In this document: one piece after another, positions 1 to 64,000 of the stretch
Layout: each line of letters opens with the position of its first letter
Position numbering within the stretch: the first letter of the stretch is position 1
Origin: Paenibacillus sp. FSL R7-0273
GTDB lineage: Bacteria; Bacillota; Bacilli; Paenibacillales; Paenibacillaceae
Assembly (NCBI RefSeq): GCF_000758625.1
Contig: NZ_CP009283.1
Coordinates: 6,136,001-6,200,000, forward strand
Direction: 5' to 3'
DNA: 64,000 nucleotides
Position numbers and translations under genes: made by a program
The notes under the pieces: model-generated
The model's input: the letters and a program-made list of their open reading frames with translations, nothing else
Told to the model about the DNA's origin: nothing
The model's database searches: none

Positions 1-414
1 CGGACGGGCCGGGCTGCTGCCTCCGTTGCCGCTGTTCCGGCCAAACAGCCCTCCTCTGCCCCTGGTGCCGCCGGCATTTCCCTGCGCTGCGGACAACCCT
101 CCTGTGCTCCGGGCACTGACTGGTATCCACGAGCCGGATGGAGCACTCCCCTCGTACACGCTTCCCTGCCTGCTGCGCGTTTTCTGCCCCGACGGCCACC
201 CCAGCCCCGTCCGTGCCGGCTTAGCCTTGAAGCCCGCACTGCGTCCCGCCGGCTGTGCCATGCCTGCCCGTGTGGGCTTTGCCTTAAAGGCCGCACTCTG
301 CCCGGCAGGCCGCGGCAGGCCGCCCCCGCCGATCCCCGGCAGCCGCAGACGGCCCAAGCGGCGCAGACCCGGCAGCGCTGCCCGCCGGCCTCCCCATTTC
401 CGAATTCTGCCCAT
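1..414 (-). CDS. Gly/Arg/Ser-rich repeat protein, 5' part only
   Basis: An open frame on the minus strand starts with ATG at 414 and runs off the left edge after 138 codons. A purine-rich GGGAGGGG lies about 10 bases upstream, and an in-frame stop closes the frame further upstream. The product is basic and rich in Gly, Arg, Ser and Ala. It contains a degenerate internal duplication (AGQSAAFKAKP followed by AGRSAGFKAKP). No known domain, signal peptide or membrane segment is visible. The opposite strand is also open (26..469) and proline-rich, which is expected in DNA this GC-rich. I prefer the minus frame because of the Shine-Dalgarno-like site. It could be a surface, spore-coat or nucleic-acid-binding low-complexity protein; no function can be assigned. 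Confidence 0.4.
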   Translation of the reverse strand, partial: MGRIRKWGGRRAALPGLRRLGRLRLPGIGGGGLPRPAGQSAAFKAKPTRAGMAQPAGRSAGFKAKPARTGLGWPSGQKTRSRQGSVYEGSAPSGSWIPVSARSTGGLSAAQGNAGGTRGRGGLFGRNSGNGGSSPARP

Positions 415-485
415 GCTTCCCTGTCCCCTCCCGGTATCGCTGCGGCCAAGCCGCTGCCAATTACTATAGGGTATTCAGGCACAGG

Positions 486-535
486 ACAAAAAAGAAGAAC
501 GCTCCCCCAGTGCCTTCACTGTGAGAAGCGTTCCT
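486..535 (-). terminator. Rho-independent terminator after the DedA-like gene
   Basis: Outer arms GAACGCT and AGCGTTC enclose an inner AGTG/CACT stem. Read on the minus strand the hairpin is followed by a T-rich tract (TTCTTCTTTTTT). It sits 60 bases after the stop of the DedA-like gene. Confidence 0.7.
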
Positions 536-593
536 AATTATTGGACTATGAGCCTGTTTCATTTCACCGGCTTTTTCCCGTTACGTCAGGCGA

Positions 594-1205
594 CTACTGC
601 ATTCTGCTCCGCTTATCCTCCTGGAGATGCCCCCAGTGACGGCGCACAAAGACCGCCAGCAGAGCAGCGATAAATACCGCATACCAGCCCAGAAAGCCTC
701 TCCATTCCTCGCGCGGAACAATCAGTGAGGAGCCGATCGTACCAAACAGCCAGATATAGGACAGATTGCCGAGTACCGTACCCCAGATATAGGCAGAAAC
801 CTTAATCGGGGAAACAGCAGCCATAAAATTAATAATATTACTGGGCATAATAGGGACCGTTCGCAGCAGCACCAGCGTCCAGATTCCATACCGGTCCAGG
901 TAACGCTGCCACTTGTCATAACGCTTGAGCTTGGATCTCCATTTGCGGTCAAACCAGCCGTACAAGTATCTGCGGAACAGGAAATAGATGAGGACCGAGC
1001 CCAGATTGCAGGCCATCCAGCTAACCAGCATGCCGCCAATGATATCAAATTCGGATACATGGAGCACAATCAGTATAGCAAGCGGAAAAAATCCGAACAG
1101 GCTCTGCAGCAGCGTAAGCGGGACCGTTGCCAGCAAGATATAAGGCCCGCTTAGGCCCATACTCTGCAGCAGCCAGTCAATCCAGCCGTTAATCATTTCT
1201 GTCAT
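594..1205 (-). CDS. DedA/TVP38 (VTT-domain) membrane protein
   Basis: A 203-residue protein with hydrophobic stretches near residues 20-50, 55-80, 130-160 and 170-190. The central part has the features of the VTT (SNARE-associated) domain of the DedA/TVP38/TMEM64 family: a basic FRRYLYGW segment, then LLRTVPIMPSNIINF and a Gly-rich GTVLGNL turn. Members are integral membrane proteins; bacterial DedA proteins are implicated in undecaprenyl-phosphate or phospholipid recycling and in membrane energetics. The substrate of this one cannot be read from sequence. The start has a clear AAAGGAGA site. The gene stands alone, with a terminator after it, and ends in a short charged cytoplasmic tail. Confidence 0.85.
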   Translation of the reverse strand: MTEMINGWIDWLLQSMGLSGPYILLATVPLTLLQSLFGFFPLAILIVLHVSEFDIIGGMLVSWMACNLGSVLIYFLFRRYLYGWFDRKWRSKLKRYDKWQRYLDRYGIWTLVLLRTVPIMPSNIINFMAAVSPIKVSAYIWGTVLGNLSYIWLFGTIGSSLIVPREEWRGFLGWYAVFIAALLAVFVRRHWGHLQEDKRSRMQ

Positions 1206-1274
1206 GGAGCTGTCTCCTTTCCCGGCACTGCTGCATCAGCTCCGCTAAGTATTCAATAAATAGCCTGGATTTCA

Positions 1275-1300
1275 AGAAAAACACCCCTTACGGGGTGTTT
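1275..1300 (-). terminator. Terminator of the opuA operon
   Basis: The stem AACACCCC/GGGGTGTT with a 4-base loop, followed on the minus strand by T-rich sequence, lies 140 bases downstream of opuAC. The stem is short but G/C-rich; the symmetric T/A flanks may let it work in both directions. Confidence 0.75.
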
Positions 1301-1438
1301 ATTACAGATAATGATTGCGTATGAAGATATATGTAAAGAACATTTACCGGCTGAATAATGACAATTCTGTAGCCATATGTTCTTTTCATCATAACACACA
1401 TTATTTGCCGCTGCAAAAATCACATTAGCTTAAAGCTG

Positions 1439-2314
1439 TTATTCCTGTACTCCCGCTACCCAGGCATTAACCTGATCCTCATGCTCGCCGACCCATTTTT
1501 TAGCTGCATCCTCCGGAGACTGGCCGCCGGCAATATCAACCATTACCTGCTCCATTTCCTCAGGAGTCCAGTTGAACTGGTCCAGGAAGCTGTATACCTC
1601 AGGCATATCATCGTTCAGGCCTGTACGCACCATAGTATGAATCTGTTCAGCCCCGCCGTATACAGCCTGCGGATCTTCCAGATATTTCAGGTCCATGTTG
1701 GCAAACATCCAGTGAGGGGTCCATCCGGTCACAACAATAGGCTGATTGTTCTGATAAGACTTTTCCAGCTCCTGAACCATAGCTGCGGACGAGCTTTCGA
1801 GCAGTGTGTAATCAGTCAGGCCGTATGCTTCAATTGCCTTCTCGGTAGCCATCATAATGCCTGCTCCCGGCTCAATGCCGACAATCCGGTTCTGCAGCGT
1901 TCCCGCCAGCTCCGCATTCTTCAGATCCTCGATAGAGTTAATGTCCATGTAGGTTGGAACAGCAAGACCTGTTTTCGTGCCGTCCAGATTCGGGCCTAAA
2001 TCTTCAAGCTTGCTGCCGTATTGCTCTACGTAGGATGCATGCGTGCTTGGCAGCCAGGCGGCAACCATCGCATCGGCACTGCCGTCAGCTACGCCTGCCC
2101 ACATTGGGCCGGCATCGACCTGCAGCATCTCTACAGACATGCCGAGCTTAGATTCCAGTACTTCTTTTACGACATAGGTGCTTGCAATCTCTGAATCCCA
2201 AGCGACATAAGCCAGCTTCACCGTCTTGTTTCCGCCTGCTCCGGACGAACATCCGGCTAAGGCAGCCACCACCAGCAGAACAGTCAACAGTAATCCTATG
2301 CTTTTCTTCTTCAT
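1439..2314 (-). CDS. opuAC: Glycine betaine-binding lipoprotein OpuAC
   Basis: An extracytoplasmic substrate-binding lipoprotein of about 291 residues. The N-terminus is a lysine-rich start, a hydrophobic core and a lipobox AALAGC, so the mature protein is lipid-anchored at the Cys. The body matches the OpuAC family: KLAYVAWDSEIAS, DAGPMWAGVADGSADA and AAWLPSTHASY contain the conserved Trp residues that, in the B. subtilis protein, form the aromatic cage around the trimethylammonium group of glycine betaine or proline betaine. It is the last gene of the opuA operon, 26 bases after opuAB, and feeds that transporter. ATG 2314 was chosen over the adjacent TTG at 2317; the ribosome site (GGGAG) is weak for either. 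Substrate choice between betaines is inferred. Confidence 0.93.
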   Translation of the reverse strand: MKKKSIGLLLTVLLVVAALAGCSSGAGGNKTVKLAYVAWDSEIASTYVVKEVLESKLGMSVEMLQVDAGPMWAGVADGSADAMVAAWLPSTHASYVEQYGSKLEDLGPNLDGTKTGLAVPTYMDINSIEDLKNAELAGTLQNRIVGIEPGAGIMMATEKAIEAYGLTDYTLLESSSAAMVQELEKSYQNNQPIVVTGWTPHWMFANMDLKYLEDPQAVYGGAEQIHTMVRTGLNDDMPEVYSFLDQFNWTPEEMEQVMVDIAGGQSPEDAAKKWVGEHEDQVNAWVAGVQE

Positions 2315-2340
2315 CAATCACTCACACTCCCATGGTTTAA

Positions 2341-3177
2341 TTAGTTTTGTTGTTTGGCTTTGAACAGCTTCTGTGTAAGACGGTCGAGCAGAATGGCGAT
2401 AATAACAATCGCGATCCCCGCTTCGAAGCCTGCACCCGTCTTGGCCTGCGATACGGCCCGGTAGACATACGCACCGACACCCTGGGCACCGATCATCGAC
2501 GAGATAACGACCATGGACAGCGACAGCATAATGGTCTGGTTAATCCCGGCCATGATGGTTGGCATCGCAATCGGCAGCTGCAGCTTGAACAGCTTCTGTC
2601 CCGGTGTGGAGCCGAAGGCATCTGCAGCCTCAACCAGCTCCTCCGATACCTGGCGGATACCCAGATTGGTCAGCCGGATCGTCGGCGGAATCGCAAATAT
2701 AATAGAGGCGATAACCCCTGGCACTACGCCCAGTGAGAAAAAGGATACCGCCGGCAGCAGATAGACAAACGCCGGCATCGTCTGCATGAAATCAAGCACC
2801 GGAGTAACAATGTTCTGTACAGTCTTGCTCTGGGCGCATAGCACACCGACCGGCACGCCGATCAGCACGGCCAGCAGCGAGGCAGTCAGCACCAGCGCCA
2901 GCGATTGCATCGACGGGTCCCACAAGCCCAGGTTGTCGATCAGCAGCAGCCCGATCACTGCAAACAGCGCCATCCGCCATTTGCCGATCCAGTAAGCAAG
3001 CGCGGCTATAATAATAGTCAGCACGATGGCCGGGAGAAAGGTCAACGCCGCTTCGATCCCGGTGACCATTCCGCCGATAATAGCGTGGATCAGGTCGAAC
3101 AGCGGACCGAAGTAAGTCATCAGCCAGTCCTCGATCCATTCTACGCCCTTACCTATAGGAAGCTTGGGAATGTTCAT
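2341..3177 (-). CDS. opuAB: Glycine betaine ABC transporter permease OpuAB
   Basis: A 278-residue integral membrane protein with about seven hydrophobic segments and a BPD_transp_1-type EAA loop (EELVEAADAFGSTPGQKLFKLQLP near residues 170-195) that docks onto the ATPase. It resembles OpuAB/ProW permeases, which form the homodimeric membrane channel for compatible-solute uptake under osmotic stress. Its start codon overlaps the stop of opuAA in an ATGA arrangement, which indicates translational coupling. The short pre-membrane N-terminus (MNIPKLPIG) is typical of the family. It works with the flanking opuAA and opuAC products. Confidence 0.93.
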   Translation of the reverse strand: MNIPKLPIGKGVEWIEDWLMTYFGPLFDLIHAIIGGMVTGIEAALTFLPAIVLTIIIAALAYWIGKWRMALFAVIGLLLIDNLGLWDPSMQSLALVLTASLLAVLIGVPVGVLCAQSKTVQNIVTPVLDFMQTMPAFVYLLPAVSFFSLGVVPGVIASIIFAIPPTIRLTNLGIRQVSEELVEAADAFGSTPGQKLFKLQLPIAMPTIMAGINQTIMLSLSMVVISSMIGAQGVGAYVYRAVSQAKTGAGFEAGIAIVIIAILLDRLTQKLFKAKQQN

Positions 3178-4373
3178 GAAAGTGTACCTCCTTCCGGAAC
3201 CGCATTGCCGGCAAGTGCAGACAGTACGGCCCCTTTAATGACAATCCCTTTGAGCCGGTCATTCTCATCGACCACTGCCACCGGCAGATGCGTCGCTGAC
3301 ATCAGCTCAAACAGATCATTCAGCAGTGTTTCCGGACGTACACGGGGAATTTCCCGCTGCATAACCTCCAGAATGCTTATATTTTCCTTCAGCGCTCTGG
3401 CCGCATCGTCAGCCGTCACTACCCCCTGCAGCTTCATTTCATTATTCGCTACATACAGGCTAGACACGCCGCTGTCCCGCATCAGCTGCAGGGCTACGCG
3501 CGGCCCGCGCTCCGGCCGGATCATTTCCGGCTGGCGCATTACATGCGCCGCAGTCAGTACCTTGGACAAATCCACGTCCTCGACGAAGCGCTCCACATAC
3601 TTGTTGGCCGGCTGAATCAGGATTTCCTCCGGTGTACCAATCTGTACGATTACACCGTCCTTCATCAGGGCTATCCGGTCACCGATACGCAGCGCCTCGT
3701 CCAGATCATGGGTGATGAACACAATTGTCTTCTTCACTCTGGCCTGAAGCTCCAGCAGCTCCTGCTGCATATCCTTGCGGATCAGCGGGTCAAGCGCACT
3801 GAACGCCTCATCCATCAGCAGTATATCGGGATCATTGGCGAGGCCTCTGGCCAGGCCCACACGCTGCTGCATACCGCCGCTGAGCTGATCGGGGCGGTGA
3901 TTTTCCCAGCCCTTCAGTCCAACAAGCTCTAGTGCCTCCATGGCACGCCGGGTGCGCTCTTTTTTATCTACACCCTGTACCTCAAGTCCGTATTCGGCAT
4001 TGGCCAGCACTGAACGGTGCGGAAACAGGCCAAATTTCTGGAATACCATCCCGATATTTTTACGCCGGAACGTCCGCAGCTCCTCTGAGCTCATCTGGAC
4101 TACATCCTTGCCTTTAAATAGTACCTGGCCTCCGGTAGGCTCAATCAAACGGTTCAATAGCCGGACCAGCGTCGATTTCCCGCTCCCCGACAAGCCCATA
4201 ATGACAAAAATCTCGCCTTCACTGATGCTGAATTCAGCCTTATTGACTCCTACAGTCAGCTTGGCCTCACGGGCAATCTTCTCTTTGGACCATCCCTGCT
4301 CCAGTAATGGAAGGGCGCGTCCTGCATCGTTACCGAATACCTTGGTTAGTTGTTTCACCTCTATAATTGCCAT
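3174..4373 (-). CDS. opuAA: Glycine betaine ABC transporter ATPase OpuAA
   Basis: A 399-residue ABC ATPase. Walker A is GLSGSGKST near residue 59, the signature is LSGGMQQRV, Walker B is ILLMDEAFSALDP, and the H-loop is FITHDLDEA. The C-terminal 120 residues form a tandem CBS pair, which in OpuA-type importers senses ionic strength (and c-di-AMP in some species) to gate transport. The N-terminal segment before the ATPase core (KVFGNDAGRALPLLEQGWSKEKI) is typical of OpuAA/ProV. It is the first gene of the operon, with a strong AAGGAGG site 7 bases before the ATG, and is divergent from gbsR. Confidence 0.95.
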   Translation of the reverse strand: MAIIEVKQLTKVFGNDAGRALPLLEQGWSKEKIAREAKLTVGVNKAEFSISEGEIFVIMGLSGSGKSTLVRLLNRLIEPTGGQVLFKGKDVVQMSSEELRTFRRKNIGMVFQKFGLFPHRSVLANAEYGLEVQGVDKKERTRRAMEALELVGLKGWENHRPDQLSGGMQQRVGLARGLANDPDILLMDEAFSALDPLIRKDMQQELLELQARVKKTIVFITHDLDEALRIGDRIALMKDGVIVQIGTPEEILIQPANKYVERFVEDVDLSKVLTAAHVMRQPEMIRPERGPRVALQLMRDSGVSSLYVANNEMKLQGVVTADDAARALKENISILEVMQREIPRVRPETLLNDLFELMSATHLPVAVVDENDRLKGIVIKGAVLSALAGNAVPEGGTLS

Positions 4374-4629
4374 GGTGACCTCCTTTTCCCCTTTTCGTTA
4401 TTCAGGCAGTTGCTCCTCAATAAGTGTAGCGGAGTTGTGAAATGAGACGCAAAGCCCGTATACGCTAAAAATTTAGTGTACAGTTTTAACTTTACGTACT
4501 TTACATAAAGAATACTCTGTTTTTCGCCATTTTCCGTTTCTGTTGCATTCTTTACTTATAGAAGCGGATTTGTTTACAATACATTTGAGAGGTTTGCAGT
4601 TTATCAGCCTATTCCTCAGGAGGGACACC
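4374..4629. promoter_or_regulatory. opuA/gbsR divergent control region
   Basis: This 256-base A/T-rich gap separates the opuA operon from gbsR. It holds CTTTACGTA at 4490 directly followed by CTTTACATA at 4499; the second extends to a 12-base palindrome CTTTACATAAAG (4499-4510). A further CTTTAC lies at 4550. These are candidate operators for the GbsR-type repressor encoded next door; this is an inference from position and symmetry only. Individual -35/-10 boxes are not convincing. Confidence 0.45.
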
Positions 4630-5187
4630 ATGAACGATTTAGAAGGGCTTGAGCCCGAGCAGATAAAGAGAATCAGCAAGGCCCGCGAGCGGGTAATTGA
4701 TTCCATCGGCAAAAACATGGATTTATACGGAATTACGCTGTCTATCGGACATTTATATGGTTACATGTACTTTAATGAAGGCCCTGTAACCCTAGATGAT
4801 TTGAGCCGCACCATGGGAATGAGCAAGACATCCATGAGTACCGGTGTGCGCACCCTGCTGGATTTGAAGATGATTGATAAGGTCTGGGGAAAAGGCACAC
4901 GCAAGGACCTGTTTGAGGTCGTCCCCGACTGGCATCAGAACTTTAGCGACTACTTCTCGATCAAATGGAGAAAAGCGGTCGAAGGCAACATGATCGCCCT
5001 GTCGAAATCGCTGGCTGAAATTAAGGACATGCAGGCTGAATATGCAGATAACCCGGAAATACTGCAGCTTTTGACCAATGATGATGAAAAGATCATGGAA
5101 GCGATCAAGTATTACCGCTGGCTGCTGAAGCTGATTGAGTCGCTGGAAACCGGCAAGATTTTTGAGCTGATTCCTAAGGAAACCTAA
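4630..5187 (+). CDS. gbsR: GbsR/MarR-type repressor of betaine uptake or synthesis
   Basis: A 185-residue regulator with a winged helix of the GbsR (MarR-related) family: GHLYGYMYFNEGPVTLDDLSRTMGMSKTSMSTGVRTLLDLKMIDKVWGKGTRKDLFE. In B. subtilis GbsR senses choline and represses the choline import and oxidation genes; related proteins control opuA-type operons in other species. Here the neighbour is opuA and no gbsAB is seen, so control of glycine betaine import is the likely job. The ATG at 4630 has an AGGAGGG site; longer frames upstream lack one. A helical C-terminal region (residues 120-180) presumably gives dimerisation and ligand binding. Confidence 0.85.
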   Translation: MNDLEGLEPEQIKRISKARERVIDSIGKNMDLYGITLSIGHLYGYMYFNEGPVTLDDLSRTMGMSKTSMSTGVRTLLDLKMIDKVWGKGTRKDLFEVVPDWHQNFSDYFSIKWRKAVEGNMIALSKSLAEIKDMQAEYADNPEILQLLTNDDEKIMEAIKYYRWLLKLIESLETGKIFELIPKET

Positions 5188-5262
5188 TCGCTTATTTAAG
5201 TATGTCTTACATTCACCGAAAAAATTACGCAGGCCCCCTTTTACATCCCCCTGCACCCCAAA

Positions 5263-5310
5263 AAAAGCCGCAGTCCCTCCAAGGGGCCGCGGCCTTTAGT
5301 GTTTTTCCTT
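5263..5310. terminator. Terminator between gbsR and the convergent GH16 gene
   Basis: The stem AAAGCCGC...GCGGCCTTT is followed on the plus strand by TTTAGTGTTTTT and preceded by an A-tract (AAAAAAAG), so it can serve both converging genes. Confidence 0.7.
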
Positions 5311-5345
5311 TATTGGCTTAAACGCAGTCTCTGTTCTGTTCTCTG

Positions 5346-8300
5346 CTACAGCACTTCAACGAGCGTTACATTATCAATCACAATCTGATTGCCGGCGCTG
5401 ATATTCATGTTCGTTGCCTGGCTGTTGCCCGTAATCAGCCCCATCAGGAACACCACATGCACCAAGCTGTCCGTTCCGCCGCTCATAATGAAGGTATAGC
5501 TGTATTCCTTCATTTCACTGGTCAAAGCGACACTCTCCGCAGGCAGATACTTTGTATAATCCCCGCCTTTATGCTCGACAGCCACTTCAATCAGCCGCTC
5601 TATATCGGAGCGGGCCTGAAAGGTCAGCTTATAGGCTTTACCCTGCTCCAGCTTCAGATCAGCGTAATCTACCTGTGCACTGAAGCTTGCGTTGCCTGTT
5701 CCGTTCAGATTGACGGCCAGCTCCCCGTTCAAAGCCTGGGCAGAGCCGGTTCCGTCAAAATACTGCGTCCAGCCCGCCAGCCCCTTCGCGGCATCAAAGG
5801 TTCCGTTGTCCAGAGTGCCGCTTGCAGGCTCAGCCGGTGTGCTGCTGGTCACTTCGGTAATCAAGATATCGTCCAGAGACAGGATATGCGCAGTGCTGTT
5901 GGCTGTTTTATCTGTGCCCGCAGTGGCGCCGATCAGATAATTCAGCTTCAGGGGGCTATTGTCAGCGACGGTAAACTGCGCACTGTAGGTCGCCCAGGTG
6001 GCAGTAACATCGAATTTTGCCTGCTGGGAAGCAGCGGAGGTTCCGCTGTATTCCACGATAATCTGCCGGGGTACGGTCGATTTGGCCTTGAAGCTGAGCT
6101 CATAGGATTTGCCGGCCTGCAGCTGGATGCCTTCCTGGTATAACTGGTTAGCCCAGGTCTGGCTGCCGGCCGAGCTGATGTCTATATTCGCAGTACCGTC
6201 CACTGCACTTAACACTGCTGCTCCGCCTTCACCGGACCATGTGCTCCAGCCGGTAGTTCCGCTGGCGAACGAGCCGTTCACCACCAGATTGCTGCCTCCG
6301 GCCAGAATTACCTGGGTGACCGCCGCAGAGACATAACCTTCCGCTTCTACCGTAATGGCATAGCTGCCTTCTGCCGGGAAAGCTGCAGCATTAATCGTAA
6401 TCACGCCAGGCCCAATACTGTATTGCGCCGGGGTAAGTGCTGCTTCATTCACTTTAACGGCCTGAATTTTGCTGCGCCAGGTCTCATTGTCTGTAAATTG
6501 AAGCTCAATCGGCTGTCCCGTGCGGTTATTGCTGCCGTCAGCAAGCAGCTCCTGCGGCTTGGCCGGGGCACCTTTGATTTCAAATTTCACATTATCAATA
6601 ATGACATCATGTGCACCCGGAATACTGACACCATCTACCTTGCCCAGGAGGAATTTCAGCGACAGTGTATCCTTAATGCCCTGGCGGAACTCGTATCTGT
6701 AATGGCCGCCTTCCGGTGTCACCTCAACGAGCTTCGTGAAGGAAGCTGAATATGACGCATTCTCTACGTTAACGCCGATCTTACGGGCAACCGTTGATTT
6801 GGCATCAAACTCAATGACGTATTCCGCTCCGGCGGATGCCTTCAGCCCGTTCTGGAACAGCATGACTGAGTAGTTCTGGCTGCCCGTATTAGTAATGCTG
6901 AATTTGGCTGCACCGTCTGTTACCGCAGCCGTGCTTTGTCCGCCCTGCTCTGTCAGCAGGCGCTCCCAGCTGCTAAAGCCGAAGTTGAAATCCCCGTTCA
7001 CCAGCGGATAGTAGACCAGTGACGGATCATAATAGGTGCTGGTCCGCAGCAGCACGAAATTATCCAGCTGTACGGTGCCTAATGCGCCGCCGAGCCGGAG
7101 GATAAACTGGCCCTCATGGTCGGTAGCTCCGGCCAGTCCCTTGAATTCGGCACTGATCTCCTGCGCTCCTGCCGCAAGCTGCACTTCCTTGGATGCATAC
7201 ACTGTGCCGTCTTTGCCCAGCAGCTCGATTACGGCTGCCCTTGCCGAAGATGCCTTCGCGTCAAAGGTCAGCTTGTAATTCTGGCCGTTCACCAGGTAAA
7301 TGCCTTTCTGCAGCAGCTGAACATCGGCTCCTGCTGCTCCGCTGCCCGTAATCTGCAGCTGCAGATGCCCGTTGCCGTCCACGGCGCTGCTTACTTCCGC
7401 CCCGCCGGATGCTGCGGTATGCCAGAAGCCCAGACGGTCAACTCCGCCGAGGTCAAAGGTGCCGTTGTACAGATGGTTGCCGCTGCCCAGCGGCGTTTTG
7501 GCGCTGTCATGCTCAAACGGAATGCTGTCAATCTCCGTAAGGCGTGCATTGCCCAGCCATACCGGAGATGTATTCGTACCCAGGTTAAATTCAACCCGTG
7601 CTGCAATATCCGAATTCTCCTTCATCTGGAACACCGTTTCATAATGCGTCATTGTCCCGGTCAGCTCGGCCTTGAGCCCGGGCGAGTACGCCTGAAACCC
7701 GCGTGACTCCCCGCCTGTCAGTCTGACATTAATGCTCCGCTCCGTGTCCGTTTTGGCGTCAAAGCTGAGCTTGTAGAACCTGCCTTTAGCCAGCGATACA
7801 ATAGCCTGCGGCTGGATGGAGTAAGCATTTCCGCCGGCGCTGCTGATATCCACCTTCAGGAAATTTTGACCGCCGACCGGTTCAAGGCTCGCTTCTGCGG
7901 CAGCTCCCGCTTCCTTGTACAATACCCAATGCGCTGTATTCGGAATGCCCATGCCGGCATCCCCTTCCTTCTGCTCAGTAAAGCCGCTGTTGTGAATAAA
8001 GTTTCCGTCTTCTGCCGGGGCAAGCGAGCCTTCCAGGTAAGGCTCCTTCGCAATCGTAACCGGCACCGGCTCGCGGTATTCACGGCCGGTCAGCTCATAT
8101 ACACGCACATAATCGACTGACATCGACTGCGGGAACACCGTATCCGGAGTCGGATTGCCGTCAAAGTTGCCGCCTACGGCCAGATTCATCAGGAGATGGA
8201 ACTCCTGGTTAAACGGAGCCGGATAGGCATTGTTCGCCGGCTGGCCGACGCTGATGCTGTACCAGTCATTTTTGGTCTGGAACAATACGCCGTCCACGTA

Positions 8301-10256
8301 CCAGCGGAGCTCTCCCGGCTCCCATTCAAGGGAATAGGTATGATAGTCGGCGATGGTTCCGTTATCCGGGAAAACATATTCTTTGCCGGAATATACATTA
8401 TCCGGCCAGAAGCCGCCGTAATGAATAGTACCGGCAACGGTGTCCGGCCGGCTGCCCCAGCCCTCCATAATATCAATCTCACCGGAAGCGGCCCAGTTGC
8501 CATACTCATAGTTTTCCGGCAGCATCCAGATTGCCGGCCACATGCCTTTGCCGGTCGGGGCTTTCGCCCGGATCTCGAATTTGCCGTATTTCTTGCTGAA
8601 CAGCCCCTTGGTCTTGATCCGCGAGGAGGTATAATCCTTGCCGTTAACAGACTCCTTATGTGCAGTAATGACCAGATTTCCGTCTGCTTCTTTTACATTC
8701 TTCTCATCGTTTGTGTACCATTCCAGCTCGTTGTTTCCCCAGCCGGGATTACCGACTGCAGTACCGTCGCCCAGATCATAGGTCCACTTCCCGGGATCAA
8801 TGACACCGTCGTTGAACTCATCACTCCAGACCATCGTCCACAAATCTGCAGCCGGGGTTGGGGTGGCCGTCGGTGCCGGGGGAGCAATGGAGGAGCCGCC
8901 GTTTACCGGCGCCGGGGTGGCCGCCGCAGCCTTCAGTTCGCTGCTGCTGCCTTTGGCGACAGCAACTCCGCCGCTAGTAACGCCATCGGCATTATTGGTC
9001 ACCTTACCGAAGCTGCCGCTTCCCTGAATGACTGTCCCTGAAGCGTTAACGGAGAGCAGCAGCTCCGCTATCCGGGCATTGTCTGCCAGTATAATCCGGC
9101 CCGGCGTACTCCAGTTAAGCTTAGCCAGCTTGCCCGAGAGCCCGAGCGTCAGGCTGCCCGTTGTGCTATCTGCCGTGCTGACTGTATTGAAATCCCCCTT
9201 CAGGCTGGCCTCTTTGACCTTTGAGCCGATCTCGACATCCGTGAAGCCCTCTCCGGTGAGTGCTCCTTCCTCCAGCACTGCTCCGGAGACCAACTGCACG
9301 GTTCCTGTTGCTGTGCTGCCGGTGGCATACAGACGGATGCTGCCGGCAGGTTTTGCTACTTCCACTTTTTCAAGGCTGCTGTTCTGCAGGCTTACGGAAT
9401 GTGCCCCGCCGCCGCGGATGGAGGTCATTCCCTTTACAGTCACTCGGTCCAGTGTGGCATTCCCTTCAGCAATGCCCTCAGTGAGGTAGAGATTGCCTTC
9501 AATTTCAGTGTTCTGCAAAAGAATATCCGCGCTGCTGAGCACAACGTTCCCCTTCACCTTTCCCAAAGCAGCCTCTCCCGGTGAAGTAACCAGCCCTGCT
9601 ATCATCAGGTCTGCGATCCGGGCCAGCTCAGCCCGGGTAATGGCTCCCTCCGGCTTGAATAACCCGCCGGGATAGCCCTGAAGATAGCCTGCAGCAGTAA
9701 GCGCCGTTACGGCTTCCGTCAGCTCGCTGCCGGCTGCCGGCAGGTCCGTATACGCCACAGGCTGCTTGCCTGCTTCCAGCCGGAAAACTTTCTGCAGCGC
9801 AAGAGCAGCCTCACCCCGGGTCAGCCTTGCAGAAGGATGAATCCGGTTGTCCGCGTCCGCACTCAGATAGCCGGCGGCAACCGCCTTGGCAATGTCACTT
9901 GTAAACCAGCGGTTGCCTGCTGCGTCGGCAGGCAGTGCGGATGCCTCCTTTTTGTAATGGAATAGGCGGTTTATGATCACTGCGAACTCTGCCCTTGTAA
10001 TCTGCTGATTCGGCCGGATGGTTCCATCCCCGTATCCGCTCATCACGCCAATCTCACTCCAGCGCTGCAGCGAGCGGGCTGCCCAGTGATCCGCCCCCAA
10101 ATCAGTAAACGCTTTCAATTTATTAGCTGCGGCTGGCTGCTGTACTGTAGCTTCCGGCGGGGCAGCTGCGGCTGACAAGGCCCCGCCTCCCATTGGCGAC
10201 AGCAGGCCTGTCGCTAATACAACGGCAGCAAGTGCCGCCGAAATATTCTTTTTCAT
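5346..10256 (-). CDS. S-layer-anchored GH16 endo-beta-1,3(4)-glucanase with several CBMs
   Basis: A secreted 1636-residue modular enzyme. A signal peptide (1 to about 32) precedes three SLH modules (about 46-215), which bind pyruvylated cell-wall polymer. A Ser/Thr/Gly-rich stretch with beta-helix-like periodicity (230-430) and a Pro/Thr linker (447-471) follow. The GH16 domain spans about 474-722 with catalytic motif EIDIME at 593-598, E593 being the expected nucleophile and E598 the acid/base. About five 150-residue CBM4/9-like modules follow, each opening with an xNGxF motif, interrupted by one module like the DUF1533 family near 1205-1290. The order recalls Lic16A/LamA laminarinases of clostridia and paenibacilli, so beta-1,3- or mixed-linkage glucan is the likely substrate. 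AGGAGG precedes the ATG. The adjacent LacI regulator and operator suggest sugar-dependent control. Confidence 0.9.
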   Translation of the reverse strand: MKKNISAALAAVVLATGLLSPMGGGALSAAAAPPEATVQQPAAANKLKAFTDLGADHWAARSLQRWSEIGVMSGYGDGTIRPNQQITRAEFAVIINRLFHYKKEASALPADAAGNRWFTSDIAKAVAAGYLSADADNRIHPSARLTRGEAALALQKVFRLEAGKQPVAYTDLPAAGSELTEAVTALTAAGYLQGYPGGLFKPEGAITRAELARIADLMIAGLVTSPGEAALGKVKGNVVLSSADILLQNTEIEGNLYLTEGIAEGNATLDRVTVKGMTSIRGGGAHSVSLQNSSLEKVEVAKPAGSIRLYATGSTATGTVQLVSGAVLEEGALTGEGFTDVEIGSKVKEASLKGDFNTVSTADSTTGSLTLGLSGKLAKLNWSTPGRIILADNARIAELLLSVNASGTVIQGSGSFGKVTNNADGVTSGGVAVAKGSSSELKAAAATPAPVNGGSSIAPPAPTATPTPAADLWTMVWSDEFNDGVIDPGKWTYDLGDGTAVGNPGWGNNELEWYTNDEKNVKEADGNLVITAHKESVNGKDYTSSRIKTKGLFSKKYGKFEIRAKAPTGKGMWPAIWMLPENYEYGNWAASGEIDIMEGWGSRPDTVAGTIHYGGFWPDNVYSGKEYVFPDNGTIADYHTYSLEWEPGELRWYVDGVLFQTKNDWYSISVGQPANNAYPAPFNQEFHLLMNLAVGGNFDGNPTPDTVFPQSMSVDYVRVYELTGREYREPVPVTIAKEPYLEGSLAPAEDGNFIHNSGFTEQKEGDAGMGIPNTAHWVLYKEAGAAAEASLEPVGGQNFLKVDISSAGGNAYSIQPQAIVSLAKGRFYKLSFDAKTDTERSINVRLTGGESRGFQAYSPGLKAELTGTMTHYETVFQMKENSDIAARVEFNLGTNTSPVWLGNARLTEIDSIPFEHDSAKTPLGSGNHLYNGTFDLGGVDRLGFWHTAASGGAEVSSAVDGNGHLQLQITGSGAAGADVQLLQKGIYLVNGQNYKLTFDAKASSARAAVIELLGKDGTVYASKEVQLAAGAQEISAEFKGLAGATDHEGQFILRLGGALGTVQLDNFVLLRTSTYYDPSLVYYPLVNGDFNFGFSSWERLLTEQGGQSTAAVTDGAAKFSITNTGSQNYSVMLFQNGLKASAGAEYVIEFDAKSTVARKIGVNVENASYSASFTKLVEVTPEGGHYRYEFRQGIKDTLSLKFLLGKVDGVSIPGAHDVIIDNVKFEIKGAPAKPQELLADGSNNRTGQPIELQFTDNETWRSKIQAVKVNEAALTPAQYSIGPGVITINAAAFPAEGSYAITVEAEGYVSAAVTQVILAGGSNLVVNGSFASGTTGWSTWSGEGGAAVLSAVDGTANIDISSAGSQTWANQLYQEGIQLQAGKSYELSFKAKSTVPRQIIVEYSGTSAASQQAKFDVTATWATYSAQFTVADNSPLKLNYLIGATAGTDKTANSTAHILSLDDILITEVTSSTPAEPASGTLDNGTFDAAKGLAGWTQYFDGTGSAQALNGELAVNLNGTGNASFSAQVDYADLKLEQGKAYKLTFQARSDIERLIEVAVEHKGGDYTKYLPAESVALTSEMKEYSYTFIMSGGTDSLVHVVFLMGLITGNSQATNMNISAGNQIVIDNVTLVEVL

Positions 10257-10300
10257 CCTCTGTAATCCTCCTCAGGTTTCGAAATATCCGTCAATTAAAT

Positions 10301-10314
10301 CGAAATCGATTTCG
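10301..10314. promoter_or_regulatory. LacI-family operator, CGAAATCGATTTCG
   Basis: A perfect 14-base palindrome with the central CG pair typical of LacI/CcpA-family operators. It lies 45 bases upstream of the GH16 start and 230 bases upstream of the divergent LacI-type regulator. It is probably the binding site of that regulator; direct evidence is only its symmetry and position. Confidence 0.65.
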
Positions 10315-10542
10315 CTAATGCGTTCCATTCCCTTTCCTTTCTAAGCGCAGAACCGTACAGGCTTTTTCGTTCCCTTTCGCTGGCCCTCGACCATGCATTT
10401 ACCGTTGACTTGCCCGGGGAAGTTGAATAGACTTAATTGTAACAATTTGGAGTACCGGATTAGGCTTAAAACCAGTAAACACAAGCAGTTTGAACGTTAT
10501 CTGGCCAGGGTCATAATCAGGCGGAGGGTGGATATTATACAA

Positions 10543-11559
10543 GTGAATATTAAAAAAATTGCCGAAATGGCCGGAGTCTCTGTATCCACTGTTTCGAAAA
10601 TCATGAATAATTACAACGATGTTTCCGAAAAGACAAAGCAGCGGGTGCTGGAAATCATTGAGCAAACGGGCTACTCCCCTTCGAATTCTGCCAAAACATT
10701 GGCCACCAAAAGGTCCAATCTGATCGGAGTCATCTTTGCCGGTGAGCTCAATGTGGAGATTACACATCCGTTTTTTGTCGAGGTGCTGAACTCCTTCAAA
10801 AAACAGATGGGCGTGCTCGGCTACGACCTGATCTTCTTTTCCAACGAAAAATTTGTCAGCGGCGGTGATTATTACTCCCGGTGTGTCCATTTTCATGTAG
10901 ACGGCTGTGTCATTATTTCCGGAGAAAAAATGGAGACGGCCATCAGCGACCTGGATATGAGTAGCATTCCCTGCATCGGTGTCGATCTGGAGCTTAAAGG
11001 CAAGCGGTCAGGCTACGTAATGTCGGATAATTATCAGATTGCTTCCAAAGTCGTGGAGCATCTCTATCTGCTCGGGCACAGGGAGCTTGGCTTCATCGGC
11101 AGCAAGGGTGATTCCGGCATTTCCAGCCAGCGTGAGGCGGGCTATATTAAGGCGATTGAAAGCTTTGGCCTAACCCACAATCCGGACTGGTTCATTCATG
11201 GTGATGACTTCTTCGAGCCGAGCGGCTATACGGCCATGCAGCGGTTGATTGAGGGCGGCAGCCTGCCTAAGGCGGTGTTTGCTGCCTCCGATCTGCTGGC
11301 CCTCGGAGCTATCCGGGCCTTGAAGGAGCAGGGTCTGCGGATTCCTGAGGATGTGGCCGTCATCGGCTGTGATGACATCGAAGCCTGCAAATACACCAGC
11401 CCTACACTGACCACCATCCGCCAAAACAAGGAACGTCTCGGCGTGCTCGCCGCTCATATGCTGTTCGACCTCATCAACAATCAGTCCGAGGGCGGCTCCT
11501 TCGTTGTCGAGCCCGCGCTGATTGTCCGCGAATCCTGCGGCAGCAGCCTGCGGGGCTGA
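10543..11559 (+). CDS. LacI-family transcriptional regulator of the GH16 gene
   Basis: About 338 residues. The N-terminus is a LacI helix-turn-helix plus hinge (NIKKIAEMAGVSVSTVSKIMNNYNDVSEKTKQRVLEIIEQTGYSPSNSAKTL); the rest is a periplasmic-binding-protein-like effector domain with the usual IGVIFAGE, LGFIGSK and VAVIGCDDIE strands. It is divergent from the glucanase and most likely represses it until an oligosaccharide binds. The start is uncertain: the frame is open from 10393, but GGAGGG at 10523-10528 points to GTG 10543 or GTG 10528. The effector sugar cannot be predicted. No transporter is linked to this pair. Confidence 0.85.
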   Translation: MNIKKIAEMAGVSVSTVSKIMNNYNDVSEKTKQRVLEIIEQTGYSPSNSAKTLATKRSNLIGVIFAGELNVEITHPFFVEVLNSFKKQMGVLGYDLIFFSNEKFVSGGDYYSRCVHFHVDGCVIISGEKMETAISDLDMSSIPCIGVDLELKGKRSGYVMSDNYQIASKVVEHLYLLGHRELGFIGSKGDSGISSQREAGYIKAIESFGLTHNPDWFIHGDDFFEPSGYTAMQRLIEGGSLPKAVFAASDLLALGAIRALKEQGLRIPEDVAVIGCDDIEACKYTSPTLTTIRQNKERLGVLAAHMLFDLINNQSEGGSFVVEPALIVRESCGSSLRG

Positions 11560-11582
11560 AGCCAAGCCTTGGGCTGGCGAGT

Positions 11583-11664
11583 GGTGCTGCTGTTCTCCCC
11601 TCACATTGTCCTCCAGCTGTCGGGTGCTGCTGCTCTCCCCTCACATCGCCCTTCAGCTGTCGGG
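11583..11664. repeat. Two tandem copies of a ~41-base unit
   Basis: GGTGCTGCTG...CAGCTGTCGGG is present twice in direct succession (11583-11624 and 11623-11664) with about five differences. The first copy starts only a few dozen bases after the regulator stop. Confidence 0.85.
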
Positions 11665-11693
11665 ACTACGGCTTTTAGCAGACGCCAATCAAA

Positions 11694-11880
11694 TTAAGTG
11701 GAAATTCGTCACTTATTTCTTCAAAAAAAGCCTCCAAAAGCATTTTAGTGGGAAAAACTTCACTTAATTGTTCTGTTTTCACCCAAATGAACCAAACGGA
11801 CTGAATTAGGTGCGCTTTTTCCAACTATTTCTCTCAAAGGGTAAGAAAACATAAAATTAAGTAGCCAAATTCCAACTAAT
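11694..11880. repeat. FFRR quartet element, locus 1
   Basis: Four units of about 24-26 bases at roughly 11694, 11744, 11804 and 11855. The first two read TTAAGTGGAAA...CACTTA and TTTAGTGGGAAA...CACTTAAT. The last two are the reverse complement type (AATTAGGTG...CCAACTATT and AATTAAGTA...CCAACTAAT). Unit ends are mutually complementary (TAAGTG/CACTTA). Start spacings are 50, 60 and 51 bases. Confidence 0.7.
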
Positions 11881-12047
11881 CTCAGTTGCACTCTCTCAGA
11901 ATGCCGGCTTTCCCCGTCACACTCCTATTGTGTAGAATTCAGCCCCCTTTTCCTGCCACAATCGGTATACTCCGAACCATTTCGGATTTCAATCCAGCAC
12001 AAATACCGAAAACAATTAATTTCCCAACCAGGAATCATCCGCCAAAC

Positions 12048-12061
12048 CGAAAACGTTTTCG
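12048..12061. promoter_or_regulatory. Orphan LacI/CcpA-like palindrome CGAAAACGTTTTCG
   Basis: A perfect 14-base palindrome with central CG, related to cre sites but with C/G instead of T/A at the ends. No gene starts within 500 bases on either strand, so its role is unclear. Confidence 0.45.
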
Positions 12062-12190
12062 ATAATATAATCGCTTATTTCATGCAGGCATTCAAGGCAC
12101 TGTTTTTCTGTTTTCGGGTATGATTTTTCGGTTATGCAGGGAAAAAGAGGGAGGAAGCACTTAAGGGCGGACTACAGGACATAGAGCACC

Positions 12191-12388
12191 GTTGGCTGGA
12201 GTATGGAGCACAGTTTGTTGGTACACGGAGCGTCGTTGGCCGGAGTATGGAGCACTGCTGGCTGGAGCACGGGGCATCGTTAGCTGGAGCATGGGGCACA
12301 GTTAGTTGGTGCACGGAGCGTCGTTAGCTGGAGCATGGAGCACAGTTAGTTGGTGCACGGAGCGTCGTTGGCTGGAACACGGAGCATG
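12191..12388. repeat. 22-base tandem repeat, nine copies
   Basis: Nine units of 22 bases of the form GTTrGyTGGwrCAyGGrGC plus three bases. Two alternating subtypes (ending GAGCACA and GAGCGTC) make a 44-base higher-order period. A more degenerate unit may precede it. Since 22 is not a multiple of 3, the array is probably not selected as coding sequence. Confidence 0.85.
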
Positions 12389-12645
12389 GATGGTAGGTGC
12401 CGGATACTGGACAGCACGCCCTGCGGACAGAGGGAAGCATTTTTAACAAGGTACTTCGTAGGCGGTACACCAATACCAGGATCTACACACTCTACAGTTA
12501 CCGTGCATATTGCGCATACCAGCCGCCTCTTACCAAACTTTTTACAAATGCGGCAAGAGGCTCTGGATTTATTAACTATAGCTTTATTAGTTACAGTTTT
12601 ATTAGTTACAGTTTTATTAGTTACAGTTTTATTAGTTACAGCCAT
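12346..12645 (-). CDS. Possible small Cys-rich protein with TNKTV repeats
   Basis: A 99-codon frame begins 20 bases after the fabH stop. It opens with MAVTNKTVTNKTV and continues for four in-frame TNKTV copies (15-base period, i.e. five codons). A basic Cys-rich part follows with CRIC and CAIC pairs plus three later Cys. The last 14 codons run into the 22-base array and look acquired. An AGGCGG precedes the ATG by 9 bases. The in-frame period and paired Cys favour a real protein, perhaps metal-binding or disulfide-bonded; the other strand is also open here. No family recognised. Confidence 0.35.
   Translation of the reverse strand: MAVTNKTVTNKTVTNKTVTNKAIVNKSRASCRICKKFGKRRLVCAICTVTVECVDPGIGVPPTKYLVKNASLCPQGVLSSIRHLPSMLRVPANDAPCTN
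12567..12641. repeat. 15-base tandem repeat
   Basis: Four near-identical copies of TTTTATTAGTTACAG (12582-12641) plus one diverged copy before them. The period is a multiple of three and lies within the Cys-rich reading frame. Confidence 0.9.
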
Positions 12646-12664
12646 AGCAACAACCGCCTATACG

Positions 12665-13675
12665 CTACAAAACCTCCGGCGGCGCCACCTGTTCATCCAA
12701 CTGCAGCTCGGTCAAAATACCGGCATGCGCCAGTCCGGCCCCGAAGCCGTAGAGCAGAACGCGCTGGCCGCTCTGCACCTTCCCCTCACGGATTCCGAGA
12801 TCAAGCGCAAGCGGAATACTCGCGGCAGAGGTATTGCCGAAATATTCAAGACTGTATAAAGCCTGCTCCAGCGGATAGCTCAGCCGCTCACAAACCGGTT
12901 CAATGATCCGCAGATTGGCGCTGTGCGGAATGAACCAGTCTACCTGCTCCAGCGTTGCTCCGGCATGCTCCAGCACCTGCTGCACGCCATGCGGAACGGT
13001 GCGGACAGCCCATTTGAACACCTCGCGGCCGTTTTGCACAAGCTTGCCTGAATCGCCCAGATCTACACCATTCACCGTACGTGACAGTCCGGTACGATAG
13101 ACATGATGCGCGCCGCTGCCGTCACTGCCAAGATAATGGCCGAGAAAGCGGTCCTGCTGCTCATCTGTTTCTACAAGCACTGCCCCGGCCCCGTCACCGA
13201 ACAGGATACAGGTGCTGCGGTCACTGTAATCAGTAATTTTGGATAGGGCATCCGCTCCGACAACCAGCACCTTACGGTGCAGTCCTGATGCCACATACGC
13301 ATGCGCGGTATGCAGTCCATACACAAACCCCGCACAGGCCGCACTCAAATCAACCGCCCCTGCCGTCAGCGGAATACCGAGCCGGTGCTGGATGATGGAG
13401 GCTACTGAGGGAAAAGAAAAATCGGCGGTGCTGGTAGCCACAATCACCATATCAATATCCGCTGCAGATTTACCGTAACGGGTCAGCAGATTCCGGACTG
13501 CAGCAACACACAGATCACTGGTGTGCTCATCTTCACGGCTGATTCTGCGCTCCCGGATCCCTGTACGCTGCACAATCCATTCATCGTTTGTGTCTACCAT
13601 TTGCTCCAAATCGCTATTGGTCAATCTGCGGACCGGGACATACGATCCGATGGCTGTAATTTTTGCACCCTTCAT
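12665..13675 (-). CDS. fabH: 3-oxoacyl-ACP synthase III (FabH-like)
   Basis: A 336-residue KAS III enzyme, which condenses acetyl- or branched acyl-CoA with malonyl-ACP to start fatty-acid synthesis. The catalytic triad is visible: Cys114 in SAACAGF, His251 in IPHSAN and Asn281 in FGNTSAAS. The glycine-rich FGDGAGAV loop is also present. Start ATG 13675 has GAGGTG nine bases upstream; a GTG four codons earlier is in the ribosome site itself. The gene stands alone, without fabF, like fabHB (yhfB) of B. subtilis, and carries a FapR-like box in its promoter. It could also supply a specialised starter unit; no polyketide genes are adjacent. Confidence 0.92.
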   Translation of the reverse strand: MKGAKITAIGSYVPVRRLTNSDLEQMVDTNDEWIVQRTGIRERRISREDEHTSDLCVAAVRNLLTRYGKSAADIDMVIVATSTADFSFPSVASIIQHRLGIPLTAGAVDLSAACAGFVYGLHTAHAYVASGLHRKVLVVGADALSKITDYSDRSTCILFGDGAGAVLVETDEQQDRFLGHYLGSDGSGAHHVYRTGLSRTVNGVDLGDSGKLVQNGREVFKWAVRTVPHGVQQVLEHAGATLEQVDWFIPHSANLRIIEPVCERLSYPLEQALYSLEYFGNTSAASIPLALDLGIREGKVQSGQRVLLYGFGAGLAHAGILTELQLDEQVAPPEVL

Positions 13676-13720
13676 TCTCTTAATCACCTCGTATAGTATT
13701 TTAGTTTATAGTATCTGGTA

Positions 13721-13737
13721 TTAGTACTTGGTACTAA
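13721..13737. promoter_or_regulatory. FapR-like operator upstream of fabH
   Basis: TTAGTACTTGGTACTAA is a 17-base inverted repeat (TTAGTAC, 3-base centre, GTACTAA) 46 bases upstream of the fabH start. It matches the known dyad of the malonyl-CoA-responsive lipid regulator FapR, which controls fabH genes in Bacillus. A diverged second half-palindrome (TTATAGTATCTGGTATTA) lies just beside it. Confidence 0.75.
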
Positions 13738-13869
13738 GTATAACGATTCCTCTATCCATATGCAAAGTAAACTTCTGCCTCCATTAATAATCATTACACT
13801 TATTTGGGAACAATTTGACCTGAAGTAAAGTTACATACATGTTCTGGATTAATGATTATTGCCGGAATT

Positions 13870-14153
13870 GTACAGGTAGCGATATATTCATATTGTTTTT
13901 ATTACCATGCGTTGCGGACCGTACAGATCCTGAGGAGAGATCCGTAACTATTGGCATAAGCCAGACAGTGAACCGCGTTGGACAGTTGCTTAGCCCGATT
14001 GTTTTCGGCATCTTTTCACAGAATTTAGGCGTTAACTCTTCATTCTATTTAGGAGGTGCTCTTCTGCTGCTCATCTCTGTAGCCGTTGTTTTTTTACTGC
14101 TGCTTGGAAGCAAAAAGGAGAATTTACAGAATGAACACAGTGTTGAGCTATAG
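13870..14153 (+). pseudogene. C-terminal remnant of an MFS transporter
   Basis: About 90 codons read as the end of a 12-helix major facilitator protein: ADRTDPEERSVTIGISQTVNR, then LLSPIVFGIFSQNLGVNSSFYLGGALLLL, then a final hydrophobic helix and charged tail. The first ten helices are absent, and the sequence just upstream does not continue the family. It is therefore a decayed fragment; a frame from ATG 13839 exists but lacks a ribosome site. Typical relatives are drug or sugar exporters; the original substrate is unknown. Confidence 0.75.
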
Positions 14154-14177
14154 ACATACTTTCCCCTTTATTATTAA

Positions 14178-14215
14178 CTAAAAAAAACCGTGACCTCTCA
14201 TGAGGCCACGGCTCC
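14178..14215 (-). terminator. Terminator of the pectin operon
   Basis: The hairpin CCGTGACCTC-TCAT-GAGGCCACGG is followed on the minus strand by eight T residues. It lies 40 bases after the GH28 stop. Confidence 0.85.
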
Positions 14216-14257
14216 GGTTAAATTCCCTACAAGGTTTGTTTGCGGCACTGTAAATTC

Positions 14258-15613
14258 TTACGCTTCCGCCTGTACTGCCTCCACCTGCTCAACCAGCTTT
14301 TCCGGCTTGGCAGTGTTCCTGGAGCGGCAGTTCAGCACCTCTACATCCTCACCATTTTCGATATAAAAAGCAGGCCCCTCGTGGTTCTCAACCGTTACCT
14401 GCTGAAACCGTACATCCCGTACATTTCCGAGGAAAAACCCGCGCCTGCTCATATCCGCAAGCCCTGCCATCATATCCGGCTGTCCCGGCACAGCATCCTC
14501 TGCCATCGAAATATCGACGTCAGTGAAGCTGATATCCGAAACATACTGCTCGGCCAGTCCATACAGGAAGCCTGCAGCAGCGTGAACATTACGGGCGGTA
14601 ATATTGGCAAAATGAATCCGTCGGAAGCACGGCGTCTCTGCCGTCACCGGATAAGGCTGTTTATCCCAGACATATTTCTCTTTGCCCCTCGGTCCGCAGA
14701 AATAGTACAGATTCATCGTAAACGGGCAGATAACGCCATCCATCACGATATTGCTGACCCGGATATCCTCAATGGTTCCGCCGCGCCCGCGCCGTGACTT
14801 CATACGGATGCCGCGGTCAGTCTCCTTGAACACACAATTGCTGATCGTCACATTGCGGATATCTCCGCTCATTTCACTGCCCAGCACGACCGCCCCATGC
14901 CCGTGCACCATGGTGCAGTTCGTGATTGAGATATTTTCACAGGGGATGCGCTCGGCTGTATCCTCGGTTCCCGCCTTAATGGCGATGCAATCATCGCCAA
15001 CATCAATATGGCAGTTGCTGATCCGCACCCCGGAGCAGGACTCCGGATTAATCCCGTCCGTATTCGGTGAATCCGCCGGATTCAGAATATACACATTGTC
15101 GATCGTCACATTGCTGCAGACAATCGGATTGACCGTCCAGCTCGGTGAATTGAGCAGGGTCACATCCTTCACCGTTATCCGGCTGCACCGGTTCAGGCCG
15201 ATTAGTGTGGGACGCGGATACGCCAGCTCTTCGGGCTTCTCCCTGTGCTTATACCACCAGGGCGCCCCGTTCCCCTGCAGCGTTCCGCTCCCGGTAATGG
15301 ATACATTCACCGCATCCTCTGCGTAAATACAGGGGGAATGCACCTGGCGTCCCACGCCTTCCCAGCGGGCTTCCACCGCCGGGTAGTCCGCCGGATCGGT
15401 GCTGAAGCTCAGCACCGATCCGGGACTCAGATGCAGCTCAATGTTGCTGCTAAGCCTTACAGCTCCGGTATGGAAGGTTCCTGCGGGAACATAGACTGTC
15501 CCTCCTCCAGCCCGGTTGGCGGCTGCAACCGCAGCGGCGATAGCTTCAGTCGCCGCCGTACCGCTGTCCCGCAGCGCGCCGTAATCTGCTATGTTGTACA
15601 CCTGCTGCTTCAC
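14258..15613 (-). CDS. GH28 polygalacturonase-type enzyme, cytoplasmic
   Basis: A 451-residue right-handed beta-helix enzyme of glycoside hydrolase family 28. The catalytic signature is complete: NTDG (184-187), GDD with Asp207 and Asp208, GHG (238-240) and RGIRMKS (267-273). There is no signal peptide, so it should act inside the cell on imported oligogalacturonides or rhamnogalacturonan fragments, probably as an exo-enzyme. It is the last gene of the operon, 13 bases after GH105, which would process the unsaturated ends. The frame opens with GTG 15613; another GTG four codons on sits better behind AAGGAG, so the start is uncertain by four codons. Confidence 0.9.
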   Translation of the reverse strand: MKQQVYNIADYGALRDSGTAATEAIAAAVAAANRAGGGTVYVPAGTFHTGAVRLSSNIELHLSPGSVLSFSTDPADYPAVEARWEGVGRQVHSPCIYAEDAVNVSITGSGTLQGNGAPWWYKHREKPEELAYPRPTLIGLNRCSRITVKDVTLLNSPSWTVNPIVCSNVTIDNVYILNPADSPNTDGINPESCSGVRISNCHIDVGDDCIAIKAGTEDTAERIPCENISITNCTMVHGHGAVVLGSEMSGDIRNVTISNCVFKETDRGIRMKSRRGRGGTIEDIRVSNIVMDGVICPFTMNLYYFCGPRGKEKYVWDKQPYPVTAETPCFRRIHFANITARNVHAAAGFLYGLAEQYVSDISFTDVDISMAEDAVPGQPDMMAGLADMSRRGFFLGNVRDVRFQQVTVENHEGPAFYIENGEDVEVLNCRSRNTAKPEKLVEQVEAVQAEA

Positions 15614-15626
15614 TCCTTAATCCGAT

Positions 15627-16745
15627 TTATTCCCCTTTATCAGCCTGTGTGTACAAAGCTTCCATCTCTACACAAGCCATCACCAGCGCCCCAACGCCGT
15701 GAAGATCATTGCTTACTTTCGGACGGGTTACGTAATTCTCGTAGTCCCCCGCCGAGGTGCCGATGCAGATGTCCGGCAGAATCAGCCGTCCCTGCTCATC
15801 CTCCTGCAGCACTCCAATCAGCCCTTCGTAGCCTATCCGGGCAGCCGCCGCAGCCTTCGCCTCATCAACCGCAAGGCCCAGCTTCACCGCCTTGGCTATG
15901 GTATAGACGAACAGGCATGAGCCTGAGGTCTCCAGCCAGTTATCCGGCTCATCGCCTTTATCGACTACCTGATACCAGAGCCCGCTCTCCTTGTCCTGAT
16001 AGCGGATCAGCGCCTGCACGAAATCGCCGAGTGCAGCGGCAAGCTCTGCCCGCCCCGGCTCCTCCTCCGGCAGCAGCTCAAGAAACTGCGATAGTGCCAG
16101 CCCGTACCAGCCGAGTGAACGGCTCCAGAACTCAGGGGAGCAGCCGGTCTGCGGATTCGCCCAAGGCATGCGTCTGCTCTCATCCCAGGCATGATAGAGC
16201 AGGCCCGTAGCTTCATCCCTCATATACTTGCGCATCAGCTGCTCCTGGTGCAGCACCGCCTGGCGCAGCTCCGGCTCGCCGTAGGCCTCCGCATATTTCA
16301 GCGAGAACACCCCGGCCATGTACAGGCCGTCAAGCCACATCTGATACGGATATTTGTCCTTGTGCCAATATCCGCCTTCGGCTGTCCGGTTGACGGTCCG
16401 CAGCAGACTCCGCAGTTTATCAGCGGCCGTCTTGTATTTGTCCAGACCCGTCCGCTCATGCAGTGTGAATAGGAGCAGTCCGGCCTGAACTGCATCCAGT
16501 TCATCACGGGCAAAATACAAATTACCGTGACCATCGACCAGATCATCTACATACTCCTGAATGTAGGTCAGGTAACGCTCTTCACCCGAAGCTGACCACA
16601 GCAGCTCCATTCCGCACAGGAATACACCCTGATGGTAGTGCCAGCGGTGGGCAGGAGGAAGCTCTCCCGCCCGGTACGTATCCATTAATGAATCACAGGC
16701 CTTGCGTGCCCATTCTATCGGTGTTGCCGGCAGACTGCCTATCAT
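15627..16745 (-). CDS. GH105 unsaturated rhamnogalacturonyl hydrolase
   Basis: A 372-residue (alpha/alpha)6-barrel protein of family GH105 (YteR/YesR type). These enzymes hydrate the 4,5-double bond left by pectate or rhamnogalacturonan lyases and release the unsaturated uronic acid. The expected catalytic Asp is D139 in MWLDGLYMAG, and the aromatic PPAHRWHYHQGVF motif near 30-43 is also typical. It has no signal peptide and acts on imported disaccharides. GGAGGAGG precedes the ATG. It is the fourth gene of the pectin operon, between the second permease and GH28. Confidence 0.9.
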   Translation of the reverse strand: MIGSLPATPIEWARKACDSLMDTYRAGELPPAHRWHYHQGVFLCGMELLWSASGEERYLTYIQEYVDDLVDGHGNLYFARDELDAVQAGLLLFTLHERTGLDKYKTAADKLRSLLRTVNRTAEGGYWHKDKYPYQMWLDGLYMAGVFSLKYAEAYGEPELRQAVLHQEQLMRKYMRDEATGLLYHAWDESRRMPWANPQTGCSPEFWSRSLGWYGLALSQFLELLPEEEPGRAELAAALGDFVQALIRYQDKESGLWYQVVDKGDEPDNWLETSGSCLFVYTIAKAVKLGLAVDEAKAAAAARIGYEGLIGVLQEDEQGRLILPDICIGTSAGDYENYVTRPKVSNDLHGVGALVMACVEMEALYTQADKGE

Positions 16746-16762
16746 CGTTCCTCCTCCTTTCC

Positions 16763-17638
16763 TTAACCCTTCATTGAACCAAGCATAGCCCCTTTAGCAA
16801 AATGCTTCTGCAGGAACGGATACACCATCAGAATCGGCAGTGTCGCTACTACGATAACCGCCATTTTGATGGACTGGTCCGGCGGCGGAACGGCCGCATC
16901 CAGCGTGGCACTGTGATCCATACCGCTGGCCAGGACAACGATCTGCCGCAGCAGAACCTGAATCGGCCATTTGGCGCTGTCATCCAGATAGAGAATCGCA
17001 CTCATGTAAGTGTTCCAGTAAGTTACCGCGTAGAACAGGGAGATTGTAGCAATGGCCGGCATGGACAGCGGCAGCACGATCCGGAACAGGATGCCGAAGT
17101 CGTTGCACCCGTCGATTTTGGCTGATTCCTCAAGCCCTTCGGGGATGTTCTGGAAAAAGTTTTTGAGAATGATCATATTAAACGCACTGATCGCCGACGG
17201 CAGGATAAGCGCCGCATACGAATCGATCAGACCCAGCTCTTTTACCACCAGGAACGTCGGAATCATCCCGCCATGGAACAGCATCGTGAACACAACCAGA
17301 AAGTTAACCACATTGCGTCCGTCAAGGTCTCTTCTGGAGAGCCCGTAAGCCATTAGTGCCGTGATGAACATACTGAACAGCGTACCAATCAGTGTAACGC
17401 CAATTGAGACACCCATTGCTTTAAAAATTGTATCCGTGGAAAAAATAAATTTATACGCCTCCAGACTCCATACCTTCGGAATCAGTACAAACTTGCTGGC
17501 CGCAATCTCCGCACTTGTCGTAAAAGAGCCCGCCACCACATGCACAAACGGCAGCACGGTAATGAGCGCAATCAGCGCCAGCAGCGTAAAGTTAACAGCG
17601 GCAAACACCCTGCCGCCCAGCGATCTGTCCTCTACCAT
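16763..17638 (-). CDS. CUT1 sugar ABC permease (LplC/YtcP type)
   Basis: A 291-residue permease with six hydrophobic segments and an EAA loop (LEESAKIDGCNDFGILFRIVLPLSMP, near residues 185-210). The C-terminus YPFLQKHFAKGAMLGSMKG is the hallmark of LplC/YtcP-like second permeases for complex oligosaccharides. It pairs with the upstream permease to form the membrane pore. No ATPase is encoded here; such systems usually share an MsmX-type ATPase encoded elsewhere. It has a GGGAGG site and a 31-base gap to the preceding gene. Confidence 0.92.
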   Translation of the reverse strand: MVEDRSLGGRVFAAVNFTLLALIALITVLPFVHVVAGSFTTSAEIAASKFVLIPKVWSLEAYKFIFSTDTIFKAMGVSIGVTLIGTLFSMFITALMAYGLSRRDLDGRNVVNFLVVFTMLFHGGMIPTFLVVKELGLIDSYAALILPSAISAFNMIILKNFFQNIPEGLEESAKIDGCNDFGILFRIVLPLSMPAIATISLFYAVTYWNTYMSAILYLDDSAKWPIQVLLRQIVVLASGMDHSATLDAAVPPPDQSIKMAVIVVATLPILMVYPFLQKHFAKGAMLGSMKG

Positions 17639-17669
17639 CTTCTATTCCTCCCGCAGTCTCTCAATTCGC

Positions 17670-18638
17670 TTAATAAACGCCTTCTTCGCCCATTTTCTTG
17701 GACAATTTGTTAACAGACATAACCATGATAAGCCCGATGATGGATTTGAAGAATCCGATAGCCGTACTGTAACTGAACTGTCCTTGTCTTAGTCCTGCGG
17801 TATAGACATACGTATCGATAATTTCCGCTACATTCCGGTTCATGGAGTTCAGCATCAGATAGACATGCTCGAAGCCAAGATCCAGCACGGAACCAATTTT
17901 CAGAATAAGCAGGGTAATGATAACGCTCCGGATCGCTGGAAGCGTGATATGCCAGATCTGCCGCATCCGTCCCGCTCCATCCATGCGCGCAGCCTCATAC
18001 AGACCCGGGTCAATCGCAGCGATCGAAGCCAGATAGATAATTGTGCCCCAGCCCGCTTCTCTCCAGATAATCTGGAGGATATACATCGGCCGGAACCACC
18101 CCGGATTCAGCAGGAAGTTCACCTGTTCGAAGCCAAAATAACTCAGCAGCTCGTTTATAATCCCGCCGTCCATCGTGACCATAACGTAGGTAATAGAGAC
18201 GATGATAACCCATGACATAAAGTGGGGCAGATAAACCAGCGTCTGGAAAAATCTTTTGAAAAAGGTGCCTCTAAGCTCATTCAGCATCAGGGCCAATATA
18301 ATCGGCACCGGAAAATAAAGCAGAATATTCATGGCGAACAAAATGAGCGTATTGCCGAGGATTTTTATGAAATCCGGCTCGGTGAACAGGCGTTTAAAAT
18401 GCTCCATCCCGACCCATTCGCTGCCCGTAATCCCTTGATACGGCTTATAATCCTGAAAGGAAATGATCAGCCCGTACATCGGCAAATATTTAAAAAGCAC
18501 GAAGAACAATATACCCGGTATCAGCATGACGTACAGATATTTGTTTCTCCACAGCCGCTTTTTGAGCTCACTGCTGCTCTTGTAGCGTTTAGGCTTCAGC
18601 TTGGAGACTGTACCCGGCTGAGCGGTAACATCCTGCAT
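17670..18638 (-). CDS. CUT1 sugar ABC permease (LplB/YteP type)
   Basis: A 322-residue first permease. After a basic cytoplasmic N-terminus it has six membrane segments, the PMYGLIISFQDYKPYQGI motif of the LplB family after helix 1, and an EAA loop (YEAARMDGAGRMRQIWHITLPAI). Start ATG 18638 sits behind AAGGGAGAG; the frame is open 13 codons further upstream without a ribosome site. With the LplC-like partner and the upstream lipoprotein it should import rhamnogalacturonan- or galacturonan-derived oligosaccharides, judging from the GH105 and GH28 genes after it. Confidence 0.92.
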   Translation of the reverse strand: MQDVTAQPGTVSKLKPKRYKSSSELKKRLWRNKYLYVMLIPGILFFVLFKYLPMYGLIISFQDYKPYQGITGSEWVGMEHFKRLFTEPDFIKILGNTLILFAMNILLYFPVPIILALMLNELRGTFFKRFFQTLVYLPHFMSWVIIVSITYVMVTMDGGIINELLSYFGFEQVNFLLNPGWFRPMYILQIIWREAGWGTIIYLASIAAIDPGLYEAARMDGAGRMRQIWHITLPAIRSVIITLLILKIGSVLDLGFEHVYLMLNSMNRNVAEIIDTYVYTAGLRQGQFSYSTAIGFFKSIIGLIMVMSVNKLSKKMGEEGVY

Positions 18639-18697
18639 AGTTCTCTCCCTTTCTATTTCCTGATTCCGCATTCGCACTGCGGGTTTGTGTGCTTGTA

Positions 18698-18738
18698 AAA
18701 GAAGGCTGCCGAAGCGGCTTGGCTTCGCCAGCCTTCTG
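18698..18738 (-). terminator. Intra-operon hairpin after the binding-protein gene
   Basis: GAAGGCTG/CAGCCTTC with an inner CGAAGC/GCTTCG stem, followed on the minus strand by TTCTTTTAC. It sits between the lipoprotein gene and the first permease and probably reduces read-through or protects the upstream mRNA, giving more binding protein than permease. Confidence 0.65.
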
Positions 18739-18781
18739 TATCCGGTGTTACTGCGTGATTAGCCGGTTAAGGAGCTGCGGC

Positions 18782-20350
18782 CTATTTTTTATAAACTGCG
18801 TTGTATTCTTCGATAATGGCCGCTCCGCCGCGGCTCTTCCAGGCTTCTACTTCTTTTTCAAAACCGGCTTTGTCCAGCTGGCCATAAATATAGTTGTAGG
18901 TGGCATCCGTAATGATCTGCTGCAGCTCTACGCCCTTCGACGTATAAGTGGCAGAATCGAGGGCAGCCGTAGGATCGGCAACGCCTACCTTCACGTTTTC
19001 AAGAATTAGCTCTTCCGCATGGATACGGCCAGGCAGCACGTTATAGCTCAGGTACATGCCATTGGTTTCAGCCTCACCGATTACACTGTCCTTGTAGCCC
19101 TTAACCTCGCGCTCGATCAGTTCCTTGTTATCCGTAGGCTTAGCCTTGCCGTCTTCTACCGTATAGTGAGTACCCTCGATGCCCCAATACATAAGGTTAG
19201 ATACTTCAGGGGTCATCATCTTGTCGAAGAAGCCGAGGATTAATTTCAGTTCAGCTTCATCCTTAACCGCAGATTTCGGGAACAGCACTACGTTGTTATA
19301 GCCCGGAATCATCCACTGTGCGAACTTTCCGTCTGGTCCGGCAACCATACTATGTGTATCGAGCACGGCATCCGGGAAGTTTTTGATCAGATCCTTGTTC
19401 AGGGTGTCGATGTCCTGCATCGAGCCGCCGATGTACAGGCCGGCTTTGCCGCTGACGAACATGTTTACGGCATCCGTTTTACTTGTAGCTGCAAAGTCTT
19501 TGTTCATGTAGCCGCCGTCACGCAGCTTTTTGAAGAAATCCATAGTATCGATATATTGCGGGAAGGTGAAATCCGGTGCCAGCTGGCCGTCCTTCTCACC
19601 CCAGGTGTTAGGTGTGCCGAACCAGGCAGAAACCGTTTTATAGGCGCCGTATACCAGCTCGTTGCGGTCCACGATTCCGATGGTGTCCTTTTTACCGTTG
19701 CCGTCAGGGTCCTTTTCAGTAAAAGCCTGCGCCATCGCGAACAGCTCATCCAGGTTCGCCGGAGCCTGCAGGCCGAGCTTATCCGCCCAGTCCTTGCGGT
19801 AGATGATACCCTGGCGGGCCAGCGGACGTCCGATGTACAGGGAATAGAGCTTGCCGTCCACCTTCGTGTTGTTCAGGATTTCCGGCTTCAGCTTGTTGAG
19901 GTTCGGGAATTCGCTTAAGAGCGGTCCAATCTCCCAGAACTGTCCGTCCTTAATCGCTTCTCTCATCTGCACGAACGTGGTCTGGTTCTTCAGGTACGTT
20001 ACCTGCGGCAGCGAGCCTGTGGCAAAAGAGGAATTCAGCTTTTCTTCATAAGTATCGGCCGGGAAGAACTGGTAGGTCAGCTTCGTGTTGGTCAGCTTCT
20101 CCAGCTCTGTCTTGATCGTATCCGGCGGAGTTTCCGCTGTGTTTAATGGAAGCATGATTTTGATTTCTGTCGGCTTCTCCGGCTCAGGTGCCGGTTCTTT
20201 AGTTGCGGCCGTGGTTGTGTTTCCGCCGCTTGTGCCTGGATCTTTAGTAGCCGCCGCTTCATTACCGTTGTTACTGTTGCCGCACGCTGCCGTCAGCATA
20301 CTGAATGTCAGCAGTGAGCTGAGAAGCAGGGTGAAGGATTTTTTCGTCAT
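18782..20350 (-). CDS. Oligosaccharide-binding lipoprotein (LplA type) of the pectin operon
   Basis: A 522-residue extracellular solute-binding protein. N-terminal MTKKSF plus hydrophobic core ends in lipobox LTAAC, so it is lipid-anchored. A Thr/Pro-rich spacer (about 25-55) leads into the family-1 binding fold with the DPDGNGKKDTIG loop, typical of calcium-binding LplA-like proteins. Start ATG 20350 follows GGAGG; an upstream in-frame ATG does not. First gene of the operon. It is a clear paralogue of the orphan lipoprotein at 22785-24308 (shared FWEIGP, EFPNL, RQGII, GNGK-DTIG and LVYG blocks). Confidence 0.93.
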   Translation of the reverse strand: MTKKSFTLLLSSLLTFSMLTAACGNSNNGNEAAATKDPGTSGGNTTTAATKEPAPEPEKPTEIKIMLPLNTAETPPDTIKTELEKLTNTKLTYQFFPADTYEEKLNSSFATGSLPQVTYLKNQTTFVQMREAIKDGQFWEIGPLLSEFPNLNKLKPEILNNTKVDGKLYSLYIGRPLARQGIIYRKDWADKLGLQAPANLDELFAMAQAFTEKDPDGNGKKDTIGIVDRNELVYGAYKTVSAWFGTPNTWGEKDGQLAPDFTFPQYIDTMDFFKKLRDGGYMNKDFAATSKTDAVNMFVSGKAGLYIGGSMQDIDTLNKDLIKNFPDAVLDTHSMVAGPDGKFAQWMIPGYNNVVLFPKSAVKDEAELKLILGFFDKMMTPEVSNLMYWGIEGTHYTVEDGKAKPTDNKELIEREVKGYKDSVIGEAETNGMYLSYNVLPGRIHAEELILENVKVGVADPTAALDSATYTSKGVELQQIITDATYNYIYGQLDKAGFEKEVEAWKSRGGAAIIEEYNAVYKK

Positions 20351-20571
20351 ACCTTTTTGACCTCCGTTTGGCTTGTAATTGGTTACATGCCTCACACTAC
20401 AGCTCCGTACAGGTTACGAAAACAATCATTTACTCATTATGGGGGCTTTGGGAGGGGAGTCTGGGGAAATGATTATCGGGTGATGGGGGCGGATAAGGTG
20501 GGAGGAAGACGGTTGGTTAAAAGAGTGGGGCGGGGCGATGATGCTAAGGCAAGATCAGAGGGGTAATCGAT

Positions 20572-21362
20572 GAGGTCAAGACTAGTCCGGGTGGCGCTAT
20601 TCGCGGCTGCGGGGAATGTTTGGACTTCCGGCCGCTGTTGTCTGCAGATTTCTTGATTTTAAACCGCTGATCGCGGTGGAAATCCGCAGACAAAGGCGGA
20701 CGCTGACGCTCCTACAGTTCCAAACTTCCCCTCCGCTGCTCCCGCCTGCCCGGGAGTTTCCTCTCACCTTATCCGGGTGAGAGGGGGCAGGGCTTACCCG
20801 CCGCTTGGATTTGCGGCGGGTAAATGTTGCGGGCGAGTCAACGAGGTCAAGACTAGTACGGGTGGCGCTATTCGCCGCTGCGGGGAATGTTTGGACTTCC
20901 GGCCGCTGTTGTCTGCAGATTTCTTGATTTTAAACCGCTGATCGCGGTGGAAATCCGCAGACAAAGGCGGACGCTGACGCTCCTACAGTTCCAAACTTCC
21001 CCTCCGCTGCTCCCGCCTGCCCGGGAGTTTCCTCTCACCTTATCCGGATGAGAGGGGGCAGGGCTTACCCGCCGCTTGGATTTGCGGCGGGGAAATGTTG
21101 CGGGCGGGACGATGAGGTCAGGACTAGTACGGGTGGCGCTATTCGCCGCTGCGGGGAATGTTTGGACTTCCGGCCGCTGTTGTCTGCAGATTTCTTGATT
21201 TAACCGCTGGCCGCGGTGGAATCCGCAGACAAAGGCGGACGCTACGCTCCTACAGTTCCAAACTTCCCCTCCGCAGCTCCCGCCTGCCCGGGAGTTTCCT
21301 CTCACCTTATCCGGATGAGAGGGGGCAGGGCTTACCCGCCGCTTGGATTTGCGGCGGGGAAA
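20572..21362. repeat. Three tandem copies of a 271-base structured repeat
   Basis: Copies begin at 20572, 20843 and 21114, exactly 271 bases apart, each with GAGGTCAAGACTAGT or GAGGTCAGGACTAGT. Copies 1 and 2 differ at only a few bases; copy 3 has several single-base losses and ends at about 21362. Each unit holds three inverted repeats: TGTCTGCAGATT with AAATCCGCAGACA, CCTCTCACC with GGGTGAGAGG (GGATGAGAGG in later copies), and CCGCCGC with GCGGCGG. The base-paired design suggests a transcribed or mobile non-coding unit. Confidence 0.92.
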
Positions 21363-21562
21363 GCAAGTTTGTTTAACTGGTCTGCGGCAATAGTTGTGCG
21401 ATATATAGTTATGTAGTGCGGGGACTGGTTTGGTGCTTTATGTGTGTTGAACACACTAATTCCCTTGGCTGCTGAGCCATTAGTACCCTGGTGCTGCTCA
21501 CAGTATGAGTTAATGTTACTTTGAAATCCCGTACCCCGACGCTAGCACTCACTCCGCCAGTC

Positions 21563-21745
21563 TAACGGACTCAGATGACGTTATTTCCGGGATTTCGGGG
21601 TTTCGCGGAGTTTAACGGACACCAGAGACGTTACTTACCGCTGAAAGGTTCATATTGGTGCTTTTCAGCATGAATAGCGTCATCTGAGTCCGCTAGAAAT
21701 CCAAAACGTGCGCAGAGCACCGGATAACGTCTCCTGGGTCCGTTA
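21563..21745. repeat. FFRR quartet element, locus 2
   Basis: Four 22-base units at 21563-21584, 21613-21634, 21674-21695 and 21724-21745. The first two read TAACGGAC...GACGTTA; the last two are reverse complements. Spacings are 50, 61 and 50. Unit 3 has TAGCG/CGCTA where unit 1 has TAACG/CGTTA: a paired change that keeps the terminal stem. Confidence 0.85.
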
Positions 21746-21964
21746 AAATTTAGCGAAGCTCCAAGAACAGAGCCTGAAGCGTTCATGGCAGCCTCCCAGT
21801 CCATTAGCCACACATGACGCTCTGATAAACAGCGCCAAGCACACCTTTATCTGCATCTCAGTCCTTGGCATCCGTCCCGCCCGCAGCATTTGCGGCGGGC
21901 GGGCGAAGAGTCCAAGACAAAGATTAAAGAGCACGAAAGCAGGTTCGTTCCCTGCCCCAAAACA

Positions 21965-22018
21965 AAAAAAGCAGAGCTAAGTCACTCCCATATAAGGAGT
22001 ACCCCCGCTCTGCTAATC
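21965..22018 (-). terminator. Terminator of cueP
   Basis: AGCAGAGC and GCTCTGCT enclose a second ACTCC/GGAGT stem; on the minus strand the hairpin is followed by TTTTTTTGTTTT. It lies about 100 bases after the cueP stop. Confidence 0.85.
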
Positions 22019-22121
22019 TTTAATGTTACTTACCAGCCCCGTCTGCGCATTTCCCACAAGAAGAACGGTGTCCGGCCGGCTTTTGAAATCAATATGTGTT
22101 ATATACTGTCCTGTTCAACCC

Positions 22122-22673
22122 TCAATCCAACTGCATTGTAGCTACACACGTATCATTCTGCTCAAAGGTAGAGATCTCCGACTCTGCCTTTTTGCCGTTC
22201 TGTTCGATCGTTACATTATACGTCTTGTCCCGCGGCAGCCATAAATCGATGAAGCCGTTAGGCTGGGACTTCACGGTCTGCCTGTCCATCACCTGGTTGC
22301 CCTCGGCATCCTGAACCGATACGCTGAACTCTTCCTCCACCAGCTCTCCCTGGCAGCCGGTCAGGCTGTGAATAGCGCACGGGTGCGTCTTGTTCACATA
22401 AGGGGCAATGGAGACAAAAAATTCGTCCTCCGGCAGGCTGTAGCTGGCAGACTTCCCGTCCGTTTCCTTCACAATAAGCTGCGTGGATGAGATTGATGCT
22501 GATTCCGCTGTCAGCGTGCGGCTGCTGTAATCCTGCACCATCTGTTTAAGCGCTGTTGTATCTAATGCCGAGTCTGAGGCCGCACCTTCCCGGCTGCCAT
22601 TTCCCGTGTAAAAATAGGCTCCTGCCGCAATGATTAATGCTAACCCGGCAGTCAGCAAGACTGTTTTTTTCAT
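22122..22673 (-). CDS. cueP: CueP-family copper-binding protein
   Basis: A 183-residue exported protein with an N-terminal hydrophobic anchor (residues 4-22) without a lipobox. The body matches CueP: EDEFFVSIAPYVN, THPCAIHSLTGCQGEL and GFIDLWLPRDK, with the three conserved Cys at 99, 107 and 176 (NDTCVATMQLD). In Salmonella CueP binds copper in the periplasm, reduces it and supplies it to SodCII; in Gram-positives it would act at the outer face of the membrane. AGGAGG precedes the ATG. It is a single-gene unit with its own terminator; no copper ATPase or CsoR is adjacent. Confidence 0.88.
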   Translation of the reverse strand: MKKTVLLTAGLALIIAAGAYFYTGNGSREGAASDSALDTTALKQMVQDYSSRTLTAESASISSTQLIVKETDGKSASYSLPEDEFFVSIAPYVNKTHPCAIHSLTGCQGELVEEEFSVSVQDAEGNQVMDRQTVKSQPNGFIDLWLPRDKTYNVTIEQNGKKAESEISTFEQNDTCVATMQLD

Positions 22674-22784
22674 GGAATATTCATCCTCCTGTCTCTACTA
22701 TTATAGTCCAGGTAGAGCACCTGCAAACTAGACGAATCCATGACAAAATGCAAATACAGTCTCTGCCTATCGATTAACGCCGCG

Positions 22785-24308
22785 TTACCCGCCGCTCTCC
22801 GCTTTGGCCTGTGCCTGCGCATATTCCTGCATAATCAGGCTGCCTCCGCCTGCTTTCCATTTTTCCACTTCTGCATTGAACTCCGCCGCATCCATATTGC
22901 CGATAATGTAGTTGTAGGTGGCGTCTGTAATAATCGTCGACAGCTCGACGTTCTTCTCATCATAGGTCGGGGAGCTGAGCGTCAGCGTCGGATCGTCCAC
23001 AACAAATTGCTCATTGTCCCGGCTGAGCTGCTCGGCCATGGCGGTCAGCTGCTCTTTTTGCTCGACCTCAAGAATGTTCTTGTTGCTGATATCAGCGATC
23101 ATCAGGGAATACAGCGGATTAACCTCCTTGACCCGCAGCTGCGAGGTTTCCTCCGGCAGGATTACCTTGCCGTTCTCCAGCTTATAATGGCGGCCTTCGA
23201 TTCCGTACATCATCAGGTTAGCCACATCCTTATCCATGCTCCGGTCAAAAAAGCGCAGTACCTCCTTCAGCTCCTCCCCGGTCGCAATCGCCTTTTTGGA
23301 GAACAGGTACAGTCCGTTATAGTTGGGTATCGACCATACCCGGTATCCGTCCGGCCCTTCGATCCGGTTAATGAGCGTCAGCTCCGCCTGCGGATTGATC
23401 GCCTGGGCTTCAATCGAGAGGCGCTGCACGTCGGTCATGCTGCCAATGAAGATCCCTGCCGTGCCGCGGATAAATTTATCGCGCTGGACCTCCTTGCTGG
23501 TCAGGGCGAAATCCCGGTTAATGATTTTTTCCTCATATAACTTATGCATGAAGTTCATCGTATCCATATACTCAGGCGTGGCGAATTCCGGGATGAACTG
23601 CCCGTTCTCCAGCTTCCAGTTGTTAGGCGCGCCAAAATAGGAGCTCAGCGTCTTGAAAACGCCGTAGACAAGGTCGTTGCGGTCCACCAGCCCGATCGTG
23701 TCCTGCTTCCCGTTGCCGTCGGGATCATTATAGGTGAACTGCTTCATTACCTCGTACAGCTGCTCCAGTGTCTGCGGTTTGTCCAGCTGCAGATGATCCA
23801 GCCAATCCTGGCGGATAATAATCCCCTGTCTGGAGGATGGACGCTCCGTATACAGGCCGTATATCTTACCGTCCACCGCAGTCTGGCTGAGAATGGCCGG
23901 GTCCAGCTGCTTCAGATTCGGGAATTCCGCCAGATAAGGGCCGATCTCCCAGAAGGCGTCGGAGCGGACCGCATTTTTGACCAGGTTATAGTCGGTAAAT
24001 TTAACAAAAGTGACCTTGCCGAGCGAATTGGTCGTCAGCGCTGTATTCATTTTATCGGAATAGACGCCCTCGGGCACCCAGGTGATATTGAGCTTCACTC
24101 CTGTCAGCTGCTCAATTTCGCTCACAATCTCCTTGGAAGGCTGCTGCGGAAAGTGCAGCGGAGCCAGAATGGAGATCGGCGGCAGAGCCTGATCCGGCTG
24201 GACAGCGTCCTTATCACTGCATGCGCTTAACACTAATACCAATAACGGAAGCAAGACAAGCAGACAGCAATACCGGGCTACCACTTTCCGTACGAGTCTT
24301 TTAAGCAT
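22785..24308 (-). CDS. Orphan LplA-type sugar-binding lipoprotein
   Basis: A 507-residue solute-binding protein with lipobox LSAC near residue 30 and the DPDGNGKQDTIG loop. It is paralogous to the pectin-operon lipoprotein over nearly its whole length. No permease or ATPase gene follows: downstream is cueP. It is divergent from a membrane-bound AraC-type regulator, so it may act as that regulator's ligand-presenting partner or as a second receptor for a permease encoded elsewhere. AAGGAGG eight bases before ATG 24308 fixes the start. Ligand unknown; a pectin-derived sugar is a guess from the paralogy. Confidence 0.9.
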   Translation of the reverse strand: MLKRLVRKVVARYCCLLVLLPLLVLVLSACSDKDAVQPDQALPPISILAPLHFPQQPSKEIVSEIEQLTGVKLNITWVPEGVYSDKMNTALTTNSLGKVTFVKFTDYNLVKNAVRSDAFWEIGPYLAEFPNLKQLDPAILSQTAVDGKIYGLYTERPSSRQGIIIRQDWLDHLQLDKPQTLEQLYEVMKQFTYNDPDGNGKQDTIGLVDRNDLVYGVFKTLSSYFGAPNNWKLENGQFIPEFATPEYMDTMNFMHKLYEEKIINRDFALTSKEVQRDKFIRGTAGIFIGSMTDVQRLSIEAQAINPQAELTLINRIEGPDGYRVWSIPNYNGLYLFSKKAIATGEELKEVLRFFDRSMDKDVANLMMYGIEGRHYKLENGKVILPEETSQLRVKEVNPLYSLMIADISNKNILEVEQKEQLTAMAEQLSRDNEQFVVDDPTLTLSSPTYDEKNVELSTIITDATYNYIIGNMDAAEFNAEVEKWKAGGGSLIMQEYAQAQAKAESGG

Positions 24309-24599
24309 TCCTGCATCCTCCTTATCCGTCTGATGGTTTGAACCCTTCTGCATTTTAACACGAGCATCTTCTCCGCTATTATAAATTTGCCACCTTATGT
24401 AATCGCTTCCTAATTCGAAATCCGTTCCATCATAAGCTTCATATGTATTAATATAACTGCTAATTATTGAAAAATTTTCTATCAGAAGTCATTATTAGAG
24501 AAAATGATTATTGCGGCACCAGATGATTATTGTTATTATCCTCCGTGATGCATACACTTAAAGCAGGCTGTTTCTACTAAAGAAAAGGTGTTGAATGCT
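24309..24599. promoter_or_regulatory. Divergent promoter region with ATGATTATTG repeats
   Basis: An A/T-rich 291-base gap between the orphan lipoprotein and the AraC regulator. ATGATTATTG occurs twice in direct orientation at 24504 and 24523 (19-base step). Direct repeats about two helical turns apart are typical of AraC/XylS binding sites. No consensus promoter boxes are certain. Confidence 0.45.
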
Positions 24600-26939
24600 G
24601 TGAAACACTTGAGCTTTTTGAGCAAATTAACGCTGTTTACCTTTGTAATCAGTACGATCCCGGTACTGTTCATCGGTTCATTCTCTTATCTCACATCCTT
24701 AAATGAGATTCAAAAAAATGTTAACAAAAGCAAAATGGAACTTATCTTACAAATTAACTCAAATGTAGAGCATAAGCTGACTACTGTCAATCAGACTTTG
24801 AACCAGGTCGTCAACTCTTCAGTCCTAAAAAAAGCATTGAATAACCCCCTAAATGTAACCGATTTCATTTTATATAACGAGCTGAGAACCGAAATCCGCA
24901 ATATGCAGTCCTTTGATACCAAGCTGGAGGATGTCATTCTGCTGAATCAGCGTGAGAACTGGATGATTAAGAACTCCGGTCTCTACCGCCTGAACGAATA
25001 CCAGAACTATGAGCAGCTGGCCAACCTGATGAATGTGCCTGACTCGGCCTCCTGGGTACTGAATCCTTCTTCCCTGTTTTACAGCGAGGAGAGCGTCAAT
25101 ATCACCGGCTGTGACTACAGCATCAGTCTGATCAAGAAGCTGCCGACCAATAAGCTGCAAAAATACGGGCTGGCGCTCGCCAACATTCCGGCCTGCAGTC
25201 TGCAGGACTTCATCAATTCGGAGATTGATCCGCTGGACAGCATCATTGTGCTGGATGAGTCCGGACGTATTCTGCTGCATCCCGACAAAATGCTGATTGG
25301 CAGTCCGGCTGAGGCAGGCGGCTTTAATGATTTTGCGCTTGTATCCGGCATGAGCAAAACAAACGGTCAATTCAAGACGGTTATCGGCAAACAGGATTAT
25401 TCCGTCACTTATCTGCGCTCGCAGCTGAACGGCTGGACCTATCTGTCGGTAACCTCCATTAAGGCTCTGACCAAGGAATCCTCTAAGATCGGAGCCTACA
25501 CCCTGCTGATCTGCGCCCTTATGCTGCTGCTGTCCATTCTGACTGCGTGGCTTGGCTCGCGGCGGATGTATTCTCCGATCCAGCGTCTTCTGAATCAGAT
25601 GGGGCTGCGCCGTCCCGGGATCAAGGCCCGGTTCACAGACGAATTCCAGTCGATCGGCGAGCAGATGCATCATCTGTTCCAGTCCAAATCACAGCTTGAA
25701 AAAGAGCTGAGCCAGCATACCCGGCAGGTCCGCACTTTTTTTCTGACCAAGGCCTTCCATGGCAATCTCAAAAAACGTGAGCTGCTGGAGGAGCTGGAGC
25801 AGTACGGCTACCGTCCTTTAGTGGAAAACTGGGGTACAATGGCCGTCATTACACTCAGCACCGATTATTCAGCTGAAAGCAGCTATGACAAAAAGGACCT
25901 CCATCTTCTGCTGTTCGCAGCTCATAATATGATAGAAGAGCTGGTTCCGCCCGGCGGGCGGCTGGCTCCGGTTATCATTGACCACACTATCGTTACGCTG
26001 ATCGGGAGCTTGGAGGGCGATGCCGAGGCTTTTCACCGGACGCTCTACGCCTTGACGGAGAATCTGCAGCAGGAGATCAACAATTACCTCAAGCTGCAGG
26101 TAAGCATCGGGATGAGTCTGCCCTTCCACAACATCGATAAGCTGCCTATTGCCTACAAGGAGAGCCTTGAAGCGCTGAAATACCGGATTACGCTCGGCAA
26201 GGGAATCATTATCCAATACGAAAATATCAACTCCGGCAATCATTATCTCAACCTGAACTATCCGGTGCACACTGAAAATGACCTGATGGATGCTATCAAG
26301 CTCGCGGATGCCGACAAGGCGAAGGAGCTGCTGCATAAGCTGTTCGGCTGTATTTTCAAGCCCGGGCTGTCACCGCAGGAATACCAGATTCCGCTGAACC
26401 GGCTGCTGGGCAATATCCTCATTATGATGCAGGAGTCGGGGATCAGCCTGAATCAGATCTACCATGTGAACGGCTCGCTGTTCGAGGAGCTGACGGATCT
26501 GCATATCGTTGCCGAGATTGAGGACTGGTTCTGGAGCATTGTCATTTTGCCGATGATCAGGATCTTCCACAGCCGGCAGAATGCGCAGTATCATAACATT
26601 TCCGAGAAAATCATTGATATCGTGCAGCATGACTACGATAAGGATCTGACGCTGGAGGAATGCGCTTCGCGCCTGCACTATAACGCCAATTATATCAGCA
26701 GTGTCTTCCGTAAGGAGACACAGTATTATTTCAGCGAATACCTGGCGATGTACCGGTTCAAGATGGCCAAAAAATGGCTGGAGGAGACCGATATGCCGAT
26801 CAAGGATATCGCTGCCAGACTGAGATACAACAACTCGCAGAATTTCATCCGCTCCTTCCGCAAGCAGGAGGGGATGACGCCGGGCCAATACCGCGAGAAT
26901 GCGGCATCCCGGCCGCGGGCAGTGCCGGATGATTACTGA
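24600..26939 (+). CDS. Membrane-bound AraC-family regulator with extracellular sensor
   Basis: About 779 residues. A membrane segment at 8-30, an extracytoplasmic sensor region of about 250 residues with a Cache-like C-terminal half (IVLDESGRILLHPDKMLIGSP), a second membrane segment near 297-318, a long cytoplasmic middle region, and a C-terminal double helix-turn-helix of the AraC/XylS type (last 100 residues, with DLTLEECASRLHYNANYISSVFRKE and DIAARLRYNNSQNFIRSFRKQEGMTPGQYR). Such one-component receptors in paenibacilli sense sugars and switch on nearby transporter genes. It is divergent from the orphan binding lipoprotein, its likely target. Start unsettled: GTG 24588, TTG 24591 or GTG 24600; AAAAGG favours the last. 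Confidence 0.88.
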   Translation: MKHLSFLSKLTLFTFVISTIPVLFIGSFSYLTSLNEIQKNVNKSKMELILQINSNVEHKLTTVNQTLNQVVNSSVLKKALNNPLNVTDFILYNELRTEIRNMQSFDTKLEDVILLNQRENWMIKNSGLYRLNEYQNYEQLANLMNVPDSASWVLNPSSLFYSEESVNITGCDYSISLIKKLPTNKLQKYGLALANIPACSLQDFINSEIDPLDSIIVLDESGRILLHPDKMLIGSPAEAGGFNDFALVSGMSKTNGQFKTVIGKQDYSVTYLRSQLNGWTYLSVTSIKALTKESSKIGAYTLLICALMLLLSILTAWLGSRRMYSPIQRLLNQMGLRRPGIKARFTDEFQSIGEQMHHLFQSKSQLEKELSQHTRQVRTFFLTKAFHGNLKKRELLEELEQYGYRPLVENWGTMAVITLSTDYSAESSYDKKDLHLLLFAAHNMIEELVPPGGRLAPVIIDHTIVTLIGSLEGDAEAFHRTLYALTENLQQEINNYLKLQVSIGMSLPFHNIDKLPIAYKESLEALKYRITLGKGIIIQYENINSGNHYLNLNYPVHTENDLMDAIKLADADKAKELLHKLFGCIFKPGLSPQEYQIPLNRLLGNILIMMQESGISLNQIYHVNGSLFEELTDLHIVAEIEDWFWSIVILPMIRIFHSRQNAQYHNISEKIIDIVQHDYDKDLTLEECASRLHYNANYISSVFRKETQYYFSEYLAMYRFKMAKKWLEETDMPIKDIAARLRYNNSQNFIRSFRKQEGMTPGQYRENAASRPRAVPDDY

Positions 26940-26952
26940 TCCGGGCAGACGA

Positions 26953-26995
26953 AAGCCGCCGGCAGTTCAGCATGGAATGCTGATGCCGGCGGCTT
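26953..26995. terminator. Strong hairpin after the AraC-type gene
   Basis: AAGCCGCCGGCA pairs with TGCCGGCGGCTT and an inner CAGCAT/ATGCTG stem caps it. There is no T-tract, so termination is likely but not certain. Confidence 0.6.
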
Positions 26996-27041
26996 CGGGT
27001 GCGACCGATTAGTCCGGCCGGGTATTGGATAGCTTTCCTGA

Positions 27042-27749
27042 CTATTGCTTTATCTGCCGGCCTTTTCTGGCCCGAACAAACCAGACTGCCGCTGCGCCAA
27101 TGATCAGCACCAGTCCACCGGCTGCAATGGCAATATTCTGCACCTGCGGCACATAGACCACCAGCCGGACCGGCTCGGTATCCGCCATGCTGATCCGCCA
27201 GGTCAGGGTGTTGCCTTCCTGGCTGTCTGCATTATTAGGTCCGTAGACGTTATAAGGCAGCGTCAATTTAAAATTAACCGCCAGATTCTGCAGCATCAGC
27301 CGGACGAGAGATTCAGGCACATTAAGACTGCCGATGCCGTCAATAATTTGATCCGTATAGGCATTCAGCTTCGGCTGGGCTGCAACCTCATAACGCGTAT
27401 ATAGCCATTTATCTGCCTGTGCGACCTCAGTCTCTATAATGTCCAGGCTGCCTGCATTCTGCTGCAGCTCCTCAAACGATTGGTAGGTTTTGAAGAACTT
27501 ATATTCCGTTGATTTGCCGCTTTGACTCTTGTCGAGCTCAATGCCTGCGGCTGCCAGCCTGTCCGTCAGCACTTCCCCCAGCTTCCCGCCGGCCAGCGAC
27601 TCGGCCCGGGCACTCAGCAGCATACTGAACGCCAGCTCCAGGCTGCCGTTCTTTTTCACGGTTACATGCGCTGTTCCGCTGGCGCAGCCGGTCACAAGAA
27701 GCAGCACAGACAGGATCAGCGCGGCCAGGCTTACTCTTTTCCCCTTCAA
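27042..27749 (-). CDS. LppM/DUF3153-like lipoprotein with C-terminal membrane anchor
   Basis: A 235-residue protein. Lipobox VTGC follows a hydrophobic signal; a C-terminal helix (IAIAAGGLVLIIGAAAVWFV) and basic tail give a second anchor, so the central domain is held outside the cell at both ends. The sequence GTAHVTVKKNGSLELAFSM and the GNTLTWRISMADTEPVRLVVYVP end resemble the DUF3153/LppM domain. The family is poorly characterised; in mycobacteria LppM is linked to lipid or phosphatidylinositol-mannoside handling. I chose TTG 27749 because GGAGGG lies seven bases before it; the ATGs upstream have no such site. Confidence 0.75.
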   Translation of the reverse strand: MKGKRVSLAALILSVLLLVTGCASGTAHVTVKKNGSLELAFSMLLSARAESLAGGKLGEVLTDRLAAAGIELDKSQSGKSTEYKFFKTYQSFEELQQNAGSLDIIETEVAQADKWLYTRYEVAAQPKLNAYTDQIIDGIGSLNVPESLVRLMLQNLAVNFKLTLPYNVYGPNNADSQEGNTLTWRISMADTEPVRLVVYVPQVQNIAIAAGGLVLIIGAAAVWFVRARKGRQIKQ

Positions 27750-27790
27750 CCCTATCCCTCCGTCTCCCGTTTTCTCCATTATACACATTT

Positions 27791-27828
27791 AAGGGGCAGA
27801 ACCGGGAATAGTCCCGTTCTGCCCCTTG
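27791..27828. terminator. Terminator between kimA and the LppM-like gene
   Basis: AAGGGGCAGAAC pairs with GTTCTGCCCCTT around a GGGA/TCCC inner stem. It lies just after the kimA stop. No T-tract on either side, but the stem is long and stable. Confidence 0.65.
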
Positions 27829-27833
27829 GCCGG

Positions 27834-29660
27834 TTATTTTTTCAAATGATAGGGCACTGTAGTTATAATTACATTTCTGCGGTACAAGAGATGTGTACGG
27901 ATCAGCAGACTGGACTGGTTATGAAGAATGTTATGCCAGCCCTTTTTGGGAATGAACTGCGGCACAATCACCGTCACCTGGTAATGCGATTCCCCCGCCT
28001 TGCGCTGCACGGTATCAATAAATTTGATCAAGGGATGAATGATGCTGCGGTACGGCGAGTACAGCGACACCAGCCTGATTTCAGGATGGAATTTTTTCCA
28101 CTTTTCCTCAAACATATGCTCTTCCTCCCGCTCAAAGGGCACATGCACCGCAATAATCTGGCTGGGGGACAGCGACTGTGCATAGCGCAGCGAGTTCTCC
28201 ACGACATGCGTAATCCCGGCCACCGGCAGGATAATCACATTGCCTTCAATCGCCAGCGGCTTCTCTTCGCAGGTAGAGAGACGTAGCTGGTCGGCCACGG
28301 CCTCATAGTGCTTGCGGATCCGGTAAAAGAGCAGAATAATCAGCGGCAGGAAAATCAGCACCGGCCACACCTGCGGGAACTTGGTCAGGAAGAACATAAT
28401 CGTCACCACGAAGCTGATCAGCGCCCCGGTTGTGTTAATGGCCAGCTTGCCTGCCCAGCCCTGCGGCTTTTCACGGATCCATTTAATCATCATCCCGCTC
28501 TGCGACAGGGTAAAGGGAATAAACACCCCAACTGCATACAGCGGAATCAGATGCTCCGTGCGGCCCTCGAAGGCAATAATCAGTATGATCGACAATACGC
28601 CCAGGCTGAGAATACCATTGGAATACCCGAGCCGGTCGCCGCGGACCGTGAACATTCTCGGGATAAATTTATCCTTAGCCAGATTAACCGCCAGCAGCGG
28701 AAAGGCGGAATAGCCCGTGTTCGCCGCCAGAACCAGGATGAGTGCAGTAGTCCCCTGTATAAAAAAATACATGCCGTTACGGCCGAAAACCTGCTCGGCA
28801 ATCTGCGAAACCACTGTCACCTGCTCATTCGGGGTTACACCGTAATAATAAGCCAGAATAACGATACCGGAAAAAAGCACCGCCAGCAGAATGCCCATAG
28901 CTGACAGCGTTTTGGCCGCATTGTTCGGGGCAGGCGCCTTAAAGTTGGGAATCGCATTGGAAATCGCCTCTACCCCGGTCAGCGCAGAGCTCCCTGAAGC
29001 GAAGGCCCGCAGCAGCAGAAACAGGCTGATGCCAGCGACCGGCGTACCGATCGGAGTATGCAGCTCTGCCGGAACGTCACCGGCCACAATCCGGAACAGG
29101 CCCACGCCAAGCATAATAAAGATAGCCAGCACGAACAGGTACACCGGATAAGCCAGGAACGATGCGGATTCGGTAACCCCGCGCAAATTGAGCGTTGTAA
29201 TCAGCAGTACGAATAGTATGGCAACAGGTACATTATAAGGATGCAGACCGGGAAAAGCCGAAGTAATCGCATCGGTCCCCGCCGATACACTTACCGCTAC
29301 GGTCAATATATAGTCGACCAGCAGCGAGCCCCCGGCAATCAGTCCGGGGTATTTGCCCAGATTCTCCTTGGACACTACATAAGCTCCGCCGCCCTGCGGG
29401 TACGCATAAATAATCTGTCTGTAGGATAAGATCAGTGCAGTCAGCAGCACAAGCACCCCTAGGGCGATGGGGACGGAATACCAGAATGCTGCTGCACTGA
29501 TCGTCACCAGCACCAGCAGAATCTGCTCCGGACCGTAAGCCACCGAGGATAAAGCATCTGATGAGAGGATAGCCAGCGCCTTCGTCTTGTTCAGTTTCTG
29601 GTCGCCCAATTGCTCCGATTTCAGCGGCCGTCCGATCAGTAACCTTTTTACCGAAATCAT
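27834..29660 (-). CDS. kimA: KimA-type APC-superfamily potassium importer
   Basis: A 608-residue membrane protein, the length of B. subtilis KimA (YdaO). The first 450 residues form about 12 helices with the family blocks RRLLIGRPLKS-like N-terminus, KALAILSSDALSSVAYG, YPQGGGAYVVSKENLG and SLLVDYILTVAVSVSAGTDA. The soluble C-terminal part (about 470-608) is the USP-like domain that binds c-di-AMP in characterised homologues. KimA is a high-affinity proton-coupled K+ importer that is shut by c-di-AMP. Start ATG 29660 has GGGTGAGG upstream; 32 open codons before it lack a site. A ydaO-type riboswitch, present before kimA in B. subtilis, was not seen here. Confidence 0.85.
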   Translation of the reverse strand: MISVKRLLIGRPLKSEQLGDQKLNKTKALAILSSDALSSVAYGPEQILLVLVTISAAAFWYSVPIALGVLVLLTALILSYRQIIYAYPQGGGAYVVSKENLGKYPGLIAGGSLLVDYILTVAVSVSAGTDAITSAFPGLHPYNVPVAILFVLLITTLNLRGVTESASFLAYPVYLFVLAIFIMLGVGLFRIVAGDVPAELHTPIGTPVAGISLFLLLRAFASGSSALTGVEAISNAIPNFKAPAPNNAAKTLSAMGILLAVLFSGIVILAYYYGVTPNEQVTVVSQIAEQVFGRNGMYFFIQGTTALILVLAANTGYSAFPLLAVNLAKDKFIPRMFTVRGDRLGYSNGILSLGVLSIILIIAFEGRTEHLIPLYAVGVFIPFTLSQSGMMIKWIREKPQGWAGKLAINTTGALISFVVTIMFFLTKFPQVWPVLIFLPLIILLFYRIRKHYEAVADQLRLSTCEEKPLAIEGNVIILPVAGITHVVENSLRYAQSLSPSQIIAVHVPFEREEEHMFEEKWKKFHPEIRLVSLYSPYRSIIHPLIKFIDTVQRKAGESHYQVTVIVPQFIPKKGWHNILHNQSSLLIRTHLLYRRNVIITTVPYHLKK

Positions 29661-29850
29661 CGTCTGCCTCACCCGACTTTTTTTAAAGTTATAGTGCCCT
29701 GGGAAGCCGTTATTAAATTCAATCCATAATATACATCTCACCAGCTGCCTGCGCAACAGATTTCATTCGCCGTAGAACCGAAAGGTATCATTAACGTAAA
29801 AATGCAGCATGCGGCTGGTTGAAGCCGCGTGCTGCAGAAGAATAACGAGT

Positions 29851-29913
29851 GGTTGGGTTGGGTTGGGTTGGGTTGGGTTGGGTTGGGTTGGGTTGGGTTG
29901 GGTTGGGTTGGGT
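29851..29913 (+). repeat. GGTTG pentanucleotide array, 12.6 copies
   Basis: A perfect run of twelve GGTTG units plus GGT (63 bases). The plus strand therefore carries a dozen GGG tracts separated by TT, a strong G-quadruplex and slippage candidate. The non-multiple-of-three period would shift any frame. Confidence 0.98.
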
Positions 29914-29942
29914 AACATATTCCACCTGCTCCCTGTAACGGC

Positions 29943-30125
29943 TAACGGACACCAGCGACGTTATCTACGGGTATTTGGTACTTTGTTAGTCCTAACGGAC
30001 CCCAGCGGCGTTATTTACCGTAGTTACTGCATTTCTAAGGTGTTTTCACTAGAATAACGTTTCTCAGGTCCGTTAGTTCTCAACTGTCTGCTTTTTCGGA
30101 GCAATAACGCCTCCTCAGTCCGTTA
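29943..30125. repeat. FFRR quartet element, locus 3
   Basis: Units at 29943-29964 and 29993-30014 (TAACGGAC...GCGTTAT type) and reverse-complement units at 30054-30075 and 30104-30125 (ATAACG...GTCCGTTA). Spacings are 50, 61 and 50, the same as at locus 2, whose core sequence it shares. Confidence 0.85.
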
Positions 30126-30276
30126 GAAGTATGATACTAAACCTGCTGCTACAATGCAGCTGTCGGCACGTGAAATTGCGGTTCAAACGTGAATCCACTA
30201 CCGTAAACATTGAATCGTAATCAGAATGCACCTTTACTTGGCACATCATTACTAGAATACCTGCACTATCCCCCGC

Positions 30277-30693
30277 CTACAGCCAGTCCTCTGCCAGCAG
30301 CTGCTTCAGCAGCTTTACCTTTTCCGCGCCGATTTTTGCCGAGATCTCCTGCTCGATCCTTTGCTTGACCTCCAGCATTCTGCGGCACACGTCCAGCCCT
30401 TCTGCGGTTAGCGCTATATATTTATCGCGGCTGTTGCCTTCTACCTGAACGGTCTCTACATACCCGCGCTCCAGCAGGGCATTTACAACCTTCTGCGCCC
30501 CCTGGCGGGAGATGCTGATCCTCCGGCTGATGTCCGAGATGGACAGCCTGCCGTGCAGCTCGAGCTTGGCGAGAATATGCGTCTCTGTATGATTCAGCGG
30601 ATCACCGCTGTCCGTGCTTACCTTTTCACGCAACACCTTATGCTTTTCACTGACCAGGTCAATCAGATTTAAGCCGCGGATATATTCCTTCAT
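30277..30693 (-). CDS. MarR-family transcriptional regulator
   Basis: A 138-residue winged-helix protein. The core GRLSISDISRRISISRQGAQKVVNALLERGYVETVQVEGNSRDKYIALTAEG is a MarR DNA-binding domain with its wing, flanked by dimerisation helices at both ends. Start ATG 30693 follows GGAGG by eight bases. It is divergent from two small membrane-protein genes, and a perfect palindrome lies in the shared promoter, so it very likely represses that pair and possibly itself. Inducer unknown. Confidence 0.88.
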   Translation of the reverse strand: MKEYIRGLNLIDLVSEKHKVLREKVSTDSGDPLNHTETHILAKLELHGRLSISDISRRISISRQGAQKVVNALLERGYVETVQVEGNSRDKYIALTAEGLDVCRRMLEVKQRIEQEISAKIGAEKVKLLKQLLAEDWL

Positions 30694-30747
30694 CAACAAG
30701 GCCTCCAGTTATCAGGTTACATTTCCAGTTTGTATGTTCATCGCCAT

Positions 30748-30790
30748 TATTGTCAACTTGGTTGACAATAATCCGACCCACTGCTAATAT
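30748..30790 (+). promoter_or_regulatory. MarR operator overlapping a sigma-A promoter
   Basis: TTGTCAACTTGGTTGACAA lies inside a 23-base perfect inverted repeat (30748-30770). Its right arm supplies the -35 box TTGACA (30762-30767); 17 bases later comes TAATAT (30785-30790). Binding here would block polymerase for the gene starting at 30832. Confidence 0.85.
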
Positions 30791-30831
30791 GAGTGAAGCA
30801 TAACAAACCTAAAGCTAAGGGAGTTTGAACA

Positions 30832-31305
30832 ATGGGCAGAAACAAAAAGGAAGCATTGGTCTTCACCAGTATGACGTGCCTCCTGATGGTCGTCGGAATG
30901 AGCTTTTATAATGTAATTATATCGATCGGCGCAACAAGCGAAGTGTTTATTCAGGTTGCAGCAGGCTTGCTGCCGGCGCTGGCAGTCGCACTCGTGCTGG
31001 ACATTTTCGTCGTCAGCAAAATCGCAAAAGGGCTGGCATTCAAGCTGCTTAAGCCGTCCGATCCTGTAATTAAAAAGGTATTAACCATCTCTTCCTTTAT
31101 GGTCTGCGGCATGGTCCTCTGCATGTCCCTATATGGCACACTAGCACACTACGGTTTCGGAGACAACTTTCTCCGTCATTATCTGACCATCCTCGGGCTT
31201 AATTTCATCTGCGCCCTGCCGCTGCAGCTGCTGCTTGTCGGTCCGCTGGCCCGCTTCTTATTTACAAAAATGTATCCGGTGAAGGCAGCGGTGCAGAGCG
31301 CTTAG
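30832..31305 (+). CDS. DUF2798-like small membrane protein
   Basis: A 157-residue protein with four hydrophobic segments (about 11-32, 42-65, 82-105, 117-142) arranged as two similar halves. Each half has the pattern seen in DUF2798 proteins (MSFYNVIISIG and MSLYGTLAHYG, each followed by LPALAVAL or LPLQLLLVGPLA). The function of this family is unknown. The gene is the direct target of the palindromic MarR operator, which points to a stress or efflux-linked role. Start ATG 30832 follows AAGGGAG. The next gene begins about 70 bases on. Confidence 0.8.
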   Translation: MGRNKKEALVFTSMTCLLMVVGMSFYNVIISIGATSEVFIQVAAGLLPALAVALVLDIFVVSKIAKGLAFKLLKPSDPVIKKVLTISSFMVCGMVLCMSLYGTLAHYGFGDNFLRHYLTILGLNFICALPLQLLLVGPLARFLFTKMYPVKAAVQSA

Positions 31306-31373
31306 TTTTTGCTTGATTCAGCAGGTCCTTGGGTAATAATGGATAACAAACTGCTATGAAAGGATGTTGTGCC

Positions 31374-31742
31374 ATGCTTACCAAAAAGGATGGTATCTCA
31401 CTCTTCGCACTAATCGTAGCTCTTATCCTTATTAATATTTTCGGCACAGAGCTTGAATCCAGAATGTGGGATAATTTCACTTTGATTGCGAACTGTTTTT
31501 TGGCTCAGGGTGTATTTATTACGCTGCTGAATGTGTTTAGAACAAGCAGCAGCCGTAAACCCTCTGTTGGACTGATTTTACTGGCGCTGCTGACCGGGTT
31601 TATCACCGTTGTTCTTATCATCACAGCCGAGACAACTCTGATGAATCAGCTGCTGTTTATTTTCATCCAGGCTATGATTACCTATGCCGAAGCCTACCTG
31701 CTGCGCAAGGAGCTTAAAGGAGAGGACGGACGGCAGATTTAA
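31374..31742 (+). CDS. Uncharacterised four-helix membrane protein
   Basis: A 122-residue hydrophobic protein with four predicted membrane helices (about 11-28, 38-55, 68-88, 90-110) and a short charged tail. I do not recognise a family. Start ATG 31374 has AAAGGA about ten bases upstream; the ATG at 31356 lacks a site. It lies 68 bases after the DUF2798-like gene, before a strong terminator, so the two probably form one MarR-controlled transcript. Confidence 0.75.
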   Translation: MLTKKDGISLFALIVALILINIFGTELESRMWDNFTLIANCFLAQGVFITLLNVFRTSSSRKPSVGLILLALLTGFITVVLIITAETTLMNQLLFIFIQAMITYAEAYLLRKELKGEDGRQI

Positions 31743-31784
31743 AGAAGCTACCGGCTTTGTTATTGTTAGATGGCCTCAACCTGC

Positions 31785-31828
31785 AAGCAGTCCCGGTGCA
31801 ATGAAACTGCACCGGGACTGCTTTATTT
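31785..31828 (+). terminator. Strong terminator after the MarR-controlled pair
   Basis: AAGCAGTCCCGGTGCA pairs with TGCACCGGGACTGCTT around a six-base loop, followed by TTATTTCT. It also separates the convergent levanase operon. Confidence 0.92.
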
Positions 31829-31867
31829 CTATAAAGGGTTTAGCGGCAATGAGCTCGTATTAGCGTG

Positions 31868-34800
31868 TCAGAAGCCCAGCTGCCATTTCTGGTCTGCTGC
31901 ATCAGTCCGCGGAGCTGCAAGGCTTACACCTGACCCGTCCGCCGAAACCGTCAGGGCCAGATGATTATGGACCGAGAGGATCGCTGCTGAACCATCCCCG
32001 TTTCTTCGGATGATCCAGCGCTGATTATTGTAGCCCAGATATGAATAGAGCTGGATGACATTCTGCCCTGTGTTCAAGTCAAGAGCCTGGCCGGAGGCGG
32101 TACGGATGGAATAGGAGCCTGCATCATCTCCAGTCGGTACAAATATCCATTTCTGGTCTGCTGCCACATCAGCCTCTTTGACAGTTACGGGTTCACCGTT
32201 CGCCAGGCTACCCGTAAACAGGGATTTCCGGGAAGCCTCGTTTACCAGGCTTGAAGCCTCCAGCTTCGCCGGTACAGCCCCGCTCACATTTACGTTCTGA
32301 TAGGAAGCCGTTCCCCCGAATACATGCAGACCGAAATGCCCCTCCGCAAAGGTACCGTCCTGCACATCCATTAGCTTCTGCCCGTCCAGGTACACTGTAA
32401 TATGAGGACCTTCTGCCTGTATCTTCAAACGGTATATCCGGTCCGGCTGAAGGAAGGCCGGCACCTTCGCCAGTACCTGCCGTTCTTCAAAGCGCCCGTC
32501 CATCTTGTAGAACAGGCGGACCGACTTCATATTGGGGTCCAGATTGACGTAATACCCGCTGCGCCCGTCTGCGCTAGCCCTGAACAGAAGAGAAGCCGCT
32601 CCTCCGGCCTCGCTGAGCTTCAGGTCGGCTTCATAGGTGAAATCTCCCGCCTGCTCTCCGGCAATATACTGGGCATCGCCCGAGTAGCTTCCGCGGATGC
32701 CGTCTTCACCAGCCAGCCACGAGGCCATGGACAGATCCTTCGTCCACCCGCTGAGGCTGGTCCGGAACTCTCCTCCAAAGACCTGCACACGGACGGTTGC
32801 AGTTGCCTTTCCATTCGGCGTAGCTGCCGTAATAACAGCCGTGCCTGCTTTTACCGCCTTAATCACCGCCCCGGAATTACCGGCCTTCTGTATCGCAATA
32901 ATTCCCGGATGACTGGAGGTCCACTTCAGCGGATTTGCGCCGTTGCCGGGTCCATTTTCTACCGCAGCCAGCAGCGCTTCGCTTTGCCCAACCCCCAGCT
33001 CGCGGCTGCTGGTATCCATGATAATCCGGGTGGAGGAGTCCGCGCCGGGATTCCATACCGAGCCCAGTTTATAAACCTTTAAGGAAACAATTCTTACATT
33101 GCCGCCCTTGGTATAAAAGCTCATTCCCCGGCTTGCCGGGTCCGGGAAAATGACATCCGAGAACACAGCCTTCCCGCCGTTCACAAACACCTCAACCGAG
33201 GCTTCATCCACCAGAATACGCAGCTTGATCCGGCGGTTCTCCGTTAAAGCCTGCGCTTCATGTCTGGTACTGAACAGGCTGGAGAAATCCGTCACTCCGG
33301 ACTGAGAACGGTCTACAAATACCGCGCTCCCGCCCGGCTTGTAACCCACAACCGTCTTCACGCCTTCTCCCTCGCGCACATTAAACCCGAACTCTGATAC
33401 ACTGCTGCCGGCGGGAATCTCCACCTCGGCTTCCAGTTCGTACGCTCCGGCAGTGATGCCCTTCAGCAGATTCTGGGAAGAAGGAGACACCGTCTTCCCG
33501 GATGCCGAATAAAGCGGACTGCGCAGCGATTCCAGCTCTTTGACCGGGCTTTGGGCCAGCCGGATTCCCTCTCCTGTCTTGACCAGAGTAACTTCTCTCG
33601 GAACCGTCAGCTCCCCCTTCCACCCCGTTGTCGGAAAGGCAAACGGATAATCCCAGTTCGACATCCACGCCAGCATCACTCTCCGTCCATCCTGCATATC
33701 CGAAAAGGACATGGACGCATAGAACTCCTTGCCAAAATCGGTTCTCAGCACCGTTCCCGCCGGATTATCATTCACGAATTTCCCCTCAGCTGTCAGACTC
33801 CCCACAAAATATTCCGCATCTGATCCGTCCGTTGCCGGATTCGCTCCTGTGCTGATCATCAGCACCCACTTCTTCTCTGAGGTTCCCTGCACCGTAAGCG
33901 GGAATAAATCAGGGCATTCCCATACCCCGCCGCGGATATAGCTCCCGTACCCCCAATTATCGGTTAACGTCCAGTCGAGCAGATTGGTTGAGGTGAAAAA
34001 GCGGATATGATCGCCGCCCGAGACTACCATCACCCAGCGGTGATTGGCCTCATCGCGCACTACCTTGGGGTCGCGGAAATCCCAGCTCCCGGGGTCATCC
34101 CCGTTCTTCCCGGGATTCTCTAACACGATTGGACGCTCCTTTGCATATTCCCAGGTACGTCCCTTATCCTTGCTGTAGGCCAAACCAATCCGCTGGTTGC
34201 CGTTAGGAGCATCCGGATTATAGGACGTATAGTAGGCAAGCAGCCCCTGGCCGCCCGAATCCCCGAACAAACCCGAGGAGTTATTCAGATCGGCTACGGC
34301 AGACCCGGACCAGACATGACCGTAATCATTCCAGGGAAGAGCAATCGGCAGACGCTTCCAATTCAGCATATCTTTACTGACTGCATGGGCCCAGGTGCCG
34401 CCATCCTGATGGAACAGATGATATTCTCCGGCAAAATAGACCAGTCCGTTCGGATCACTTACGGAACCGCGCAGCGGCGTGTAATGATACTGCGGCCGGT
34501 ATTTTTCATTATTATAGCTGGCGGCATCCGTCACATAGACATTCTGAAAATAGGCAGCTCCGCTGTTTACCACCAGCCCCATGTTCCCGGATACGTAAGA
34601 GCTGTCCTTTACGTCAATGGCTGCCGGTGTATAGCCGTCCACAAAAATCTGAATCCGGCTCCCCTCCGCCTGCACCTCAACCGCATGCTTTGCCCCGGTG
34701 TGACCAGGATAAGTACGGCTTGAGGTTGCGATGACCGTCCCGTCCGCTTTGGTTAACCGGACACGGAGCTGATTGCCCGTCTTGACCAGGGCTGCCTCGT

Positions 34801-35671
34801 ATCCGTCCGAGCCGCCGGCAGCGGACCGGAAGGCAAGGCCCGCACTACCATCCGAAGGAAGGGATAGCTGACCTTCATACACGAAATCTGCAGCCGGCCT
34901 GTCATAGATCAGCAGCGCTTTGCCCTGACTGCCGGAAGAGCCCTTTTTACCGTTCAGATCCGGCTGCCATTGTCCTTTACTGGTCAGCACAGTCCCGAGG
35001 TTCCCCTGCAGATCACTCACCAGGATGTTCTGGAACAGCGCAGCCCCATCCCAGACGTGGAGCCCGAGCCTGCCGGAGGAGTAGGTATTGTCCTCAATAT
35101 TGATTACCGGCTTATATTGATTTCCCCAATATACCTTTAGGGAGGAGCCCTCTGCTCTCACCTTCAAGTGATAGATTTCGCCCTGTACCAGAGGAACCCG
35201 GCTTTCCTCCAGCAGGCTGCCGGCCCCGTTCGCTGCATCCCTTAGACGGATCACACCGGCTTGCGGCACAATCTGCAGCATATAGGCCTGTTTCCCGTCA
35301 CTGCTTGAGCGGAACAGCAGCGAGGCATCGGGCTGTCCCTCCTTGATCATCACATCCGCTTCATAGATCAGATCATCTGCGGAAGTCTGCGATAGAGCCA
35401 GCACATTTTCCCGCAGGTCCGAGGTCAGCAAAAGTCCTTCCGCTGTATTCTCCTGTCTGCCTTTTCCGGCTGTGTACCAGCCCGTTAAATTGCTGTTTAG
35501 ATTGGTAGCGGTTTCAAAAATATCCGTCTCCCCCTCGGGTCCCTGGCCTGCTGCCGGTTCTGCCGCTGCAGCCTGGACCGGCTCATAATTGAATGCTGAT
35601 ATCTCTGCGGAAGCTATCAAGATTCCCGCCGCCAGCAGGATTTTCAGCCCAAATTTCGTTTTACAGTTCAT
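31868..35671 (-). CDS. Secreted multi-domain GH32 levanase-like fructanase with CBM66 modules
   Basis: 1267 residues. A signal peptide (1 to about 35), two CBM66-type fructan-binding modules (about 50-222 and 225-382), a GH32 five-bladed propeller with beta-sandwich (about 390-860), a Big2-like Ig module (about 870-960), a third CBM66 (about 965-1125) and a C-terminal ricin-B/CBM13-like trefoil (about 1140-1267, with QxW repeats). Catalytic residues visible: Asp406 nucleophile in VSDPNG, Asp534 in FRDP and Glu586 in ECPDL. The usual W-M-N before DPNG is replaced by S-V-S, an unusual change beside the nucleophile. It should release fructose from levan or inulin outside the cell. Last gene of the fructan operon. 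Confidence 0.92.
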   Translation of the reverse strand: MNCKTKFGLKILLAAGILIASAEISAFNYEPVQAAAAEPAAGQGPEGETDIFETATNLNSNLTGWYTAGKGRQENTAEGLLLTSDLRENVLALSQTSADDLIYEADVMIKEGQPDASLLFRSSSDGKQAYMLQIVPQAGVIRLRDAANGAGSLLEESRVPLVQGEIYHLKVRAEGSSLKVYWGNQYKPVINIEDNTYSSGRLGLHVWDGAALFQNILVSDLQGNLGTVLTSKGQWQPDLNGKKGSSGSQGKALLIYDRPAADFVYEGQLSLPSDGSAGLAFRSAAGGSDGYEAALVKTGNQLRVRLTKADGTVIATSSRTYPGHTGAKHAVEVQAEGSRIQIFVDGYTPAAIDVKDSSYVSGNMGLVVNSGAAYFQNVYVTDAASYNNEKYRPQYHYTPLRGSVSDPNGLVYFAGEYHLFHQDGGTWAHAVSKDMLNWKRLPIALPWNDYGHVWSGSAVADLNNSSGLFGDSGGQGLLAYYTSYNPDAPNGNQRIGLAYSKDKGRTWEYAKERPIVLENPGKNGDDPGSWDFRDPKVVRDEANHRWVMVVSGGDHIRFFTSTNLLDWTLTDNWGYGSYIRGGVWECPDLFPLTVQGTSEKKWVLMISTGANPATDGSDAEYFVGSLTAEGKFVNDNPAGTVLRTDFGKEFYASMSFSDMQDGRRVMLAWMSNWDYPFAFPTTGWKGELTVPREVTLVKTGEGIRLAQSPVKELESLRSPLYSASGKTVSPSSQNLLKGITAGAYELEAEVEIPAGSSVSEFGFNVREGEGVKTVVGYKPGGSAVFVDRSQSGVTDFSSLFSTRHEAQALTENRRIKLRILVDEASVEVFVNGGKAVFSDVIFPDPASRGMSFYTKGGNVRIVSLKVYKLGSVWNPGADSSTRIIMDTSSRELGVGQSEALLAAVENGPGNGANPLKWTSSHPGIIAIQKAGNSGAVIKAVKAGTAVITAATPNGKATATVRVQVFGGEFRTSLSGWTKDLSMASWLAGEDGIRGSYSGDAQYIAGEQAGDFTYEADLKLSEAGGAASLLFRASADGRSGYYVNLDPNMKSVRLFYKMDGRFEERQVLAKVPAFLQPDRIYRLKIQAEGPHITVYLDGQKLMDVQDGTFAEGHFGLHVFGGTASYQNVNVSGAVPAKLEASSLVNEASRKSLFTGSLANGEPVTVKEADVAADQKWIFVPTGDDAGSYSIRTASGQALDLNTGQNVIQLYSYLGYNNQRWIIRRNGDGSAAILSVHNHLALTVSADGSGVSLAAPRTDAADQKWQLGF

Positions 35672-35717
35672 CCTTCAGCCTCTTTTCCTGTGAATGATAA
35701 GTTCCTTACTTTGAAAA

Positions 35718-35760
35718 GCAAGGCCGGCTTGCTGCATCTGCATCACTCCGGCCTTGGCTG
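35718..35760 (-). terminator. Hairpin between the fructokinase and levanase genes
   Basis: GCAAGGCCGG pairs with CCGGCCTTGGC, followed on the minus strand by GCTTTTC. A partial terminator here would let the secreted levanase be expressed at a different level from the upstream genes. Confidence 0.55.
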
Positions 35761-35786
35761 TTGTTTATATGAATGGATAGATGGAA

Positions 35787-36671
35787 CTAGCTCCGGACTT
35801 TGTCCATTGCTGCAAGACCCAAGGCCAGCGCACCGCATAATCCGGCCTGCTGGCCGAGACCCGGAGCCACAATATAGTCATCCATTTGCGTGAGAATAGC
35901 ATCCGCACTCACATAGCCGTTCAGGTTCCGGCGCACCTTCTCACGGATCAGCGGAAACAGCTGGGACTGCTGCATTACGCCGCCGCCGAGGATGATTTTC
36001 TCCGGGGAGAGCAGCAGAACAGCCTGGGTTACGGACTCGGCAATATAGAAGGCCTCAATCTCCCATGCCTTGTGCTCTGCCGGAAGCTCATGGCCCTTCC
36101 TTCCCCAGCGGGCTTCAATAGCAGGGCCTGCCGCCATTCCTTCGAGGCAGTCCCCGTGATACGGGCACCTCCCGGAATAATGATCCTCCGGATGCCGTCT
36201 CGTCGGCACATGCCCGCCCTCAGGGTGGACAAGACCGTGTATCAGCCGGCCTTCCGCATACACGCCAACACCGACACCCGTGCCTACGGTAATGTATAGG
36301 CAGCTGGACAGTCCCTTTGCCGCCCCCCATTTCACCTCACCATAGGCTGCAGCATTAACATCAGTATCCCAGCCGAACGGAACAGGAAAGGCTTGCTTCA
36401 AGGTCCCGAGCAGATCATAATTGGCCCACCCCGGCTTAGGCGTGGTCGTAATGTAACCATAGGCCGGGCTATCCGGGCGGATATCAATCGGACCAAACGA
36501 TCCGATCCCGATGGCCTCAGCCTCTTTGCCCTGAAAATATTCAATTACCCGGGGTATCGTCTGCTCCGGATGGCCGGTCGGGAAGCTGATCTGGTCCTCA
36601 ATCCGCCCGTACTCATCCCCGATGCCGCATATAAATTTCGTCCCGCCTGCTTCGATTGCTCCTATACGCAT
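35787..36671 (-). CDS. ROK-family fructokinase
   Basis: A 294-residue sugar kinase. The ATP-binding GAIEAGGTKF motif opens the protein. The zinc-binding ROK signature is GHVPTRRHPEDHYSGRCPYH followed by GDC, of the type found in YdhR/GmuE and ScrK fructokinases. Its likely reaction is phosphorylation of free fructose to fructose-6-phosphate after cleavage by the two GH32 enzymes. It starts behind GGGAGG, 18 bases after the intracellular GH32 gene, inside the fructan operon. Confidence 0.88.
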   Translation of the reverse strand: MRIGAIEAGGTKFICGIGDEYGRIEDQISFPTGHPEQTIPRVIEYFQGKEAEAIGIGSFGPIDIRPDSPAYGYITTTPKPGWANYDLLGTLKQAFPVPFGWDTDVNAAAYGEVKWGAAKGLSSCLYITVGTGVGVGVYAEGRLIHGLVHPEGGHVPTRRHPEDHYSGRCPYHGDCLEGMAAGPAIEARWGRKGHELPAEHKAWEIEAFYIAESVTQAVLLLSPEKIILGGGVMQQSQLFPLIREKVRRNLNGYVSADAILTQMDDYIVAPGLGQQAGLCGALALGLAAMDKVRS

Positions 36672-36689
36672 GTACTCCGCACCTCCCGC

Positions 36690-38174
36690 TTACTTCCCGC
36701 TGCCGGCTGCGGCAGGTGAGGCCAGCTCATAGATATCCACTGACAGGAACATATCCTCTTCATGTTCTGCAAAGGCAGCAAGTCCTTTGGAGGCGGGCCC
36801 GGGGAAAATAAGATCCGTAACAACCGCCTGACCGCCGCCCGCAAATACCTCAACCGAGGAGCGGTCTACATAAATGCTCAGATCATAGACTTCAGCCGGT
36901 GCCGCAAGCCTCGCAGAGTGAAGCCCCGGGAACAGGCTGTGGAAGTCGCTTAGCCCGGAAGCGCTGCGGTCGACGTAAACTTCCTGCGTTTGCCCGTTAA
37001 TCCCTGCAACGGTTTGTTCCCCGGCGCCTGCTTTTAAGCGGAAGCCGGCAGAGGTACCGCGCGGAAGCTTTGCTTCTATGAGGTAAGCATCCAGCTCTAA
37101 TCCGGCGCAGGCCGCATTAATCTCTTGTACCGAAGCATTCGCAAGGGACAAGACCGGCTTACGCGCCGCTTCCAGCTCTTGTGCAGGCTTCTGGATGAGC
37201 GTAGCCTCCCCGTTTCTCGTTTCCAGCGAAAGCTCCCGGGGAATCGTCATCGCTCCGCGGAAGCCTTCCGTCGGTGTCTGCGGTGCATACATCCAGTTGC
37301 TCATCCAGCCGATAAACAGGCGTCTTCCGTCTTCCTCCGGGAGATCAGACCAGCTCACTCCGGCGTAGTTGTCCCTTCCATAATCGATCCAGCGGATGAC
37401 AAGCGATTCTTCATCAGGTGTGAACAGGCTTCCGTCAAAGTCACCCGTGAAATACTGTGTTCTTGAGCCTTCCTCAAAGGCCGGCTCAGCACCAATGCTT
37501 ACAAGCATCACCCATTTAATGTTATCCTCATCCCCATCCACTGCCAGCGGAAAAAGATCCGGACACTCCCACACTCCATCGTGGGAGCCGATCCCTGCGC
37601 CGAATTCGCTGGCAAAGCTCCAGCGGATCAGATCCGGCGAGTGATACAGGCATACCGTCTGACCGCAGGCCACGATCATGACCCAGCGCGCCCGCTCTTT
37701 ATCCCAGAATACCTTGGGATCACGGAAATCAATGAAGCTGTCATGGGTAAGCACCGGATTCCCGGCATATTTCGTCCAGGTTCTGCCGTTATCCTTGCTG
37801 TAGGCCAGACTTTGATACTGCACCGCAGGCTGTCCTTCCGGCATATTCAGGTGATGCGTGAAGATTGCCACAAGCCCTGGCTTATTCCCGAAAAATCCCG
37901 TCGTATTCTTCCAGTCCACAACGGCGCTTCCCGAGAAAATCATGCCAAGTTCATCCGGCACCAGCGCAACCGGCAGCTCTTCCCAGCTGATCAGATCCTT
38001 GCTGACTGCATGGCCCCAGTGCATCTCGCCCATACTCATTCCGTCCGGATGATGCTGGAAGAACAAGTGGTATTCTCCCTCGAAGTATACGAGCCCGTTC
38101 GGATCGTTCATCCAATTCTTCTGGGGGGAAAAGTGATAGGCCCCCCGGTAGTTCTGTTCTGTGATAGCTGACAT
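36690..38174 (-). CDS. Intracellular GH32 beta-fructosidase
   Basis: A 494-residue GH32 enzyme without a signal peptide. The three acidic motifs are intact: WMNDPNG with nucleophile Asp24, FRDPK with Asp152, and WECPDLF with acid/base Glu203. The C-terminal 150 residues form the usual beta-sandwich. The sequence is closer to levanase/exo-fructosidases than to sucrose-6-phosphate hydrolases, fitting hydrolysis of fructo-oligosaccharides imported unphosphorylated by the ABC permeases of this operon. The start has AAAAGGAG nine bases upstream. ROK kinase follows. Confidence 0.9.
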   Translation of the reverse strand: MSAITEQNYRGAYHFSPQKNWMNDPNGLVYFEGEYHLFFQHHPDGMSMGEMHWGHAVSKDLISWEELPVALVPDELGMIFSGSAVVDWKNTTGFFGNKPGLVAIFTHHLNMPEGQPAVQYQSLAYSKDNGRTWTKYAGNPVLTHDSFIDFRDPKVFWDKERARWVMIVACGQTVCLYHSPDLIRWSFASEFGAGIGSHDGVWECPDLFPLAVDGDEDNIKWVMLVSIGAEPAFEEGSRTQYFTGDFDGSLFTPDEESLVIRWIDYGRDNYAGVSWSDLPEEDGRRLFIGWMSNWMYAPQTPTEGFRGAMTIPRELSLETRNGEATLIQKPAQELEAARKPVLSLANASVQEINAACAGLELDAYLIEAKLPRGTSAGFRLKAGAGEQTVAGINGQTQEVYVDRSASGLSDFHSLFPGLHSARLAAPAEVYDLSIYVDRSSVEVFAGGGQAVVTDLIFPGPASKGLAAFAEHEEDMFLSVDIYELASPAAAGSGK

Positions 38175-38200
38175 ATATGATTTCTCCTTTTCTCCCGGAT

Positions 38201-38278
38201 AGATTGAACCGGGAATTTAGAGAAAGGGTTGGGCTCCGCTCCCTTTTCTCAAGATTCCCGTTCAATCTTTATTTTTAT
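38201..38278. other. Long intra-operon stem-loop after the fructan binding-protein gene
   Basis: AGATTGAAC and GGGAAT on one side pair with ATTCCCGTTCAATCT on the other, capped by GAGAAAGGG/CCCTTTTCTC. It lies between the lipoprotein stop and the GH32 start. On the transcribed strand no T-tract follows, so mRNA stabilisation of the upstream gene is more likely than termination. Confidence 0.7.
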
Positions 38279-38285
38279 TTGTATA

Positions 38286-39896
38286 TTACTTCCCCGTTGC
38301 CCTGTCGTAGCCGCCCTGCTTGATCGTCAGCCATTCCTGCAGGCCAAGCCGGTCCAGCTCCTTCAAATAATCATTCCACTCGGCATCGATTTTGCCGTTC
38401 TGGTACCATTCAGTACGCATTCTGAGCACATAAGCGAACAGGTCGGTTTCAATAGTTGTCAGGCGGTCCAGCTCGTCAATGGAATGGAATACGCTCGGCA
38501 TGACGTTCTCAGCCTTCATTTTCGGAGCCATGATGTTCTTGACGATATCCATTCTGCCCTTGGCATCATCCGGCATCGTAGTGTACTTGCCATAATAAGA
38601 ATCCAGAATTGCCAGCGGCCCGCCGATGCTTGTTTTTTCACGGAGCTCAACAGGAGCGGTGCCTTCCAGCGGCAAATGCTTCAGCATCCCTTCGGCTTCA
38701 TCCAGTTCAAAGATGTTCTGCTGCGTGTCATCCCCGTAGGTTCCCCAGTTGTTCTGTACAGACTGGACCGGATCATACAGCTGATCCACCCATTTTGCCG
38801 TGGTCTCCAGATTTTTGTTCGCACTGGTCACGACCATTTTGCCGCGGCCCAGGCCCAGGGCGTTCGTCCGTGTTACATTGACCTCACCGTCCGGCCCGGC
38901 CAGCGGCGGCATTACCTCGTAAGCATCGTTCGCTCCGGAGATATTCGCCTTGTCCCAGGAGAAATACAGCCCGTACTTCTGATCCTTCCCTTTTGCCAGA
39001 TAAGTGCTCCAGTCCTGGGTATAGGCCTCGATATCAATCAGCTTTTCTTTGTACAGCTCGTTAATAAACTTAACGGCATCTTTGTAGCCTTCCTCGGCAG
39101 CCGTAAAGATCACTTTACCGTCATCGCTTACCACCGCATGATCAGGATTCTCGCCCAGCCCGAAGGAGGCAAACAGGAAGACCAGATCCTCCGCTCCCGG
39201 CTTATTAATGAAGGACAGCGGAATTTCATCAGCCTGGCCGTTACCGTTCGGGTCCTGTGTCTTAAAGGCAATCAGCACCTGCTTCAGTTCTTCCGTAGTC
39301 GTTGGCATGTCGAGGCCCAGCTTGTTCAGCCATTCCACATTGATCCAGGGCATACTGTCCACTGCCTGAATTCTCTCCTTGCCGTTCCCCAGCTCTTCAA
39401 TCCAAGGGAAGGCGTAGATGTTGCCGTCAGGTGCCGTTATCATGCTCTTATATTCAGGAGCTTCCTCCAGCACTTTTTTGAAATTAGGCATATTCTGCTC
39501 AATCAGCTCATTCAGCGGGATGATCGCCCCGTCCTTAGCCAGCTTCAGCAGCTCATAGTCACTGTAGTCGGCATTAAAAATAGCATCCGGAAGATCACCG
39601 CTTGCGACAGCCAGGTTTCTTTTTTCCACAAACACGTCATTCGTGAAGTTCTTCCAGTTGATATGCACATTTGTTTTTTCCTCGAGCCGTTTATTGATCA
39701 GCTTGTCGTTCGGATCGGCCGGGGCCAGTGCGGAGCTTTGCGTAATGAAGTTCAGGGTGACCTTGCCGTCAGGGTCCTGCTGCTCACTGGCAGCACTTCC
39801 TCCCCCGCTGCCGCATGCAGCAAGAAACATGAAGGAAGCAAGGACAGAGGCAGAAGCTGCTTTTGACAAACCTTTTGACCTTTTTGATCTTTTCAC
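38286..39896 (-). CDS. Fructan-oligosaccharide-binding lipoprotein
   Basis: A 536-residue family-1 solute-binding protein. Lysine/arginine-rich start, hydrophobic core and lipobox FLAAC predict a lipoprotein. The DPNGNGQADEIPLSF block marks the LplA-like group with a calcium site. Start GTG 39896 sits behind GGAGG; the ATG five codons upstream overlaps the ribosome site. It is the third gene of the operon after two permeases and, from the GH32 genes that follow, should bind fructo-oligosaccharides. It is only distantly related to the two pectin-type lipoproteins. Confidence 0.92.
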   Translation of the reverse strand: MKRSKRSKGLSKAASASVLASFMFLAACGSGGGSAASEQQDPDGKVTLNFITQSSALAPADPNDKLINKRLEEKTNVHINWKNFTNDVFVEKRNLAVASGDLPDAIFNADYSDYELLKLAKDGAIIPLNELIEQNMPNFKKVLEEAPEYKSMITAPDGNIYAFPWIEELGNGKERIQAVDSMPWINVEWLNKLGLDMPTTTEELKQVLIAFKTQDPNGNGQADEIPLSFINKPGAEDLVFLFASFGLGENPDHAVVSDDGKVIFTAAEEGYKDAVKFINELYKEKLIDIEAYTQDWSTYLAKGKDQKYGLYFSWDKANISGANDAYEVMPPLAGPDGEVNVTRTNALGLGRGKMVVTSANKNLETTAKWVDQLYDPVQSVQNNWGTYGDDTQQNIFELDEAEGMLKHLPLEGTAPVELREKTSIGGPLAILDSYYGKYTTMPDDAKGRMDIVKNIMAPKMKAENVMPSVFHSIDELDRLTTIETDLFAYVLRMRTEWYQNGKIDAEWNDYLKELDRLGLQEWLTIKQGGYDRATGK

Positions 39897-39954
39897 GGAT
39901 ATGACCTCCAAATGAATAGGAATGAAAGAACCTTATCTATGTGCGGGCCGCTGC

Positions 39955-40836
39955 CTATTTAATGGAGCCGACCATGACACCTTTTTCAAAATATTTCTGG
40001 AAGAACGGATACATAATAATCAGCGGCAGACTGGATACAACAATCGCAGCATACTTAATGATTTCAGACAGACGTTTCATTTCGGCTGCAGCCAGTTGGT
40101 CGCTGATCATGCCGGGGTCCACCTGATTCTGGATCAGGATCGAGCGCAGCACGAGCTGCAGCGGGTGAAGATTGGGATTATCAAGATAGATCATCGCGTC
40201 AAAATAGGAATTCCACTGGCCGACAAAGGCATACAGCGCCAGCACGAAAATAATCGGCTTGGAGAGCGGCAATACGATGCTGAAGAAAATCCTCATCTCC
40301 GAGGCCCCGTCCACATTGGACGCTTCCTTCAGCTCATTCGGTACGCCCTTGAAGAAGGTTCTGGACAAAATAATATTCCATACATTGACCGCACCCGGGA
40401 TGATCACAGCCCAGACTGTATCGAGCAGCCCCAGATTTTTAACCAGCAGATAAGTCGGGACCAGCCCGCCGCCAAAGAACATCGTGAACAGGAATACGGT
40501 CATAAAGAGCCCCTTCCCCTTCATCCGGTCATCCGACAAGGCATAGCCGGCACAGATAGAGACCATGACGGTCAGGATAGCAAAGGCCGATGCATAAAAA
40601 ACAGCATTAGCAAAGCCCCTGAGCATCGCAGGATTAGTAAGGATCATCTTATAGCCTTCAACTGACCAGTCCGAGATTTTAAATGAGATTCCCCGGCTGA
40701 GCAGGACCGACGGGTCCATGAAGGAGGCGATCACCACATACACGAGCGGAAGAATCACCACCAGCACAGCCAGTGTCAGAAAAGCGGCGTTCAGCACAAG
40801 CATAAAACGGTCCAGCCGCGAATGTTTTACGAACAT
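39955..40836 (-). CDS. CUT1 sugar ABC permease, second (LplC-like), fructan operon
   Basis: A 293-residue permease with six membrane segments, an EAA loop (LKEASNVDGASEMRIFFSIVLPLSKP) and the YPFFQKYFEKGVMVGSIK ending of LplC-type proteins. It lies 17 bases after the first permease gene. The pair builds the channel for the binding protein that follows; an ATPase is not encoded in the operon. Confidence 0.92.
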   Translation of the reverse strand: MFVKHSRLDRFMLVLNAAFLTLAVLVVILPLVYVVIASFMDPSVLLSRGISFKISDWSVEGYKMILTNPAMLRGFANAVFYASAFAILTVMVSICAGYALSDDRMKGKGLFMTVFLFTMFFGGGLVPTYLLVKNLGLLDTVWAVIIPGAVNVWNIILSRTFFKGVPNELKEASNVDGASEMRIFFSIVLPLSKPIIFVLALYAFVGQWNSYFDAMIYLDNPNLHPLQLVLRSILIQNQVDPGMISDQLAAAEMKRLSEIIKYAAIVVSSLPLIIMYPFFQKYFEKGVMVGSIK

Positions 40837-40853
40837 GATTTGTAGCTCCTTTC

Positions 40854-41807
40854 TTAGTAAAGACCTTCGCCCTCATTCAGCTTCTTCACTGTAAAGTTCA
40901 CCGTAATCAGCAGGATGACGTTAATGATTGAGTTGAACAGCCCCACCGCCGCGGAATAAGCGTAGTCGCCGGACTGCAGTCCGATTTTGTAGACATAGGT
41001 CGGAATGATCTCCGAGGTTGGCAGGTTCGTCGCCGTCTGCATCAGATACGCCTTTTCAAAGCCGATCGACATGATCCCGCCCGCCGCAAGAATGAATACA
41101 ATCGCCATAATCGGCCGGATGGTCGGCAGATCAATATGACGGATTCTTTGCAGAAGGTTCGCACCGTCCAGGTTGGCTGCGTTATGTAACTCAGGGTCCA
41201 CGTTGGCAAGCGCTGCTACATAGATGATGGAAGCCCAGCCCGCCCCCGTCCATATGTCGGAAAGAATGTAGATCCAGCGGAAATACTCCGGACGCGACAT
41301 GAACATCACCGGCTCCCCATTAATCCAGCTGAACAGCTGGTTGATTGGTCCTGTTGGAGAGAGGAAGATGAACAGCATCCCTACAACAACCACAACGGAT
41401 ATAAAGTTAGGCGCATAGAGGAAAAGCTGGATGTTCTTTTTCACTCCGGCCCGGCGGACCTGATTGAGCATCAACGCAAGCAGAATCGGCACAGGAAAGC
41501 TCAGAATCAGGCCGAAAAAGCTCAATTTAAGCGTATTCATAAAAATAACCTCAAAGTTAGGGGAAGACAGGAATTTCTCGAAGTTGTACAGCCCCACCCA
41601 TTCACTGCCCAGAATACCCTTAATCGGGCTGAAATCCTTAAAGGCAATAATCGCACCATACATCGGGCCATATTTAAATATCAGGGTCAGGATCAGCGCC
41701 GGTGCCAGCATGAGATACAGAAAATAGTGCTTCTTCAAATACTCCATCAGAGAGCTCTTCCGTCCCGCCGGCAGTTTCCGCTGACCCGCTTCCATTGAAT
41801 TATGCAA
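40854..41807 (-). CDS. CUT1 sugar ABC permease, first (LplB-like), fructan operon
   Basis: A 317-residue permease with six membrane helices, the PMYGAIIAFKDFSPIKGILG motif after helix 1, and an EAA loop (HNAANLDGANLLQRIRHIDLPTI). I chose TTG 41807: GGAGG lies eight bases before it, whereas the ATG at 41822 has no site and contains this GGAGG in its own codons. First gene of the fructan operon and divergent from the LacI regulator. Confidence 0.9.
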   Translation of the reverse strand: MHNSMEAGQRKLPAGRKSSLMEYLKKHYFLYLMLAPALILTLIFKYGPMYGAIIAFKDFSPIKGILGSEWVGLYNFEKFLSSPNFEVIFMNTLKLSFFGLILSFPVPILLALMLNQVRRAGVKKNIQLFLYAPNFISVVVVVGMLFIFLSPTGPINQLFSWINGEPVMFMSRPEYFRWIYILSDIWTGAGWASIIYVAALANVDPELHNAANLDGANLLQRIRHIDLPTIRPIMAIVFILAAGGIMSIGFEKAYLMQTATNLPTSEIIPTYVYKIGLQSGDYAYSAAVGLFNSIINVILLITVNFTVKKLNEGEGLY

Positions 41808-42225
41808 TGCCTTTACCTCCATTCTTGTACATGATTTAGAATTGATTGCTTCAGGGACGCTGCTAAAAGGCTTACATTTCGCTGTTCATGCCCCTTCGTT
41901 CTTTTACAATTTATCAAATAGCACCCCATCAGTCAATACATTTGTAAAAATATATTTGTTCATTTGCAAACTTATATATGGATATAAGTCTGTTACATTT
42001 TGTCAAAAAGGCAAAAAAGCTTAATCTGACTAATATCAAACCAGCTTTTTCAAGCTTTTATATGAATAACGAGTAACAAAAGACAAAGACAAGCAAAACA
42101 AACAGGCGTAAAAATGTAAAGTAATTTGTGCATTTGTAAAATTGTCATTGCTATTTTGGCAAAACTATTATACATTTAAGGGAGTAAAAGAAGAGAGATT
42201 ATAATATAGAGGTGAACTTACATAT
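41808..42225. promoter_or_regulatory. Divergent control region with CATTTGYAAA motifs
   Basis: A 418-base A/T-rich gap. CATTTGTAAAA occurs at 41939 and 42131 and CATTTGCAAAC at 41961; the core TTTGCAAA is palindromic and fits a LacI-family half-site pair. They are candidate operators for the divergent regulator. Inference from recurrence and position only. Confidence 0.5.
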
Positions 42226-43266
42226 ATGGCACGTGGTAAAGTAACGATACAGGATATCGCTGATGCACTGGGGATCTCCAGAAACACGGCCTCCAAAGCC
42301 TTAAACGGAAGCGAGGGGCTGCCGGAAGAAACGCGGAATAAAGTCATCAAGAAAGCAATTGAATTGAAATACAAACAATTTTCACTGATGGAGCCGGATA
42401 ATGTCCAGCCAAAGAGCTCCCGGAATATCGCCTTATTAACGGAAAACCTTCCGAATACCTCGCACTTTGGCTCGACCTTAATCAGTGGCCTGGAGAAGCG
42501 GATCAGCGCCGAGGGGTACAACCTCTCCATTCACATCATACGGGAAATTGAACAGAACGCCCTGACACTCCCCAACAATTTTGATGTCGACAATGTGGAC
42601 GGTATCATTTGTATTGAGCTGTTTGATTTGGCCTACAGCGAACGGATAACAAGCCTGGGGATTCCGACTATTTTTATCGACTGCTCTGCACACGTCTGCT
42701 ATCCTGAATTCCAGGCGGATGTCTTGTTAATGGAGAACGAGAACAGTACGTATCAGCTTACCAGGAAGCTTATTGAGGGCGGTTACAAAAGCCTAGGGTT
42801 TATCGGGGATTACAATCATTGCCGGAGCTTTAATGAGCGCTGGGTAGGCTTTAACCGTGCGTTAACTGAGGCGGGAATCCCGCTGGACCTCACCCAGTGT
42901 GTACTGGATAAGGATCATCTTTTCTTCTCCAGCCCCGGCTGGGCTGACGAGAAATTGAATAATATCGCAGAGCTCCCGTCTGCTTATGTATGCGCGAACG
43001 ATTATATTGCTGTAGGCTTCATGAAATCTCTGAAGAATCTCGATCATTCGATTCCCGGTGATATTGTAATCTGCGGGTTTGATAACGGTCCCGAGTCCAG
43101 AATTATTGAGCCTCATCTGACTACTGTCCATATCTACAGCAATGAAATGGGTGTCAAAGCTGCCGAAATGCTGCTGTCACGGATCAATACTCCGGAACAG
43201 CCTTATCAGGTCTCTCATATCTACACAAAACCGATCATCCGGGAATCCACACCCAATATCAAATAA
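42226..43266 (+). CDS. LacI-family regulator of the fructan operon
   Basis: A 346-residue repressor. The N-terminal helix-turn-helix is KVTIQDIADALGISRNTASKALNGSEGLPEETRNKV, and the effector domain has the LacI order of strands (IALLTENL, DGIICIEL, LGFIGDYNHCRSFNERW, IVICGFDNG). It has Cys in several strands but no odd domain. It starts behind AGAGGTG, divergent from the ABC permeases it probably represses; fructose or a fructo-oligosaccharide is the likely effector by context. Confidence 0.9.
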   Translation: MARGKVTIQDIADALGISRNTASKALNGSEGLPEETRNKVIKKAIELKYKQFSLMEPDNVQPKSSRNIALLTENLPNTSHFGSTLISGLEKRISAEGYNLSIHIIREIEQNALTLPNNFDVDNVDGIICIELFDLAYSERITSLGIPTIFIDCSAHVCYPEFQADVLLMENENSTYQLTRKLIEGGYKSLGFIGDYNHCRSFNERWVGFNRALTEAGIPLDLTQCVLDKDHLFFSSPGWADEKLNNIAELPSAYVCANDYIAVGFMKSLKNLDHSIPGDIVICGFDNGPESRIIEPHLTTVHIYSNEMGVKAAEMLLSRINTPEQPYQVSHIYTKPIIRESTPNIK

Positions 43267-43283
43267 TGTACACAGCAGCGGAG

Positions 43284-43316
43284 GGCAGTCATCTTTACAG
43301 ATGCTGCCTTTTTTAA
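43284..43316 (+). terminator. Terminator of the fructan LacI gene
   Basis: GGCAG-CATCT-TTAC-AGATG-CTGCC followed by TTTTTT, 18 bases after the stop. Confidence 0.9.
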
Positions 43317-43331
43317 ATGATAAATACATTG

Positions 43332-44033
43332 TCAGTACCGCCCGATCCGCCGCTCCTCCAGCTTCTTCCCGGCCTGCTTGTACACCAGATAGGTCATCTC
43401 TGTCAGATTTACAAGCCCCAGCGCCCGTTCATCCAGCACGGAGTAGGTATTCGAGCCCAGGTCACAATTCATTCTGACTCCGTCCCAATATATCCGCTCT
43501 ACGGGCGTGTGCCCGTGGATGACCGGCTTGCCGCCCGTCAGCTCCAGCAGCTCCGCCCCCGGCTGATGATAGAAGTCGTATTCATTCATCCACAGGATGT
43601 CCCGGTCCTGCTTATCCAGCGGCTGCGCGGGATTCAGTCCCGCATGAGTGAAGACATACCGGTCATCCTCATAGTACAAAGGCAGAGAGCAAGCCCACAC
43701 CATATGCTCCTGCCGGGTATCCTCATCCGGAAATGCCGCAGCGAAGCTTTTCAGCGTGTCTCGTCCCCCGTGGCTCAGCCACAGCTTGTCCCCGCGCACC
43801 AGATAATCAGCCATCATCTCCTCATGATTGCCCATAACTGCATGGACATTGTCCGGGTACTGCTCCATCAGGCGCTTAACCAGTCTTACAACCCCGGCAG
43901 AATCCTTCCCCCGGTTGATCATATCGCCCCCGAACACAAGCTGATCGCTGCCCGGCTTAAACTCTGCCTTTTTCAGCAGCAGCTCCAGTCCCTCAAGGTC
44001 CCCGTGAATATCGGTTACAAACAATGTTCTCAT
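43332..44033 (-). CDS. PPP-type metallophosphoesterase
   Basis: A 233-residue phosphatase of the bacterial serine/threonine protein phosphatase group. All metal motifs are present: DIHGD near the N-terminus, GGDMINRG, GNHEE, and HGHTP in the C-terminal half. Such proteins act as protein phosphatases or as Ap4A hydrolases; the sequence does not separate these. It is soluble and cytoplasmic. GGGGGAG precedes the ATG. It stands alone, convergent with the LacI gene. Confidence 0.88.
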   Translation of the reverse strand: MRTLFVTDIHGDLEGLELLLKKAEFKPGSDQLVFGGDMINRGKDSAGVVRLVKRLMEQYPDNVHAVMGNHEEMMADYLVRGDKLWLSHGGRDTLKSFAAAFPDEDTRQEHMVWACSLPLYYEDDRYVFTHAGLNPAQPLDKQDRDILWMNEYDFYHQPGAELLELTGGKPVIHGHTPVERIYWDGVRMNCDLGSNTYSVLDERALGLVNLTEMTYLVYKQAGKKLEERRIGRY

Positions 44034-44210
44034 CCTTGCTCCCCCTCCGCCCTGCTTAGCCGGGCTGCATCAAGCGTTATTACTTAATCATAGCAAATTA
44101 TTATAGCAGCCCGCTCCTTGCCGGACAGCGTAGCCTTTACCATTTTGCAACTACTTTGCCACAGAGTTGGGATATACTAGGCACAGAACCTGCAAAGGAG
44201 ATTATATCTT

Positions 44211-45692
44211 ATGAATAAATCTGGCTTAAGCCTCAGCGCCATACTATTATTAACCCTGATAACTGCAGGTTGCGGCGCACCCAAGGCGCCCAGTGATCTG
44301 CTTCGTGCCCCGTCACAGGGCAGTGCGGACGGAACCATTACCAGCATTGTAAAATCATTTCTGCCGGCCAATGCCCATCTGACGGTCCCTGTCCATTCCG
44401 AGTCGGGCAGCGCAATCCAGCTGCAGGACCTGGACCGGGACGGCAAGGATGAAATCCTGGCCTTCTATAAAACAGACAAAACCGATTACGAGGTCAATAC
44501 GCTTGTCCTGTCCCAGTCAAGCGGCGACTGGAACAAGCTGGCCACGATTACCGGTGTCGGCAGCGAGCTGGATTATGTGCAGTTCACCGATGTCACTGCG
44601 GACGGGCAAACGGACATGCTGCTCGGCTTCAGCGGCGGTCAGGGACTCAGCAAGGAGCTGGCCGTTTATACGCTTGACGGCGGCACCGTATCCGAACTGC
44701 TCAAGCAGCCCTATGACCAGCTGGCCGTCGGTGACCTGACCGGCACCGGAGATACAGATATCGCTTTGTTCCAGACCACCTTCACTACAGACATGCAGCC
44801 AAGCGCCCGTCTGCAGCTATTCTCGCTGAAAGACGGTACGCAGCAGAGCCTGGCGGATCAGGCTTTTGACGGCGCAATTATTCAGGCCAATTTCACGAAG
44901 GCGGCTCCCGGGGCCAGCGCCCTGTTCGTTGATGTGGCGATCGGTGCCCATGCTTCCTATACTTCCCTGCTGATTTGGGAAAATGGTAAATTTATTGATA
45001 TACTGGCAGCAGATGATGTTCATCATGAAGAGCTCGCAGCCAGCCGTGATATTGCCCTTAATCCTTATACTCCGGACCCGGACAGCAAGCTGGGCGTGAA
45101 CAATATGGCCATCAAGGATTATCCGCTCTACAGCACCGATATCAACGGCGACGGCATTACCGAGATCGGCTTCCTGGTTCCGCCGGCCGGTACGGAGAGC
45201 ATGGCTCCGCTGGCAACGCCGTTCATCACCAAATATTATCAGTGGGACGGCCAGACCGGGCTGAAATTTGTGGAGGAGCAGTTCGACCGGTGGGGCTTTA
45301 ACTTCCATATCCCGCAGAGCTGGACCGGTAAATACGTGCTGGAGCTCACCGAGGAATCACCGGAGCCGTGGAAAAATATCCGCTTCAGCTTCAAGGATGC
45401 CGGCACCGGCGGTCAGGCTATGCTGCTTGAGCTGCGCCTGCTCACCAGGCAGGAATGGCAGAGCACCGAAGCCGTGCTGAAAGCGGAGAATAGAACATAT
45501 ACCCTGCTCTACGAGCTGCAAAATACAGAGGATGCTGCTGCACCGACTGTGCTGGCTGCCGTGCTGCCTGCGGAGGATGCTGCCGCCAAGGCTAAGCTGA
45601 GCGGCTCTGCGCTTCAGGAATACAACCAGCTCAAGCTTCCGCTGGAGGAAGTCCGGCTGCTGGCCGGCACACCGCAGAAGCCCTTGTACTGA
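44211..45692 (+). CDS. Lipoprotein with FG-GAP-like repeats, linked to a two-component system
   Basis: A 493-residue protein with lipobox ITAGC at the N-terminus, so anchored outside the membrane. Three repeats carry acidic calcium-loop-like motifs (DLDRDGKDEIL, DVTADGQTDML, DINGDGITEI), as in VCBS/FG-GAP propellers. The exact family is not recognised. The gene is 14 bases upstream of a response regulator/histidine kinase pair, so it may modulate that kinase's sensor domain or be its main output. AAAGGAG precedes the ATG. Confidence 0.8.
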   Translation: MNKSGLSLSAILLLTLITAGCGAPKAPSDLLRAPSQGSADGTITSIVKSFLPANAHLTVPVHSESGSAIQLQDLDRDGKDEILAFYKTDKTDYEVNTLVLSQSSGDWNKLATITGVGSELDYVQFTDVTADGQTDMLLGFSGGQGLSKELAVYTLDGGTVSELLKQPYDQLAVGDLTGTGDTDIALFQTTFTTDMQPSARLQLFSLKDGTQQSLADQAFDGAIIQANFTKAAPGASALFVDVAIGAHASYTSLLIWENGKFIDILAADDVHHEELAASRDIALNPYTPDPDSKLGVNNMAIKDYPLYSTDINGDGITEIGFLVPPAGTESMAPLATPFITKYYQWDGQTGLKFVEEQFDRWGFNFHIPQSWTGKYVLELTEESPEPWKNIRFSFKDAGTGGQAMLLELRLLTRQEWQSTEAVLKAENRTYTLLYELQNTEDAAAPTVLAAVLPAEDAAAKAKLSGSALQEYNQLKLPLEEVRLLAGTPQKPLY

Positions 45693-45706
45693 TTAGGAGG
45701 TTGTCC

Positions 45707-46402
45707 ATGAAGGTGCTGGTACTGGAAGATGAGAAGCCGATACGCGATTTTTTGCAGGTGAATCTGAAGCGGGCGGGCTTTGAGGTTACCGAAGCTGCTA
45801 CAGGTGAAGCGGCGCTTGCCGCTGCACGTGAGCAGCGGGATTTTGACATCGCCATTCTCGATCTGATGCTGCCCGGAATCAGCGGCTTCGAGGTGTGCGC
45901 CATGCTGCGCAGGGAGTTCCCCCGGCTGGGCATCATTATGCTGACCGCCAAAAGCCAGGAAATTGATAAGGTCATGGGGCTGGATTCGGGAGCGGACGAT
46001 TATGTGATTAAGCCGTTCAGCCCCGTTGAGCTGCTCGCCCGGGTCCGTTCGCTGTACCGGCGCATATATCCCGGTGAGAATGTGCTGCAGGAGAACGCCG
46101 TTCAGCTGCCCCCTTTTACCCTGATGCCGGATGAACGGAAGCTGCTGAAGGACGGGCTGGAGATCGCTTTGACGCCTACCGAGTTTTCTATCGTGAAACT
46201 GCTGATGGAGCAGCCTAATAAGGCGGTTAACCGCGATGATATTCTCACCTCGGTCTGGGGGCAGTATTTTATGGGAGAGCTCAAAATTGTGGATGTGAAT
46301 ATCAGCCGGATCCGCCAAAAAATCGGCCAGGACGCCACAGGTCCGCAATATCTGGAGACTGTGTGGGGATTCGGTTATTTATGGAGGGCACAACATTGCT
46401 GA
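45707..46402 (+). CDS. OmpR/PhoB-type response regulator
   Basis: A 231-residue regulator. The receiver domain (1-120) has the acidic pocket (EDE), phospho-acceptor Asp52 in LDLMLPG, Thr in MLTAK and Lys in IKPF. The C-terminal winged helix (about 130-228) ends in the typical ETVWGFGYLW. Start ATG 45707 lies six bases after AGGAGG. It is co-transcribed with the lipoprotein upstream and overlaps its kinase downstream. Confidence 0.93.
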   Translation: MKVLVLEDEKPIRDFLQVNLKRAGFEVTEAATGEAALAAAREQRDFDIAILDLMLPGISGFEVCAMLRREFPRLGIIMLTAKSQEIDKVMGLDSGADDYVIKPFSPVELLARVRSLYRRIYPGENVLQENAVQLPPFTLMPDERKLLKDGLEIALTPTEFSIVKLLMEQPNKAVNRDDILTSVWGQYFMGELKIVDVNISRIRQKIGQDATGPQYLETVWGFGYLWRAQHC

Positions 46403-47793
46403 GAGGAATCAGGTCACGGCTCATCGTCTATATCACCATTGTCCTGCTCCTGATTGTACTGCTGCTGGAAGGGGTGTTTCTTGTAGCTGTCCACTATTTT
46501 TATCTGGGCAGTGCGATAGAGACGTTATCCTCACGGGCTACGACCTCGGCCACCTTTTTCAACAAGTATCTGGAGGGCTATTCACTCAATGAGCGGGCCC
46601 GGTACATTCTGGAGAATCTCTCCACTGAGGAGAGCAGCAAGGTTGAGGTGCTGAACACCGAAGGTAACGTTATTATTAATTCCTTCGGCTTCTCCAGCGA
46701 GGAGCGGATTGATACGCCGGATGTAAGAACCGCGCTGAGCAGCGGCAAAGGAAGCTATCAGAGCCTCACCCCGGTGAACGGGGAGCGGATTATAGCGGTG
46801 TCTCTCCCCATTAAGGAAGCCGGGGTGAATATAGGCGTGCTGCGCTACTCCGTTTCTGCTGAGCCGCTGTACGACGTTATTGTCACCATTGTGCTGAATG
46901 CAGTCTGGGTCGGGCTGCTGGTCATCCTGTTCGGCTTCGTGCTCAGCCTGATCATCGCAAAGCGGATTGTAGGGCCGATTCAGCAGCTTACGTCTGTGGC
47001 GAAGGAAATGGCGACCGGCAATTTCACCGCCAAGGCAGCGAAGCAGCATAATGATGAGATCGGAACGCTGGCCGTTACGCTCAATTACATGTCCGAGGAA
47101 ATTCTCAAAAGCGAAAAAATCAAATACGACTTCATCTCATCGGTCACGCATGAGCTGCGCACTCCCCTCACCTCGATTAAAGGCTGGGGCGAGACGCTGC
47201 TTATGGGTGATTTGTCCGATAAAAAAGAGACCCTGCAGGGTCTCGAGGTAATGACCGGAGAAACGGACCGGCTCATTGGGCTGGTGGAGGATCTGCTCGA
47301 TTTCTCCAAGTTCCAGGCCGGTGAGATCACCGTTGATCTGCAGCCGTATGATCTCAGGGGACTGCTGGAGGATCTGCTGCTGCAGTTCCGCTACCGCGGG
47401 CAGACGAAGGAGATCCGGCTATACGCTGATATTCCCGATCTGCCGCTGCCGGTCAACGGTGACTTCAACCGCCTTAAGCAGGTGTTTGTTAATCTGCTCG
47501 ACAATGCCTTCAAGTTCACTCCGGCGCAAGGGGCAGTAAGCCTTACCGCGGTTCAGCAGGAGGAGCTGATTATCGTTACGGTGACAGATACCGGGGAAGG
47601 CATAGAGGCGGCTGATCTGGACAAGCTCGGCACCAAATTCTTCAAGGGCCGGTCACGCCAGTCCGGCAGCGGACTCGGGCTTGCCATCTGCAAGGAGATC
47701 ATCGGGCTGCACGGCGGACAGCTGAAGATTGAAAGTGAGTTCACAATCGGGACTTCAGTGATTGTCGAGCTGCCGCGTTATATTATGCAGTAG
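46396..47793 (+). CDS. Sensor histidine kinase partner
   Basis: A 465-residue kinase with two membrane helices (about 11-33 and 165-190) around a 130-residue extracellular sensor, a HAMP linker (RIVGPIQQLTSVAKEMATGNF), a HisKA domain with His in VTHELRTPLTS, and an HATPase with N (NLLDNAFKF), G1 (DTGEGI) and G2 (GSGLGLAICKEI) boxes. I place the start at TTG 46396, eight bases after GGAGG and overlapping the regulator stop (TTGCTGA). It forms a VicK/PhoR-like pair; the signal is unknown. Confidence 0.92.
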   Translation: MLRGIRSRLIVYITIVLLLIVLLLEGVFLVAVHYFYLGSAIETLSSRATTSATFFNKYLEGYSLNERARYILENLSTEESSKVEVLNTEGNVIINSFGFSSEERIDTPDVRTALSSGKGSYQSLTPVNGERIIAVSLPIKEAGVNIGVLRYSVSAEPLYDVIVTIVLNAVWVGLLVILFGFVLSLIIAKRIVGPIQQLTSVAKEMATGNFTAKAAKQHNDEIGTLAVTLNYMSEEILKSEKIKYDFISSVTHELRTPLTSIKGWGETLLMGDLSDKKETLQGLEVMTGETDRLIGLVEDLLDFSKFQAGEITVDLQPYDLRGLLEDLLLQFRYRGQTKEIRLYADIPDLPLPVNGDFNRLKQVFVNLLDNAFKFTPAQGAVSLTAVQQEELIIVTVTDTGEGIEAADLDKLGTKFFKGRSRQSGSGLGLAICKEIIGLHGGQLKIESEFTIGTSVIVELPRYIMQ

Positions 47794-47824
47794 CTGCACC
47801 AAAAAACGGTCTGCTGACAGGCAG

Positions 47825-47853
47825 AAAAAAAGCCGGAATTAACCGGCTTTTTT
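47825..47853. terminator. Bidirectional terminator
   Basis: AAAAAAGCCGG-AATTAA-CCGGCTTTTTT. It serves the histidine kinase on the plus strand and the flavin-reductase gene on the minus strand. Confidence 0.93.
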
Positions 47854-47868
47854 AGCTTGATACAGCCT

Positions 47869-48462
47869 TCAGACAGGCCGTTCAATCTCAAAAATCTCCC
47901 CGAGGCCCGCATAGCTGTTCCCTGCCAGACGGCTGACCGCCCCCAGCTTGTGCGGATCAATTCTGCCCTGCTCATAGAGCTCTTCCGCAATGTGAAACTG
48001 GACGACTCTGCCGATCAGCAGCTCGAAGCCCGGGAATTCTACCGCTTGCTCCAGCACACATTCCATCCTTACCTTCGCTTCCTTAACTCCCGGCACAGAG
48101 ATGGCAGAGCTCTGGACAGGTGTAAGTCCGGCAAGCGTAATTTCACTCTGATCCGGAGCAAGCGGAGCTGCGGTCATATTGATCTGCCCCACATTGTCGC
48201 GGTCCACGATATGGACGACAAATTCCTTAGTATCCATTATGTTCCGTGCTGTATCCTTCGGCTTGCCTGCCGCATGCTGGACAGACACTGAGATCATCGG
48301 CGGATTGGAGGAGACGATATTGAAAAAACTGAAGGGTGCTCCATTCAGCACTCCTTCTGCGGACTGCGTCGTCACAAAAGCAATCGGCCGCGGAATAATG
48401 CTGCCGACGAGCAGCTTATAATTGTCTCTCTCCGTATTGCCTGCGGGGTCTATCGCCAGCAT
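47869..48462 (-). CDS. Flavin reductase-like FMN-binding protein
   Basis: A 197-residue split-barrel protein of the flavin reductase family (DIM6/NTAB type): YKLLVGSIIPRPIAFVTTQ, NGAPFSFFNIVSSNPPMISVSV and a C-terminal HKLGAVSRLAGNSYAGLGE. It probably reduces or binds FMN. The start at ATG 48462 has AAGGG eight bases before it; two upstream ATGs lack sites. It follows the mhqO-like gene by a short gap in the same direction, matching quinone/aromatic detoxification. Confidence 0.85.
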   Translation of the reverse strand: MLAIDPAGNTERDNYKLLVGSIIPRPIAFVTTQSAEGVLNGAPFSFFNIVSSNPPMISVSVQHAAGKPKDTARNIMDTKEFVVHIVDRDNVGQINMTAAPLAPDQSEITLAGLTPVQSSAISVPGVKEAKVRMECVLEQAVEFPGFELLIGRVVQFHIAEELYEQGRIDPHKLGAVSRLAGNSYAGLGEIFEIERPV

Positions 48463-48489
48463 GTCAGTCATCCCTTCCCGTAAGTTCAT

Positions 48490-49440
48490 TTAGTCAAGCT
48501 CTCTGATCTGGAACGGCAGCAGAACCTGCTCAATCTGTCCTCTGTGCGGCTCATACTGCGCAGGCAGCTTCAGCGCCGTTCCCATGGTTTCCGGCGTTTC
48601 ATCATGGGCGAAGCCTGGAGGATCTGTAGCGATTTCGAACAAAATCTCCCCATGCTCCCTGAAATAAATCGCGTTAAAATAATTCCGGTCCTGCACCGCT
48701 GTTACCCCATATCCGTGATCATGCACATAGCTCTGCCATTCCAGCTGATCCTGATCGTCCTTGGCTCTCCAGGCGATATGATGCACTGTGCCGACCCCCA
48801 TTTCGCCGCGCTGTACAGCGGTCATTTTGAGATCAATGACATTGCCCAGATCGGCAGTAGAACGGTAACGGGCAATATCCTTTTCCCGGCCAATAAACGT
48901 AAGTCCAAGCACCTGCTCCAGCAGCTCAGCCGTTGCTTCCGGATCAGTCGACAGCAGCGTGGCGCCTCCGAACCCTTTGATCGCAACCTCTGGTGTAACG
49001 CCCCCGAAGGTCCAGCTATTCTGCTCCCCGGCTTCCCGCTCCACAAGCTCCAGATGCAGGCCGTGCGGATCATCGAATTCAAGCACCTGCTCCCCGAACC
49101 GCTCCAGCTCGCTGAAAGCAACCTCGAACTTTGCCAGTCTTTCCTTCCAGAAGCTCATCGCGCCCACCGGGATAATGTAAGTCGTTACCCCCACCTGTCC
49201 GCCGCCGATTTTGCCTTTGTAAGCTCCCGGCCAAGGGAAGAAGGTAATAATTGTGCCCGGTTTCCCTCCGTCATTGCCGAAGTAAAAGTGATACGTTCCC
49301 GGATCATCAAAGTTCACTGTCTGCTTAACCAGACGCAAGCCCAGCACTCCTGCGTAAAAATCCATATTCTCCTGCGGATGCCCGACGATTGCTGTGATAT
49401 GGTGAATTCCCATGGTTTGTTTTGCCGTTACATTAGTCAT
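48490..49440 (-). CDS. mhqO: MhqO-type ring-cleaving dioxygenase
   Basis: A 316-residue vicinal-oxygen-chelate protein with two glyoxalase-like modules. Candidate metal ligands are His in MGIHHITAIVG, His in GTVHHIAWRAKD and Glu in GEILFEIATDP. It resembles MhqO and related B. subtilis proteins that open the ring of hydroquinones or catechols and are induced by quinone stress under MarR-type MhqR. The adjacent flavin-reductase-like gene and the palindromes upstream support that role. The start has AGGAG upstream. Confidence 0.85.
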   Translation of the reverse strand: MTNVTAKQTMGIHHITAIVGHPQENMDFYAGVLGLRLVKQTVNFDDPGTYHFYFGNDGGKPGTIITFFPWPGAYKGKIGGGQVGVTTYIIPVGAMSFWKERLAKFEVAFSELERFGEQVLEFDDPHGLHLELVEREAGEQNSWTFGGVTPEVAIKGFGGATLLSTDPEATAELLEQVLGLTFIGREKDIARYRSTADLGNVIDLKMTAVQRGEMGVGTVHHIAWRAKDDQDQLEWQSYVHDHGYGVTAVQDRNYFNAIYFREHGEILFEIATDPPGFAHDETPETMGTALKLPAQYEPHRGQIEQVLLPFQIRELD

Positions 49441-49508
49441 TATAACCGACTCCTTTTATTGTAGTGTTATTTTAGAGGCTCATTTTCATGTTATAATATA
49501 ATTTAAAG

Positions 49509-49556
49509 ATTCTTAACTTTAAGATATAATCCGGAAATTATCTTTAAGTTAAGATA
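49509..49556. promoter_or_regulatory. Two MarR-type palindromes upstream of mhqO
   Basis: TCTTAACTTTAAGATA (49511-49526) and TATCTTTAAGTTAAGATA (49539-49556) are both near-perfect dyads of the CTTAA-N2-TTAAG kind and also mirror each other across a 12-base gap. A third, weaker copy lies at 49586 within the next coding region. Such paired sites suit an MhqR-like repressor encoded elsewhere. Confidence 0.6.
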
Positions 49557-49572
49557 ACTCCTTGATCTCAAT

Positions 49573-50133
49573 TTACTCTCTTTTTATCTTAAAGTCAAGA
49601 CTTTTTCCTTGAAATTTATAATACCAGAAGATCGCCTGCTCACCGGCCGCCGGAAAGTTAGAGTAGAGCCTGTTATCCACCCCGCCGATTTCAAAACCGT
49701 AACGCGCATAAAAGCGGCATGCAGCCACATTGACATCCTGCGTTTCCAGCATCAGGCCGGCAAGCTTATGCTGCTGTGCCCACTGTACGGCCTGATCCAT
49801 AAGCCTTCTTCCGATCCCCTGCTGTCTCCGGCTGCCGGCCACAGCAATATCCTCGACCATCGCATATCCGTTCCAGTTGGCGCGCAGCCTGATCCGCCCG
49901 GTGCATTTTTCACCATTATAAAATAAAAAAACGGCCTTGCTCTCATCCTCGGTATAAGCGACAGCAATCTGCTCATCCTCATATCGCTTCGCATAAGCTT
50001 CAGCAAAGTCCTCCTCTGTATACGTCCATAAGCCGTTTTCATAACTGGGTAAAATCCGGCCGGTAACCATAAAGCCTTCGTTCGGCTTGTTATAGTCCTT
50101 CATATTCGACTCTGCCATTCTTACAATCACCAC
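49573..50133 (-). CDS. satA: Streptothricin-type GNAT acetyltransferase
   Basis: A 186-residue N-acetyltransferase closely following B. subtilis SatA (YyaR): NKPNEGFMVTGRI, ENGLWTYTEE, KCTGRIRLRANWNGYAMVEDIAV, the acetyl-CoA loop RRQQGIGRRLM, and GLMLETQDVNVAACRFYARYGFEIGGVD. SatA acetylates the beta-lysine of streptothricin and gives resistance. Whether this copy does so is inferred. Start GTG 50133 (or GTG 50130) follows GGAGG by seven bases; the 27 open codons before it have no site. It ends just before the mhqO palindromes. Confidence 0.85.
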   Translation of the reverse strand: MVIVRMAESNMKDYNKPNEGFMVTGRILPSYENGLWTYTEEDFAEAYAKRYEDEQIAVAYTEDESKAVFLFYNGEKCTGRIRLRANWNGYAMVEDIAVAGSRRQQGIGRRLMDQAVQWAQQHKLAGLMLETQDVNVAACRFYARYGFEIGGVDNRLYSNFPAAGEQAIFWYYKFQGKSLDFKIKRE

Positions 50134-50213
50134 ATCAGCGCCTCCGGTTTTTAAGATTGTGTTATATATGAAGTTCCTTTTCATCTGCTTGATTCCTGCT
50201 TTTATTACGAACA

Positions 50214-50240
50214 AAAACAGGCCCCGGAACCGGAGCCCAT
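50214..50240 (-). terminator. Terminator after the epimerase gene
   Basis: GGCTCCGG-TT-CCGGGGCC followed on the minus strand by TGTTTTTG, about 20 bases after the epimerase stop. Confidence 0.8.
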
Positions 50241-50261
50241 ACTGTCGCTGTAAGCTGCTGG

Positions 50262-51038
50262 CTATGCCTTTTGTCCGCCCTGGTAGACCGTTTCATCCCG
50301 CCGTATCTTCCATCCGGCCGCCTTGGCCTGCTCAAGCAGCTCCGCCCCGTCATCCTGCGGCTTGTAGCCGATCAGCTCCTCAAGGTATGCGATATCATAA
50401 TAGTTATCACTGTTGGCAGAGGTACCGTAGAGGTTCAGATACTTCATCCCTTCATCTGCCTCAATGCAGCAGATAATCAGCTGCAGCATATCACGTCCGG
50501 AAATCCAGATATGTCCCGCACGTTCAGAATGCGGCCGGTCATCCTCCGGGAAATTGCCGATCCGGATATTAATGGAGGAGAGCTTGCCCTGGTCCGCATA
50601 CAAGCGGCCGAGCAGCTCAATGTAACATTTGCTCAGCCCGTAGAAGCTGTCCGGACGGTAAGGATCTGACGGGTCAACCTGCTCATCCGTCTTATAGAAA
50701 CCGGTTGCATGATTGGAGCTGGCGAAGATTATCCGTTTCACTCCGTTCTGTACGGCAGCTTCAAACAGCTTGTAGGCACCGGCTACATTCCCTTGCAGCA
50801 CCTTGCCCAGAAAATCATCCTCATCCTTCATCCAGGCAAAATGGAGTACGGTATCAGCCCCTTGCGTCAGCTCATTAAGCCGCGCTTCATCGGCAATGTC
50901 CAGCTGAACGATGCCCTGGCTCTCATCTGCCTCAATATCAGCTCCGGTGACATCATACCGGCCGTCTTGCTTCAGTCCCTGGTAGACCGTATTTCCGATC
51001 ACGCCCGCTGCTCCCGTTATCAGCAGTTTACGTTTCAT
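50262..51038 (-). CDS. NAD-dependent epimerase/dehydratase family (uronate dehydrogenase-like)
   Basis: A 258-residue Rossmann-fold short-chain oxidoreductase. The dinucleotide motif is TGAAGVIG near residue 8, the acidic residue after beta-2 (GADIEAD) favours NAD, and the active site is Ser in FASSNHATG with Tyr-x3-Lys in YGLSK. Length and the WISGRDMLQLI segment recall bacterial uronate dehydrogenases, which oxidise galacturonate to galactarolactone; that would link it to pectin use, but the family is broad. AGGGAG precedes the ATG. Confidence 0.8.
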   Translation of the reverse strand: MKRKLLITGAAGVIGNTVYQGLKQDGRYDVTGADIEADESQGIVQLDIADEARLNELTQGADTVLHFAWMKDEDDFLGKVLQGNVAGAYKLFEAAVQNGVKRIIFASSNHATGFYKTDEQVDPSDPYRPDSFYGLSKCYIELLGRLYADQGKLSSINIRIGNFPEDDRPHSERAGHIWISGRDMLQLIICCIEADEGMKYLNLYGTSANSDNYYDIAYLEELIGYKPQDDGAELLEQAKAAGWKIRRDETVYQGGQKA

Positions 51039-51261
51039 CTTTGCATTCTCCCTTCTCCGCAGTTATGGATGGTTGCGCTGTTAGTTATTACCCGCAGGGA
51101 GAGGATACTATACCCGTCTGAATCATGACTCATAAAAGAAGGGCTGCCCTTCCGGCCATATTCTACTTGTGATAATGTGGGTACAAAAGAATAATAACTA
51201 TTTCCATGAAGATCCGGGAAACATAACGGTTATTAACTTCACAACGAAAGGGAACTGTCCA

Positions 51262-52056
51262 GTGTTAACCTATCTGCTTCTGTTCAGCCTCGGGCTGATC
51301 GCCGGCATTTCCGGCTCGCTTGTCGGACTTGGCGGCGGCTTCATCGTCGTGCCAGCCTTAGCCTTTCTGTATCCTGAGATGCCTACCGCCCATCTGGCGG
51401 GCACCTCCATGGCTATGCTGCTGTTCAATTCCATTTCCAGTACTTACGTCTATTCCCGGCAAAAAAGAATCGATTACCAGGCAGCACTCTGGTTCGCGGC
51501 TGCTTCCATTCCGGGCTCGGTAATCGGGGCACTGCTCTCTGAACAGGTGGAGGGGAGAGCCTTTTTTGTCAGCTTCGGCATTTTTCTGATTCTTATTGCG
51601 CTGCTGCTTCTGTTCAAGCCGAAAAAGCCCCTGACCCTGCCGTTTAATCCCACGGTCAAGCGGAGCTTTACAGATGCTGAAGGCAGCCGTTTTGAATACG
51701 CCTATCATATGCCAACCGGCTTTATTATCAGCTTTTTTGTCGGCTTCCTGGCCAGTCTGTTCGGTGTCGGCGGAGGCAGCCTGATGGTGCCGACAATGAC
51801 GCTGCTGCTGGGCTTCTCGACACATATTGCTGTCGCCACCTCTATGCTGCAGATTTTTCTGTCTTCGATCGTCAGCACATCTACACATGCCTATCTGCAA
51901 AATATCGAATGGATCATGGTCCTGTGCCTAGCGCCAGGTGCCATTATCGGCGGCCAGCTCGGTGCACGGCTTGCCAAACGCCTGCCGGCCAAGCTGCTGC
52001 TCCGCCTGCTTGCCGTGTTTCTGATTATTGTGGCAGCCCGGCTGATTATGAAATAA
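51262..52056 (+). CDS. TauE/SafE-family membrane exporter
   Basis: A 264-residue membrane protein with eight or so helices in two similar halves. Each half has the family glycine motif (GLGGGFIVVPAL and GVGGGSLMVPTM). TauE/SafE proteins export sulfite or other organosulfonates; the substrate here is unknown. Start GTG 51262 follows AAAGGG; 31 open codons upstream have no site. It is convergent with the DUF421 gene, 11 bases apart. Confidence 0.9.
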   Translation: MLTYLLLFSLGLIAGISGSLVGLGGGFIVVPALAFLYPEMPTAHLAGTSMAMLLFNSISSTYVYSRQKRIDYQAALWFAAASIPGSVIGALLSEQVEGRAFFVSFGIFLILIALLLLFKPKKPLTLPFNPTVKRSFTDAEGSRFEYAYHMPTGFIISFFVGFLASLFGVGGGSLMVPTMTLLLGFSTHIAVATSMLQIFLSSIVSTSTHAYLQNIEWIMVLCLAPGAIIGGQLGARLAKRLPAKLLLRLLAVFLIIVAARLIMK

Positions 52057-52067
52057 TTCCGCCAGGC

Positions 52068-52658
52068 TCAAAGCTGGTCAAACAGATTCCCGTCCTGCTT
52101 CTGCGGGTCGGGTTCACTCTGCGCCGCCATATTGTCACTAGCCGCCGGGCTGCTCATATATTTGGCCAGAAGCGCCTCTACTTGAATAAGAGTTACGGGC
52201 TTTGCCGCATCCTGAAGCTCATAGCCGAGCATCCCGTTAGGCTCAATCGTCGCCGTCTTCACATCACTGAGCCTGGAAATTCCCTGCTCCCGCAGATTCA
52301 TCTCCAGCGCCTCGAGGGTTAGGCACAGCTTCTTCAGATTCTGCTCCTGCACCCGGCCATCCTTAATGACAATAACCGCCGGCCCCTTGACCAGCCTTTC
52401 GAACAGGCTCCAGTGCAGCTGCAGCCACTCCACCGCAATCAGCACGGCAATAAATACAGCTGCAGCTGTCATCGTAATCAGAATATGATGGTCCGCGATC
52501 GGCTCTACGATAATCGTCCCGATAGAGATCATGGCAATTGTCGTCGGAATGGTCATCTGTGAGATGGATTTTCTGCCGGCCAGCCTGAGCACCAGCATGC
52601 CGAATATAATCAGTACCAGAGCCTTCCAGACCTCATTCCAGATTTCGTTCATACCCAT
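52068..52658 (-). CDS. DUF421 (YetF/YcaP) membrane protein
   Basis: A 196-residue protein with three N-terminal membrane helices (about 10-30, 38-55, 60-80) followed by the cytoplasmic DUF421 domain: KGPAVIVIKDGRVQEQNLKKLCLTLEALEMNLREQGI...DVKTATIEPNG. The tail is extended by a polar stretch rich in Gln, Ser and Asp. The role of the family is not well known; some members are sporulation or germination related. Start ATG 52658 has AAGGAGA upstream. Confidence 0.88.
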   Translation of the reverse strand: MGMNEIWNEVWKALVLIIFGMLVLRLAGRKSISQMTIPTTIAMISIGTIIVEPIADHHILITMTAAAVFIAVLIAVEWLQLHWSLFERLVKGPAVIVIKDGRVQEQNLKKLCLTLEALEMNLREQGISRLSDVKTATIEPNGMLGYELQDAAKPVTLIQVEALLAKYMSSPAASDNMAAQSEPDPQKQDGNLFDQL

Positions 52659-52735
52659 ATCTCCTTTGGCATTACTGTCCTAATATAGATATGGGTATTT
52701 TTTACTGCGCTGGTCCTGATTATACGCGATTGGGA

Positions 52736-53707
52736 TTATAACAGATGGTACACTTCTTTTCCGGCCAGGAAATCCCTGCATTTTCCGCATACCTTTACCG
52801 CATGCTCCTTAACCCAGCCGTTGCTGGCGGGATCACGGACGAACATCGCATAGCTGATGAAGATATCCATAAATATTTGTCCTTCAATATATCTGATATC
52901 GTCAAACGAGAAGGCCCGGCGGGAGCTGTAGCCCTCCAGAAAGGCCGGTCTCCATTCTTTTTTCAACGCTGTGGAGGCGCTTCCCACATCAAACAGATAA
53001 TAGCCGTAGCCGGATAAACAGAAATCTATCAGATGCGGCGTTTCCCCCTGCACAATTACATTCCCTGATTGTACATCAGCATGAATGATTCCCCAGCTGT
53101 CCTGCCTGGCATCCAGCCCGGCCAGCTGTTCTTTGACTGCATTAAGCACTTCCGCGAATGTATCGTACTGCTCTTGAGTATATACACCGCCCGTTATCCC
53201 GCATTTAAGCTCTTCAAGTGCAGAATCAATGCTTTGAACACCATATACAGGCCTCGTTAAACCGGACAATTGTTGCCCGCTTGAAGCGTTATGAAGCTCA
53301 GCAAAGGTCTCACCCAGCGCGTATGCGATCACCCCGATATTCTCTTCATCCCCTGTCAAAACTTCGCCGTCCAGCCATTCCAGCACCGTAGCATAACAGG
53401 AACCGAATTCCTCCGACTGATATAAGGTTACATACTCGTCCGCATGGTTAGCGACCGGCCTCTGCACCTGAATGACCTTCCTCCGGTTCAGCTCCTGAAG
53501 CAGATACACCTCCGACTGCAGGCCTTCCAGCGTGTGCTGTGTACCGGACAACCCCGCCGTTCTGGGCCGGTGAATCCGGAGCAGATAGTTTTTCCCGCCC
53601 ACTTCATCTGTTACCTTAAAGGTCATATTCTCGTTATGCCGGATGAACTCAATTACCGGCTCCTTTACAGGATAGAACGCGATTACCCGCTTAGCATGCT
53701 CGATCAA
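52736..53707 (-). CDS. APH/homoserine-kinase-type phosphotransferase
   Basis: A 323-residue kinase of the aminoglycoside phosphotransferase superfamily. The catalytic loop is HADVQSGNV with the acting Asp, followed by IDFCLSGYGYYLFDVG for magnesium binding. N-terminal beta-strands contain YLLRIHRP with the ATP lysine replaced by Arg. These enzymes phosphorylate small hydroxylated compounds; the acceptor is not predictable. TTG 53707 is the likely start, eight bases after GGGGG. It has no clear partner gene. Confidence 0.85.
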   Translation of the reverse strand: MIEHAKRVIAFYPVKEPVIEFIRHNENMTFKVTDEVGGKNYLLRIHRPRTAGLSGTQHTLEGLQSEVYLLQELNRRKVIQVQRPVANHADEYVTLYQSEEFGSCYATVLEWLDGEVLTGDEENIGVIAYALGETFAELHNASSGQQLSGLTRPVYGVQSIDSALEELKCGITGGVYTQEQYDTFAEVLNAVKEQLAGLDARQDSWGIIHADVQSGNVIVQGETPHLIDFCLSGYGYYLFDVGSASTALKKEWRPAFLEGYSSRRAFSFDDIRYIEGQIFMDIFISYAMFVRDPASNGWVKEHAVKVCGKCRDFLAGKEVYHLL

Positions 53708-53831
53708 AACGTCTTCCCCCCAGTTTAGAATTTAAGGTATGCTTTTTTCAGCTTATATTCCATAATAATACATATAACAGCGTTAAAGTTTACTATACAC
53801 AAAAAATACAACAAAGGGTGGAGCAAAGATC

Positions 53832-54977
53832 ATGACAGCTGAACGTTTTCAAATCCGGGTATCCGATGAAGTGCTTGCCGATTTAAAGTACAGACTGGAC
53901 CATATCCGCTGGCCTAATCTAATAGAGGACACCGGGTGGGAGCAGGGGACGGACTTCGCTTATCTACAATCAATCATCGCTTATTGGCGGGATCAGTTCG
54001 ACTGGCGGGCACAGGAAGCCAAGCTGAACCGGTTCGCACATTACCGCAGTAACATTGACGGGACGGATATCCATTTTATTCATGAGCGCGGTAAAGGGCC
54101 TAATCCTCTGCCGATCCTTTTAACGCACGGCTGGCCGGACAGCTTTTTCCGCTATTCCAAAATCATACCGATGCTCACTGACCCGGCAAGCTACGGCGGT
54201 AATCCCGAGGATTCCTTCGACGTTATCGTTCCTTCGCTGCCCGGCTTCGCCTTCTCCGGCTATCCGGGGAACGGCGGCATCAATAATGCACAGATTGCCG
54301 GGCTCTGGGCCAAGCTGATGACAGAAGAACTCGGTTACACCACGTTCGCTGCCGGCGGCGGTGATATCGGCTCAGGTGTTACAAGATATCTGGCAGCCAG
54401 CCGTCCTGAGCTTTTGAATGGAATCCATCTTACCGATATAGGCATTATCCGCGGTCTGTTGGCTCCGGGTAATCAGGCTGACCTTACAGCTGAAGAACGG
54501 CAGTATCAGCAGACGGCGCAGAGCTGGCTTGCCCGTGAGGGAGCTTACATCTCTATTCAGTCTACCAAGCCCCGTACGCTGGCCTATGGGCTTTCAGACT
54601 CACCGGCCGGGCTGGCAGGCTGGATTCTCGAAAAATTCCACGACTGGAGCGATTGTAAAGGCGAGCTCAGCCAAAGCTTCACCAGGGATGAGCTGCTTAC
54701 GAATATCATGATTTATTGGGTGACTAATACGATAGGCTCGGCTACGCAGATCTATCACGCCAACTCCACCTCTTTACCGCCGCTGGGCCGGATTGAGGTG
54801 CCGACCGGGCTGGCTCTTTTCCCCGGTGATATCCTGCTGCCTCCCAAGGAATGGGCAGTTCGCAATCTGAATATAACCCGCTGGACTGAAATGCCGCGCG
54901 GCGGTCATTTTACTGCCCTTGAGGCACCTGAGCCGCTGGCCGAGGATATCCGCGCCTTTTTCAGGCCGCTTAGATAG
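53832..54977 (+). CDS. Epoxide hydrolase (alpha/beta hydrolase with EHN domain)
   Basis: A 381-residue alpha/beta-hydrolase. The N-terminal 100 residues are the epoxide-hydrolase N-terminal domain (RFQIRVSDEVLADLKYRLDHIRWPN). The oxyanion motif is HGWPDS at 99-104, the nucleophile is Asp178 in GGGDIGSG, and the catalytic His is in GGHFTALE near the end. The family opens epoxides to diols; microsomal-type members act on bulky or xenobiotic substrates. It has GGTGGAG ten bases before the ATG. It is a single gene upstream of the helicase gene. Confidence 0.9.
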   Translation: MTAERFQIRVSDEVLADLKYRLDHIRWPNLIEDTGWEQGTDFAYLQSIIAYWRDQFDWRAQEAKLNRFAHYRSNIDGTDIHFIHERGKGPNPLPILLTHGWPDSFFRYSKIIPMLTDPASYGGNPEDSFDVIVPSLPGFAFSGYPGNGGINNAQIAGLWAKLMTEELGYTTFAAGGGDIGSGVTRYLAASRPELLNGIHLTDIGIIRGLLAPGNQADLTAEERQYQQTAQSWLAREGAYISIQSTKPRTLAYGLSDSPAGLAGWILEKFHDWSDCKGELSQSFTRDELLTNIMIYWVTNTIGSATQIYHANSTSLPPLGRIEVPTGLALFPGDILLPPKEWAVRNLNITRWTEMPRGGHFTALEAPEPLAEDIRAFFRPLR

Positions 54978-55178
54978 ACTGCCTAATGACCAGTCCTTGA
55001 CTGCCAAGCCGCTATCGGAGATAATTACAGTTTGACCAAAAAAATCAATCTGCCGGTACAGGCGCATTGAAACAGTGAAGGGGCGATCGTCATCAGCTGG
55101 TTAAGTGATCTTTATAAATTACAGAAGCGGGAGCAGAAGAAGGACATCGAGCCTGCTCTGGTCAATGCCGTCTTCCGG

Positions 55179-57107
55179 ATGTATGACCGGTTTCCCAGGC
55201 TCGGACTGAGAGAACGGACCGGACAGCAGGATATGTCGCTGGATATTGCCGATGCTTATATTAACGGGCGCAACGCCATGGTCGAGGCCGGTGTCGGCAT
55301 CGGCAAATCCTTCGCCTACCTTATCCCCGGCCTGCTCATTAACCATATCTCGCAGCAGCCGGTCATTATTGCCACCTCCTCCATCCAGCTCTCCGAACAG
55401 ATCCATAAGGATCTGCGGGTAATCGGAAGCCGGCTCGGCTTCACAACCGTGCGCTCCGTAGTCGGAAAAGGCATGGGCCAGTATGCCTGCCGCTACAGGG
55501 CAGCAGATCTGCTCCAGCCGGATACTCCGGACTCCCCTGTGTCAGCTCTTGCCCGCCGGATTGCAAATTACGAAATCGATGAGCGGGCGGATATTCCCGG
55601 CGGCATCAATGATGCCGTATGGTCCGAGGTGTGTGTTAATGACTGCAAATTTGAACAGTGCCGCTTCAAAAGCACCTGCTCCTTCTATGATATGCGCGCC
55701 AAAATCAGCGCCAGGGCCGGTGACATGGATTTCATCATCGTCAACCAGGATCTGCTGATCCGGGATCTGATCAAGAAAAAAGAAGGCACAAGGCCCTTAA
55801 TTACTGAGCAGCCGGCGCTGATCGTCATTGATGAGGCACATAACCTGGAGGCTAAGGTACGGGACGCAAGAACGCTCGAATTCACCTTTCGCGGCACCTG
55901 CCGGGTGCTGGATGACGCGCTGCAGATTCTTTTTAAGCAATCCGCAGATAAGAGCCTTATGGCACATGCCAGATTAATTAAAAGCTGTTTAGGCAGCATC
56001 TTCAAGCAGGTGGAAGCCGATCTGCTGCAGACAGCCAAACAGGATAATGACCGTATTAAATTGTCCGAAATGAAGGGGATTCCGTTCAGCAGGGGCTCAC
56101 AGCTGTTGAAGGATTTTCAGCTGGGGCTGGCGGTACTCACTTCCCGGAATGAACGTGAGATCGATAATATATATGAAGCGGTCAACGGGCTCATCGACCT
56201 GTTCGCAGTTCTCTCGGGGGCAGAGCAGGGTCACCTTCTCTGGGCCAGCAAGACCCGGCGTGAAGCAAGCATCAGCATCTGTCCCAAAAACATCAGCCAG
56301 TTTCTGAAGCAGGCGTTATTCAACGGAAAGACCTCTGTTATCCTAACGTCAGCCACGATGTGCCAGGGCGGGGATACGCTCGAGGAGCAATATGCTTATC
56401 TTACGCAATCACTCGGCTACCGGGGAGATTACATGGAGCGCCAGCCTTCCCCTTTTGACTACGACAGCCATACCATGCTGTACATTTCAGGCAGTGTTCC
56501 CTACTACAACCACGGGAACCGGCAGGAATATCTCGAAGCCGCCTACAAGGAAATGCTGCGGCTCTGCAATGTAACGGAGGGACGGACACTGGTGCTGTTT
56601 TCAGCCAAGGAGGATATGCGGTTCGTCCACGGGAAGCTGCGGTCCGAGAAACTGGACTGGGCGCTGCATATGCAGCAGGAGGGCTCGTCCCAGGATGGGG
56701 TCATTGCGCAGTTCCGGCACAGCAAAGGAGTGCTGCTCAGCACCGGCGTATTCTGGGAAGGGATCAATATTGAGGGCTCCGATCTGTCCCAGGTCATTGT
56801 GTTCCGCCTGCCATTTCCGGTTCCGTCTGATCCTGTATATGAATATAAAGCTTCACGGGTACAGAATGCGCTGAAGGAGGTTTTTGTCCCGGACATGCTG
56901 CTCCGCCTGCGGCAGGGCACCGGACGCCTGATCCGCAGCGAAACCGATCTTGGCGTGCTCAGCATCCTCGACTCCCGCCTGTCCGCAGCCGCCTCCAAGG
57001 ATTACCGGAGCAAGGTGCTGGAGGCTCTGCCCTTCAAGCAGGTGACCGAGGATTTCCGGGTGCTGGAGCGGTTTGTGAAGGAGAAGGGAATAAGGCGCAG
57101 TAAGTGA
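55179..57107 (+). CDS. DinG/XPD-family DNA helicase
   Basis: At least 642 residues of a superfamily-2 5'-3' helicase. Walker A is GVGIGKS (38-44), Walker B is IDEAH (217-221). A four-Cys iron-sulfur site is visible (C104 in YACRYRA; C156, C161 and C167 in DCKFEQCRFKSTC), as in DinG and XPD; the late motifs (LSTGVFWEGINIEG and RLRQGTGRLIRS) are intact. It should unwind structured DNA. The ATG at 55179 lacks a ribosome site; the frame is open 36 codons further upstream with AAGGGG eight bases before an ATC at 55092. The true start may be there. Confidence 0.9.
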   Translation: MYDRFPRLGLRERTGQQDMSLDIADAYINGRNAMVEAGVGIGKSFAYLIPGLLINHISQQPVIIATSSIQLSEQIHKDLRVIGSRLGFTTVRSVVGKGMGQYACRYRAADLLQPDTPDSPVSALARRIANYEIDERADIPGGINDAVWSEVCVNDCKFEQCRFKSTCSFYDMRAKISARAGDMDFIIVNQDLLIRDLIKKKEGTRPLITEQPALIVIDEAHNLEAKVRDARTLEFTFRGTCRVLDDALQILFKQSADKSLMAHARLIKSCLGSIFKQVEADLLQTAKQDNDRIKLSEMKGIPFSRGSQLLKDFQLGLAVLTSRNEREIDNIYEAVNGLIDLFAVLSGAEQGHLLWASKTRREASISICPKNISQFLKQALFNGKTSVILTSATMCQGGDTLEEQYAYLTQSLGYRGDYMERQPSPFDYDSHTMLYISGSVPYYNHGNRQEYLEAAYKEMLRLCNVTEGRTLVLFSAKEDMRFVHGKLRSEKLDWALHMQQEGSSQDGVIAQFRHSKGVLLSTGVFWEGINIEGSDLSQVIVFRLPFPVPSDPVYEYKASRVQNALKEVFVPDMLLRLRQGTGRLIRSETDLGVLSILDSRLSAAASKDYRSKVLEALPFKQVTEDFRVLERFVKEKGIRRSK

Positions 57108-57116
57108 AAAGCGGAC

Positions 57117-57147
57117 AAGCCCGGCGGATTAGCGCCGGGCTTTGTTT
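57117..57147 (+). terminator. Terminator of the helicase gene
   Basis: AAGCCCGGCG-GATTA-GCGCCGGGCTT followed by TGTTT, ten bases after the stop. Confidence 0.88.
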
Positions 57148-57649
57148 ATCTGACTGCAGCGCTTCTAAGCTCAGTCTGCATCTTCAAGGTATACAGGATG
57201 CCTCCAAAAAATAATCCGACCGTCAGCCCGTTTGCCGCCGAGTAAATGAGATGGAATAGAGTAGAGTGGTAAAAAACAAGCATCACATTCAGCGCATATT
57301 TAACCGCGAAGTTGATCAGGACAACGATTAACGGCAAATAGCTCTGCTTTTTATAAATAATCCCGGCTTGTGCAGCAAAGGACTGAAAGGCTTTGTTCAA
57401 CAGATAGCCGATTACAAATCCTGGAATAATAAAGAGAATATAGCTCATAAGCGTATATCCGACCTGATCAAACTTCGTTGTCAGGGTCCATAAGCCCCAG
57501 ATCATAAAGATCAGCGGGGCAATAAGCATTCTGATGAAATTAACGGGCTTTTCCTGGGAGTTTCGGAGTCCCATTATGATTAAGGCAGCCAAAAGGGCCC
57601 ATACCCAGGCTGGTGTGCTTGAAATGACTTGCTGAACGGTAACGTGCAT
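57146..57649 (-). CDS. Uncharacterised four-to-five-helix membrane protein
   Basis: A 167-residue integral membrane protein, residues 10-25 through 145-160 forming about five helices; I recognise no characterised family (it resembles proteins labelled DUF6622). Start ATG 57649 follows AGGAGGA; 14 open codons before it do not. It lies 126 bases downstream of a NarL-type regulator/kinase pair in the same direction and may be part of that regulon. The tail is short and basic. Confidence 0.75.
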   Translation of the reverse strand: MHVTVQQVISSTPAWVWALLAALIIMGLRNSQEKPVNFIRMLIAPLIFMIWGLWTLTTKFDQVGYTLMSYILFIIPGFVIGYLLNKAFQSFAAQAGIIYKKQSYLPLIVVLINFAVKYALNVMLVFYHSTLFHLIYSAANGLTVGLFFGGILYTLKMQTELRSAAVR

Positions 57650-57775
57650 TGTACTTCCTCCTAATCTTGTTGTTTGCTCGTTACCTATCATATGTAATTT
57701 CAGAAATCAGCACATCTGCACAGCGGTTGATCTTTAGCCGTCCAGCCTCTATCTGAAGATATACAGTCACCTCCT

Positions 57776-58444
57776 TCACTCTACCAATCCTGTACGGATC
57801 GCCAGAACCACAGCCTTGGTACGGTCTTCAACTTCGAGCTTTTGAAGGATACGGTGTATATGCGTTTTTACCGTTCCCTGTGAAATATTCAGCATTCCGG
57901 CAATTTCCGCATTGTTGCGGCCATAAGCCATTTGCTGCAGCACATCCAGCTCGCGTTCAGTCAGCTCTTCCCCCAGATGGCCTGACGGCTGCGCTAGTCC
58001 GATTCTTTTTCCATAATCCGCAATTGCTCTGGCAAGTGCCTTACTCGCTGTAGGGGTTCTGTAAATGGCGTTCCCCTGGTCAGCCCAGCGGATTCCATCC
58101 AGAATGTCCTGCATTTCCGTGTCTTTTAACAAATAACCGGCAGCACCGGCACGTATGCCCTCAATAACATAAGCTTCGACATCGAACGTTGTCAGCAGCA
58201 CGATCCGGATTTCAGCATTTTCGCTCAGGATACGCTGAGTTGCCTCAATTCCCGATAAGACGGGCATCTGAATGTCCATCAGAATAATATCCGGCTTGGT
58301 ATCAGCCGCTAACCGGCAGGCAGCTTCCCCGTCCTCCGCCTCACCTGCACACTCCATGTCAGGCTGAGCATCGATGATATATCTCAGTCCCTGGCGGACA
58401 AACGGCTGATCATCGGCAATGACCACTCTGATTATTTTTCCCAT
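57776..58444 (-). CDS. NarL/LuxR-type response regulator
   Basis: A 222-residue regulator. The receiver domain has ADD at 10-12 and phospho-acceptor Asp57 in LMDIQMP; the C-terminal LuxR helix-turn-helix is ELTERELDVLQQMAYGRNNAEIAGMLNISQGTVKTHIHRILQKL (about 157-202). It overlaps the kinase gene by 13 bases. GGGGAG precedes the ATG. The pair is of the LiaRS/DesKR/YdfHI kind; targets are unknown. Confidence 0.92.
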   Translation of the reverse strand: MGKIIRVVIADDQPFVRQGLRYIIDAQPDMECAGEAEDGEAACRLAADTKPDIILMDIQMPVLSGIEATQRILSENAEIRIVLLTTFDVEAYVIEGIRAGAAGYLLKDTEMQDILDGIRWADQGNAIYRTPTASKALARAIADYGKRIGLAQPSGHLGEELTERELDVLQQMAYGRNNAEIAGMLNISQGTVKTHIHRILQKLEVEDRTKAVVLAIRTGLVE

Positions 58445-59625
58445 CTCTGCTCCCCCTGCATTTCTTCTAGAGCTGCTGCTTCAACCGGAAGGATGACCTG
58501 CACCCGGAAACCATGCGGTTCCACCGCTGAAAATGTACAGCTGCCTCCCCCTGCCTTACAACGCTCTGCTATCCCTTTTAGCCCAAACCCCATATTTACC
58601 TGTTCTCCTCCGGCTGTTGTTCCGTTATCTGTAACTGTCAAGCAGATGGTGTCGTTCATTTCCTCAAGCTCTACGTCAACTATGGTTGCATCTGTATGCC
58701 GCAGCACATTTGTTAAGGACTCCTGGAGCACACGATACAGGATTATGCTTGTTTCAATAGACCACTCCGATCCTTCAGAATGCTGGCTGAAATTAAGCTG
58801 GACAGGTGTCCTTCCCCGGGTCTGTGATATAAGTCCCTTGAGCGCCACGCTCCCCAGTCCCATCTCATCATTTGACCATTCCTTGACGGCAATCCGAACC
58901 TCTTCCATCGCCTGGCGGGCAATATCAGTCAGCTGCTCCACCGCCTCAGCTGCTCTCGCCGGGTCTGTAGCCTGCATAATCTTAAGCGCCTGCAGTTGGA
59001 TAATCAGCGAGGTCAGCTGATGGCCGAGCCCGTCATGAATTTCCCGGGCCAGTCTGGTCCGCTCCTCCAATGCAGCATAGCGCACCGAGTACATATTCGC
59101 TTCATGAAGCTCATTATGTGCTGCTTCAAGCTCCTGGTGAACCCGGTTCAGCTCCTCCAGATGCTGCCTGGTCAGCTGATGCGTATCGCGTCTGATTTTG
59201 GAGTTCCTGGCAAGCAGGAATGCGCCGAGCAGACCCATAACAGTTGTGAAGGACAGAGAGTAGATAACAAAGATCACCCCCAAAACCAGCAGGCCGATCG
59301 CAATGTTAATCCTTCGGTAATCATGAGTCATGAACACGATCATGAAAAACAGCGGCCAGATCAGGCTCGGGTGCAGTGAGCCATATATAGAATACAGTAA
59401 TATATCAACTGCAATAATCATTAAGGAAGCCGTGAAGTAGACAGCTTCTGTCCGCCAGCGCTTCGGTGCCCAAATCAATAATGCATATACTAAAAGGACG
59501 AGCCCCCCGCCTGCAAGGTGAAGCCGGCCCAGGTGCTCATAATCATGATAATAAGTTGCCGTTAACAAAACTGTGCCTAGTATACGCGCCAATAGCTTAT
59601 ACATTCTTTGCTCATACAGAAACAT
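58432..59625 (-). CDS. HisKA_3-type sensor histidine kinase
   Basis: A 397-residue kinase. Five or six membrane helices fill the first 140 residues with almost no extracellular domain, so the signal is probably within the membrane. A coiled coil (about 150-180) leads to HisKA_3 with His in RLAREIHDGLGHQLTS and an HATPase domain (ESLTNVLRHTDAT, VTDNG, GFGLKGIAERC). Start ATG 59625 follows GGGGTGAG; 19 upstream codons have none. Partner of the NarL-type regulator. Confidence 0.92.
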   Translation of the reverse strand: MFLYEQRMYKLLARILGTVLLTATYYHDYEHLGRLHLAGGGLVLLVYALLIWAPKRWRTEAVYFTASLMIIAVDILLYSIYGSLHPSLIWPLFFMIVFMTHDYRRINIAIGLLVLGVIFVIYSLSFTTVMGLLGAFLLARNSKIRRDTHQLTRQHLEELNRVHQELEAAHNELHEANMYSVRYAALEERTRLAREIHDGLGHQLTSLIIQLQALKIMQATDPARAAEAVEQLTDIARQAMEEVRIAVKEWSNDEMGLGSVALKGLISQTRGRTPVQLNFSQHSEGSEWSIETSIILYRVLQESLTNVLRHTDATIVDVELEEMNDTICLTVTDNGTTAGGEQVNMGFGLKGIAERCKAGGGSCTFSAVEPHGFRVQVILPVEAAALEEMQGEQRWEK

Positions 59626-59680
59626 ATACTCACCCCGATTAATATTAACATGCCAATAATTATCATAGTATAACCGCAAC

Positions 59681-59722
59681 AAAAAAGCCCTGATGCATCA
59701 AGGCTGGCTTGAGCATCAGGGC
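59681..59722 (-). terminator. Terminator of the second GH28 gene
   Basis: GCCCTGATGC pairs with GCATCAGGGC around a loop that itself has a short TCAAG/CTTGA stem; six T residues follow on the minus strand. Confidence 0.9.
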
Positions 59723-59733
59723 CATTCTTTATT

Positions 59734-61077
59734 TTATTTATTGGTTATACTGTAATCCTCCAGCTGCAGCTGCCCGACGTTCTCAAATGTAACGCTCTTG
59801 CCTGCAGCAGTCTTAACCTTGAACCCCTTCAGACTGATGCTCCCGACATCACTGCAGATTAAAGCGCGGTCTGCGCTGAGGTTTATCTTTTCCAGACTGA
59901 TGTTGTTCAGACGGTGCTCAGGGAGCCCCTTGATCTCTACAGCTATTGCGGCTCCTTCACCGCTGATGTCCTTAATGCTGATATTGCTGAAATCGGAAGG
60001 CGTGCTGGTCTTGGGAACCACAGTGCTGTACCCGTAGAACATATTGATCTGCACGGCTTCTTCTCTAACATTATTGATCTTGATCTGCTCAAACCGGATA
60101 TTGTCCACGTAGCCGCCTCTCCCCCGCATCGACTTCAGCCGGATACCCCGGTCTCCGCCATGGATGGTGCAGTTGTGGGCATACACATTCCGGACTCCGC
60201 CGGACATTCCGCTGCCGATCACAAGTCCCCCGTGTCCTTCCTTCATCACACAATTACGAATGACAATGTTCTCACAGGGCCTGTTGACCCGCCAGCCGTC
60301 CTCATTCATGCCGGAATTGATCGCGATGCAGTCATCCCCGGTCTCAAAGCTGCTGTCCTCAATTAGCACATTGCGGCAGGAATCCGGGTTCAGCCCGTCG
60401 GTGTTGGGACCGCAGCTGACAATATCAATCCCGCGGATAATAACATTCTCGCAATAGACCGGATGCACCGTCCACTGGGGGCCGTTATGAATCGCGACTC
60501 CCTCAATCAGCACATTCCGGCAGCGGACCGGCTGGATGAACGAGGGGCGCAGGGCTGCCTCCTCCGTACCGAAGACCCGCTCCTTAACAGGAATCCCGTC
60601 TCTTTCGGCATAACAGAGCTTATCGGCTGCGGTCTGCTGGAGCTTTTTCCAGTGCCACCAAGCCTCCCCGTTTCCATTCAGCGTGCCCTCACCGGTAACC
60701 GCAATATTGTCGCAGTCAATGGCGTAGATCAGCGGAGAATAGTTATAGCATTCCATCCCCTCCCATCTTGTAAAAACCGGCGGAAGATAATCGGTAAAGG
60801 CATCACTAAAGGTAATGACCGCCCCCTTTTCCACAGACAGGTGGACATGACTATTTAAATGGATAGGGCCTGAGGGCCACTCCCCCGGAGATACGATAAC
60901 CGTACCGCCTCCTTGTGTGGAGCAGTCATCCACAGCCCGCTGTATCGCGTGAATATCCTCAGACATCCCCGTGTCAGGCAGCCGGTAATCCTCAGCCCGG
61001 AAGGACCGCTGCGGAAAATCCGGCTCCCGGATTTCCTCCATTTCAAAAGGGGCTCCGTAGAAATTGGTTTTGAGCAT
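59734..61077 (-). CDS. Second GH28 polygalacturonase-type enzyme
   Basis: A 447-residue beta-helix enzyme with the full GH28 site: NTDG (225-228), GDD with Asp248-249, EGHGG (His282) and RGIRLKS (310-316). It shares only moderate similarity with the operon enzyme at 14258. There is no signal peptide, so it too is likely intracellular. It is a single gene with its own promoter region and terminator, divergent from a chemoreceptor. The start has AGGAGG eleven bases upstream. Confidence 0.9.
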   Translation of the reverse strand: MLKTNFYGAPFEMEEIREPDFPQRSFRAEDYRLPDTGMSEDIHAIQRAVDDCSTQGGGTVIVSPGEWPSGPIHLNSHVHLSVEKGAVITFSDAFTDYLPPVFTRWEGMECYNYSPLIYAIDCDNIAVTGEGTLNGNGEAWWHWKKLQQTAADKLCYAERDGIPVKERVFGTEEAALRPSFIQPVRCRNVLIEGVAIHNGPQWTVHPVYCENVIIRGIDIVSCGPNTDGLNPDSCRNVLIEDSSFETGDDCIAINSGMNEDGWRVNRPCENIVIRNCVMKEGHGGLVIGSGMSGGVRNVYAHNCTIHGGDRGIRLKSMRGRGGYVDNIRFEQIKINNVREEAVQINMFYGYSTVVPKTSTPSDFSNISIKDISGEGAAIAVEIKGLPEHRLNNISLEKINLSADRALICSDVGSISLKGFKVKTAAGKSVTFENVGQLQLEDYSITNK

Positions 61078-61308
61078 TGATATTAATTCCTCCTACTCCT
61101 TCTAATGTATATACAAAAACCAAGTGAGACGCGCTCCATCAATAGCCTGCTGCTTCTCATCCAGAATCTCCTGGTAGCCGGCTTCCTGCATCAAAATAGT
61201 AACATGCTAAAATCCGGCCATGAATGGATAAAAGAACCCGGCACTTGTAAAATTCGAGCTTCAGCACCCGCGGTCCGAAACTTTTTTAATTATCAAAATT
61301 TGTATAGC

Positions 61309-61336
61309 TACAATTCAATGGGAGATCTGTCGATAT
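61309..61336 (+). promoter_or_regulatory. Sigma-D-like promoter of the chemoreceptor gene
   Basis: TACA, a 16-base spacer, then GTCGATAT (61329-61336), close to the motility sigma factor consensus TAAA-N15-GCCGATAT. It is 45 bases before the chosen start. Confidence 0.6.
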
Positions 61337-61380
61337 ACATACAGACGTATATATTTTGCATCAAGTTGAGGAGTGGGAAT

Positions 61381-63117
61381 TTGAAGAACCAATGGGGAAA
61401 AGTATTAGAGAGATTGAGGCTTACCATCCGGATGAAACTACTGGCCGGATTTCTGGTTGTAGCTGCACTGCTTGCCTTTGTAAGTATTTATGCCTTAACT
61501 CAGATTCACGGTATGTCTACAAGTGCTGAAGAAATTGACCAAAAGTGGATGCCTAGTGTCAGCCTGCTGGGGATGATGAACGGGGATGTCTCAGATGTGG
61601 AGCGTCTCGCTCTTGCAGTTATTGTGGAGACGGATCAAAACCAGGTTACTGAAATGAATGAAACCCTCCAGCAGCTGCTGGCCAAAATTGAAAATGAGCG
61701 TAAAGAGCTGATTACACTACTTAACGGCGATCCTACGGCATTGGCATTATATGATACCTTCAGTACCAACTACGATGCTTATATCGCCAAGATGCCTGCT
61801 TTTGTGGAGCGGGGGATTGCCAACGATTTCGGGGAAGCAAGCAAGCTGCATACAGAGTCCTATCCGCTCTGGTACACAGCCAATGATACAATTGCTCAAC
61901 TGATTACATTAGGCAACGATTTGTCGAAGCAGGCTACCAAAAACTCGCTGGAGTCAGCAGAACAAACCTTTAATGTCATTCTGGCCGTAACGATTGTTTC
62001 TTTCCTGCTTGCTTTATTCATTGCCTTCTTCATTGCAAGTATCATCTCAAAGCCTATTCAAAAGATGAATGCTTCAGCAATGCTGATTGCAAACGGTGAT
62101 TTGACCGGCGAAATGATTACACTAAAAAATAAGGATGAGCTTGGTACACTCGCGGCTTCCTTCAATACCATGACAGGCAACCTGCGCGCGATGATTCAGT
62201 CCGTTTCCATGACCTCAGAGCAGGTGGCCGCTTCTTCGGAGGAACTGCTTGCGAGTGCAGAGCAGAATGCCAAGGCATCCGAGCAAATCTCTGAAACCGT
62301 TGAGCTCCTGGCAGCAGGTACAACGGAGCAGGCTAACATAGTGAAACGTTCCTCCCAGGCGATGAGCGAAATGTCTCTAGGCTCCGAGCAAATTGCCCAG
62401 CTTGCCCAGAGTGTATCCGTATCTGCTATAGACGCTGCGAATCAATCGTCGGAAGGAAACCGGATTGTCCACCAGGCAGTAGAACAGATGAGCTCAATCC
62501 GCTCTTCAATCGCTTCTCTGACAGAGCTGGTTACGGGGCTTGGAGAACGCTCTGCAGAGATTGGCAGTATTACCGGAGTTATCAATAATATTGCCCGTCA
62601 GACTAACCTGCTTGCATTGAATGCGGCTATCGAGGCTGCGCGTGCGGGTGAGCATGGCCGTGGATTCGCCGTTGTGGCCGGAGAAGTACGTAAGCTGGCC
62701 GAAGAATCCTCAGTATCGGCTCAGAAGATTACAGATCTGGTACAGCTCATTCAGAATGATACCAACCACGCTATAGAGGCTGTAAAAGTAAACAGCAGTG
62801 AAACAGAGGCCGGGATTGAGATTGTGACAGCAGCCGGACAAGCCTTCGGACAAATCTCTGAGGCGGTAACTAAGGTAGCCGGTGAAATTCAGGAGGTATC
62901 TGCCGGTTCGGAAGAAATGTCAGCCAGCACAGACGAATCAGTGCAGTATATGGAACAAATCTCGAACATTGCCCAAGAGTCATCAGGCGAAGTACACAAT
63001 GTATCTGCTGCAACTGAAGAACAGCTGGCCTCCATGGAGGAGATTGCAGCCTCAGCAAGCGCCCTCTCCAAGATGGCAGAGGAACTGCAGGAGCAGATCA
63101 ATAAGTTTAAAATCTAA
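61381..63117 (+). CDS. Methyl-accepting chemotaxis protein
   Basis: A 578-residue chemoreceptor. A basic N-terminus, membrane helix (about 18-38), a four-helix-bundle sensor of about 150 residues (4HB_MCP type), second membrane helix (about 193-218), HAMP ([21 protein letters not shown]), then the signalling coiled coil with the conserved tip [40 protein letters not shown]. Start TTG 61381 follows GAGGAG by seven to eight bases; the frame is open far upstream with no site. The sigma-D-like promoter fits motility control. Proximity to GH28 hints at sugar-acid sensing, but that is only suggestive. Confidence 0.93.
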
Positions 63118-63243
63118 CTATACAACGTAAATATGAAGCTAACAAAACGCCTTCTGTTCCCGCTTTAGGTGAAACGGCGAGCAGCGGATTGAGTTCCCCT
63201 GCCAACCGCTACCCTCAGCCAGTGGGTTTAGGCTCAAATCAAG

Positions 63244-63430
63244 TTAAGTGTACTTTGTACAATTAAAACAGAGGAAATGAATCATTATAAGAAAATAACT
63301 GTATTCTGTACATCTATTGTTCTCAAAAAAGCCAGTTTCGGGCGTTTTTAGCAGATATAAGTGTACAGAATACAGTTAAAACCTGCAGCGGAGCTAGTTA
63401 GTCAGGTTTAGTTGCAGAAAGTACAGTTAT
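63244..63430. repeat. FFRR quartet element, locus 4
   Basis: Cores GTACTTTGTACA (63250) and GTATTCTGTACA (63301) forward, then TGTACAGAATAC (63362) and TGCAGAAAGTAC (63413) in reverse. The middle pair forms a perfect 16-base inverted repeat (AACTGTATTCTGTACA). Spacings are 51, 61 and 51. Confidence 0.75.
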
Positions 63431-63603
63431 TTCGGCTCGGCTCATTCATTATTTCACGGAGAAGAAGAAAAGGCGGCAGTGTCCGCCTTTATTCGGTTTT
63501 ACAGATCCCTTCTCTCTGTTTTGCTAGAATCATTGGGATTATGATAGACTCGGAGCGGAGAATTACGGAGAAAGCATAGGCGAGTGCATCGTTTTGAACA
63601 AAA

Positions 63604-63632
63604 CAAAAAAAGCACCCCTCAAAGGGATGCTT
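63604..63632 (-). terminator. rRNA operon terminator
   Basis: AGCATCCC-TTTGA-GGGGTGCT followed on the minus strand by seven T residues, directly after the 5S gene. Confidence 0.92.
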
Positions 63633-63639
63633 CATTTGT

Positions 63640-63756
63640 GCTTGGCGGCGTCCTACTCTCCCAGGACCCTTCGGTCCAAGTACCATCGGCGCTGGAGGAC
63701 TTAACGGTCGTGTTCGGGATGGGTACGCGTGGAACCCCTCCGCCATCGCCACCAAA
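63640..63756 (-). rRNA. rrf: 5S ribosomal RNA
   Basis: About 117 bases. The minus strand reads TTTGGTGGCGATGGCGGAGG, then CCATCCCGAACACGACCGTT and AGTCCTCCAGCGCCGATGGT, and ends GAGAGTAGGACGCCGCCAAG: typical 5S domain with the conserved CCGAAC loop. It is transcribed after the 23S gene. No tRNA lies in the 80-base spacer between them. Confidence 0.97.
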
Positions 63757-63836
63757 CGGGCATTTACAGCGTAAATGCTTCAGGAACTTGATTCCTGAAA
63801 ACTGAATCCGAAACGAATCTGCGTATATAGATATTG

Positions 63837-64000
63837 GATAAGCCCTCGACCGATTAGTATTGGTCAGCTCCATGCATTGCTGCACTTCCACCTCCAACCT
63901 ATCTACCTCGTCGTCTTCAAGGGGTCTTACTAATTGGGAAATCTCATCTTGAGGGGGGCTTCACGCTTAGATGCTTTCAGCGCTTATCCCGTCCGTACGT
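63837..64000 (-). rRNA. rrl: 23S ribosomal RNA, 3' end only
   Basis: The minus strand ends with TACTAATCGGTCGAGGGCTTATCC, the universal 3' terminal helix of 23S rRNA. The rest runs off the right edge of the window. The exact 3' base is uncertain by a few positions. Confidence 0.95.

Follow-up and report, generated by a model that had tools for sequence, protein, structure and literature searches.

An element of about 185 bp, built of four units of which two are forward (F) and two reversed (R), was seen at four loci of the window (the whole stretch of 64,000 nucleotides that was analyzed) from Paenibacillus sp. FSL R7-0273. Elements of this kind are dispersed over intergenic sites in this soil bacterium and in related species. 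The family is defined by helical geometry and not by sequence, and would thus be missed by ordinary repeat finders. Since the exact helix-matched spacing outlasts sequence change, the element looks more like a hitherto undescribed site of DNA wrapping than like an RNA or a random repeat. We give an even chance to the reading in which each element is a dyad-symmetric DNA platform wrapped by putative class-specific dimeric proteins, located mostly near gene 3′-ends and also spreading as a dispersed repeat. If so, the elements would point to sequence-specific DNA-wrapping proteins of a new class in well-studied soil bacteria.

All four loci of the original prediction were found within one base of the positions given there. 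The spacings held in a common unit register, with the exception of the first locus: 51/60/51 instead of the claimed 50/60/51, one base off. The elements, their units and their neighbourhoods are as follows.

11694..11879, strand., element 1, class B quartet F-F-R-R, spacing 51/60/51; LacI-family gene (10393-11559 +) upstream, the element being 3′ of the gene
11694..11717, +, element 1 unit F1, class B, profile match
11745..11768, +, element 1 unit F2, class B, profile match
11805..11828, -, element 1 unit R1, class B, profile match
11856..11879, -, element 1 unit R2, class B, profile match
21562..21746, strand., element 2, class A quartet, spacing 50/61/50; ~375 bp downstream of a cueP-like gene (22122-22673 -)
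21562..21585, +, element 2 unit F1, class A
21612..21635, +, element 2 unit F2, class A
21673..21696, -, element 2 unit R1, class A
21723..21746, -, element 2 unit R2, class A
29942..30126, strand., element 3, class A quartet, spacing 50/61/50; upstream of an amino-acid permease gene (27834-29756 -) and downstream of a MarR-like gene (30277-30699 -)
29942..29965, +, element 3 unit F1, class A
29992..30015, +, element 3 unit F2, class A
30053..30076, -, element 3 unit R1, class A
30103..30126, -, element 3 unit R2, class A
63244..63430, strand., element 4, class C quartet, spacing 51/61/51; downstream of a chemoreceptor gene (61105-63117 +) on one side and of an rRNA operon (5S 63640-63756 -) on the other
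63244..63267, +, element 4 unit F1, class C
63295..63318, +, element 4 unit F2, class C
63356..63379, -, element 4 unit R1, class C
63407..63430, -, element 4 unit R2, class C

The geometry was assessed by a sequence-free scan for four 22-mers in FFRR order with spacings 48-53/57-65/48-53, the core sequence being left open. In the window the four loci scored 104, 103, 102 and 89; the next-best site scored 74, and the maxima in three Markov shuffles were 65, 66 and 68. A genome-wide excess of quartets, as the prediction required, was present as well: a sample of 60 stretches of 20 kb, evenly distributed along this chromosome, contained 65 matches scoring ≥72 versus 1 in shuffles, and on an open grid with arms of 25-80 and centres of 25-110 the arm was 50-52 in 69 of 87 non-redundant quartets, with both counts taking in tandem arrays of 51-52 bp. 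Control scans with arms of 38-43 or 58-63 produced just 5-7 matches; with arms of 48-53 and wrong centre gaps there were still 44 and 48 matches. Because these wrong-centre controls still match, the sequence-free scan establishes the 51-bp arm and not the 61-bp centre; the latter rests on the unit profiles. Chance origin of the quartets is ruled out by the shuffles, the genome-sample scan and the arm bias on the open grid.

With unit profiles run over 22% of the host chromosome (1.644 Mb as read; 1.61 Mb after removing overlaps) the geometry appeared nearly all-or-none: 42 four-unit clusters, none of mixed class, against six clusters of two or three units (four pairs, two triples) and one of six. 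The geometry filter was passed by 40 of the 42 quartets; among the 42, one had a 42-bp arm and one ended in F. The usual spacings are 50/61/50 in class A, 51/60-61/51 in class B and 51/61/51 in class C. The count extrapolates to ∼190 quartets per genome; such a number of natural variants could be used to test the joint evolution of spacing, bending and recognition.

Agreement of units within a locus, noted earlier, is indeed there; however, it is agreement with the class and is not specific to the locus. In class C, units from the same locus were no more alike than units from different loci; in classes A and B they were more alike only weakly and for some unit pairs. Inner and outer units of class B did differ (A at position 11 in 26 of 28 inner and 4 of 28 outer units, p 2.4e-9), a difference that fits a complex in which the positions are distinct. 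The corresponding differences failed after correction in class C (best p 7.3e-4 of 96 tests) and in class A (0.03).

The spacers, described at first as lacking obvious pairing, are not featureless. A/T content in them follows a 10.1-bp phase from one end of the element to the other (amplitude 0.145 versus a shuffle maximum of 0.023); the flanks outside the elements do not carry this phase (amplitude 0.014). Other sets of elements gave similar periods: 10.1 in genome G022, 10.1 in 22 entries from other species, 10.2 in G015, 10.0 in G014 and 10.4 in Bacillus. With a phase of 10.1 bp, the unit centres fall about ±3 and ±8 turns away from the dyad, all on the same face of the helix. The selection originally proposed, on a protein spacing of roughly five and six turns, is strongly supported by the scans, profiles, A/T phase and orthologue retention (see below).

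From this layout we infer a protein, a wrap and a function. Each element would be a double-stranded DNA platform for one dyad-symmetric nucleoprotein complex, with four near-palindromic operators of ∼22 bp centred about ±30.5 and ±81 bp from the dyad. At ∼10.15 bp per turn the operators would share one helix face, 5, 6 and 5 turns apart, and A/T-rich steps in each turn of the spacers would let the DNA bend and wrap the bound protein. Every core class (A, B, C, the Bacillus class, others) would be served by a dimeric DNA-binding protein of its own, and four of these dimers would bind cooperatively and wrap the element; a phase below 10.5 bp suggests that the wrap may be left-handed and nucleosome-like. 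One could expect the complex to serve as an architectural barrier that holds supercoils, insulates neighbours or stops read-through, because nearly every element has at least one neighbouring gene whose 3′-end faces it. The elements presumably spread as dispersed repeats and were afterwards kept by selection.

An RNA-structure element had also been considered; it could consist of transcribed hairpins or a long F1-R2/F2-R1 duplex. Near-palindromic units, F and R units complementary through the layout, and class A unit halves whose complementarity slightly exceeds that of shuffled ones (p 0.008) would agree with it. Yet complementarity within a unit was not above that of halves shuffled between units in class B (p 1.0) or class C (0.99), and F1-R2 and F2-R1 were no more alike within than between loci in any class. 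Pairing without covariation in B and C argues against RNA structure, as do spacers with the phase of B-DNA and the lack of an Rfam match for the elements; at gathering thresholds, 5S and 23S rRNA were the only Rfam matches in the whole window. RNA hairpins and long-range pairing are therefore unsupported by the covariation test, and we consider an RNA element extremely improbable.

Orthologous copies that still score as quartets retain the layout. In 10 pairs between the host and G022, units kept 802 of 960 bases (84%), spacers 556 of 901 (62%), and spacings stayed within 2 bp; these figures come from one species pair and are biased toward conserved units, since a pair was counted only when the quartet was still recognised by its score in G022. 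From 15 rows of the comparison (14 loci), 10 were counted and four loci were excluded as their G022 units were lost or scrambled. Turnover is fast, with a degenerate partner in G022 at 4 of 14 compared loci; further host loci had no visible counterpart in G022. In G015 (20 copies fetched, 19 aligned, 14 passing the de novo scan) a unit has been lost from at least 5 of the 19 aligned copies. The core also changes: at one site, two species carry a class B element where three others have class C, and quartets with a different core are present in Bacillus. The distribution of classes is patchy, class B being found in 25 of 61 genomes searched.

The suggestion of a dispersed, mobile family gained support from species-specific bursts in which the copies share their spacers, seen in G014, G015, G003, G052, G060 and Bacillus. 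These bursts show that the elements multiply; hence some of the conservation could be due to recent descent and not to function. Interior sequence is common to copies in G014, G015 and Bacillus; between most host copies such similarity is not obvious by eye.

The bursts and the patchy classes would also fit miniature non-autonomous transposons, whose transposase would bind two direct sites per end (IR/DR plan); phased bends would join the ends of the 185-bp element, and old copies would be fossils. We regard this origin as unlikely. Among 39 host and 20 G014 copies no offset gave a target-site duplication signal of ≥4 bases, though eroded duplications in old copies would escape, and the 2- and 3-base direct-repeat peaks in host copies fall within units. 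Standing copies look constrained by the unit versus spacer retention given above (for quartet-scoring copies), in some G014 and G015 copies shared sequence, judged by eye, extends past the units with no common end, and the elements are too short to encode a transposase.

Similar small intergenic repeats with bursts in Bacillales are bcr1 and MITE-like Bacillus repeats. However, bcr1 is defined by sequence, whereas the elements described here are defined by geometry while their cores change; and the target-site duplications of MITEs were not observed at the ends of the host and G014 copies. REP, BIME and REPIN elements are likewise dispersed intergenic palindromes with several sequence families; BIMEs prefer gene 3′-ends, and REPINs have conserved spacers. 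In contrast to REPs and REPINs, our elements keep a 50/61/50 double-helix geometry, with spacers free in sequence yet helically phased. Selection for hairpin pairing, expected of a REPIN/RAYT system, was not seen in classes B and C and was weak in A. According to PMC3733652, a REP is a short palindrome that bears a conserved tag at its end, and REPs are tied to Y1-type transposases, which act on single-stranded REP DNA. Among 24 genomes searched (G022 was not one of them), neither the host (G000) nor G001 had a match to the Y1 transposase family PF01797; matches were present in some other carriers, e.g. G003, G007, G014 and G015. RAYT mobilisation as a requirement is thus ruled out for the host genome. 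With regard to phage or plasmid origin, one class C element had no match in phages, one class A and one class B element had none in plasmids, and one exact class B pattern had none in viral contigs.

The gene-context effect is modest. Gaps with elements were divergent in 1 of 35 cases versus 66 of 329 (p 0.01) and convergent in 12 of 35 versus 60 of 329 (p 0.04); related tandem arrays did not avoid divergent gaps (5 of 23). Bias toward gene 3′-ends could also be expected of gyrase or topoisomerase stations like BIMEs, in which phased A/T arms would wrap a type II topoisomerase and the palindromes would recruit a helper. Gyrase is not known to require four class-specific palindromes. The Escherichia coli gyrase motif, as described in passages of PMC6379681, is likewise a long dyad motif with phased bends, its GC arms having A/T where the minor groove faces the protein. 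However, that motif covers ∼130 bp with two arms at 10.75 bp, and its central cleavage part is not described there as periodic, whereas here a 10.1-bp phase runs through the dyad over 186 bp; also, the gyrase motif has no specific palindromes, while four specific units are present here. We find gyrase stations quite improbable.

The tandem arrays have a period of 51-52 bp (29 entries, 25 once merged) and are A/T-phased at 10.15-10.45 bp; in 16 of 29 the unit had a 20-bp window with ≥14 of 20 palindromic positions, versus 12% of shuffled units. They have the same plan as the quartets, arranged head to tail. Such phased, palindromic arrays bring to mind centromere- or partition-like sites, where quartets and arrays alike would bind ParB-like proteins. 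In the known case, sopC consists of 43-bp repeats with a palindrome bound by SopB; sites of this type, repeated palindromes at helical spacing, are probably bound and wrapped by a dimeric protein. Still, sopC-type arrays run head to tail on plasmids or at a single locus, whereas the elements are FFRR dyads of several classes at ∼190 sites scattered over the chromosome, and a partition role seems very unlikely.

Beyond the DNA-wrapping platform itself, we tentatively consider a superfamily of wrapping sites on Paenibacillus and Bacillus chromosomes with a nucleosome-like phase. Its members, whether FFRR quartets or head-to-tail arrays, would have a three-dimensional plan in common, with a palindromic operator at every fifth helical turn. 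Under this conserved plan the recognised core and presumably its protein would be replaced over time, in one case at an orthologous site.

Between 2.5 and 4.4 Mb, 16 stretches were sampled and contained two quartets, versus 21 in the remaining 44; a quartet was present in 2 of 16 of these stretches versus 17 of 44 elsewhere (p 0.066). Sparseness near the likely terminus, not significant in the present sample, is only a hint, and the role in replication proposed earlier is unsupported.

The elements give a handle on what separates adjacent genes in Gram-positive chromosomes. A hairpin followed by a T-run preceded the element at 6 of 41 gene ends facing an element and was present at 36 of 126 other ends, the compared stretches differing in length; this comparison bears on the possible replacement of intrinsic terminators by the elements.

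The original prediction had placed four intergenic repeat loci in the window, each with units in forward-forward-reverse-reverse (FFRR) order, the geometry being fixed and the cores varying. In a layout-only scan (four 22-mers, FFRR, spacings 48–53/57–65/48–53, sequence left free) all four proved real, with scores of 104, 103, 102 and 89; the runner-up in the 64 kb scored 74, and three Markov shuffles peaked at 65, 66 and 68. Each element, or quartet, spans ∼185 bp and has four near-palindromic units of ∼22 bp (F1, F2, R1, R2). The core types of the units define classes A, B and C; start-to-start spacings (arm/centre/arm) in a common unit register are listed below.

11694..11879, element 1, class B, 51/60/51, following a LacI-family gene
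21562..21746, element 2, class A, 50/61/50
29942..30126, element 3, class A, 50/61/50
63244..63430, element 4, class C, 51/61/51

At gathering thresholds no Rfam family lay over any of the four loci. Beyond element 1 there are short tandem arrays (window 12184–12386 and 12568–12641; 22/44-bp and 15-bp units). Directly upstream of element 3, GGTTG is repeated ∼12.6 times (29851–29913), a telomere-like array possibly able to form G-quadruplexes.

The excess of quartets implied by the prediction was also found in the 7.29 Mb host chromosome (Paenibacillus sp. FSL R7-0273), sampled as 60 evenly spaced 20-kb stretches plus another 400 kb surrounding the window: the layout-only scan gave 65 matches scoring at least 72 in the 60 stretches versus 1 in shuffles. 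Control geometries with wrong arms gave 5–7 matches in these stretches; those with the right arm and a wrong centre still gave 44 and 48, because tandem arrays of 51–52 bp fit them. With an open grid (arm 25–80, centre 25–110) we obtained 87 non-redundant quartets including arrays, and the arm was 50–52 in 69 of them. Profiles of the three unit classes identified 42 four-unit clusters, two triples, four pairs, 62 singles and a single cluster of six, in which extra matches and one B-scored unit accompany an A element; reversed-sequence controls suggest that single-unit matches at the profile cut-off are mostly due to chance. None of the 42 four-unit clusters mixed classes. Spacing was 50/61/50 in 7 of 8 class A clusters and 51/61/51 in 16 of 20 class C clusters, while the 14 class B clusters comprised 8 with 51/60/51 and 5 with 51/61/51; the remainder were off by 1 bp, except for a single arm of 42 and a single cluster ending in F. 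A geometry filter was passed by 40 quartets (8 A, 14 B, 18 C). Extrapolation from 42 quartets in 1.61 Mb, overlaps removed, gives ∼190 per genome. The presumed terminus region (2.5–4.4 Mb; GC-skew switch near 3.9 Mb) held 2 quartets in 16 stretches versus 21 in 44 elsewhere (p 0.066 by stretches).

By simple ORF calls quartets avoided divergent gaps (1/35 versus 66/329, p 0.01) and favoured convergent ones (12/35 versus 60/329, p 0.04), five more quartets at stretch edges being outside the 35. An earlier ORF caller placed 2/28 in divergent and 11/28 in convergent gaps, with three at edges and nine overlapping called ORFs. This preference is a bias, not a rule.

Comparison with G022, the nearest relative of the host among the genomes compared, gave 10 orthologous quartets. 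Units in these pairs are identical at 802 of 960 bases and spacers at 556 of 901; the set is biased towards conserved units, as a pair entered the count only when its G022 member could still be scored as a quartet, and four more common loci with degenerate G022 copies were left out. Spacings were equal within 2 bp in all 10 pairs and within 1 bp in 9. In the 30-bp flanks 224 of 600 bases were kept, an ungapped comparison that overstates divergence. Some loci were confined to one of the two genomes; at one of those found in G022 alone the host still has a single unit, which points to deletion. Downstream of the lacI-family gene the quartet is of class B in the host and G022 and of class C in three other genomes (G009, G011, G015), with synteny visible past the element in G009 and G011; other lacI orthologues fetched had no downstream quartet at a cut-off of 74. 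The class difference could have arisen by replacement, by separate gains or by a shift of core.

Could the units act as RNA structure, as the original prediction had allowed? The pairing test spoke against it: in classes B and C the two halves of one unit showed no greater complementarity than halves drawn from separate units (p 1.0 for B and 0.99 for C), the effect in class A being slight (p 0.008), and in all classes F1–R2 and F2–R1 of one locus resembled each other no more than those of separate loci. Weak within-locus likeness was seen for other pairs (F1–F2, F1–R1 and F2–R2 in A; F2–R2 in B). Position 11 in class B is A in 26/28 inner versus 4/28 outer units (p 2.4e-9); for classes C and A the best p-values (7.3e-4 of 96 tests and 0.03) were not significant after correction. 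Judged by the pairing tests and the inner/outer difference, the units are predicted to be protein sites rather than RNA structure.

In dyad-aligned host quartets, spacer A/T content is periodic at 10.1 bp with an amplitude of 0.145 (300 within-spacer shuffles: mean 0.012, maximum 0.023); the flanks (0.014) are within their own shuffle range. Peaks occur about once per turn from the dyad to the far edge of the outer units, so unit centres lie roughly 3 and 8 turns to either side of the dyad. The phase was 10.1 in G022 (n = 12) and in 22 entries of other species, some of which are not independent (one element or more entered twice, three tandem copies, two Bacillus loci reused in the Bacillus set, one doubtful entry, L174). 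It was 10.2 in G015 (n = 14), 10.0 in G014 (n = 20) and 10.4 in two Bacillus genomes (n = 16), with copies sharing spacers and thus non-independent within each set. The helical repeat of nucleosomal DNA is close to 10.2 bp. From the phase we infer that element DNA may be wrapped left-handed. The E. coli gyrase motif differs from the quartet spacers (10.1 bp) in having a phase of 10.75 bp, as described in PMC6379681.

Among array periods of at least 30 in the host sample, 51 (22 arrays) and 52 (8) were prominent, the next commonest having 8. We analysed 29 such arrays of 2.5 copies or more, which merge into 25. Their A/T phase was 10.15–10.45 bp, every array ranking above 96% or more of shuffled units; 16 of the 29 units had a 20-bp window palindromic at 14 or more positions, versus 12% of shuffled units, and the other 13 reached 12, a level common by chance. 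These arrays share the quartet plan, one palindrome per five turns, head to tail. Unlike quartets they did not avoid divergent gaps (5/23 divergent, 10/23 convergent). Many have a central palindrome, e.g. TAAAGGGAAAAATCCCTTTA, CAAAGGCAAAAATGCCTTTG and CAACGGGATTTTTACCGTTA; intergenic host examples are L029:15792–16353, L083:19005–19413, L240:17106–17824 and L040:18305–18783.

Our preferred reading is that four class-specific dimers would form a wrapped nucleoprotein platform on each element, and that at gene 3′-ends this platform would serve as an architectural barrier. We give this reading as a whole an even chance; the barrier role taken alone is perhaps somewhat less likely than not.

Spacers common to many copies among the matches listed in five genomes (G014, G015, G003, G052, G060) indicate that elements multiply. 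Still, existing copies appear to be under constraint, and target-site duplications were not seen at quartets; mobility therefore characterises the family without fully explaining it. Since a RAYT-type Y1 transposase (PF01797) had no match in the host genome, such an enzyme is not required. In G009, three complete quartets with flanks stand in tandem, ∼317 and 372 bp apart (L025:2071–2890 and L141:10554–11480), which is local duplication of complete elements. Five of 19 aligned G015 copies (L317, L323, L330, L334, L335) have by eye apparently lost one R unit; these appear to be exact-period deletions between R1 and R2. Element 4 and the distant class C copy L084:235–420 have, by eye, similar spacers and flanks, a duplication that may be due to the window copy adjoining an rRNA operon.

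Of 61 genomes of the genus, 25 held class B pairs (control matches in none), and 21 had 12 or more class A pair matches that also came to at least three times their own control, chance matches occurring at the mismatch level used for class A. A further unit class, TARNCGGANNNNNTCCGNYTA, had 57 units in Bacillus sp. MM2020_1 (control 2) and 162 in a Bacillus MAG (control 1), with no excess in four Paenibacillus genomes by the same search; 14 of 20 Bacillus stretches chosen for holding such units contained quartets, of two spacer subfamilies. Ten of 80 named permease-gene loci had matches of at least 82: seven quartet-like (five Paenibacillus, two Bacillus), one doubtful (Bacillus) and tandem arrays in one Bacillus and one Cohnella. 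Absence from the B. subtilis group and Listeria permease loci means little, as each locus was at most 22 kb. No such family was found in open-access literature (titles and abstract openings), a limited negative, as that literature includes few subscription papers and no bioRxiv preprints. Quartets with other cores were seen at one locus each: TTAACGGG..CCCGTTAA in G003 (L147:17523), TTAGGGA..TCCCTAA in G001 (L136:1135), TAGTCCGA..TCGGACTA in P. oryzisoli (L192:11822) and TAACGAAC in Paenibacillus sp. FSL A5-0031 (L167:8360).
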